A stretch of 39,991 nucleotides of DNA, from contig MGKE01000003.1 in the NCBI GenBank assembly GCA_001794635.1, forward strand, positions 1 through 39,991, given 5' to 3'. The position numbers and the translations under genes were made by a program. This document shows, in pieces, positions 1-39,991 of the stretch. A model generated the notes under the pieces. It saw nothing but the letters and a program-made list of their open reading frames with translations. It ran no database searches and was not told the DNA's origin. Each line of letters starts with the position of its first letter. The first letter of the stretch is position 1. This DNA is from Candidatus Yanofskybacteria bacterium RIFCSPLOWO2_01_FULL_39_28 (GTDB lineage Bacteria; Patescibacteriota; Minisyncoccia; 2-02-FULL-40-12; GWA2-44-9).

Positions 1-745
1 CGGGATCCATTTTGTTAAAGCGCAGCTGCTTATAGTACCCTCCATAAAATGGATTGACTGAGAATATGGCTCTGGCCGGTTCGCCCTCTTTTCTCTCACC
101 CATGTCACCGCCTGGTTCTACTTTTTCATTTGTTGGCGGGACATCAGAGCCTTCGCCTTGACCTGGCTGGCCTTGTTCTTCTGTCTCGGCAGGTTCGCCA
201 GTTTGCTTTGGTTCTGGTTCTTGTTCTTCCTGAGCTTTTTTAGTTAATTCTGCTAGATCACGATTAGCCAGCCATTCTAATGCTGTTTTAACTTGAGTGT
301 CATAAATTTTTCTTTTCAGATTCCACGAAACGTCAGGATTGGCCAATGCTTCAAAAACATTTAAATAGCCACCCTTAGTTTCAACCCTAGTCATTGGCTT
401 TAAAAGATTGGCCACCTTATGATCTACATCAGCCGTATCAGGAATATCCTTGGCTTTTATTGCTTCTGCAAATTTATTGAGAAATTGATCGGTGAGTGGC
501 AGGCCGGTTTGGCTGGGAGATGGCTCAGTGTTTTTAAGATTGCTTTCAACTAATCGGCGAAACTCAGGCGGTACCGCGCCTTTCCATTCTAAATATTCTT
601 CGGCAGAGTCTGAATCTTTAAACTCAAAACTGGGCCTCTTTGGCTTCTCTTTTTTGGGTTTGATACTTTCGGGAGTCACAACTTCAGGAGGTTTTGAAGT
701 CGGCTTGACCTCACCAAATTTTGACTCTTTTCTAAACCATGCCAT
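1..745 (-). CDS. Partial hypothetical protein, E/P/Q-rich C-terminal part, runs off the left edge
   Basis: Not in the ORF track because no stop lies inside the window. Reverse-strand ATG at 745 gives MAWFRKESKFGEVKPTSKPPEVVTPESIKPKKEKPKRPSFEFKDSDSAEEYLEWKGAVPPEFRRLVESN..., open to position 1. Confidence 0.75.
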   Translation of the reverse strand, partial: MAWFRKESKFGEVKPTSKPPEVVTPESIKPKKEKPKRPSFEFKDSDSAEEYLEWKGAVPPEFRRLVESNLKNTEPSPSQTGLPLTDQFLNKFAEAIKAKDIPDTADVDHKVANLLKPMTRVETKGGYLNVFEALANPDVSWNLKRKIYDTQVKTALEWLANRDLAELTKKAQEEQEPEPKQTGEPAETEEQGQPGQGEGSDVPPTNEKVEPGGDMGERKEGEPARAIFSVNPFYGGYYKQLRFNKMDP

Positions 746-824
746 ATACCAACTTTAAGCTAAAAATTAGTAAAATTCAAACACGCTTGAACAAGTTTTG
801 CTACCAATTGATGTTTCATGGTAA

Positions 825-1949
825 TTAAATAATATCAAAAATTGATAAGGTTTTTAGCTCATCTGCATAATTTTTTATCATTTCTTTCTTTTCAAATTGT
901 TTGGCAATTTCCAATCCAGCCGTAGAAAGTCTTTTTCTTTCCTCCTCATTTTCTAAAAGTTCCTTGGTTTTCTTGGCAATGTCTTCAACATTCCAGTCTA
1001 TTATTTTAACTACGTTTTTTTTGGCAAAATCAGGCATTAGACCGACATTGGTTGCCAAGACCGGCAGGCCGCAAGCCATGGCCTCAAGAACAACTCTCGG
1101 TCCGCCTTCGTTGTATGAAGACATAACCATAACCTTTGATTGATTTAATAATTTAGCAACCTCTTGAGAGTCCTTGGCCCAACCATGGACAGTAATTTTC
1201 AATTTCCAATTTTCAATTTTAAATTTAATATCTTCAAAGAGACTACCTTTTCCTACAATAATTGCCCGTAATCCTGTTTTTTTCACAATTTCAAGAAACA
1301 ACTCAATTCCTTTATTTTTCTCTAAACGACCAACAAAAATTAAGTCATATTTCTTCTCCAGATCCATCGGTTTAAAAACTTCCGAATCAATGTAGATGGA
1401 TGGAATATAAATTATTTTATCTTTTGGTACTCCCGCTTTAACTAAAAACTCAGGAGTTTGTTTTTGATTTACAACCCTAACCGCTTTAGCTTTTAAACCA
1501 AAAAGGTTCCAGTATAACTTCCAGACAAACAAATTCGCATAGATTTTTTCTTTTGAATTTGCCGCTTTTGGGTAACCGGGAATATGGTGAAATTCTAACA
1601 TATAAGGAACTCGTATCTTCTGCCACAATAATCTGGCCCCGATACCGTTATAAAAAGGCGGGTAATCTTGGACGGTCATTAGATCAAATTTTTGTTCTTT
1701 GTATAGTTCTGTCCCCTTCTTCAAAAACCAAAACGGGTGAAAAACCAACGGCCATGGAGAGGTATGAATATAAACATTTCCAAATAAACTTGTCGCTTGT
1801 TGCTTGTCGCTTATCGCTATTTTGGGACTTATTATATCAATTCTGGTCCAGTATTTGCTAAATTCTTCCAAAGTATTATAAAATGCTCCCTTCTTGCCAG
1901 AAGCGAGATCCTTTGCGCTACCAAGACCAGTTATCATTAATAATTTCAT
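825..1949 (-). CDS. Glycosyltransferase family 4 (GT-B)
   Basis: C-terminal GT4 pattern (LIFVGRLEKNKGIELFLE, SSYNEGGPRVVLEAMACGLPVLAT). Confidence 0.9.
   Translation of the reverse strand: MKLLMITGLGSAKDLASGKKGAFYNTLEEFSKYWTRIDIISPKIAISDKQQATSLFGNVYIHTSPWPLVFHPFWFLKKGTELYKEQKFDLMTVQDYPPFYNGIGARLLWQKIRVPYMLEFHHIPGYPKAANSKEKIYANLFVWKLYWNLFGLKAKAVRVVNQKQTPEFLVKAGVPKDKIIYIPSIYIDSEVFKPMDLEKKYDLIFVGRLEKNKGIELFLEIVKKTGLRAIIVGKGSLFEDIKFKIENWKLKITVHGWAKDSQEVAKLLNQSKVMVMSSYNEGGPRVVLEAMACGLPVLATNVGLMPDFAKKNVVKIIDWNVEDIAKKTKELLENEEERKRLSTAGLEIAKQFEKKEMIKNYADELKTLSIFDII
1789..1818. repeat. Heptamer array CTTGTCG-type inside a GT4 CDS
   Basis: CTTGTCG CTTGTTG CTTGTCG CTTATCG CT; translated SDKQQATS. Confidence 0.85.
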
Positions 1950-1974
1950 TGAAGCTAAACAGCTTATAAACTAA

Positions 1975-3114
1975 TCAGCTTACCAGCTGCTTTATTGTCT
2001 CTTGAATCATTCTATCAAGCCCGAATTTTTTGACTGTTTCTAATCCCTTTTCTAAAAACTCTTCTCTCAATTCAGAATTTTGCCACAGTCCCTTTATCGC
2101 CTCAATCAAATTAAATTCATCATTATATTTAACCAAAAAACCATTTTCTCCTTGATCAATAACCTCTTTGTTTCCACTTATAGCGCTGGCCACAACTGGA
2201 ACACCGGCTGCCATCGCTTCCAAGATTTGATGAGAAAACCCTTCATAACCGCTGTTTAAAACAAAGATGTCCGAGGCAGCAAAATAAACAGCTAAATCTT
2301 CTTTTGATTTCTTACCCACAACATAAACCTTCCGATCTAAATTCATGTTCTTAACCATTTGTTCAAGGTTTTTTCTTTCTGGTCCATCGCCGACAATTAC
2401 TAACCTGAAAAATTGGTTTATTTCAAGAAGTTTAGGCATTACCTTAATCAACATTTTAAACCCTTTCCACGGCATTAAGCGACCGCAAGATAAAATTATA
2501 TTGCCGGGAATACCTATTTTCTTCCTGGCCTCCTCTTTTGGTAAATCTGATTTTTTAAAATCAACTGCATTATAGACAATATGTATCTTATTTTCCTGAA
2601 CCCCCCAACCCATAACTATTCTTTTTAAATAGGCCGATGGAACAATAACTTTGTCGGCCTTTTTACATGTCTTAACTTGAACCGAGTGAAGAAATCCTCG
2701 TTTTGCAATTTTTTGAAAATCATCTATAAGAAGTGATGTTTTGCCTTTAGCCACAGCCATCTCCCAGGCGTAATCACCGACAATTCTGACAATAAATTTA
2801 TTTTTAAAAACTTTGGCCCAAAATGAAGCTGATCGTCCAACGCTCACCGCATTTAACGCTAAAATAGTGTCTGATTTACGAACCAAGAAAAACAACCGAC
2901 AAAAATAAATAAAATGCCTTAAACCTTTGGGCCACTTTCTTGAAACTTTGGTTAATTTATATACTGTCTGCCTATCAGAACTATTTGAAGAATAAGTAAT
3001 AACTTGAACCTCAAATCCTTGCTTAACTAAAGCATTAGCCATTATTTCACCGTATGTTGCCGGTCCACCAATATCTGGTGGAAAAATTCCTGTTGCTATA
3101 AGTATATGCATCAC
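1975..3114 (-). CDS. Glycosyltransferase family 4
   Basis: N-terminal GIFPPDIGGPATYGE; C-terminal LSCGRLMPWKGFKMLI, NSGYEGFSHQILEAMAAGVPVVAS. Confidence 0.92.
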   Translation of the reverse strand: MMHILIATGIFPPDIGGPATYGEIMANALVKQGFEVQVITYSSNSSDRQTVYKLTKVSRKWPKGLRHFIYFCRLFFLVRKSDTILALNAVSVGRSASFWAKVFKNKFIVRIVGDYAWEMAVAKGKTSLLIDDFQKIAKRGFLHSVQVKTCKKADKVIVPSAYLKRIVMGWGVQENKIHIVYNAVDFKKSDLPKEEARKKIGIPGNIILSCGRLMPWKGFKMLIKVMPKLLEINQFFRLVIVGDGPERKNLEQMVKNMNLDRKVYVVGKKSKEDLAVYFAASDIFVLNSGYEGFSHQILEAMAAGVPVVASAISGNKEVIDQGENGFLVKYNDEFNLIEAIKGLWQNSELREEFLEKGLETVKKFGLDRMIQETIKQLVS

Positions 3115-3115
3115 T

Positions 3116-3808
3116 TTATTTAAATAAATTAAATCTAACTATGTGCCAAATTGCTGCCAATCCGTCCTTCCAGTTAATCTTTTTACCCTCTTCATAGGTT
3201 CTACCTTTGTAAGATATCGGTATTTCAGCAACTCTTAAATTCATTTTACCTATCCAAGAAGTTAGTTCTGGATCAATACCAAATCTTTTAGATACTAAAT
3301 TTGGATGAATTTTTTTGATAGCTTCTCCTGAAAAAACTTTATAACAAGTATATATATCATTGAGTTTAACTCCGCTAAGAATATTGGAAAAATTATTCAA
3401 AAACCTGCTGAATAAATAGCCGTGCTTATAAATAATTTTGTTATTTTTTGATTCAAGAAAACGAGCTCCATAAACGGCATCGGCTTCACCGCTAATTATG
3501 GGTTTGATTAGAGCTGTGTAGTCTTGAGGGTTATACTCCAAGTCGGCATCTTGAATAATTACTAAATCGCCAGTCGCCTCTTCAAATCCACGTTTTACAG
3601 CTACTCCTTTGCCTTGGTTTTTGTCCAAAAATAAAACTTTGTGTTTGTTGTTATAGCTGGAAAGTATTTCCCTGCTTCTGTCAGAAGAACAATCATCAAC
3701 AAAAATAAGCTCTTTTTCAAGAGGCAGATCAACCCCTTCTACGGCCGCAACTAAAGCTGACAGGGTTTTTTCTTCGTTATAAACCGGGATGATAATAGAT
3801 ATTTTCAT
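3116..3808 (-). CDS. Glycosyltransferase family 2 (dolichyl-phosphate-mannose synthase-like)
   Basis: MKISIIIPVYNEEKTL, FVDDCSSDRS, IIQDADLEYNPQDY. Start placed at the internal ATG at 3808 (ORF track 3847); overlaps the next CDS by 32 bp. Confidence 0.92.
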   Translation of the reverse strand: MKISIIIPVYNEEKTLSALVAAVEGVDLPLEKELIFVDDCSSDRSREILSSYNNKHKVLFLDKNQGKGVAVKRGFEEATGDLVIIQDADLEYNPQDYTALIKPIISGEADAVYGARFLESKNNKIIYKHGYLFSRFLNNFSNILSGVKLNDIYTCYKVFSGEAIKKIHPNLVSKRFGIDPELTSWIGKMNLRVAEIPISYKGRTYEEGKKINWKDGLAAIWHIVRFNLFK

Positions 3809-4961
3809 ACTGTTTGGAAATTTTATCCCAATCATACTTTTCTTCAACTAATAAGCGACTGTTTTTTATGATTTGCTGTCTAAGTGTGTCGTTTTCAAAA
3901 ATGATATTTATTTTTGAAGCGATATCACTCGGGTCAAGCGTACAAAATAAACCGGTTTTCCTGTCTTCTAAAAAATCAGGAATTCCGCCGATTTTTGTAG
4001 CAATAATAGGGATACCAGCAGCCATTGCTTCAAGAAATGAAATTCCCAATCCTTCTGAACGTGATGGCCGAACAAAGACATCTGATATTTTTAAATACAA
4101 AGGTAACTCCAAATTATTTACTGCACCAGTAAAAATAACCTTACTTTCTAAATTTAAACTTTTAACTTTAAACTTTAAACTTACTAAAAGCGGTCCGTCA
4201 CCAACTAATAATAACTTGTAGTTACTTGTTACTTGTCGCTTGTCGCTTGTCGCTAGAATATAAATTGCTTCAATCAGCAAATCTATGCCATTTTTAGGAA
4301 CTAACCGTGAAGAACTAATAATGACCTTGTCATCGGCTTTTATGCCAAGCTTATTTTCTAAACCCGCCATATCGCCATAACTGAACTCTCTTGCAAACAT
4401 CTTTGGATCAACCCCATTTGGAATCAGTTCAACCTGCAAGCTTGGCTTAATTTTAAAAATATAATTTTTTAAGTAATTGCTTATGGCTGTAGCCCGATCG
4501 ATTTTCTTAATTATTAACTTTCTAAAAAAATTAATTAAAAATCCCTGCTTTTCAAGCTCCTTACCCTCTTGCATTGTAATAATAAACGGCAATTGGGGAT
4601 AAAAAAACTTTAAAAGCCATCCGGCTCCAGCTGCTCCAGATGCCTGAAAAGCGTGAATGAGTTTATAATTATTTTGTTTAATTAGGGACTTAGCTTTAAA
4701 AAAAATTGCTAGGGGCAGGAAATTTTTAGGAAGCAGGCCTTTCGTTAAACTAAAAAAACCACCGACCCGAAAAATAGAAACATTACCATCAATTTGATGT
4801 TTCAGGGACTTTTTATCTAATCTGGCGGTTATAAGGTCAAATTCAAAATCATTAATCCGGTCAGTGATATTTTTAATAGCCAACTCTGATCCACCAACAT
4901 GGGGCAGATAAGCAGTAGACAAGATTAGAATTTTGGGCTTCTGGGTTGATTTTTCCTCCAT
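3777..4961 (-). CDS. Glycosyltransferase family 4
   Basis: STAYLPHVGGSELAI, SSSRLVPKNGIDLLIEA, RPSRSEGLGISFLEAMAAGIPIIAT. Confidence 0.92.
   Translation of the reverse strand: MEEKSTQKPKILILSTAYLPHVGGSELAIKNITDRINDFEFDLITARLDKKSLKHQIDGNVSIFRVGGFFSLTKGLLPKNFLPLAIFFKAKSLIKQNNYKLIHAFQASGAAGAGWLLKFFYPQLPFIITMQEGKELEKQGFLINFFRKLIIKKIDRATAISNYLKNYIFKIKPSLQVELIPNGVDPKMFAREFSYGDMAGLENKLGIKADDKVIISSSRLVPKNGIDLLIEAIYILATSDKRQVTSNYKLLLVGDGPLLVSLKFKVKSLNLESKVIFTGAVNNLELPLYLKISDVFVRPSRSEGLGISFLEAMAAGIPIIATKIGGIPDFLEDRKTGLFCTLDPSDIASKINIIFENDTLRQQIIKNSRLLVEEKYDWDKISKQYENIYYHPGL
4213..4255. repeat. Heptamer array (TTACTTG/TCGCTTG) inside a GT4 CDS
   Basis: acttgtagttacttgttacttgtcgcttgtcgcttgtcgctag; translated LATSDKRQVTSNYKL. 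Confidence 0.9.
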
Positions 4962-4987
4962 TTTCTGGCATTATAATAGCATAAACA

Positions 4988-6184
4988 ATGTCCGACATCA
5001 ATCAGAATTATAAAGCAGATTTAGGCCCCAAAAAGAGGGTTTTATTTATAATTACCCAATCCGAAATGGGCGGCGCCCAGAGATTTGTTTTTGAGGTAGT
5101 TTCCCGTTTAAACAAAGAAAAATATAACGTGTTAGTCGCAGTTGGATCAGACGGTGGGGGCGAATTCTTGAAACAATTGGGTTCAGCTAATATTCCGAAT
5201 AAGACCATAAATTCATTAAAACGAAATATAAGTCCAATTCAGGATTTCAAGGCAATATTTGAAATAAGAAAACTTGTGAGCGAATTTTGTCCTGATACTT
5301 TTTTTCTAAACAGCTCCAAGGCCGGCTTCATTGGCTCCCTGGCCGCCAAGTTACAAGTTACAAGTTACAAGTTACAAGTCATATACCGCATCGGTGGTTG
5401 GTCTTTTAATGACCCGTGGCCAACATGGAAAAAGAAGTTTTGGTTAATATTGGAAAAAATTAGCGCTCCCTGGAAAGATATTATCATTGTCAATAACAAG
5501 CATGACCTAGATCAGGCCAAAACCCTAGGCATTAAGCCCCGTGGCCAAATTTTATTAATTCATAATGGAATTGACACTTATAAACTTGGGTTACTGCCAA
5601 AAGAAGAAGCAAGATTGAGGTTGTTTGAAAAAATAGCCAAATACTCCGGCAAAATTTTCCAAGCAGAAACTATTGTTGGGACAATTGCCAATTTATATCC
5701 AACCAAGGATATACTTTCGCTGGTTAGAACAGCGGAATATTTCAAAAAAAATAATTCGGTTGTTTTTATTGTTATAGGAGATGGGTCTGAAAGGCCGAAT
5801 ATAGAAAAACTAATAAAAGGACTGGACCTAGAACACAAAGTATTGCTCCTAGGTCAGTTAACTGATGCCAAAAAATATTTGCCCGCTTTTGATATATTTG
5901 TTTTACCCTCAGTTAAAGAAGGTTTCCCTTGGTCTTTAATTGAGGCGATGGCTGCCAAACTCCCGGTTATAGCCACCCGGGTCGGCGCAATTGAAGAAAT
6001 AATTGACGACCAAAAAAACGGTTTGATTATTGAACCAAGAAATCCAAATCAAATTGCTGACAAAATAAAACTTATTCTATCTGATGATAGAATAAAACAA
6101 GAACTTGGTATTCAAGCTCACCAAAAAATATTATTTAAGTTCTCTTTGGAAAAAATGTTTCATGAAGTTGAGGAGCTTCTTTAG
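4988..6184 (+). CDS. Glycosyltransferase family 4
   Basis: TQSEMGGAQRFVFEV, IGDGSERPNIEKL, LPSVKEGFPWSLIEAMAAKLPVIAT. Divergent from the neighbouring genes. Confidence 0.92.
   Translation: MSDINQNYKADLGPKKRVLFIITQSEMGGAQRFVFEVVSRLNKEKYNVLVAVGSDGGGEFLKQLGSANIPNKTINSLKRNISPIQDFKAIFEIRKLVSEFCPDTFFLNSSKAGFIGSLAAKLQVTSYKLQVIYRIGGWSFNDPWPTWKKKFWLILEKISAPWKDIIIVNNKHDLDQAKTLGIKPRGQILLIHNGIDTYKLGLLPKEEARLRLFEKIAKYSGKIFQAETIVGTIANLYPTKDILSLVRTAEYFKKNNSVVFIVIGDGSERPNIEKLIKGLDLEHKVLLLGQLTDAKKYLPAFDIFVLPSVKEGFPWSLIEAMAAKLPVIATRVGAIEEIIDDQKNGLIIEPRNPNQIADKIKLILSDDRIKQELGIQAHQKILFKFSLEKMFHEVEELL
5351..5378. repeat. Heptamer array TTACAAG x4 inside a GT4 CDS
   Basis: ttacaagttacaagttacaagttacaag, preceded by AAG; translated KLQVTSYKLQV. 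Confidence 0.95.
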
Positions 6185-6191
6185 ATTGCTA

Positions 6192-8444
6192 CTACCATTC
6201 CCTACCCAAACTCTGTACAAATATTCTAGCATCTGACTCAAAAGTTTGATCAATTTCAACCGCCTTATGGGCCACAGCCACAGCGTCATCAATCCTGCCC
6301 AAATTGGCATAAGTTGTTGCCAATGAAGCACGGTACTGAGCATTATTCGGGTCGGCAACAATTAACTGCTCAAAGACCCACGCAATTTTTTCATGATCAT
6401 TAACGGCCAAATAAGCGTTAATCAGCTTTTGAAAATCAACCTCCCGCGGTGTATAAGGATTTTTGTTCTCAATTGCCCTTTTTAAATCTTCGGCTCCGCC
6501 AACCAAGTCTCCATTTTCTATCTTGGCTGCCCCTAAATAAGCATAGGATACTCCGGCATCTGGATTCAAATCGGCTGCTCTCTGGAAATATTCAACTGCT
6601 TTGGGATAATCTTTCTTGTTTAAATAAGCTTGGGCTATTTCATAATAAGTTCTGACAAATTTAGGGGAAAGCTTAAGAGCCTTGAGAGAATATTCCAAGG
6701 CCATATCATTAAACAATGACTCTGGATCATCTTTGCCAAGGATAATATTTAACCTTGAAGCGTAAAGATAAGGCAAATAATCAATAGGATTTTCTTCAAT
6801 ATTTTTTTCTATGACTAATAATGCATGTTTATAAGCTTCCAAAACTGGCTCTTCTTTAACACTAGGTCCACCTGGTCCGACTAAATATTGGGCAAATCTG
6901 TGCCTATACTCATATTTTCCAGGAACATCATAAGACAAGGCTTCTTCATATTTTTTCACTGCACCATTAAAATCACCGGCCCAACTTCTAACAATGGCTC
7001 TGGTTGTTGCGTAATTGGCCTTAGCTGCTAAAATATTTGTTTTATAAATTAAGAACAAGGCAAAAACCAAAAACACTACGCCCAATACATTGATGCTGGT
7101 TTTATTTATTTTTGTTGTTTGGGCAGATAAAAGAGTACGGTTGTGACCAGATTTTAAATAAGACACAAACCCCAAAATTGTAAAGAAAATAACAAAGTTA
7201 GCCGATGTATCAAAGATAAAAGAGTTGTGTATCATATAAGCAACGATTGCGGCTACGAAACCTGTCCCATAAATAATCAGATCGTTATTCTTCAAAAACT
7301 GCCGCAAATAAGAAAAAGCGACTATAAAAATACCAATATAAGCAAGGAGTCCGACTAATCCCATAGTTACAAGTGTCTCAATGAACATGTTGTGGGCCCG
7401 ATCAAAAAGCGTTTCGGAACCGGAACCGATGAAAAACTTGGGATTAAAATTCTTTGAAAAAGGAATATTGAAATTTTCCGGTCCCCAACCCAAAAGTATT
7501 GTTTTAGGGTTATCAACCCAACCCTTGAACCCGGCTTCCCAGGCCCAAAAACGGGTTTCGGTGGTAGGCGATCTCAGGGACATATCAGTAATTCTGCTCA
7601 AATATCCTGAACTTTTTACAAATTGAGAGTCTTTAAAAAGAAAAGAGAAAACAATAAAAATAATCACCAATCCGACTAAGCCACTAAAAACCATCCTTCC
7701 AAAACGTGACCTGTTATATGTGCCGAATAGGAACAAAAAAACCATCATCCCAACAGCATAAGCCAAAAGCGAACCCCTCACAGCTGTCATTAATACAGCG
7801 ATGGAGGTAATAGCAAAAGCAAATAAATAAAATATCTTCCTGTTTTTTGTATTTTGAGGACTAAAATAAAGAGTAAGAGACAAAAACACCACTAAAAGCT
7901 GAGTACCGGCAAACAAAGCGGCATTACCAATGGTTCCGAAAATCCTGGCCCGGCCGCCTGAGCCAACAAAAAAACTTATGTCTGTTTTTTGACCAAATCC
8001 ATAAAATGCCGACAATATACCAGCAATGATTGTGATATCCAACATTCTAAACCAGTGTTCTTTTTTGGTTAAAACAGAAGTTAAGATAATGTAAAACAAA
8101 AAATAGTGCCAGAAGGTCCAAAGCCCGCCCATTCTTTCAAGGGAACCCCAAAAACTTGGATATGGCAAAACACTGGTAACCGTGGTCAATGTAAAAGCTG
8201 CCGTAAAGAGTAAAAAGGCCCAAAATATTTTGTCTGGTCTAGGTAGATATGACCTATCTTTCAAAACTAGAATTAAATAAAGAACGCCCACCACCTCAAT
8301 CAAACTTCTAAAAACAATAACCTTGCCAAAATGAAACGGCGAAATAAAATCCTTAAAAATTATAAGCGGCACGATTGCCGTCAGATAAATTCCAAAACGA
8401 ACAAATTTTACTAGATTAGACTCGCGAGTAGTTTGTTTTTGCAT
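6192..8444 (-). CDS. O-antigen ligase/Wzy-like polytopic membrane protein with C-terminal TPR repeats
   Basis: About 12 hydrophobic segments, central LGWGPENFNIPFSKNFN...RAHNMFIETLVTMG (Wzy_C/O-antigen-ligase style), then TPR repeats (AYLNKKDYPKAVEYFQRAADLNPDAG). Confidence 0.87.
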   Translation of the reverse strand: MQKQTTRESNLVKFVRFGIYLTAIVPLIIFKDFISPFHFGKVIVFRSLIEVVGVLYLILVLKDRSYLPRPDKIFWAFLLFTAAFTLTTVTSVLPYPSFWGSLERMGGLWTFWHYFLFYIILTSVLTKKEHWFRMLDITIIAGILSAFYGFGQKTDISFFVGSGGRARIFGTIGNAALFAGTQLLVVFLSLTLYFSPQNTKNRKIFYLFAFAITSIAVLMTAVRGSLLAYAVGMMVFLFLFGTYNRSRFGRMVFSGLVGLVIIFIVFSFLFKDSQFVKSSGYLSRITDMSLRSPTTETRFWAWEAGFKGWVDNPKTILLGWGPENFNIPFSKNFNPKFFIGSGSETLFDRAHNMFIETLVTMGLVGLLAYIGIFIVAFSYLRQFLKNNDLIIYGTGFVAAIVAYMIHNSFIFDTSANFVIFFTILGFVSYLKSGHNRTLLSAQTTKINKTSINVLGVVFLVFALFLIYKTNILAAKANYATTRAIVRSWAGDFNGAVKKYEEALSYDVPGKYEYRHRFAQYLVGPGGPSVKEEPVLEAYKHALLVIEKNIEENPIDYLPYLYASRLNIILGKDDPESLFNDMALEYSLKALKLSPKFVRTYYEIAQAYLNKKDYPKAVEYFQRAADLNPDAGVSYAYLGAAKIENGDLVGGAEDLKRAIENKNPYTPREVDFQKLINAYLAVNDHEKIAWVFEQLIVADPNNAQYRASLATTYANLGRIDDAVAVAHKAVEIDQTFESDARIFVQSLGREW

Positions 8445-8455
8445 AATTTTAAATA

Positions 8456-8640
8456 ATTAGGACTTACGCGTTTGCCCAAGATTGAGGCAAAATACTTTAA
8501 TTTTTGTGAGACGTACTAGAAGCACGACGAGGAAAAATTAAAGTATTTTAACGAAAAGATTGGGCAAACCCTTGTGGCTTAAGCTATGGTAAGCCCTATA
8601 TAGATTTTGGGCTTCATAGCTTAAGCGCGTAAGTCCTAAT
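8456..8640. mobile_element. MITE-like non-autonomous element, 185 bp
   Basis: Perfect 15-bp terminal inverted repeats ATTAGGACTTACGCG (8456-8470) / CGCGTAAGTCCTAAT (8626-8640). Nested stems: 9 bp (8471-8479/8560-8568), 17 bp (8489-8505/8533-8549), 12 bp + 6 bp (8577-8588, 8591-8596 / 8609-8614, 8615-8626). No ORF. Confidence 0.8.
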
Positions 8641-8650
8641 GATAGCAATT

Positions 8651-9961
8651 TTAATTGCTTGGTTCAACTTTATAAATTAAGCCAGATGCATCGTCAGAAA
8701 TATATAATGCATTATCGGGACCGAACTTTAAGTCAACTGGCCGACCATAAATTTCTTCTTTACTCTGATCTAACCAACCGGAAATAAAACTAACGGGTTC
8801 CCGAGATAAGACGTTACCTTTTTCATCTAAATCATATCTGACAACTTCATAACCCACAGGCGCACTTCTGTTCCATGATCCATGAAATGCAACCAATAAA
8901 TCCCCCGCCCACTCTTGAGGCCATTTAGAGACTTGCCCTGAGCTTGTCGAAGGGATAAATGCCAATCCTAATGGCGCAGAATGGGCTTGAATTTCAATAA
9001 CTGGCGATTCGGTTTTACTACAATCATTAGTCACATCAATTCGCTCCCATTTATCAGGGTTAAATGTTTTATCTTTAATCTTGTTGCCGTAACAGAAAGG
9101 CCAACCAAAACGCCTGGCCCCAAATTCGTGCTCTGATCCGGCAACTTTTACAATATTAATTTCGTCTGGCGGCAGGTTGTCACCCAAGTTATCCCGTCCC
9201 ATTTCTGTTGCCCATATCTCACCGGTTACTGGATGAAATGTAAAAAATACTGAATTCCTTAATCCACCGGCAAATTCAGCCGTATAACTACCTTTGGCAT
9301 CTGACTCCAGTATCGCCCCCCTCTTCCATGAGCTTTCTTCGCAAACATCACAAGATGAACCGACGCTTATATATAATTTTATGGGGTCAATTGTCGCCAA
9401 ACCCAAGATCGGTTTTTCCCTGAAATTTGCTCCAAAAGATATAGTTCTTGTCACATGACCCCCATCAGCTGGAAGAGTAGCAATATTTTCTCCCGTGCTT
9501 GAAGTTAGTTGGCCAGTATCCACGTTATAGAGATATCGTGCCACTCGTTGCGTTTCAGCAATATATAAATAAGTTGTGTTTGTCTTGTCATCCTTATAAA
9601 AATCGAGACCATGAGGCGATCTTAGACCCTCAATCAAGGCGTGTTTTATTTCAAAACCAGAACCCTCCAAGACACTGACTCTTCCGGCCTTGGTTTCACT
9701 TACCAGCATCCGCCCCCTTGCATCAAATAAAATAACCCGAGAATTTTCCAATCCTTTTACGGCAACAGAGATTTTAAAACCCTCCGGAACATTCAAAAAC
9801 GACAACTTCTCATCTCTACTTGGAGTTACAATCTTGGGCTCATTAAGTTCCGGTACATTATAACCAATCAACTTCTTAACCAAGCTAAAATCAGTCCAAA
9901 ACAAATAAACGCCGACGGCGATAAATATTAAAAAAATAAAGACCAATAAGGCTTTTTTCAT
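8651..9961 (-). CDS. PQQ-dependent sugar dehydrogenase-like (GSDH / L-sorbosone dehydrogenase family) with N-terminal membrane anchor
   Basis: LNVPEGFKISVAVKGLENSRVILFDARGRMLVSE, HVTRTISFG, YISVGSSCDVCEE, EMGRDNLGDNLPPDEIN, AFHGSWNRSAPVGYEVV, KFGPDNALYISDDASGLIYKV. Confidence 0.88.
   Translation of the reverse strand: MKKALLVFIFLIFIAVGVYLFWTDFSLVKKLIGYNVPELNEPKIVTPSRDEKLSFLNVPEGFKISVAVKGLENSRVILFDARGRMLVSETKAGRVSVLEGSGFEIKHALIEGLRSPHGLDFYKDDKTNTTYLYIAETQRVARYLYNVDTGQLTSSTGENIATLPADGGHVTRTISFGANFREKPILGLATIDPIKLYISVGSSCDVCEESSWKRGAILESDAKGSYTAEFAGGLRNSVFFTFHPVTGEIWATEMGRDNLGDNLPPDEINIVKVAGSEHEFGARRFGWPFCYGNKIKDKTFNPDKWERIDVTNDCSKTESPVIEIQAHSAPLGLAFIPSTSSGQVSKWPQEWAGDLLVAFHGSWNRSAPVGYEVVRYDLDEKGNVLSREPVSFISGWLDQSKEEIYGRPVDLKFGPDNALYISDDASGLIYKVEPSN
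8932..8954. repeat. Short dispersed-type repeat inside CDS (CCCTTCGACAAGCTCAGGGCAAG on the coding strand), encoding PSTSSGQV
   Basis: cttgccctgagcttgtcgaaggg; recognised as a sequence recurring as STSSGQ-type insertions in many environmental genomes (from memory, not searched). Confidence 0.6.
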
Positions 9962-10013
9962 AAATTAAAAATACTAAAAAATAAAGGAAAAATCAAATAT
10001 TAATTCCAAAAAC

Positions 10014-10039
10014 AAAAAGCCCGTTTATCCGGACTTTTT
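10014..10039. terminator. Rho-independent-type hairpin downstream of the SH3 protein gene
   Basis: AAAAAGCCCG-TTTATC-CGGACTTTTT, one C/A position mismatched, U/A tracts on both sides; lies between 8651-9961 and 10069-11307. Confidence 0.7.
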
Positions 10040-10068
10040 GTGCTTAAATTATTTAAATTATAAAACTT

Positions 10069-11307
10069 TTAATTACTTAGCTCGGCTGCTTGCAGGTAAT
10101 CTCCGTGCACCCAGGCATCCTGGCCTTCAAACATTATCTTATGCCATACACCCTCTTGTCCTAAACTTGTTACCATATCACCCGCAGTAAGTTGGCCCAA
10201 AACCGAACTTGTCGTAGCTGCCGATGCTCTGACATTAAGGTAACCGGCACTTGAAACAACTTTGTATTTATTGGCTGATGGAACTGGTGCCGGAGTTGAA
10301 GATGAAACATTGCTTCTTGAATAATCCGGAACTTGATTTACTGATGTATAATCAGCTCCCAGATTATACCAACTAAACTCTTTGGTATTGATACAGAAAA
10401 CTTTCTTAAAGAATTCCGTATCATCCGCTACCGCCTGCTCGCCGGTCGTATTCACCCAATGAAGTATACCTGTATCTTCTCCGGTTGTTTCTACACCGTA
10501 GACCCTTACATCATTCGTCTCGCAATTCCTGAATAGGCCAGAGGTAACAAAAACATCTCTTGTTACAGAAGTGGTTGATTTAACTTTAGTAAAACCACCG
10601 AGATGACCATAGAATCCGAATATAGCTGGATTCAAGAATAATCTCTTGTAACCATGAGGATTAACAATATAAACATCTGGATCGCTTGAACCGGCAGCAC
10701 TTACCACATCACCATCTTTTAGACTAACCGCAGCCAAATTAATAAATCCTCTTGATGCCGGTGTTGGTTTGCTCACCGAAACAGCAGGAGGTGTTGATGT
10801 CGGAGTTGGAGTAGTTGTAGGTGCCGGTGTAGACGCTGGGGTTGTTTCTCCTCCCCCGCCGCTTCCTCCACCTAACGGTGTTGGGGTTGGAGTCGGAGTT
10901 GATGATGCGGTACCACCTGAACTTGAACCGCCGCCGCTAGAACATGTAGTTGATAAGGGAGTTAGATTAAAAGTTTGAGTAGTGGTGGAGTTGACTGAAA
11001 GATGCGATCCAGTTTCATCACAAGTATAGGAGTGACCACCATTATTAGATAGTTGTAAACCAGCTGTAGAATTTAAGACAATCTTATTTCCTGAAACCAA
11101 ACTTATGGTCATAGTGACACCTGTAGTTGTTACTGTAGTGGCTGTAGAATTTGCCTCTATCGTAATATTGCCCACATCTGCGTTCCAGGTCGTATCTTGA
11201 GCATAGGTAACTGATGCTCTGGCTTGATCAGCACCAACCAGTAATACACTCAACATTAAAACAATTACTAATATTGGCAGAGAAAAGTTGGTTTTTAATT
11301 GTTTCAT
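10069..11307 (-). CDS. Secreted surface protein: Thr/Pro linker, CPR surface module shared with 20173-23844, C-terminal bacterial SH3 domain
   Basis: N-terminal signal/TM, SSTPTPTPTPLGGGSGGGG...TTPTPTSTPP linker, DGDVVSAAGSSDPDVYIVN...NQVPDYSR module, YLNVRASAATTSSVLGQLTAGDMV...W SH3b pattern. Confidence 0.8.
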   Translation of the reverse strand: MKQLKTNFSLPILVIVLMLSVLLVGADQARASVTYAQDTTWNADVGNITIEANSTATTVTTTGVTMTISLVSGNKIVLNSTAGLQLSNNGGHSYTCDETGSHLSVNSTTTQTFNLTPLSTTCSSGGGSSSGGTASSTPTPTPTPLGGGSGGGGETTPASTPAPTTTPTPTSTPPAVSVSKPTPASRGFINLAAVSLKDGDVVSAAGSSDPDVYIVNPHGYKRLFLNPAIFGFYGHLGGFTKVKSTTSVTRDVFVTSGLFRNCETNDVRVYGVETTGEDTGILHWVNTTGEQAVADDTEFFKKVFCINTKEFSWYNLGADYTSVNQVPDYSRSNVSSSTPAPVPSANKYKVVSSAGYLNVRASAATTSSVLGQLTAGDMVTSLGQEGVWHKIMFEGQDAWVHGDYLQAAELSN

Positions 11308-11321
11308 TATGGTTTTATTTT

Positions 11322-11735
11322 TTAGTTATTTTGTTTCATATTTTGCTGAATAGTTTTCAAAACAGATGAATCAAAATTTAAGTTTTCCCAGAAAAGGACT
11401 TGATCCTTATTTATTATCATTGAGCCATTGGGTTTATGCGGTTCAAGGGGTCCAAGCTTCACAAGACGACCCTCACCCGTTTCTTCATTAACTTTTACAT
11501 AATAAACATCAGAAAGAACTAGATAATCAGAATTTATATTGGCTAAACTACCGAAATAAGTCTGATTATTTGTTAAGAACAATGCTTGATATGTATTTGG
11601 ATCAATGAAATCATCTTTATCATAGCTATCGTATTTTAAATAATCTATTAGAAAGGGTGTTCCGATAATACTTGCAATAAGTCCAACTGCAACTAGACTG
11701 ACGATAATAATTGGAACATCCTTTTTTCTGAGCAT
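11322..11735 (-). CDS. Hypothetical membrane-anchored protein
   Basis: 137 aa, N-terminal TM (PIIIVSLVAVGLIASIIGTPFLI), then a soluble domain. Confidence 0.6.
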   Translation of the reverse strand: MLRKKDVPIIIVSLVAVGLIASIIGTPFLIDYLKYDSYDKDDFIDPNTYQALFLTNNQTYFGSLANINSDYLVLSDVYYVKVNEETGEGRLVKLGPLEPHKPNGSMIINKDQVLFWENLNFDSSVLKTIQQNMKQNN

Positions 11736-11753
11736 GGGCTATATTCCAACTAA

Positions 11754-12569
11754 TTAATGGCATCGAACAGTGCTAAGGGTCGGCGTAGTAGCACCCTGAT
11801 TAAAGCGCATATAGATCCAAGCCCCTGTCGTAGATTTAAGTTGGATACAGGTACCTGCGGTCGAAGCAGCCGCACCACCGAAATAAAAACTGGCTGTGCC
11901 TGTAGCGGGACCAACAAACTCTGCCGTATAACCTTTACCAGCAGAAGAAGAAGCAGTAGTGGCACCGACAGTGAGAGCGCTGGTTAATATCAAATCACCA
12001 GCCATTGAGTGAGAAGCGGCTGTATCAGCAACAAACCTACCTGACATCTGAAAGTTGCTAGCTAATGAGGCCTTGCCATCAACCTCTAAAGATCCAGTTA
12101 TAAGAAGATCATTTGCAGCATCCCACTCTGAGGTATTACCGGTAGTACCAGTTCCAAATCTTGAATAGGCCACAGAAGTCGGCCCAGCGACCTGTAATGA
12201 ATTGGCGGTCATTAAGTATGATGCCGAGGCCGTGCCTTGAACCTCAAAGGTTGTCTGGGGCGCGCCAAGCACACCAACACGCATATTAGTGCTGTCAGTG
12301 ATGAATACATTGGTGCCAGCCGTATTTTGAAACCTGACAGAGGTTGCAGAATCAGCCGCAGGTGCTACAGTCATAGTTCCAGTTGTGCTCATATTGGTTC
12401 CGATAGTACTAGCCGCATAAACTCCGACAACAAAAAAGCCGGCTAGGGCTAAAACAAAAAGAACCGGAAAAATCGACCTAAATCCACGTTTGAATTTGTC
12501 CATAATATTTTTTAGTTTTTCTAACATGCCGATACTTTTTTTAAGAATCGGGACATTAGATATCAACAA
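11754..12569 (-). CDS. Hypothetical secreted/surface protein, A/S/T-rich
   Basis: Likely start MDKFKRGFRSIFPVLFVLALAGFFVVGVYA; low-complexity beta-like body. Confidence 0.6.
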   Translation of the reverse strand: MLISNVPILKKSIGMLEKLKNIMDKFKRGFRSIFPVLFVLALAGFFVVGVYAASTIGTNMSTTGTMTVAPAADSATSVRFQNTAGTNVFITDSTNMRVGVLGAPQTTFEVQGTASASYLMTANSLQVAGPTSVAYSRFGTGTTGNTSEWDAANDLLITGSLEVDGKASLASNFQMSGRFVADTAASHSMAGDLILTSALTVGATTASSSAGKGYTAEFVGPATGTASFYFGGAAASTAGTCIQLKSTTGAWIYMRFNQGATTPTLSTVRCH

Positions 12570-12638
12570 TTACTTATAATTATAAAACAGCCCCTAAATA
12601 ACACAACGTAAAAGTGTTGATAACTTAATTGGTGAGTA

Positions 12639-14447
12639 TTAATTTACTTCTGAAATCCTAATCATTTCTTCTATTTCTGGGGCTTTGTTACCCAACTCTC
12701 TGGCTTTTTTTAAAAAAATCAACGCTTTTTCATAGTCCCTTTTCACGAAATAAGCCGTTCCCACAACAGTTACAGCATCAACTCCTAGAGGTTTAGATCC
12801 AAAATATTTATCTATAATTGCCAAGGCCTCGTCCGGTTTGCCAATAGTTATTTGAATATAAGCGTACCTTAATACCTGTTCTGTTGTGGCATAAAAATTG
12901 ATGACTTTAAGGAAATGCCGGCCAGCTTCTTCAAAACGACTTTGTTTAAGATACAATTCGGCTAAATTAATATCGGAAACAATCATGTCCGGATTTAGTT
13001 CCAAAGATCTTTTGAATTTCTCTTCAGCCAAAATATAATTACCGTCATGATCAGCAACAATACCAAGCAAATTCTGCAAAAGAGCATTGTCCTCATAAAT
13101 ACCTTTTGATATCTCAAGCTGTTCTTTGGCTTTATCCCATTCATTGCTTCGCATATGGATTCCAGCCAGAGCGTTGCTGGTAATTAAGCCGTCAGGCGAC
13201 TCGGCCAAAGCGGCAGTAAACAGGGTTCTGTGGCTTTGCCAATCCTTATTTCTAATAAAAGTTCTGACACCATAAAAACAAATGAGGCCGATGAGGACTA
13301 AATAGCCGAGTTTTCTAACAACTCCAATTTTTTCAATGAGTTTAGCCAGCCAGAATGAAGAAATAATCGCAAACCCTAAAGACGGAAAATACATTAGTCT
13401 TTCCCCCATAATCGTCCCGATTGGAAATATAAGATTTGAAATGATTAAATAAGGAAACAAGAAAATCACAACTCCTAAAGCAAGTATACTTTTTCTGGTT
13501 CTAGGTAAAACCAGGGCCATTATCAGAATAAATAAGACCATGAGTCCTGTTATTGATTGCCAAGAGTTAAATAAATTAGTCACAACCTTAATTGTGTTAT
13601 AAGAATAGTCAGCCGATAAATTAATCGGCCACAATAATTTTTCCAAATACATGAAGAACACCTTAGTTGCAGTAAAAACCCTTACTGGCCAACCGACAAA
13701 TTTTAACTGGTTTTCAATAATTGTTGTGGTTATGTCACCAGTAAAATACCTGCCGAGAGCAATATATCTCAAGACTGAATAAACCGCTAACGGTATAGAA
13801 AAATATATAAATTTTATAACTGTGCTGTAAAACTTCTTTCCCAGCCAAAGCCATTCAATAAAGAACATCATCGGCAAAATCATCAAAGCCGACTCTTTGC
13901 TTGCCAGAGCTAATAACAAAAAGATTCCTGCCAAGATTTTCCTGCCTTTAAGTGAAGAGTAAATCGTGAGTATAGACCAAAAGAAGGCCAACAATTCAGC
14001 CCGACCAACTATTGAAGTCACGGCTTCGGTATGTATGGGATGAAACAAAAATAAAATAAAAGACAGGAAAGCTATTCGTCCTGATTTCAAGAGATATTTA
14101 ACCAACAAAAAAACCAGAAAAGAATTAAGAGCATGAAGAATTATATTAACTATATGAAAACTGACCGGCGAAGAACCAAAAATAAAATGATTAAGCGCGT
14201 AAGAAGCCATGGTCAGAGGCCGATAAAGACCTGTTTTGGGCATATTTTGATGATATGGGTAAACCCAGAGACTAAAAAAATTATCCGGATTGGTTAAATC
14301 GCCTCGGTTTTGGATTACCGTCACGTCGTCAAAAACAAACTCTCCGCTTATTCCGTTACCGAAAACCAAAAAAGATAAAACAATTGAAAAAACAAAAACC
14401 AGCCACAATTCGTGTTTTTTTATAAAATTTATAAACTTAAAATTCAT
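12639..14447 (-). CDS. GT-C/TMTC-like polytopic membrane protein with C-terminal TPRs (putative protein O-glycosyltransferase)
   Basis: EFVFDDVTVIQNRGDLTNP, YRPLTMASYALNHFIFG, FHIVNIILHALNSFLVF, then TPRs (GNYILAEEKFKRSLELNPDM). Confidence 0.85.
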   Translation of the reverse strand: MNFKFINFIKKHELWLVFVFSIVLSFLVFGNGISGEFVFDDVTVIQNRGDLTNPDNFFSLWVYPYHQNMPKTGLYRPLTMASYALNHFIFGSSPVSFHIVNIILHALNSFLVFLLVKYLLKSGRIAFLSFILFLFHPIHTEAVTSIVGRAELLAFFWSILTIYSSLKGRKILAGIFLLLALASKESALMILPMMFFIEWLWLGKKFYSTVIKFIYFSIPLAVYSVLRYIALGRYFTGDITTTIIENQLKFVGWPVRVFTATKVFFMYLEKLLWPINLSADYSYNTIKVVTNLFNSWQSITGLMVLFILIMALVLPRTRKSILALGVVIFLFPYLIISNLIFPIGTIMGERLMYFPSLGFAIISSFWLAKLIEKIGVVRKLGYLVLIGLICFYGVRTFIRNKDWQSHRTLFTAALAESPDGLITSNALAGIHMRSNEWDKAKEQLEISKGIYEDNALLQNLLGIVADHDGNYILAEEKFKRSLELNPDMIVSDINLAELYLKQSRFEEAGRHFLKVINFYATTEQVLRYAYIQITIGKPDEALAIIDKYFGSKPLGVDAVTVVGTAYFVKRDYEKALIFLKKARELGNKAPEIEEMIRISEVN

Positions 14448-16267
14448 TATTGTAATTCTTTTATAAGCTCCTCTATCAGCCTCCCTGTCTCTGGGTCAAG
14501 AGACGAATGTTTTAATCCTTCTTTTAAGTCAGTTAGGGCTTGCTCTTTATTATTAAGAGCAAGATAAACAAGGGCTGAATTATAATAAACACGGGGATTA
14601 GCGGGGATAAGGGTTTTTAATTTTTCTATATTCTTCACCGCCTCAACCAAATCACCCCGCTGAGCATAAATAACGGCTAAGTTTTGGTATGAGTAATAAA
14701 AATTAGGGTCAATTTCTATGGCTTTTTTGTATAATTGAATAGCTGTCTTAATATCTCCCCTAGCTTGAAAAATACTGCCTAGATTATAATACGGCTGGGC
14801 AAAAGTATTATCGCCTTCAGTCGCCTTCTGGTAATATATTTCGGCATTGTTAAAATCACCTTCATTGTAGTAAAAGTTTCCCAGATTATTATTAACTCTG
14901 GTACTTTTTGGTTCATATTTGAGAATATTTTTATAAAATTCCGCCTCATTACCCCATAATTTGTTGTGTTGGATGGATTGATAGGAGAAGAATGAGAAAT
15001 AGGCAACAACGGTAGTAAGTAGTAAGTAGTAAGTAGTAAGGTTTCTAGATTTTAAATAATCAAATAGCTTTACTAAATAATAAGAAATGATCAGCCAAAA
15101 GCCGACCATGGGCAGATACAACCAATGCTCATATATAAGAGCGTTAATCGGAGTAATACCGGAAACTGGTCCAAGAGCGATAAAGAACCAGGAAACGCCT
15201 AACAACCAAATTCTATAACTAGAATTTGGTTGTTGAATTTCTAATTTCAAATTTCTAATTTCTAAACGGTAGAAACGAACTAAAATATACAAAATACCAA
15301 CCAATACAGCCGCAACACCCCAAACCGGCCATTGAAATAAAGATGTATAAACCGTCGCACCCCTTTCCATGTGAAGCCCAAGCGGAACAATCAAAAGTTT
15401 CAAATATTCCCACAAAATGGAGAGAAAGGTGAATAATCTAACATGCACGTTTTCAGAATATAAGTTTTGTTCGGTGTAAAAATTTAATGTATTTATAAAA
15501 TTTAAAAGTGTCAGCCGTAATACACCATAGACAATAACTACAGCAAAATAAGGCCAAGTTTTAACTAGGCCCGTTTTAAGAGATTTGACAAAACGATCAG
15601 GCGATAAAACTGAAACGTAAAAAGCCAACGCAAGAACTGGAAATATAATTGCCGTTTCACGGCTTAGAAGACTAAAAATAAGAAAAAAAGTAGTAAGTAG
15701 TAAGTAGTAAGTAGTAAGGGATTTATTGGTAAAGTTGCCAGAGTTGTCTTTTACTGATTCGGATTTGTAAAAGAACAAGAGCGCCAAAAGCATAAACATT
15801 GTAACCAATAAATCACCTCGTCCAGAAATATAAGTTACGGCTTCAGTTTGAAGCGGGTGAACTAAGAAAAATAAAGCAACCAAAAAAGCAAGTGGGTTTC
15901 TTTTAAAAACCAGGCGAATCAGCCAAAACACGAGAATACTGTTAAACACGTGAATGTAGTTGCTAAGCAGATGATACAGTAGCGGTTCTACGCCGGATAT
16001 AGAATAATTAAGAGCAAAAGTAAAAAACAAAAAAGGTCTATAATAATTGCTCTGAAGCCCCACACCGGCCAAAGCACTATTAGAAAACCAAAATTTGATA
16101 TTATCCCAGCTTGTTGAGTGAACGAAATTATTGTTAATTATCCAATCGTCATCATCCCAAAACAGCTTGTTGTTTAAGTTAAATGAATAAACAAAGCTAC
16201 CGGCAACAATAAGAATTATAATTGGCAACCAAATATTTCTTAAAACTTTTACATTTTGAATTGTCAT
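14447..16267 (-). CDS. GT-C/TMTC-like polytopic membrane protein with C-terminal TPRs
   Basis: LFWDDDDWIINNNFVH, YYRPFLFFTFALNYSISG, HLLSNYIHVFNSILVF, then TPRs (GDFNNAEIYYQKATEGDNTFAQPYYNLG). Confidence 0.85.
   Translation of the reverse strand: MTIQNVKVLRNIWLPIIILIVAGSFVYSFNLNNKLFWDDDDWIINNNFVHSTSWDNIKFWFSNSALAGVGLQSNYYRPFLFFTFALNYSISGVEPLLYHLLSNYIHVFNSILVFWLIRLVFKRNPLAFLVALFFLVHPLQTEAVTYISGRGDLLVTMFMLLALLFFYKSESVKDNSGNFTNKSLTTYYLLLTTFFLIFSLLSRETAIIFPVLALAFYVSVLSPDRFVKSLKTGLVKTWPYFAVVIVYGVLRLTLLNFINTLNFYTEQNLYSENVHVRLFTFLSILWEYLKLLIVPLGLHMERGATVYTSLFQWPVWGVAAVLVGILYILVRFYRLEIRNLKLEIQQPNSSYRIWLLGVSWFFIALGPVSGITPINALIYEHWLYLPMVGFWLIISYYLVKLFDYLKSRNLTTYYLLLTTVVAYFSFFSYQSIQHNKLWGNEAEFYKNILKYEPKSTRVNNNLGNFYYNEGDFNNAEIYYQKATEGDNTFAQPYYNLGSIFQARGDIKTAIQLYKKAIEIDPNFYYSYQNLAVIYAQRGDLVEAVKNIEKLKTLIPANPRVYYNSALVYLALNNKEQALTDLKEGLKHSSLDPETGRLIEELIKELQ
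15012..15040. repeat. Heptamer array GTAGTAA x4 inside a TMTC-like CDS
   Basis: gtagtaagtagtaagtagtaagtagtaag; translated LTTYYLLLTT. Confidence 0.95.
15201..15234. repeat. Perfect 14-bp-stem hairpin inside a TMTC-like CDS, abutting the heptamer array
   Basis: AACAACCAAATTCT-ATAACT-AGAATTTGGTTGTT. Confidence 0.9.
15236..15263. repeat. Heptamer array AATTTCT/AATTTCA x4 inside a TMTC-like CDS
   Basis: AATTTCT AATTTCA AATTTCT AATTTCT; translated RLEIRNLKLEI. Confidence 0.9.
15690..15718. repeat. Second GTAGTAA x4 array in the same TMTC-like CDS
   Basis: gtagtaagtagtaagtagtaagtagtaag; translated LTTYYLLLTT. Confidence 0.95.
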
Positions 16268-16294
16268 TTTAAATTTTGACTTTTAAATTTTAAA

Positions 16295-18262
16295 TTACTT
16301 AAAATATTTATTCAAAAATTCTCTTGCCTGTTGGTTATTCTTATCAATTTCTAATGCCTTTATAAACAACGTCCTAGCCTCATCCAGATGGCCTAAATTC
16401 ATGTTAATCACCCCGAGAATATAGTAATATTGGCTATCTTTCAATCCTGAGTCAATGGCCTTTCTGATATTCTCGTCCGCCAGTTTTTGGTTTTCCATAT
16501 CGGTATGATAAGCATAGACAAAACCCTTATAAAGATATGGACGTGGAGCTTGTGGATCCAGTTTTATAGCTTCGTCGGCAAAATAAACAGCCGCCTCTCT
16601 CCAACTTATTTTATAAAAAAGCAGGGATAAAGTGATATTAAGATTAAACTTGTCTGAATTTGAATTTTTGACGTTTTCAATGGTTTTATCTATTACATCT
16701 GTTTCTGAGATGGCAAAGTTGGATATAATTTTTTCGTTGCTTTTAATATTTTTAACCAATATAATCACGTTTTCATTTATATAAACAATCCGCCAATTAG
16801 GATCATGGGTTATATTCCCCAAAAAAGCTTCCCCCCAAGGAGTGGCATCAGTATAGGCAAAGAATATTAAGTTGATGCCGTATTTTTCTGAAAATTCAGC
16901 CCATTTTTCTTTGCTTTCTTGCATTGGTTTATATGTTTTATTAAAAAACTCCACCGAATATGCTTCCGGCCTATTATCAACAAAAACCTTCTCTTCGGGC
17001 AATTGCCACATCAAATAACCGCCGGTATCAAAATTATTAAACATTGGCCCTTTAATTTTGTTGTCCTTGATAAAGTTAACCGCTCTTTTAAGTCCGTTAG
17101 GAACAGAGAAACCAAAAATTTTAGAATGGCCTTCTTTTTTATAATAAGAGTTACTAGCCACAAATAAAATCATAAAAATTAGAAACACAATAACTCCCAA
17201 CTTAAAGCCATAATTGACTCGCTCTGCTCTCACACTGGTCTTTGTTTTTTTAAAGGCATCAGTTAACAAGATCGCTAAAACAGGAAAAGAAGCTAAGGCA
17301 TATAAGGGCAGATTGCGAAACATTTTAAACCCGGCATAAATAAAGAAAGCCGACACAAGAATTTCAAACAACCGTTGTTTGGCCTTCTTTACGGTTAATA
17401 AAAAAGCAAGAGCAAGTACTGCCACGGATAGCTTAAAAATAAAGACCGACAAATTAAATCCAAAAAAACCGGACAAAAAAGCCAGAGTTTGGTTTTCAAT
17501 AATGCTATAACCATATTCTTTGAGTATATTAAAAGGCAAAAGAGCCCCCTGAAATCCTGCCGGGTTAGCTAGGGTTGCTAAAATAATTAAAAAGAGAATA
17601 AAGAATGGTTTTGATTTTTGATAATTTGAGTTTTGATATTGTTTAGAATTTAGAGTTTGGGATTTAGAGTTTATTTTTTTGTCTATTAAAAAGAACAAAA
17701 AAATAAGTGGTCCTATGAAAAAGTATATGTGCAGATTAACCCACAGAAGTTGGGCCAAGGGTAAAAACCATAAATAGTAATCGGTATTTTCGTGTTTTGA
17801 TTTAAATAAAGCAAATAGGAAAAATGACAATATGGCGAAACTGAATATCTCCGGTCTTACTTCTGTCCGAGAAATAAATATTAAAATTGAAAGAATAAAC
17901 GATATTGTAATAGGCCAAAAGGTGGCCTGTTTTTTAGCAATAAAAAACAGCAACAGAAATGATGCCAAGATAACAAATACTTTAAGCAGAATTAAGCCGG
18001 TAAATCCTGCTAAATTATAGACGCCTAAAAATATAACTTCGCTTAACCAGTGATGGTTGGTAAATGAAAAATCTGGCTCGGTATAAGAAAACAGGTTTGT
18101 TTTTGGAACTTCCTTTATCTGCCAAATTATTTCACCGACCTTTAAATGACGGCCTATATCCTGGCCGATTGAGTCAAAGTTGTGGACTAGAAAAACAGCC
18201 AAAAGGCCGAAGAGGAGAATAAAAATTATACCATTAAGGAAGTACGACGACTGTTTTTCCAT
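16295..18262 (-). CDS. Polytopic membrane GT-C-like protein with C-terminal TPRs
   Basis: FDSIGQDIGRHLKVGEIIWQ...NHHWLSEVIF, multiple TM segments, TPR-like end (GHLDEARTLFIKALEIDKNN). Start set at MEKQSSYFLN (ORF track 18289). Confidence 0.75.
   Translation of the reverse strand: MEKQSSYFLNGIIFILLFGLLAVFLVHNFDSIGQDIGRHLKVGEIIWQIKEVPKTNLFSYTEPDFSFTNHHWLSEVIFLGVYNLAGFTGLILLKVFVILASFLLLFFIAKKQATFWPITISFILSILIFISRTEVRPEIFSFAILSFFLFALFKSKHENTDYYLWFLPLAQLLWVNLHIYFFIGPLIFLFFLIDKKINSKSQTLNSKQYQNSNYQKSKPFFILFLIILATLANPAGFQGALLPFNILKEYGYSIIENQTLAFLSGFFGFNLSVFIFKLSVAVLALAFLLTVKKAKQRLFEILVSAFFIYAGFKMFRNLPLYALASFPVLAILLTDAFKKTKTSVRAERVNYGFKLGVIVFLIFMILFVASNSYYKKEGHSKIFGFSVPNGLKRAVNFIKDNKIKGPMFNNFDTGGYLMWQLPEEKVFVDNRPEAYSVEFFNKTYKPMQESKEKWAEFSEKYGINLIFFAYTDATPWGEAFLGNITHDPNWRIVYINENVIILVKNIKSNEKIISNFAISETDVIDKTIENVKNSNSDKFNLNITLSLLFYKISWREAAVYFADEAIKLDPQAPRPYLYKGFVYAYHTDMENQKLADENIRKAIDSGLKDSQYYYILGVINMNLGHLDEARTLFIKALEIDKNNQQAREFLNKYFK
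17642..17676. repeat. Heptamer array TTTAGAG-type x5 inside a membrane GT CDS
   Basis: TTTAGAA TTTAGAG TTTGGGA TTTAGAG TTTATTT; translated NSKSQTLNSKQ. Confidence 0.8.
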
Positions 18263-18872
18263 CACATTGTTTCTCAAAGACTTTGACATTACCGCTGGCG
18301 GTTACGAAATTGCCTTTATCATCAACTAAACGGCCGTATTGAATTTTTGCTGTGAATTCATATGTCTTAAATTTTGGATTTTCCGGTAAGACAATGCTTA
18401 GAAGACTTTCTCCGTTAGGAAGAGGCATTTTAGAAAACAGATTAGGCCCAACGGATATATCATCACTGGGAGTTATTGTCCATAAAATATTTCTTGCCGG
18501 ATTATCAACTCCGGTATAAGTAAATAATGCGCCTTGGTGACTATATAGATCTGGTCCAAGAAACTTAATTTCTCCTTCTAGTTTACAGGTGGCATTATTT
18601 AAAAGAAACTCCCACGGAACAGGCCGATCATAAAAGACATTGCCACTTCCTGTAGGCATAGGCACAGGCACACTTGTCAGACCAGGTTTTTTGGTCGGCT
18701 CTGGCGACGACGATCCGGTTGGCTTCGGACTTGTTAAATCAGGCGTATTTGTCGGCGAAAATATTTGCCGGTTTGAGGACCAAAATCCACCAAAATAAAC
18801 AATAGAAAAAACTGCTCCAACTAGAAAAATTAATAAAAATATTTTATTTTTGTGTGTAACCATAATCGTCAA
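18234..18872 (-). CDS. Hypothetical membrane-anchored protein with Pro/Thr linker
   Basis: N-terminal TM, TPDLTSPKPTGSSSPEPTKKPG linker, about 120-aa soluble domain. Confidence 0.65.
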   Translation of the reverse strand: MTIMVTHKNKIFLLIFLVGAVFSIVYFGGFWSSNRQIFSPTNTPDLTSPKPTGSSSPEPTKKPGLTSVPVPMPTGSGNVFYDRPVPWEFLLNNATCKLEGEIKFLGPDLYSHQGALFTYTGVDNPARNILWTITPSDDISVGPNLFSKMPLPNGESLLSIVLPENPKFKTYEFTAKIQYGRLVDDKGNFVTASGNVKVFEKQCDGKTVVVLP

Positions 18873-18889
18873 ACATTACCAAAAAAAGA

Positions 18890-20056
18890 CTAGAAAAACA
18901 AGTTAAACAGAGAGGCAAAAATACTCTTAAATACGGTCGTCCAGAGGGATTTTTTAATCAAGAATTCTGGAGCATTTAGAGGAATATGGATATAATCAGG
19001 ATCATGTTCTGACTTTCTATAATGACCATAAATGTTAACTTTATACCTATTATTTGAATCCAGCGCTAGGCCGTCATACTCAAACTTCTTACTTGTCTCT
19101 CCTGATGATATTTTAAACTGCTTAGTCCAGACAGGATTTGGGGCGTTTATATTGTCTGATATCATAACAAAATAGTCGGCCACTGAACCCACTGGCCAGC
19201 CACCAGCAATCGTCCATTCAAAAGTAGGGTAAATGCCATTTATTTGTTTACCGTCAACCGGACTCAAAATATCAACTGGATCAAGAAAAATCAGTTTCGT
19301 TTCAGCAGATGGTTTTGTTTCAAAACCATCTTTATCTGCGCCGGCGACATAATAGACATATTCCCCGATTAAGTAATCTGATGCCGGCAAATAAGCAGTA
19401 TCACCCCTTTGAGCTGGCGGAATAACTCTCTGAATGGACCAGTATCCGCACTCCCCGGCTTCAGTAATCATCCATTGACCGTTAATATCTATGTCTTCAC
19501 AGCCGATAGAAAGTATCTCTTCAAACCCGGCAATTTTATAGAAATATTGACTCCCTGGTTTTTTCTCATACAAATTAAAATTCTCTATTTTGTCTTTCTC
19601 TTTGCTTGAATATTTAAAAACAATCCTTTGGCCAACCTTGCCGTAATTGACAGTAGTGTGAGAAATAAGCCAATCAGCTCTCACATATTCAATTTCCGGC
19701 AAATCAGGATTTATTTTGGCCGGAATAGGAGGAATTGGGGAAGGTGTTGACGATGGTGATGGGTTAGCCAAAACAACCGGCGTTGGAGAAACGACCAAAC
19801 CAATAAGTTCGCCTTCGGGAATAGCTGATACTTCCTTTTTAGAAACAACTTTGACATTTTTCCAGCTAAAATTATAAGAGTCAAACACCTCAAGACTACT
19901 AACCCATCTTTTGATATTATTGTTTACCAAATAAACCTTAATATCCCCTTCAGCCCTCAACAAAGTCCCGTCAGAGTAATTAGCAGCCAACACATTAAAA
20001 ACAAACAGAAAAACTACAGCTAAAATTATGGTTAAAAAATAATTAACTTTAGACAT
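18890..20056 (-). CDS. Secreted/surface hypothetical protein with CPR-type 'DGTLLRAEGDIKVYLVNNNIKRWV' module
   Basis: Signal peptide, DGTLLRAEGDIKVYLVNNNIKRWVSSLEVFDSYNFSWKNVKVVS, Pro/Ser linker, Fn3/Ig-like C-terminal part. Confidence 0.7.
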   Translation of the reverse strand: MSKVNYFLTIILAVVFLFVFNVLAANYSDGTLLRAEGDIKVYLVNNNIKRWVSSLEVFDSYNFSWKNVKVVSKKEVSAIPEGELIGLVVSPTPVVLANPSPSSTPSPIPPIPAKINPDLPEIEYVRADWLISHTTVNYGKVGQRIVFKYSSKEKDKIENFNLYEKKPGSQYFYKIAGFEEILSIGCEDIDINGQWMITEAGECGYWSIQRVIPPAQRGDTAYLPASDYLIGEYVYYVAGADKDGFETKPSAETKLIFLDPVDILSPVDGKQINGIYPTFEWTIAGGWPVGSVADYFVMISDNINAPNPVWTKQFKISSGETSKKFEYDGLALDSNNRYKVNIYGHYRKSEHDPDYIHIPLNAPEFLIKKSLWTTVFKSIFASLFNLFF

Positions 20057-20089
20057 AATATAATCATATCAAAATTCTTCCCAAACCAA

Positions 20090-20121
20090 AACCCCCTCCT
20101 TTCGATCAAAAGGAGGGGGTT
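20090..20121 (-). terminator. Strong hairpin downstream of the S-layer-like gene
   Basis: AACCCCCTCCTTT-CGATCA-AAAGGAGGGGGTT, 13-bp perfect stem, followed on the minus strand by TTGG; between two minus-strand genes. Confidence 0.7.
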
Positions 20122-20172
20122 GGCTATCATAACCAATCTCATCGTAGATTGGTCAGATAAATTAAGTCTAGA

Positions 20173-23100
20173 TTACCTCTGGAATGTAGGACCATACAAC
20201 GGCAAGTTCCTTAGAGTACCGATTACTGAAGCGGTATCTATGGCAGTTGTTGCGTTGTTATAGTCAGCAACCCAGTTGATATTTCCGGCAATATCATCTA
20301 CCAAGGTCAACTGGAAGTAGTCAGCCGCTCTTCCGGTAGCTGATGCTTTGGCATAATTTGTGCCCGGATTGGTTATCTGAACACTAAAGGTCTTTGTGTC
20401 ACCGGCTGCAATTTCAACATCTGCGTTTGTAAAGTTAAACGTCAATGATGCATCTTTTGCCGGGTTGGCATCAGCTGTGCCTGTAAGAGCACCACTATCA
20501 ATCGTTGTGTTGTTCTCGTCAAAGATAGTGAAGGAAGTGCTTGTTCCACCCTGGCTCCACTGACCCGAAGCTTGGACTTCAAATTTGAATGAACCTGAAC
20601 CATTAGCTTCGTTGTCAAACCTTAATGTGGCACCGGGAACTCCTTTAGCTGTAACCGAGAATTTGAATACCACCGGTGTACCAATCAAGTTGTAAGGCGA
20701 TGCTAAGGCAACTTGAGCAACCTCTGGATAGACTCTGTAGACATATTGGTCGTTTGCGCCAACAACATCTACGACACCAGAAGAATCACCGGTAAGAACT
20801 GTGCCTGACCCGTCGCCAACCGCTCTGAATCCATTAGTAAAGCTTCCGTTGAATCTATCAACTATATCCAATGAGAAGTATGGACTTCCTGGTGAAGCGT
20901 TGGTTGGAGTTGCGCCTTCAGCTTTAGTTCTCAAGTCTGCATTTACCGAGAGTTCCAAGTTAGCATCCTGTGGTACATAAGGTCGGTTAGCATCAGTATC
21001 GCTCCAGTTAAAGTTAACGGAAGCGGCACTACCCATTGATTGACTCTTGGTCAATGTATCGCCAGCTTTGTTCTTATAGGTCAAATGGACTGTCTTGACA
21101 TTAGCTCCGGCATGGGTATTTTCGGTTGAATCAGATGCGGCAATTGTCAATTTCTCAATATACTGACCCTCGTCTGTAGCACTCAATCTGAACTTAGATA
21201 TAGGAGCATTGGTCTGACCCCAGTAGACAGCACCTTTTGAAGGACTGCCGGCTGATGTAGCCATAGCCAATGAACCAGAACCGGATACGGTCAAAACTCT
21301 AGTCGGAGTTAAGCCGCCATTAATTCCTGAATTACCGGCATTGATAGTATTACTGTCATTATCTAATGCGGTAACATTGCCAGTCGCAGCGATATCAAAG
21401 GCATATGTATCGTTTGTGCCTGATACGGCATTGCTGGACAAGTTAGCTCTAACCAACAATGTCTTAGATGTACCGGCTGGAATGCTCCAGTTAAGGTTGG
21501 AGAAGGTGATAGTTCCTGTTCCACCAGAACTTAATTGGTTGCTTGTAACCTTATCTGAACCGGCAACCAAAGTACCTCCTGATTCATATAATTGAACCGA
21601 CTCCATAGCATTAGCCACTGAAACACCGCTATCATTATCTGCGTCAGGAGTACCCTCATCATAAGTATCCGTTGATTTATCAGCGGCATAACCAGTTAAT
21701 ACGAGCTGGGTTACTCTAAGATCTGAAGCTTGAGCCGCAGAAAATGTAATACCAACTACATCAACATTATCTGTGCCTTTTACCTTGGTCTGGCTGGCCG
21801 GAGTACCAGCTAAGCTCAAGGTCAAGGAAGAAGCAGCGATTGTAATGTTGTTACCTGAAATATCAGCTCTAGGAACAATGTCTGCCGCGGCAACCGAAGT
21901 GTTGGTTCCTGAATATTTCATAACTGTTACGTCACCTGCGTCATCAGAATAATCATCAAGTACAACCTTGAATACTGAATCAGCGTCAATCAAAGTACCA
22001 CCAAGTGAAGTATCTACATCACCGGTAACTTTGAAGTTATAGGTCTTACCGGCAGCAAGATCAAACACATCGGTAAATATCTCTTGAGCACCTGACTGGC
22101 TGTTGGGGCAGCTACCAGCATCATCAGCATCGTTAAAGGCGGTTCCATCTTTCGGACCCATAACAACGATGTTAATATCTGTGTCCCAGATTTTAATATC
22201 AGTCAAAGCGTCCCATTCAGTTTGATCGTCGGCATCATCATAGGTGCCATCATTTCCAGCATCAGAACACAGGGTCAATTCTGTCTTTCTTACTTCAATG
22301 TTGCTGACAGCAGTCATTGAGTATTCAAGAAGAGTGACATCGGTAACCTGTGTAGCAATTGTTTTGGCATTAGGACCATTGAACACCAAAGTCAATGCTC
22401 CGCCCTGTAAGGTCAAGGTGGTGGCATCGCTGGCACTATCCAATGCTGTGTCAGTTACGGCCATTGCGTTACCATATTGATCACCGATTACATTGGTATC
22501 AGTGTCATACTCAAAGTAAAGGTCAACAGTCTCGTCTTTCTTACCGGCTATATCGGCGTAAACCTTGAAGATAGCGTTGCTACCTTTAGCTATGAAGTGG
22601 CCGGCGCCAAGATCAAACACAAGATAACCGTTTGAAGTTGAACTACCTGCCCACTCTTTGTCCAAAGTCTTTAATTTAACATTGGTTAAATCAGAGGCTT
22701 TAATGTTGCCCCCATTAATCATGGTAATTCTCTTTACCGTTCCGCCTTCAGTTGCAGTTGTGTACTTGAATTCGGATACTAAGGCATTTTTCTGGCCAAC
22801 AGTCGGATTATCTAATACACCAGACTTGGCAACAGTTACAGTACCGGATGAAGCGCCGGAACTGGTAAAGTTATTACCGGTTACAGGCAAACCTGATACT
22901 GTGGCTCCTCCTGACAAGGTCACTTCTTTCAACTGAATGGCATTGACATTGCCGGCATTGTTAGCCGCAGCCATTTCAGCAACAAATGACAAATCCTTGG
23001 TGCCGCTAACAGGAACATTAACCAAAAAAGTTACCTCGCCTGTTGCGGTTGAAAATACTTTTCCAGAACCTAATCTGGTAGCTCCATCGTAAACGTAGAT

Positions 23101-23844
23101 GTTGTTGAAGTCATCAGTCTCACCAGCGCCCGCTCTCCTTATGGTCAAAGTATTGACTGTTCCACTTCCACTGAATCTGGCTTTCAACATTTCAACACCG
23201 CTAGCATTTAAAGTGATGGTTTTGCCAGCTGGGTTGTCTGAAGCAAGCATAACTGACAAAGGTCCAGTTGGAGCTGGGGTTGTCGGGGTTGTTCCTCTTA
23301 CATAACTTGGTACTTGGTTAACTGATGTATAATCAGAACCTTTGGAATACCAGTTAAACTCATTGCTGTTGATACAGAAAACTTTCTTGAAGAAATCTGC
23401 ATCATCGGCAACAGCTTGCGCGCCGCTGGTGTTTACCCAGTGAAGCATACCGACATCTTCGCCGGTTGTTTCAACTCCATAGACTTTTTCATCATTGGTT
23501 TCACAATTTCTGAAAAGTCCTGAAGTTCCAAATGCATCTCTCGTTGCCGGAGAAACATTTTTAACAGCTGCGAATCCGCCAAGGTGTCCATAGAAGTTAA
23601 AGATCGCTGGATTCAAGAATAATCTCTTGAAACCCATTTCATTTACTATATAGACATCTGGATCATCAGATCCGGCTGCGCTGACCACATCTCCTTCTTT
23701 GAGGCCGTAATCAGCTGGGGTTGCCGCCATTGCTACTGGAGCAAGATAGGCAACACCTGATAACGACAAAGTGGTCGTTATCGCTGTAAGGGTAGTAAAG
23801 ACTCTAGCGAATCTTTCCCGACCCTGTTTTGATAAACTAGTCAT
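20173..23844 (-). CDS. Large S-layer-like / surface protein (1223 aa)
   Basis: Signal peptide, N-terminal module shared with 10069-11307, then repeated acidic Thr/Ser/Gly/Asn-rich beta-sandwich-like segments. Confidence 0.75.
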   Translation of the reverse strand: MTSLSKQGRERFARVFTTLTAITTTLSLSGVAYLAPVAMAATPADYGLKEGDVVSAAGSDDPDVYIVNEMGFKRLFLNPAIFNFYGHLGGFAAVKNVSPATRDAFGTSGLFRNCETNDEKVYGVETTGEDVGMLHWVNTSGAQAVADDADFFKKVFCINSNEFNWYSKGSDYTSVNQVPSYVRGTTPTTPAPTGPLSVMLASDNPAGKTITLNASGVEMLKARFSGSGTVNTLTIRRAGAGETDDFNNIYVYDGATRLGSGKVFSTATGEVTFLVNVPVSGTKDLSFVAEMAAANNAGNVNAIQLKEVTLSGGATVSGLPVTGNNFTSSGASSGTVTVAKSGVLDNPTVGQKNALVSEFKYTTATEGGTVKRITMINGGNIKASDLTNVKLKTLDKEWAGSSTSNGYLVFDLGAGHFIAKGSNAIFKVYADIAGKKDETVDLYFEYDTDTNVIGDQYGNAMAVTDTALDSASDATTLTLQGGALTLVFNGPNAKTIATQVTDVTLLEYSMTAVSNIEVRKTELTLCSDAGNDGTYDDADDQTEWDALTDIKIWDTDINIVVMGPKDGTAFNDADDAGSCPNSQSGAQEIFTDVFDLAAGKTYNFKVTGDVDTSLGGTLIDADSVFKVVLDDYSDDAGDVTVMKYSGTNTSVAAADIVPRADISGNNITIAASSLTLSLAGTPASQTKVKGTDNVDVVGITFSAAQASDLRVTQLVLTGYAADKSTDTYDEGTPDADNDSGVSVANAMESVQLYESGGTLVAGSDKVTSNQLSSGGTGTITFSNLNWSIPAGTSKTLLVRANLSSNAVSGTNDTYAFDIAATGNVTALDNDSNTINAGNSGINGGLTPTRVLTVSGSGSLAMATSAGSPSKGAVYWGQTNAPISKFRLSATDEGQYIEKLTIAASDSTENTHAGANVKTVHLTYKNKAGDTLTKSQSMGSAASVNFNWSDTDANRPYVPQDANLELSVNADLRTKAEGATPTNASPGSPYFSLDIVDRFNGSFTNGFRAVGDGSGTVLTGDSSGVVDVVGANDQYVYRVYPEVAQVALASPYNLIGTPVVFKFSVTAKGVPGATLRFDNEANGSGSFKFEVQASGQWSQGGTSTSFTIFDENNTTIDSGALTGTADANPAKDASLTFNFTNADVEIAAGDTKTFSVQITNPGTNYAKASATGRAADYFQLTLVDDIAGNINWVADYNNATTAIDTASVIGTLRNLPLYGPTFQR

Positions 23845-24169
23845 TTTAATTTTTTATTTATATTGGACTGAAATCGCTTTATCAATCTCGTCTATTAGGA
23901 CAGGAGGATAAATTATCAATTCCAGAACAATGTTTAATTCACGTAAATTATTCACTAACTTTCTGAACTATACAGAATCTTGTATAAACTGCTTAATCTG
24001 CAAAATACAGATCTAGGGCTTATTTTATTCGACCTTCTAAACCATAGAACAAGCAATTTATCGACTCCAAGATTCTAAAATTTAAGTCAAATAGCAAAAG
24101 GAAATAAAAATCATTCGCGTCATATTTTTCTTTTCCAGGATTATTAAATTTTTAATGTTCATTCATTGG

Positions 24170-24232
24170 CCCCCACACTCAGTTAGCGATTAGCGAAGCT
24201 GATTTGAGGCATTCGCTAACTGAGTGTGGGGG
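24170..24232. repeat. Perfect 20-bp-stem hairpin in the long region upstream of the S-layer-like gene
   Basis: CCCCCACACTCAGTTAGCGA (24170-24189) / TCGCTAACTGAGTGTGGGGG (24213-24232), 23-nt loop. Confidence 0.9.
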
Positions 24233-24234
24233 TT

Positions 24235-24285
24235 GGCTATCCGCTTCTAGAAATTATCCTTCTTAACTTCCAGAAGCGGAGAGCC
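24235..24285. repeat. Second hairpin adjacent to the 20-bp-stem hairpin
   Basis: GGCTATCCGCTTCT (24235-24248) / AGAAGCGGAGAGCC (24272-24285), one mismatch. Confidence 0.85.
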
Positions 24286-24515
24286 GGTAAAATTGATAAC
24301 TAAAAACAACCAAAACTGGTCACTTTACCTCTTAATTGCAGTGGTCCTTTTATTCATGATTTTGTTACCTTTTTGATTGAAAAGCTATATATATACTAGA
24401 CAAACAAGCACTAATGAATATTATAGGAAAAACCGCCAAAAGTCAAACCATTAAACTAATCAAAACCAATATCATCAGCTTGATTTGTTAAGATAAACTC
24501 AACTCTTCAAGTTTA

Positions 24516-24543
24516 ATTATACTTCATTGTTTGCATACAACAA
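24516..24543 (-). promoter_or_regulatory. Possible -35/-10 promoter for the S-layer-like gene
   Basis: Minus strand TTGTTG (24543-24538)-N16-TATAAT (24521-24516); implies a leader of roughly 660 nt. Confidence 0.3.
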
Positions 24544-24742
24544 TAGTCAATTGTGGATATCTAGAAAAGCCAGGGGGTGTATATTTTACAGGGTATTTTT
24601 AACATGTCAAGAAAAGTGGGGGTGCTTAAAATTTAATAAAAATTAAGACGAGACACAAGCAGCAAACTTTTACAACAAGGGGTAAGAAGGGGTAAGCACG
24701 GTAATTAGGCAATAATTAGAAAGTATTGTGAATCAATGCGTG

Positions 24743-24946
24743 TGTCACCAGTTATGATTGTATCAAAAATAGTGTAAGAAATGACACCATCACACATCAC
24801 CAAGTCTTATAACTTAAATTAAATGTGTTTTAAATAAACTGTTTAATTTAGGTGACATTTATAAGTTATTAATATTGTCACCAATAATTATGATGACAAA
24901 TATATTTGTCATCATAAAAAATATGTGTCACCAATTTTGTCACCAA
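24743..24946. promoter_or_regulatory. Cluster of TGTCACC(AA) motifs (operator/iteron-like)
   Basis: TGTCACC on + at about 24744, 24876, 24926 and 24938; GGTGACA at 24851; TGACACC at 24782; ATGACAAAT/ATTTGTCAT within the 24888-24917 palindrome. Confidence 0.65.
24888..24917. repeat. 30-bp perfect palindrome
   Basis: TTATGATGACAAATA|TATTTGTCATCATAA. Confidence 0.9.
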
Positions 24947-24953
24947 AACAAAA

Positions 24954-25568
24954 CTAATTTTCCGCGTGTGAATAGTAAGTTGCTTTATTATCCACTCTTT
25001 TCTTGATCATCCTCATTTTTAACAATTCGGTTAAATTTCTTTTTACTGTTCTGTCTGACAAAGCGCTAAATTCATTGATAATATCTTTAGCCCTAGTATC
25101 TGGATATGATTTTATAAAATTAAGTATCTTCAACTTGCTCTGATTTAGCTTGGCTGGTTTATCGCTGACTTTGGGAATGACTGTATTTTTTACAGAAGTT
25201 TCATTTTTATCTTTTATCTTTGCACCCTTTGAAAGTAATTTATTCTCCTCCATACGATCCAATTTAATTAATAATAAACATTTTTCTACCTCAAGCAAAA
25301 AGGGTGATAACTCAAGTAGCTCTAAGTAGACCATGTCTTGAATTTGTTCCACAAGATCGTCAGAAGTAAAGAGCAGTTTGTGAAAAAACAGGTTGTATTG
25401 TGAGACATTGTTTTTATCTGCCGTGATATGCTCAACAAAACCATAAGCCCAAGTAGTAATCTTAATATCCAGCTTATTTCTAAAAAAATTATCCCCTACC
25501 TGATTATTTAATTTAACTAGTAAGGTTAGGGTTTTTATAAAATTATTGAGTGCATCCTCTCTGCTCAT
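24954..25568 (-). CDS. Putative winged-helix/HTH transcriptional regulator
   Basis: C-terminal KLKILNFIKSYPDTRAKDIINEFSALSDRTVKRNLTELLKMRMIKKRVDNKATYY matches a wHTH pattern. Confidence 0.7.
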   Translation of the reverse strand: MSREDALNNFIKTLTLLVKLNNQVGDNFFRNKLDIKITTWAYGFVEHITADKNNVSQYNLFFHKLLFTSDDLVEQIQDMVYLELLELSPFLLEVEKCLLLIKLDRMEENKLLSKGAKIKDKNETSVKNTVIPKVSDKPAKLNQSKLKILNFIKSYPDTRAKDIINEFSALSDRTVKRNLTELLKMRMIKKRVDNKATYYSHAEN

Positions 25569-25575
25569 ATTAAGT

Positions 25576-26307
25576 TTATTTGTAAATTTTTTCTAAATAA
25601 GTTTTGAAAAAGTTTTCTATGATTTCTGTTTTTATTAGATTTACCGCTCCGTTTTTTAAATAAACCATGCCCCGTAATCGGCCATCCTTATCTGAAGCGC
25701 CAAAACCAAAAAGATATTGATTCGGAATAGTGTCTACTAGGACGGAGGTATCTGTTGCCTGACTTATAATTCCTTTTTGAGAAACGGTGATTGGTTTGGA
25801 TAGGTTCAGCGTCTTGCCAATAACTAATATTTCTTGGCCGCTTTTATAATTAGCCGAGTTTAATTCGGCTATACTGGAATTGAGAACAGCTGTCTTTAGA
25901 AGAAGAAGGCGGATTTTTGGATCCAGGTCAACCAGTTCGCCTTTGACAATTTTGTCATCATAGAAAATTTGATAGACACTTTCTTTAGGCCCCCACAAAT
26001 CAGTTGTAGTGACGATAAGTCCATCTGATGAAATAATAATGCCGCCACCTTGTCGTATAACACGATCGTTGCTAATGGTCTGGATACCAACTAAGCTGGG
26101 TGAGGTTTTTGTGACAATTTTTTCCCATAACTCAGGGTCGGGAACTAGTGTTGAGGTATTGACTAAAACTTCAGTTTTAGGATCAATCGTTCCCGATATG
26201 TTGGCTCCAAAAATTACGGAATTAATCGTAAACAAGAACCAAGCACCAATTATACCTCCTAAAATAGCAGTAAAAAATAATTTTAAAAACGATTTTTCCA
26301 TAAACAA
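25576..26307 (-). CDS. HtrA/trypsin-like (S1C) fold protein, apparently catalytically inactive
   Basis: N-terminal TM; SLVGIQTISNDRVIRQGGGIIISSDGLIVTTTDLW resembles the HtrA GSGVIIS.DGYI.TN.HV strand but lacks the His; IRLLLLKT replaces DLAVLKI; no GNSGGPL. Confidence 0.7.
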   Translation of the reverse strand: MFMEKSFLKLFFTAILGGIIGAWFLFTINSVIFGANISGTIDPKTEVLVNTSTLVPDPELWEKIVTKTSPSLVGIQTISNDRVIRQGGGIIISSDGLIVTTTDLWGPKESVYQIFYDDKIVKGELVDLDPKIRLLLLKTAVLNSSIAELNSANYKSGQEILVIGKTLNLSKPITVSQKGIISQATDTSVLVDTIPNQYLFGFGASDKDGRLRGMVYLKNGAVNLIKTEIIENFFKTYLEKIYK

Positions 26308-26377
26308 AAACAGGTTTAAATAAGACTATTAAAATATCATAGGGTAGTATAGGTTAATAAAAATTTTGAAGCAATAG

Positions 26378-26399
26378 ACCTGCCTGCCGGCAGGCAGGT
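26378..26399. repeat. 22-bp GC-rich perfect palindrome
   Basis: ACCTGCCTGCCGGCAGGCAGGT. Confidence 0.9.
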
Positions 26400-26405
26400 A
26401 AACTT

Positions 26406-27431
26406 TCAATGAGAGTTGAAAAGTTCTTTGGCCGTTGACCAAAATTCCTCATGACCTTTAAGTTTCATCCAGTACCACCATTCGGCGCCCCAAAGGTAAA
26501 AAGTATCAAAACCAGTTTTAGAAGAAAACTCTAGTATTTCTTTAAATTTATCAATTCCCATTCTTTCAAGTTGAGTTTCAACCGAAGTATTAACTATTGA
26601 CTGCAAGAGCCAGGGTTCAGTTGAAAGCTCTATAACAATAGCTGGTTTTTCATTTAAAAACATTTCTGTTAAATTGCGCTTTATTTTGAAAAAAGTCGGT
26701 GTTATTGGATAACGAAAAGGGCCAATCATTTGATTCCAAACGTATAAATACATGCTTGTACCAAAAACATCTCCTTGTTTATAAGCTTTAAACCAGCGGC
26801 CAAACTCTCCGCTGTCGGTTATAATAATCGGCCTTGTTGGGTCAAGTTGTTTTACAAAACTTATTTCTTTTTTCAAAAATTCCTCATCAAGAGAACCGCA
26901 AGTTGACCGGCTGAAAAAAGTCAGGTAAGGTTCGTTTTCAACCTGCCAATATTTAATATTGTCATAATTTTTGTAGCGGTTAACCACGGTTTCTATATAT
27001 TTTAAAATCCTTTCTTGTTTGTATTTTTTCTGTTCACTTTCTACTTTCAACTTTCCACTTTCAGCTTTCAACCATTCCGGTTCGTGGCATTCAGGCCAGC
27101 CGGGTAGTCGACGACCAACAGCCAAAACAACTGAAGCTCCCATCTTTTGGGCTTCTTTAATTTGAAAATCTAGTTCTTCAAAATTATATTTGCCGTCTTC
27201 TGATTCAGTTAATGGCCAATGAGCTGAAAATCTAAAATTTCTAACTCCAAGATCGTTTAAAATCGCCAGATAAGTTTCCTTCCAGTCAAGCTCTAATTCG
27301 TCAGTATGAAAACGACTGAAAGAAACACCATAAATTGGCTCATTAGATGCTGAATTGTCTAAAGATAGAAAAAATAAACAACCCAAAATTACCACGGCAA
27401 AGACTATAAAAATTTTGAATTTTTTACCCAT
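26406..27431 (-). CDS. Clan-A (TIM-barrel) glycoside hydrolase-like protein, membrane anchored
   Basis: NFRFSAHWPLTESEDGKYNFEELD, KYWQVENEPYL (acid/base motif), PAIVIELSTEPWL (possible nucleophile strand), N-terminal TM. Confidence 0.8.
   Translation of the reverse strand: MGKKFKIFIVFAVVILGCLFFLSLDNSASNEPIYGVSFSRFHTDELELDWKETYLAILNDLGVRNFRFSAHWPLTESEDGKYNFEELDFQIKEAQKMGASVVLAVGRRLPGWPECHEPEWLKAESGKLKVESEQKKYKQERILKYIETVVNRYKNYDNIKYWQVENEPYLTFFSRSTCGSLDEEFLKKEISFVKQLDPTRPIIITDSGEFGRWFKAYKQGDVFGTSMYLYVWNQMIGPFRYPITPTFFKIKRNLTEMFLNEKPAIVIELSTEPWLLQSIVNTSVETQLERMGIDKFKEILEFSSKTGFDTFYLWGAEWWYWMKLKGHEEFWSTAKELFNSH
27035..27069. repeat. Heptamer array CACTTTC-type x5 inside a glycoside hydrolase CDS
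   Basis: CACTTTC TACTTTC AACTTTC CACTTTC AGCTTTC; translated LKAESGKLKVES. Confidence 0.9.
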
Positions 27432-28305
27432 GATTATTCAAAAATAACAACAAAAAACCTATTCCCGTTAAGATGATACCAGTTGTTTTTGAAATTAATA
27501 TTTTTTTGCTTAACTTTTCTTTAACTTCGGTTATCTTTTTGCCAAAAATTACTGCCAACAAGAAAATAAACAAAAATTTAACACCTAAAAGTGCGTTAAC
27601 CAAAGAAACGTTTCCAGAATTTATTGATAAATAGAGCATGATAAAACCGATACCGGCAAGAAACTTATTAAACACGAACACAGATTTGGATTTACGAGAA
27701 ACATGCTTCAAAGAAAACATTACTTCTTGACGAACCTCTCTAGATAAAAGGGAACAAAAGGCGGCCCCGATAAAACCGATTCTTGTCCAAAATAAGCCGT
27801 TAATAAAGCTGGACTCATTAAATAAATGCTTCATTAAAACATAGTAAACTCCTCCAAATAAACCAGCCAAAACCGCAAAAATAAAAACTTTTTTTTCAAT
27901 TTGTCCCAATAAGTAAATCCCCAAAACAAAAAACACAAAAGCCAGTGAACTAATCAAAGAAAGAGTGTCTTTTAGAATAATAACTGAAAGTATATAAGTA
28001 AAAACAGCGGTAATAGTGCCCACTTGAGTAGCCGCCACAGATATATCGCTTTGCTTGATTACTTTGTAAAAAAATATCAGGCCGACAAAAAAAGCTGCTC
28101 CCGAAGAAACAGCGATCAAGAAGTAACTTAAACCCTGCCATGAAACCCCAAAGGGTATAAGAAGCAGGGAAGCAATGCTTAAAATGGAAACGCCAAAAGC
28201 GTAGGCATGATATTTTGGAATCTGTCCCACCAGAAGATATTTATCAACAACAAAAACAACAGCATTTATAAAATAAGCTACTAAAGCTAAATATAACCAT
28301 AACAT
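27424..28305 (-). CDS. EamA/DMT-family transporter
   Basis: 10 TM segments, AATQVGTITAVFTYILSVIILKDTLSL and VNALLGVKFLFIFLLAVIFGKKITE half-repeats. Confidence 0.85.
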   Translation of the reverse strand: MLWLYLALVAYFINAVVFVVDKYLLVGQIPKYHAYAFGVSILSIASLLLIPFGVSWQGLSYFLIAVSSGAAFFVGLIFFYKVIKQSDISVAATQVGTITAVFTYILSVIILKDTLSLISSLAFVFFVLGIYLLGQIEKKVFIFAVLAGLFGGVYYVLMKHLFNESSFINGLFWTRIGFIGAAFCSLLSREVRQEVMFSLKHVSRKSKSVFVFNKFLAGIGFIMLYLSINSGNVSLVNALLGVKFLFIFLLAVIFGKKITEVKEKLSKKILISKTTGIILTGIGFLLLFLNNHG

Positions 28306-28325
28306 ATAAAAATTATATCAGGTGT

Positions 28326-29636
28326 TTAAAGTTCCAGCGAGTTAGTTTGGCAAATTTTAGCATATTCATATGCCGATGGGCGAATATGACGTTCAAAAGT
28401 TTTATAGTCAACTTCAACCAGGCCAAATCTTGGGCCAAAACCATGATGCCATTCAAAATTATCTAAAAGCGACCAATATAAATATCCCAGAACATCTACA
28501 CCATCTTGGACCGCTTTCCAAGACCAGTATAAATGATCTTTTATAAATTTTTTTCTTTTTTGGTCAGTCCGATCGGAAATCCCATTTTCGGTTATAAAAA
28601 TCGGTTTTTTGTATTTTTTCAAATCCAAAAGGCAGTTATAAATACCAGGGGGACATAATTCCCAACCCATATCTTCATTGATATCCTGTTTAGGCACAAC
28701 CTCACTTTTTTGACCCAAACCAGTCCTTCTGTCCATATGATAATAATTTAGGCCTATGAAATCGTAGTAGGGGGTAGCTTGATCTAAAAAATAGAAGTTT
28801 CTTAATTGTTTATATTTCCTCCTCAACCAAGTTGTGAAAATATTTTTAGTATCCGGAACAAAAACATTACTCTCTACTATTCCCACCATTACATTATGCG
28901 ACGTAACGTCGGGGTCTCGAGGTTCAACCTTTTTTGAGATCCAAGGTTGAACCTCTTTATTAAAACCAGAAGAAGGGGAGTTGTTGTATATTTTTTTTAT
29001 CTCTTTATAAGCTTCGGTGTGGGCTCTGACAATATTGCGATTAGCCATCCTCCATTCAAAAATGTTCTTGTGTTGCGGTGGCCAAAAGCCCTTTAAATAA
29101 GCAAAGCTACTATATACAGTAGTCGCCTCGTTAAAAGTTATCCACAGCCCCACCTGATCTTTTAAGGCCGAAACTACAACCTTAATAAACCTTCTGAACA
29201 GCTCCGGAGAATCAGGATTCAACCAACCGCCTTTTTCGGCAAACCAGATTGGATTAGTAAAATGCCAAAGAGTTATCATCGGCTCTATTCCCCTCTCCTT
29301 TAATGCATTGACAACATTAATATAGTGTTGTATTTCGTTTTGATTGAATTTCCCCTCTTCCGGTTCTATTCGCGACCACTCAATTGAGAAGCGGTGAATG
29401 TTCTGATTTAATTTTTTAACAATATCAAAATCTTCTTCGTACCGATTGTAACTGTCACAAGCCTTACCAGAAATAAAATTATCGGGATTTAAACCTTTTA
29501 ACTTTAAACTTTCCACTCTTAACTTGGACACCTCCCACTCCGACCAATCATTATGGTTATCCCCCTCTACCTGATGAGCTGAAGTAGCGCTCCCCCATTT
29601 AAAATTTTCTGGAAATTTAAAAACTGACATTATCAA
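28326..29636 (-). CDS. Glycoside hydrolase family 1 (beta-glucosidase-like)
   Basis: FPENFKWGSATSAHQVEG, RFSIEWSRIEPEEG, WITFNEATTVYS, FIGLNYY, PIFITENGISD, GYLYWSLLDNFEWHHGFGPRFGLVEVD. Confidence 0.95.
   Translation of the reverse strand: MIMSVFKFPENFKWGSATSAHQVEGDNHNDWSEWEVSKLRVESLKLKGLNPDNFISGKACDSYNRYEEDFDIVKKLNQNIHRFSIEWSRIEPEEGKFNQNEIQHYINVVNALKERGIEPMITLWHFTNPIWFAEKGGWLNPDSPELFRRFIKVVVSALKDQVGLWITFNEATTVYSSFAYLKGFWPPQHKNIFEWRMANRNIVRAHTEAYKEIKKIYNNSPSSGFNKEVQPWISKKVEPRDPDVTSHNVMVGIVESNVFVPDTKNIFTTWLRRKYKQLRNFYFLDQATPYYDFIGLNYYHMDRRTGLGQKSEVVPKQDINEDMGWELCPPGIYNCLLDLKKYKKPIFITENGISDRTDQKRKKFIKDHLYWSWKAVQDGVDVLGYLYWSLLDNFEWHHGFGPRFGLVEVDYKTFERHIRPSAYEYAKICQTNSLEL
28919..28955. repeat. 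Palindromic insertion inside the GH1 CDS
   Basis: GAGGTTCAACCTT (28919-28931) / AAGGTTGAACCTC (28943-28955), perfect 13-bp stem, 11-nt loop. Confidence 0.9.
29496..29523. repeat. Heptamer array TTTAAAC-type x4 inside the GH1 CDS
   Basis: TTTTAAC TTTAAAC TTTCCAC TCTTAAC; translated KLRVESLKLK. Confidence 0.85.
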
Positions 29637-29667
29637 TTAATTTTACCCTAATTTAATTCAAAACAAA

Positions 29668-29688
29668 AAGCGGCTTACTTTGCCGCTT
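29668..29688 (-). terminator. Hairpin terminator with the stop codon in its loop
   Basis: Minus strand AAGCGGC-AAAGTAA-GCCGCTT followed by TTTG; TAA stop of 29675-30223 lies in the loop. Confidence 0.8.
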
Positions 29689-30223
29689 GGGTTTTTATGT
29701 TTTCAATACGCTGGTCTCTTTCACTTTGAGACACATAATATTTATTTAAAAAATCAATTGCCACATCTGGACCGACATAAGCTAACGCTAATAAATCTGC
29801 CGCCTTCTCGGCTACGATACTCTGCCTAAGAGTCGGATTTTGGCTATGACCCATTTCATGAGCAATTACAAAGCGTCTTTCTGCTTCATTTATTTTTTTA
29901 TAAAAATTATAGTCAATGAGTATATAGTAGACCAAACCGACATCATCAAAAAACAGATAACTTGGAGTTTTAAGATAATCTTGTCCGACAGAAAATATTC
30001 TGCCATTACTTAAATTTAATTTTTCCAAACCGTAATATGGTCCTACGGACAAAATGACTTCCTCGTTAAAACCCAGATCAGACCTAATTTTGTTTACAAA
30101 TTCTTGGTCTTCTGAGGTAGGTATAATTTTTTGTTTTTTTGATTGGGCTTCTAAAACCATTGAACCTGACACCAATATCACAAAAATGACTAGAAAGATT
30201 AGCTCTGTTCTTTTTATAAACAT
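29675..30223 (-). CDS. Membrane-anchored gluzincin-type metalloprotease-like protein
   Basis: RRFVIAHEMGHSQNP (HExxH) followed by AEKAADLLALAYVG (M48-style E..xAD). Confidence 0.7.
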   Translation of the reverse strand: MFIKRTELIFLVIFVILVSGSMVLEAQSKKQKIIPTSEDQEFVNKIRSDLGFNEEVILSVGPYYGLEKLNLSNGRIFSVGQDYLKTPSYLFFDDVGLVYYILIDYNFYKKINEAERRFVIAHEMGHSQNPTLRQSIVAEKAADLLALAYVGPDVAIDFLNKYYVSQSERDQRIENIKTQAAK

Positions 30224-30308
30224 AGTCCCCCTTTGAATTTTAAGGTACCAAAATAAACTTAACTAGATAATAAAATAAAAATAAATCTCCGTCAAACAAC
30301 ACAAGAGA

Positions 30309-30818
30309 TTACTGTTGTGGCGGTGTTTCCACGCCAACTAATTCAATGTCAAACAAAAGAGTCGCTCCTGGCGGGATTACTCCGCCGGCGCCTTGGTCGC
30401 CATAGCCCAAATGAGCTGGGATAATTAATTTCCTTTTACCTCCAACTTTCATACCCAATAGACCTTCGTCCCAACCCTTAATAACTGTTCCGGTTCCCAA
30501 AAGAAAAACAAAAGGTTGGCCACGATCGTAAGAACTGTCAAACTTGGTTCCATCCTGAAGTGTGCCTAAATAGTGAGCTGCCATAGCATCACCGTTTTTG
30601 GCAGCAACTCCTTGACCGACAACCATGTCTTGATATTCTAAACCGCTGGGAAGTTTGACCCAGTCATTGTTTGTCATGGAGTCGTCAGAAACTGAGTCCG
30701 GAGCAGCCGGTGTTGGAATACCAGCTTCGTCAGAAGCATTTCTCATTTTATTAACAAAAAACCAAGCCGTAACACCTACTAAAACAACTACTATCACATA
30801 AATAAAAATGTTTTTCAT
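30309..30818 (-). CDS. FKBP-type peptidyl-prolyl cis-trans isomerase, membrane anchored
   Basis: GDAMAAHYLGTLQDGTKFDSSYDRGQPFVFLLGTGTVIKGWDEGLLGMKVGGKRKLIIPAHLGYGDQGAGGVIPPGATLLFDIELVGV. Confidence 0.97.
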   Translation of the reverse strand: MKNIFIYVIVVVLVGVTAWFFVNKMRNASDEAGIPTPAAPDSVSDDSMTNNDWVKLPSGLEYQDMVVGQGVAAKNGDAMAAHYLGTLQDGTKFDSSYDRGQPFVFLLGTGTVIKGWDEGLLGMKVGGKRKLIIPAHLGYGDQGAGGVIPPGATLLFDIELVGVETPPQQ

Positions 30819-30831
30819 ATTTAATGTATTA

Positions 30832-31785
30832 TCAGTTTTTGACCGAAGGATAAAGATCTGGATCTATAACCCTTTCAAAGCAAACCATTCCCGAACCATG
30901 ATTCCAAACACTATAAGAATCAGGGTAAGGCTTACTGTCAACAACACTGACCGGCCTCTGTGCTGATTCAAACAACGTTTTGGTGTCAGCTTCAGATGAA
31001 GAAGTGCTGAAATTAGCGCATAATTTAAAACTTAAATCTCCAATAACCACATACTCATATCCCCGGCCAGTTTCTGGATCAACTGGAACGATAAAACCAC
31101 CGATCGGATCAACCAAGTCATTTAGGTTGTTAGGTAAATATTCTTTTCTTTGCCAATAATTTATAATCTGCCATTGGATGTTCTGAAGATCAGAAACCCT
31201 TCTTTCATCAAACCGTGTTAATCTTTGGCTCTGAGGTGTTCCAGCTATAAAAAATCCTGATCCGATTATAACAATAACTACAGCAATAACTGTCCAATCA
31301 AATATCCTAATAAATTTGTATTTCTTCTCTCTAAGTTCGGACAGATAGTGAACAAAAACCGAACCAGCTATAAAAAGAATGGAAAAAACCTTTAGAATAA
31401 ACCTTTGAGACAACTCCCCTTCCAAGAAACTCCTTAACAAGGCAACTAAATCTCCTATAATAACCAGAGCGGCCACAAACAAGGTGAGATACAAAAGCCA
31501 TTTTCTTATTTTTAACTCCTTTTTTTCTGGATTTTTAGAAACATCTTTATTAAGAAACCAGGAAACCCAGACAAAAACAGGAAAAACAATAACAAATGTA
31601 GCCAAGGCTGATCTCATCATGCTTAAATACCCGGAACGTGAAAAATAAGGATCTGAAATAATATCAGGGAAATTGACATTGATACACTGAAATATAACTA
31701 TTCCCAAACTAACCGCGCTGGCAACAAGAGTGATTATAGCTAAAAGATGAAGGAAAACATCGCGGGGCAAATTTGTATTTTTCAT
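30832..31785 (-). CDS. Hypothetical polytopic membrane protein with soluble C-terminal domain (DUF5671-like by style)
   Basis: Several TM helices, then a pilin-like segment DERRVSDLQNIQWQIINYWQRKEYLPNNLNDLVDP. Confidence 0.6.
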   Translation of the reverse strand: MKNTNLPRDVFLHLLAIITLVASAVSLGIVIFQCINVNFPDIISDPYFSRSGYLSMMRSALATFVIVFPVFVWVSWFLNKDVSKNPEKKELKIRKWLLYLTLFVAALVIIGDLVALLRSFLEGELSQRFILKVFSILFIAGSVFVHYLSELREKKYKFIRIFDWTVIAVVIVIIGSGFFIAGTPQSQRLTRFDERRVSDLQNIQWQIINYWQRKEYLPNNLNDLVDPIGGFIVPVDPETGRGYEYVVIGDLSFKLCANFSTSSSEADTKTLFESAQRPVSVVDSKPYPDSYSVWNHGSGMVCFERVIDPDLYPSVKN

Positions 31786-31790
31786 ATTAA

Positions 31791-32528
31791 TTATTTTTTA
31801 AGCTCTTCTTCTATTATGGATTTAAAGATAGAAAACGGCTGAGCCCCGACTAGTTGACGTCCATTGACATAAGTAGTAGGCGTACCACTAACACCAGCCG
31901 CGGAACCGTCGGCAAAATCCTTAGCCACCTCGTTCTTATATTTCTCCGAATCCAAACATTGATTAAATACTGGCTGGTTTAAACCAATCTGACTAGCCCA
32001 TTTTTTCAAGTCTTGAATAGTATAGGTAACCGTCCCCTGACCCAACTTGTCTTGTTCTCCAAAAATCTTGTCATGCATTTCCCAGTACTTATTTTGATCT
32101 CCGGCACATTGAGCCGCTTGAGCTGAAGCTCCAGCCATTGGGTGAAAAGATAGTGGATAGTCTCGGTAAACAAATTTAACTTTACCGGTATCAATATATT
32201 CTTTTTTGATTTGACTTAATGTATCCCGCCAAAATACTCGGCAGAAAGGACATTGATAATCACTGAATTCAATTATTGTAACCTTGGCCTTTTCGTTGCC
32301 AAGAATAGGATCGTCGTCAATTGAAACTTCCGCCTTAATCGTTCCCAGTTGATCACCAGTCGGTATATTGGCAGAGCCGTTTTTCAAGTTGCCATTGTTG
32401 GCATATAAAAAAGAACCAGAGATCATAACTCCCGCGACCAGAATAGATAATGCTAAGAAATTTTTTTCAAAAAATTTCCAAAAAAATAGTTTGTTTTGTT
32501 CCTGCCCTGTTTGTTGTTCTTGTTCCAT
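31791..32528 (-). CDS. DsbA-family thiol:disulfide oxidoreductase
   Basis: SDYQCPFCRVFWRDTLSQI, GVSGTPTTYVNGRQLVGAQPF; start set at MEQEQQTGQE (ORF track 32570). Confidence 0.93.
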   Translation of the reverse strand: MEQEQQTGQEQNKLFFWKFFEKNFLALSILVAGVMISGSFLYANNGNLKNGSANIPTGDQLGTIKAEVSIDDDPILGNEKAKVTIIEFSDYQCPFCRVFWRDTLSQIKKEYIDTGKVKFVYRDYPLSFHPMAGASAQAAQCAGDQNKYWEMHDKIFGEQDKLGQGTVTYTIQDLKKWASQIGLNQPVFNQCLDSEKYKNEVAKDFADGSAAGVSGTPTTYVNGRQLVGAQPFSIFKSIIEEELKK

Positions 32529-32560
32529 AATAATAAATAATACTACTTTTAAAATATTTA

Positions 32561-33472
32561 TCAAATCCACTTATTCTTCTTCAGCCAGATAATGGCAACA
32601 GCAGAAATAATAACCATACCGCCGGAAAGCCACCAGAACATATTTGGATGATCAGCTAACGGTAAATAAGTTAAATTCATTCCATAGATAGAAGCAAAAA
32701 GTGATAATGGCAATAATATTGCTGTAAAAACTGTGAGTATTTTAATAACATAATTTCTCCGATTATCTAATAACGAGCTAGAGGTAAGGTGAAGAGAATC
32801 AGTGACCTCTCGGTGGGTTTCAACAAAATGAAGAGTTCTATTATAGTCAGCGATTAAATCTGAGATATAAGGCTTAATTCCTTCTCCCCAAAATTCTAGG
32901 GTAGTATCATGCATTGCTTCCCACACAGCTTTTTGCGGTTTCAGGGCTCTTATAAAATCCAAAATCTGCTTTTTGATATAGGTGATGTTTTCTATAATAT
33001 TATCATCAAAGTCTTTAAAAATACGGTCTTCAAGATCATCAATGGATTTTTTAATTTCGTCTAACTCTGGAAACATTTTACTAAAAAGTTTTTTATTCAA
33101 ATAATGGAAGAGGTGTCCTGTTGTTTTATTAAGATAGTTGGTCAAATTTTGTTCTGCCTCTTGAAATATATTTTCAAAATCTGGAAAATCTTGATACCTA
33201 ATCGTAATCAAGGTATTTTTTGTAATTAAAAAATCTATCTCTACAGACTGTATCTGTTTTGATCTATGGTAAAAATTTGGGAAATGAAGTATCAAAAATA
33301 AATATTCCCCATAAGATTCAAGGAGCGGATGATAGGTTGGGGTTTTGATTTCTTCAAGAATAAAATGGTGAAATCTAAAATTATTCTCCAAAAATTTTAT
33401 ATCTTGATCTTTTGGTTTAAAAATATCAATCCATTTTAACTCATTCAATTCTATAATTTTCATATATTCCAT
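32561..33472 (-). CDS. corA: CorA-family Mg2+/divalent cation transporter
   Basis: C-terminal two TM helices with YGMNLTYLP (GMN motif), long helical N-terminal domain. Confidence 0.92.
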   Translation of the reverse strand: MEYMKIIELNELKWIDIFKPKDQDIKFLENNFRFHHFILEEIKTPTYHPLLESYGEYLFLILHFPNFYHRSKQIQSVEIDFLITKNTLITIRYQDFPDFENIFQEAEQNLTNYLNKTTGHLFHYLNKKLFSKMFPELDEIKKSIDDLEDRIFKDFDDNIIENITYIKKQILDFIRALKPQKAVWEAMHDTTLEFWGEGIKPYISDLIADYNRTLHFVETHREVTDSLHLTSSSLLDNRRNYVIKILTVFTAILLPLSLFASIYGMNLTYLPLADHPNMFWWLSGGMVIISAVAIIWLKKNKWI

Positions 33473-33614
33473 CTTACAATTTAACTTCTAAAATAACAAA
33501 ATTATACTATGACATTATTTAATAAATTAATAATTTAATATAAAATTTAAAAATAAATTAAATATAATAAACATTAATAAACATTAATAATGAATCCTTA
33601 AAGATTTATTAATC

Positions 33615-34412
33615 TCATATAATATTTATTATTCCCTCTATCCAACCTGAGATTTGACGAGCCAACATTGAACTTGACCCAACTCTTACTCTTAAAAATC
33701 CGTATATTTTATCAATGTCCAGATTTTTATTAACCTCTCTATCAAGTTTTTGATTTTCCTCTCTATTAAGTTTTTGGTTATCCTTAAAGACAGCGTTACT
33801 TTTTTGAAAATAAATATGATGTAAAAATCTTTCTTTTGGATACCCTACGGCATTAGACCAATATCTAATGACATCTTTTAACAAGTTCTCGGATGCGACT
33901 TTTTTATTCTTCAAAAAAATATCAAATTTGATTTCTTCGTCTTTTATTCCGCCTGCCTCTTTAAGCCATTTTAAAAATAATTTCATAATATCCGGATCTG
34001 AGCTTGAAAACATAACTCCATTTTTAAAATCATCTTTATTTTTTTTCAGCCAATATAAAATTATTCCGATCAGCCATAACTCTCTTCTAGAAATTTGACC
34101 GATGTTTTTAGATGATGAATTCTTTATTTCCTCAATCTGTCTTTCTATGCTCAAACTTTTTTTAGCCGAATTGGCTTTAGCAATTTTTTCACGCTTATCT
34201 TTTAATTTTTGAGTTTGGTAATCGGTCAATTTAATACTCTTTAACCAAGAAGATAAAGTTGATTTAGGAATTTTTATCCTTTCTTGTATTTCCGAGTACG
34301 AGAAACCCTTCTTCCTTAGTTCAAGAGCAGTCTGTTTCTTAAATTTTTGTAAAGGTTGAACTACGTTTTTCATAACTAATAATATAGTATCATAGTTCAA
34401 TATCATACGCAA
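33615..34412 (-). CDS. HTH protein with LAGLIDADG-homing-endonuclease-like C-terminal region
   Basis: ELRKKGFSYSEIQERIKIPKSTLSSWLKSIKLTDYQ (HTH); LWLIGIILYWLKKNKDDFKNGVMFSSSDPDIMKLFLKWLKEAGGI resembles a LAGLIDADG helix-beta unit. Confidence 0.6.
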   Translation of the reverse strand: MRMILNYDTILLVMKNVVQPLQKFKKQTALELRKKGFSYSEIQERIKIPKSTLSSWLKSIKLTDYQTQKLKDKREKIAKANSAKKSLSIERQIEEIKNSSSKNIGQISRRELWLIGIILYWLKKNKDDFKNGVMFSSSDPDIMKLFLKWLKEAGGIKDEEIKFDIFLKNKKVASENLLKDVIRYWSNAVGYPKERFLHHIYFQKSNAVFKDNQKLNREENQKLDREVNKNLDIDKIYGFLRVRVGSSSMLARQISGWIEGIINII

Positions 34413-34440
34413 ATAATACTTATAAACACTGTATTATATT

Positions 34441-34462
34441 AAAAAAGACCCCTTAAGGTCTT
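34441..34462 (-). terminator. Rho-independent terminator
   Basis: Minus strand AAGACC-TTAAGG-GGTCTT followed by TTTT; downstream of 34468-34839. Confidence 0.8.
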
Positions 34463-34467
34463 GCTAC

Positions 34468-34839
34468 TTATATATTTATACCGGCTATTTCTTTGAGTTT
34501 ACTTCTTAATAGCCAAATTAAGTGTGAATTGCCTCTACCGTAAACATCTGGAATGCCTAAGATTACGATTTTTTTCTCTTTTAAATCAAACTTTTCTTTT
34601 AATTTACTGCTATGTCTGCAGGGTGGTCGGCCGTTACTCCATTCAGTTTCATTCATCGCAATAACAACATCGGCCCAGTTAATCAATTCCTGAGCAACAA
34701 CCTGTTTTCCGTCTTGATGAAAGAGTAGTCCTGCTGATTTAACTTCGTATTCTTGAGAATTAATAAATAAATCTTCGGCCGTTCTACTTCTTGAAACATT
34801 ATGAGTACAAACAAAAAGAATCTTTTTCTTTTCTGGCAT
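34468..34839 (-). CDS. Predicted low-molecular-weight protein tyrosine phosphatase
   Basis: ILFVCTHNVSRSRTAEDLF (CX5R) and ILGIPDVYGRG. Confidence 0.8.
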   Translation of the reverse strand: MPEKKKILFVCTHNVSRSRTAEDLFINSQEYEVKSAGLLFHQDGKQVVAQELINWADVVIAMNETEWSNGRPPCRHSSKLKEKFDLKEKKIVILGIPDVYGRGNSHLIWLLRSKLKEIAGINI

Positions 34840-35050
34840 ATCCTATTATTCCTGGTATTTTAGAACTGATTATATCTTATATAAAACATCCAACTGGTCA
34901 AGTTAGATATTTTATATATGGACAGGTTAGGTTGAGCTTGCCGAAGTACTGGCGACTTTGGGCTCAAACCTTTCAGTGGTCAAGCCCCGTAATGCTTATT
35001 TAGACTAACTACATTTTACCATAACGATGGGTCTTGAACACCACAATTAC

Positions 35051-35078
35051 TTGACAATATTATATGAATATATATAAT
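35051..35078 (+). promoter_or_regulatory. Near-consensus sigma70-type promoter
   Basis: TTGACA (35051-35056)-N16-TATAAT (35073-35078), 7 bp upstream of ATG 35086. Confidence 0.7.
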
Positions 35079-35085
35079 GTAAAAT

Positions 35086-35655
35086 ATGTTACTTAAAAGA
35101 GGTCGTCATATTCCAAAACAGTTCCATGTCTGGGCTATGAAATGGTTTAGAAACGAAAACGAGAAAGACTTGGGCTCTCTCACAAATGCCCGGACTAATC
35201 AGCATGTAGAATTTGAGCATTGCCTAAAGAAGATTAGCAATATTATTGACATGAGAGCGGCAGAAGAAATCAGCGAGGAAGAATTTAGGACTAAGAAATT
35301 AGAATTACTAAAAGACAAGCACCGGCTCGAAGAACTGATGAATGATAACGGCGATCAACTGGAGAAACTGCTTATTAAAGCCGAGAAGATATTTAATTTT
35401 GCCGAAACAGCAAAAGCCGGCTTCGCCGCCGGAAGCCCGGAACAATGTAAAAGGATATTGGCCGATTTAGGATCGAACCTCCAATTACACGACAGAAAAC
35501 TAAGTATTACCATAGAAAAACCGCTTGTGGCGCTTAAACCTGCCGCAAAAGCAGTAAAGGAGATTCACGCCCCGTTAGAACCTCGCAAAAATGAGATAAC
35601 TGCAGACGAATTAGAGGGTTTGTATGCCTCCAATCCAATAGTGCTACCGGGCTAG
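35086..35655 (+). pseudogene. C-terminal remnant of a large serine recombinase
   Basis: RGRHIPKQFHVWAMKWFRNENEKD...LKKISNIIDMRAAEEISEEEFRTKKLELLKDKHRLEELM...AEKIFNFAETAKAGFAAGSPEQCKRILADLGSNLQLHDRKLSITIEKPL resembles the coiled-coil/C-terminal part of CPR serine recombinases; no catalytic resolvase domain. Confidence 0.75.
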
Positions 35656-35716
35656 GGCTCGAACCTAGAGTCTTCAGGGCCAGAACCTGACGTGTTACCA
35701 GTTACACCACCCGGTA
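35644..35716 (-). tRNA. tRNA-Gln (anticodon CTG)
   Basis: TACCGGG TG GTGT-AACTGGTA-ACAC G TCAGG-TTCTGGC-CCTGA AGACT CTAGG-TTCGAGC-CCTAG CCCGGTA G; complete cloverleaf, all stems perfect. Confidence 0.95.
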
Positions 35717-35834
35717 ATTGCTTTATTAAATCTATCCTATTTTACAATAAAAACGGCACCTTTTCAATGTTTTTATTGACTTAGGTTAAATTCTCTTATA
35801 TCTTCAGTAGAGTTTGTTTGACAAGGGGCTAGGC

Positions 35835-36290
35835 GTGAAACAAGAACTAAAGAAAAAGTTGAGTAGGTTTTATACTAAAGAGCAGATACAAATTAGGGAA
35901 CTCCTGAATAATTTAGGTTTTGCCGCTTCATCTGTTGATATAATAGTTCTCAAAGATATTACTCTTGAAAATTTTAAAAATAGGCAATTTGATGTTGAAT
36001 GGATGCCTATAGATGGGTATAGCTTACAAGAAGAGGTGCTGGCTCAAATGGAAATTAAAAATAAAATCCCAGTTACTCCGGTTGAATTTATAGGCGCTCT
36101 TTCAAAAATGGAAAATATGGATGAAGTTAGTAGAATCTGTCTGTTCCAACTTAAATTGGCTGGGTCCACCGAGCTCAGCTGGGTTCATCTAACAGCAAAC
36201 GGCTGGATACAACGAACGATTTGTTCCATATTCTCCGGAGACGGTTTCGGACCGCACTGTTTGTTTGCGGTAAAACCAAAGAGCGTCTAA
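35835..36290 (+). CDS. Hypothetical protein
   Basis: GTG start at 35835 preceded by AAGGGG (ORF track start TTG 35814); no recognised domain. Confidence 0.55.
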   Translation: MKQELKKKLSRFYTKEQIQIRELLNNLGFAASSVDIIVLKDITLENFKNRQFDVEWMPIDGYSLQEEVLAQMEIKNKIPVTPVEFIGALSKMENMDEVSRICLFQLKLAGSTELSWVHLTANGWIQRTICSIFSGDGFGPHCLFAVKPKSV

Positions 36291-36300
36291 GACGCTTTTT
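36279..36300 (+). terminator. Terminator whose 3-nt loop is the stop codon
   Basis: AGCGTC-TAA-GACGCT followed by TTTTTT; TAA is the stop of the preceding ORF. Confidence 0.85.
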
Positions 36301-36317
36301 TAAATTTTAAAATTTTC

Positions 36318-37226
36318 TTAAACTTTTAAAAACCTTCTTATTGCGAAAAGGCTCGAAACAACACCTAACAATATCCCAGCCGATAACACCAGAAAAACAT
36401 ATTGCAAACCATTGGAGATAAAATAGCCCATCAAACTGGCATGGGGCATTAGGAGTTCTATTTTGGGCGAAGCCAAGTAAACCAATGGATAGAATAACAA
36501 CAATGTCACCAAGGCCGCAAAAACACCATACAATCCACCTTCAACTAAATATGGCGCCTTGATATGCCAATTAGAACCACCGACTAAACGCATTATCTCT
36601 ATTTCCTGCTTCTGATTATAGATAGTCAACCGAATAGTATTGAAGGTTATTAAAACAGCGATTAAAGCTAAGGCCATAGTTAGTGTAAAACCCCAATTCT
36701 GGATTGCGCCTGATATTTTCTGGACGCGACCTATCACTTGCTCATTTTCATAAAAGTTAATTTTATCAATCAAGCTTCTGAATTGGTTGGCTTCCAAATA
36801 AGTAACGATGGTGGCGTATTGTGAAGGATCAGATGCCTCAACATTTAAAGACGCTTGTAATGGATTACTGTCCAGTTCAGCCAAGGAATCCTGAATTAAA
36901 ACATCACCGGCATGATTAGCTTTGAAATCTTCTAATGCTTTTTCTCTGGATATATACTCAACAGACCTAATATCTCCCCTGTCCTGGAGTTCATCTTTGA
37001 CTTTAATTATTTCTTCTTCTCCTGCGTCTGAACGAAAGTAAACAGTAACATCAACCTTCTCGTTTAAAGATGATACGACCTTAACTGATAAAAAGTTAAG
37101 GCCCATCAAAGCCGAAAATAAAACCAGGACTAAAACCATAATCGCAGTCGTACCCAAGCTTAAATAACTGTTTCTTTTGAAATTTTTCCAACCCGCCCAC
37201 CAGATACGTTGCAAACTTTCCTTCAT
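36318..37226 (-). CDS. ftsX: Cell division protein FtsX
   Basis: RIWWAGWKNFKRNSYLSLGTTAIMVLVL, ECD with VTVYFRSDAGEEEI, NTIRLTIYNQKQEIEIMRLVGGSNWHIKAPYLVEG. Confidence 0.97.
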   Translation of the reverse strand: MKESLQRIWWAGWKNFKRNSYLSLGTTAIMVLVLVLFSALMGLNFLSVKVVSSLNEKVDVTVYFRSDAGEEEIIKVKDELQDRGDIRSVEYISREKALEDFKANHAGDVLIQDSLAELDSNPLQASLNVEASDPSQYATIVTYLEANQFRSLIDKINFYENEQVIGRVQKISGAIQNWGFTLTMALALIAVLITFNTIRLTIYNQKQEIEIMRLVGGSNWHIKAPYLVEGGLYGVFAALVTLLLFYPLVYLASPKIELLMPHASLMGYFISNGLQYVFLVLSAGILLGVVSSLFAIRRFLKV

Positions 37227-37237
37227 ATACTTTTAAC

Positions 37238-37921
37238 TTATATTATGTATTTACCTGCCTCAATTTGGTCCCTGACGATTTTGCCGTTTTCCATTGATAC
37301 CACCCTCCGGCCAATTGAATTAACCACTTCCCGATTATGTGTTGCCAGAATTACAGTTGTCCCCAGTTCATTAATCTTTAATAGTAATTTTACCACGTCG
37401 TAGCTATTTAATAAATCAAGATTGCCAGTTGGTTCATCAGCCAAGAGTATGGTTGGTCGGTGAATCAAAGCCCTGGCAATAGCAACACGCTGACGCTCAC
37501 CGCCAGACAACTGATTAGGGAAGTTGTCTGCTTTATCTGATAACCCGACAATATGAAGAACCTTTGGCACATCATCGGATATTTCCTGTTCTGACGCTCC
37601 GCAAACTTCCAAAGCAAAAGCCACGTTTTCAAAGGCGGTTTTGTTGGTTAGCAGTTTAAAGTCCTGGAATATAGTGCCGACTTTTCTTCTTAATACGGGC
37701 AGGTCTTTATCGGGAATTTCGGCTATACTGATTCCATCAACTACAACCTCTCCTTTATTGGGCGTGATTTCTTTGGTCAAAAGTCGCAACAAAGTTGACT
37801 TGCCTGCCCCGTTTGGACCAATCAAAGAAACAAATTCACCATACTTAATATGCAAATCAATGCCGTTTATGGCTTCAAATTTATTGTCATAAGTTGTATA
37901 AACTCCTTTATATTCAATCAC
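37238..37921 (-). CDS. ftsE: Cell division ATP-binding protein FtsE
   Basis: GPNGAGKSTLLRLL, QLSGGERQRVAIARALIHRPTILLADEPTGNLD, overlapping context with ftsX. Confidence 0.98.
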   Translation of the reverse strand: MIEYKGVYTTYDNKFEAINGIDLHIKYGEFVSLIGPNGAGKSTLLRLLTKEITPNKGEVVVDGISIAEIPDKDLPVLRRKVGTIFQDFKLLTNKTAFENVAFALEVCGASEQEISDDVPKVLHIVGLSDKADNFPNQLSGGERQRVAIARALIHRPTILLADEPTGNLDLLNSYDVVKLLLKINELGTTVILATHNREVVNSIGRRVVSMENGKIVRDQIEAGKYII

Positions 37922-37924
37922 GAT

Positions 37925-38671
37925 TTATTTTATAAATTTATCCAATTCACCGTCCAACACCTTGTCCGGCTGTAAAGATTTAACTCCAGTCCGGTGATCC
38001 TTTACCATTTGATAAGGATGCAGGACATATGATCGTATCTGACTGCCCCACTCTACCGAGCCAGATTTAAGCTCTGGCTTAAGGTCTGACAGTTCTTGTA
38101 TTTTAGCTTGTTCAAGCTTTTGTGCCAAGCGCGAGTATAACAACTGCATGGCTTTGTCTTTATTTTGAGCTTGAGATCTTTCTGATTGGACCGAGACGCT
38201 AATACCGGTTGGCACATGAGTTACCCGAACTGCGGTCTCAAGTTTATTTACATTCTGTCCTCCCGGACCAGAAGAACGAAAGGTGTCTATTCTTAATTCA
38301 TTTGGGTTAATTCTGAATTCCGGAGTTGTTATAACTGGCATTATTTCAACCAGAGCAAAAGAAGTATGGCGTAAACTCTTGGCCGAAAAAGGAGAAATCC
38401 TGACTAGCCGATGAACACCAGACTCGCTCTTTAATAAGTCATAGATATTATTTCCGGTTATTTCAGCAACTGCGTTTTTGATGCCCCTGGGCGAGCCTCG
38501 GGCTTTAGCCTTTTGTTCGCCGAAAGATTGATGCAGTATTTTAAAATCAAAACCCTGCTTCTGGCAAAAACGATGATACATCCTTAAAAGCATAGAGGCC
38601 CAGTCTTGAGCGTCAACTCCTCCGGCTCCAGAATATATATATAGTAAGGTCTTATTGGCAACTTGCTGCAT
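37925..38671 (-). CDS. prfB: Peptide chain release factor 2, short form lacking N-terminal domain
   Basis: YIYSGAGGVDAQDWASMLLRMY, GVHRLVRISPFSAKSLRHTSF (SPF), RSSGPGGQNVNKLETAVRVTHVPTG (GGQ). Confidence 0.93.
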   Translation of the reverse strand: MQQVANKTLLYIYSGAGGVDAQDWASMLLRMYHRFCQKQGFDFKILHQSFGEQKAKARGSPRGIKNAVAEITGNNIYDLLKSESGVHRLVRISPFSAKSLRHTSFALVEIMPVITTPEFRINPNELRIDTFRSSGPGGQNVNKLETAVRVTHVPTGISVSVQSERSQAQNKDKAMQLLYSRLAQKLEQAKIQELSDLKPELKSGSVEWGSQIRSYVLHPYQMVKDHRTGVKSLQPDKVLDGELDKFIK

Positions 38672-38772
38672 TATCTAATAATTATATAAAAAATATCTAT
38701 TTTTTCAAGAACTTGCTTAACATTGTTTTTTGTGGTTATATGATATAAATTTGCTCATTGAAAAGGGGTTAT

Positions 38773-39939
38773 ATGCGATCAGCCGTTAGGGCTCTGATGT
38801 TTTGGATATTTATAGTTATCATCGGTTTGACTTTGTTTAACCTTTTTTCCAGCACCTATTCAGGAATGATTTCCTACGACTCTTTTATAGCCAACGTTGA
38901 CCAAGGCAACATACTTTCAATACGGATCAACGAAAACGGAAAAATTTCAGGCACTTTTAAGTCAGCGGTTAACAAAAGCGGGGCATTCTCAACTGAAACT
39001 TTCAGACTAGATCACGAATCTCTGGCCAAATTAATTGAGCACATAAAAACAAAGAGTCCGAATGTTGGCATAAATTTAAAATCCGATGGATCTGGAGGTT
39101 TTATGACTTTTTTATATTCCTGGACTCCGATACTTTTAATTATTGGTTTCTGGATATTATTCATGCGCCGAATGAGCGCCGGTGGAAATCCCGCTCTTTC
39201 ATTTGGCAAATCAAAAGCCAGACTTAATACTAATACTGATAAAAAGATTACTTTTGCTGATGTGGCTGGCATTGATGAAGCCAAAGAAGAACTCCAAGAA
39301 ATAGTTGAATTTCTCAAGGAACCGCAAAAATTCCAACGCTTAGGCGGTAAAATCCCCAAAGGCGTCCTCTTGATGGGTCCACCCGGAACAGGCAAAACAC
39401 TACTTGTTAGAGCCGTAGCCGGCGAAGCCAATGTGCCATTTTTTTCAATTTCCGGATCTGATTTCGTTGAAATGTTTGTCGGAGTCGGCGCCAGCCGAGT
39501 CAGAGACTTATTTGAACAAGGCCAGAAAAACTCTCCTTGTATATTGTTTATAGACGAAATTGATGCCGTTGGCCGACACAGAGGTGCTGGTTTAGGTGGC
39601 GGTCACGATGAACGGGAGCAGACTCTTAACCAACTCTTAGTTGAGATGGATGGTTTTGAATCTCACACCGGCGTTATTCTGGTCGCCGCTACCAATAGAC
39701 CAGATGTTCTTGATCCGGCTCTTTTAAGGCCCGGTAGATTTGACCGCCGAGTTGTAGTTAACAGGCCAGACCTTAAAGGACGAGAAGGTATTCTTCAAGT
39801 TCATACCAAAAAAATCCCATTAAGCGATAACATTAATTTAAATGATATTGCCCGCGGAACAGCCGGTTTTACTGGAGCTGACCTGGCTAACCTAGTTAAC
39901 GAAGCAGCTTTGAATGCTGCACGCTACCATAAGCTGTGA
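38773..39939 (+). CDS. ftsH: FtsH-like AAA+ protein, truncated before the M41 peptidase domain
   Basis: [83 protein letters not shown]; ends [20 protein letters not shown] at 38773 preceded by AAAAGGGG (ORF track TTG 38758). Confidence 0.9.
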
Positions 39940-39991
39940 ATTACGAAACTCCCTTTTAATAACTAAACTTGATAAAATACAAATGGCGTCA

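Follow-up and report, generated by a model that had tools for sequence, protein, structure and literature searches.

Why do tandem repeats of a 7-bp unit lie within open protein-coding genes, where repeat periods are said to be multiples of three (PMC4679880, PMC4692102)? The question is raised by a 39,991-nt contig (MGKE01000003.1) of the draft genome of Candidatus Yanofskybacteria bacterium RIFCSPLOWO2_01_FULL_39_28 (G000; 815,413 bp, 15 contigs, 86% complete), and this entire contig is called the window here. The nearest named relative found for the MnmA protein of G000 is a Candidatus Yanofskybacteria MAG (61% identity).

Heptad arrays in the window and the genome

A sequence-only reading had listed eleven coding 7-bp arrays in the window, in at least seven unrelated CDSs. 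When arrays were placed with Tandem Repeats Finder (TRF) and a lag-7 scan, nine of the eleven were clear and lay within open CDSs, while two were weak or decayed (17642-17676, lag-7 18/28, and 29496-29523, lag-7 15/21). The clear arrays are hosted by three GT4 paralogues, a TPR/GT-C protein and a GH42-like protein, and the weak tracts by a second TPR protein and a GH1 enzyme; the hosts are thus not all unrelated, given the three GT4 paralogues and the pair of GT-C-like proteins with TPRs, and the clear arrays amount to 5 CDSs of about 3 families, with weak tracts in 2 further CDSs.

The first GT4 gene (CDS 825-1949) carries a GAAAATT-type array at 1194..1226 (minus strand, peptide KFKIENWKLKI, lag-7 23/26) and an AAGCGAC array at 1789..1818 (minus, IAISDKQQATS, 20/23). 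The second (CDS 3777-4961) has an AAGTTTA array at 4150..4182 (minus, VSLKFKVKSLNL, 23/26) and a mosaic of AAGTAAC and AAGCGAC units at 4221..4254 (minus, LATSDKRQVTSN, 25/27), and the third (CDS 4988-6184) a perfect AAGTTAC array at 5347..5379 (plus, AKLQVTSYKLQV, 26/26). Three arrays, all on the minus strand, fall in the GT-C/TPR CDS 14447-16267: a perfect one with the coding-strand unit CTTACTA at 15012..15040 (22/22), at the start of a likely transmembrane helix where relatives have other heptamers; an AATTAGA array in a loop at 15236..15265 (21/23), which abuts a palindrome at about 15199-15235; and a second perfect CTTACTA array at 15688..15718 (24/24), at a second loop or helix start. 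An AT-rich array at 16266..16296 (minus, 20/24), absent from the earlier list, runs across the start codon of the GT-C CDS. The decayed tract at 17609..17676 (minus, SKSQTLNSKQYQNSNYQKSKP, TRF scores 35-51) lies in the TPR/GT-C-like CDS 16295-18289, and the weak one at 29488..29523 (minus) near the N-terminus of the GH1 CDS 28326-29636. The GH42-like CDS 26406-27431 holds an array of GAAAGTN units at 27036..27070 (minus, 24/28), of which 9 aa are missing in the closest homologue found (L156). Among known RNA families, only a tRNA was found in the window.

The predicted genome-wide excess of period 7 was borne out. We defined a strong class as exact lag-7 runs with at least 18 matches and compared periods 2-30 and order-3 and order-4 Markov controls; there were 3 such runs in the window and 16 in the genome, at most 3 at any other period, and none at lag 7 in the simulations. 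With mismatches allowed (fuzzy arrays), the genome has 54 arrays of period 7 against 5, 7 and 6 of periods 6, 8 and 9, no other period from 4 to 13 exceeding 7; periods 14 and 21 were also in excess, as harmonics of 7. G000 thus shows the excess over neighbouring periods and over a Markov model by which heptanucleotide LSSRs of prokaryotes are recognised, and the comparison with neighbouring periods and controls that the earlier reading had proposed shows no like excess elsewhere.

Most arrays are 30-36 bp long and have 4-5 units, in coding and intergenic DNA alike. The 54 arrays comprise 31 canonical units, and units do recur within the genome: the commonest, AAGTAGT, makes up six arrays, AAGCGAC and AATCTAG five apiece, and AAAGTAG four. 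Full-length AAGTAGT arrays have a common start phase, after a C, and within unit families the boundaries agree in phase at both ends in G000 (P = 5e-5) but not significantly in G001, a genome of the same genus (P = 0.12). Moreover, arrays share units more often within a genome (3.5% and 2.4%) than between G000 and G001 (0.97%; label permutation <2e-4), and (TTACTAC)3, present at six loci in G000, was found in 3 of 384 genomes of the class including G000 and was absent from 381.

The hosts outside the window include L21, TsaD (two arrays), MnmA (three), MiaA (two), MurE, IleRS, ProRS and GatB, so the finding is larger than the earlier reading saw. A further host at C14:139082-140338 was recognised from its sequence as a probable cysteine desulfurase-like protein, and in three G000 proteins a signal-peptide-like hydrophobic stretch is built from a heptad array. 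Within proteins, including essential proteins, the arrays stand in tolerant loops and at helix starts; the AlphaFold model of MnmA is too poor to use (mean pLDDT 54.7), and only its secondary structure loosely agrees with placement in loops or turns. An array in RuvA was dropped, the peptide aligned there, GGIGYRV, being a conserved motif native to the protein.

Site and period among relatives

Heptad arrays also occur in relatives of G000. A 384-kb sample of G001 contains 40 arrays, with period 7 alone in excess; twenty genomes of the family and order have 23 arrays in 337 kb and twenty other genomes of the class 6 in 346 kb, while eighty mostly unrelated named loci have 8 in 1.47 Mb, where period 7 does not exceed the other periods. 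Density differs widely between genomes, and several family members have none in the sampled DNA. Short repetitive DNA of this class, heptad arrays of 4-5 units and about 30-36 bp, solo or in inverted pairs, abounds in the patescibacterial order to which G000 belongs. No report of them in Patescibacteria was found in the literature searched, which omits most subscription journals.

The sequence-only reading had proposed that the period rather than the sequence is conserved, and that the translated tracts stand in loops of variable length. Both proposals agree with the relatives, which have at these places either short loops or heptad arrays of other units, and not the tracts themselves as ordinary conserved protein sequence. 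Across 161 orthologous segments, identity at lag 7 is 0.432 where the null gives 0.277 (z = 17); lags 6, 8 and 9 are in excess to a lesser degree. The lag-7 excess mixes inheritance with independent gain in tolerant loops, and the orthologues are phylogenetically non-independent. Lag-7 identity is at least 0.6 in 31 of the 161 (2.2 expected), and the units are nearly all distinct.

Individual proteins show the same pattern. In L21, 11 residues of G000 come from an AAGCGAC array where its three congeners have a 6-residue loop (+15 nt, +5 aa); G010, of another genus, has an AAGAGAC array at the same site with the same length and phase, and such an array is missing from most of the 29 relatives compared. 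A phase common to G000 and G010, with congeners that have no array, could reflect parallel gain, transfer or loss. The unit at MnmA site 2 is AAAAATC in G000 and G010 and AAAAAGC in G001. At site B of the Agl23-like protein, (CTTACTA)4CT in G000 faces (CTTTTTG)4CT in G001 at the same position, in the same phase and over the same 30 bp, and at a second site one of these two genomes has a perfect array and the other a decayed one. Two close species have GGCGTTT x3 (G030) and GGCATTT x3 (G033) in a GT-C gene, and a nearby loop holds a heptad array in one species where the other has a palindrome. Some sites therefore keep their position, length and phase although every unit has changed, and changed in concert. 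The MnmA hairpin loop contains inverted heptad pairs in G021, G022, G029 and G034, and 9-nt-period pairs, palindromes or nothing in other relatives. Palindromic inserts distinct from the arrays also occur in these loops in relatives.

The suggestion that copy number varies by 3 units needs qualification. Net changes are often not multiples of 7 aa (L21 +5 aa; TsaD site 1 +6 aa; Agl23-like sites 0 and +1 aa), so simple gain or loss of three units does not seem to be the rule.

How the arrays may be written

Concerted change of units at the same length suggests templated copying within arrays, and units common to several loci of one genome suggest copying between loci. We favour, tentatively and with somewhat less than even confidence, an account in which templated copying, both inside an array and from one array to another, would write and rewrite the heptads, and loops would tolerate them. 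Within an array, a transient misalignment of strands by one unit would let a variant unit overwrite its neighbours; between loci, ectopic template switching would seed an array in a new loop and overwrite part of the old one. Such copying need not alter array length, selection would retain products only where the frame is kept and the site accepts nearly any sequence, and no cellular function of the arrays would be required. Counting against templated copying, searches for transposase, reverse transcriptase and Ku turned up no candidate, neither a copying enzyme nor an intermediate came to light, and the period of 7 itself is left unexplained. A stronger version, in which copying by a 7-nt ruler, whether as a dedicated process or an emergent one, writes, spreads and rewrites arrays of 4-5 units into protein loops genome-wide, is possible and, in our judgement, doubtful.

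Replication slippage in place, with a polymerase preference for 7-nt units followed by selection for frame and loop tolerance, is a rather unlikely alternative. The heptamer excess of many prokaryotes has been ascribed to polymerase geometry, a proposal attributed to Mrazek and co-workers (PMC4692102, PMC4679880), mosaic and period-14 arrays look slippage-made, and two net gains come close to +21 nt, one of about 7-9 aa at MnmA site 1 and one of about 6 aa at TsaD site 1. Slippage fits badly, however, because a one-unit step would shift the frame of an essential gene and because several net changes are not multiples of 7: L21 differs by +15 nt from its three congeners, and the Agl23-like sites changed by 0 or +1 aa despite perfect arrays, for which overwriting is favoured over pure slippage. 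In addition, intergenic arrays are also 30-36 bp long though free of the frame constraint, and the identical unit with identical boundaries stands at distant loci of one genome. Phase variation by slippage would be lethal in the many essential genes among the array hosts, and phase variation of the neuO type is unlikely at arrays with hosts such as L21 and IleRS.

Still less likely is a small mobile element, non-autonomous and MITE- or REPIN-like, whose arms would be the arrays: inverted pairs of 4-5 heptamers with a spacer, moved by an unrecognised transposase, with solo arrays as half-elements. An inverted partner lies within 120 bp of 9 of the 54 arrays in G000 and 16 of the 40 in G001 (null 1 each), most coding arrays being solo; both genomes have a conserved AT-rich inverted element at several loci, the inverted pairs in the MnmA loop of four relatives would suit such an element, and Geobacter metallireducens has elements of 4-5 heptamers, some in inverted pairs (PMC2700814). 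Yet several arrays overwrite sequence instead of adding to it, and the diversity of units makes a sequence-specific transposase hard to imagine. A RAYT/Y1 transposase was rejected as mobiliser: no PF01797 match was found in G000 (86% complete) or G003, and none of the 20 RAYT loci examined had a heptad array.

That the arrays are written from a short repeat template, by a reverse transcriptase or an enzyme resembling telomerase, seems very improbable. Such a writer would account for the constant period, limited length and common end phases, and reverse transcriptases are common in this order; but they are present in most relatives whether arrays are seen or not, array-bearing G003 has no RVT_1 match whereas G004 and G014 have one and are array-free in a 20-kb sample, and a dozen or more units per genome would demand many templates. 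Ku-type end joining was set aside, with Ku in only 1 of 25 genomes. No Y-family polymerase was matched in G000, G001, G003, G010 or G029; it was seen only in G004, G005 and G011, which are array-free in small samples, a suggestive distribution over too few genomes to use. An origin of the tracts as plain protein sequence, or as an artefact of assembly, as repetitive arrays in a 15-contig draft that is probably a metagenome assembly might suggest, is barely credible and already refuted at the level of these tests, as the arrays are shorter than ordinary short reads, the frames stay open, independent assemblies have other units at the same sites, and the periodicity is at the DNA level in coding and intergenic arrays alike.

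Precedents and significance

Several precedents are known. Period 7 was the most abundant among units of 5-11 nt in Mrazek et al. 2007, with an explanation from polymerase geometry, as described in PMC4679880 and PMC4692102; the sequence-only reading had named heptanucleotide repeats as established in heterocystous cyanobacteria, mainly as noncoding repeats, while heptamer excess is in fact known broadly in prokaryotes and not mainly in cyanobacteria (PMC4692102, PMC4679880, PMC2700814). G000 shares the period-7 excess with prokaryotic LSSRs, and differs in arrays that lie inside essential genes, in its many units, in a uniform 4-5 copies and in concerted replacement at orthologous sites. Heptamer studies of Xanthomonas, Nostoc and Beggiatoaceae describe mainly intergenic repeats with one dominant unit per genome (PMC4679880, PMC4692102), and the cyanobacterial STRRs and Beggiatoaceae TAACTGA repeats, heptanucleotides of 2-6 copies at many loci (PMC4679880), are built on a single conserved heptamer and lie for the most part immediately before start codons, whereas G000 arrays are mostly coding and unit-diverse.

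Closer in form is Gmet_H4 of Geobacter metallireducens, 49 dispersed elements of four tandem heptamers between and within genes, sometimes several per gene, alongside class-1/class-3 sites, which form inverted pairs and comprise either five heptamers or four octamers (PMC2700814). G000 likewise has 4-5 tandem heptamers at many genic and intergenic loci; but the Geobacter families have one consensus each and are read as regulatory, whereas no consensus heptamer of that kind was found among the 54 G000 arrays, whose units vary by locus and species while site and period persist. The neuO gene of E. coli K1 has a translated AAGACTC array that is read through only when its copies are a multiple of three (PMC13001214); it is one phase-variable, non-essential gene with 3-53 copies changed by slippage, in contrast to the short arrays of many essential genes in G000. 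Rickettsia palindromic elements (Ogata et al. 2000, as described in PMC10969869) are in-frame repetitive DNA in many unrelated protein genes; they are palindromic, measure about 150 bp and have a consensus for each family. The G000 arrays are direct heptads of 30-36 bp with no common sequence and no palindromic core, and none of them was recognised as a palindrome of about 100-150 bp that follows a family consensus.

The heptamer excess, the Geobacter elements, neuO and the Rickettsia palindromes are thus already known, and the new aspect is unit-diverse arrays in essential genes, with words swapped while site and period persist. Such arrays point to a DNA-copying process not yet known, and the cause of the bacterial heptamer excess, an old question, becomes testable with near-identical strains at known sites. 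In automated annotation, array loops will resemble insertions specific to a lineage, and alignments as well as structure-based inference can be led astray by them in Patescibacteria. In these organisms repetitive DNA reshapes essential proteins, including a ribosomal protein and tRNA enzymes, and a 7-nt ruler, if true, would be a new mode of concerted evolution and of generating loops de novo, where heritability extends to site and period but not to sequence.

Inverted heptad elements and other inverted pairs

An inverted AT-rich element with heptad arms and the core AAAATGACAATGTAAAAT is conserved and common to both congeneric genomes, the one under study (G000) and its congener (G001), and it lies at about 18553-18650 of locus L013, with further sites in loci L017 (8013), L030 (9613), L010 (10180), L080 (12373), and L084 (11534). 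Three heptad arrays (short 7-bp tandem repeat tracts) were found within 21 kb (locus L241) of the unrelated gammaproteobacterium Thiotrichaceae UBA4486, two of which are apparently mutually inverted. Where other genomes carry heptads, loop 2 of MnmA in genomes G003, G023, G030, G033, and G040 has inverted pairs with a 9-nt period; ELDKLDELYKL is an example of the resulting peptides.

Among the relatives, Y-family polymerase (PF00817) was detected only in G004, G005, and G011, the small samples of which had no heptad arrays; most array-bearing relatives lack this polymerase.

Other insertions and repeats

The sorbosone-dehydrogenase-like CDS (8651-9961, minus strand) carries CCCTTCGACAAGCTCAGGGC (window 8933-8950, peptide PSTSSGQ), a dispersed element of a type other than heptad arrays that occurs in many genomes; the L21 loop of relative G015 has a similar peptide. 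The 1178-aa isoleucyl-tRNA synthetase (L040 8469-12002; contig C14:68466-72002) possesses a histidine-phosphatase/phosphoglycerate-mutase-like domain between its catalytic parts, at residues ~495-664. At window positions 33615-35716, one ORF carries a 24-bp repeat in frame (33724-33784) and is accompanied by two others, one low-molecular-weight phosphatase-like and one recombinase-like (35086-35655), as well as by a tRNA (35644-35716); this cluster is possibly what is left of an integrated element.

Palindromes beside or in place of arrays

The heptad array at 15236-15265 is immediately adjoined by the palindrome AACAACCAAATTCTA..TAGAATTTGGTTGTT (window 15199-15235), and this palindrome-plus-array layout recurs in TsaD (C14 ~104480-104507). 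Palindromic inserts, AAGGTTCGACCTTG and GACATCGGATGTC, were located in loops of relatives, both at loci L047 and L048 (G030 and G033) and in the MnmA and TsaD loops of relatives. Genes for RAYT, the Y1 transposase tied to REP/REPIN elements, are present in the genomes of relatives whose loops hold these inserts, and the inserts are possibly REP elements within genes.
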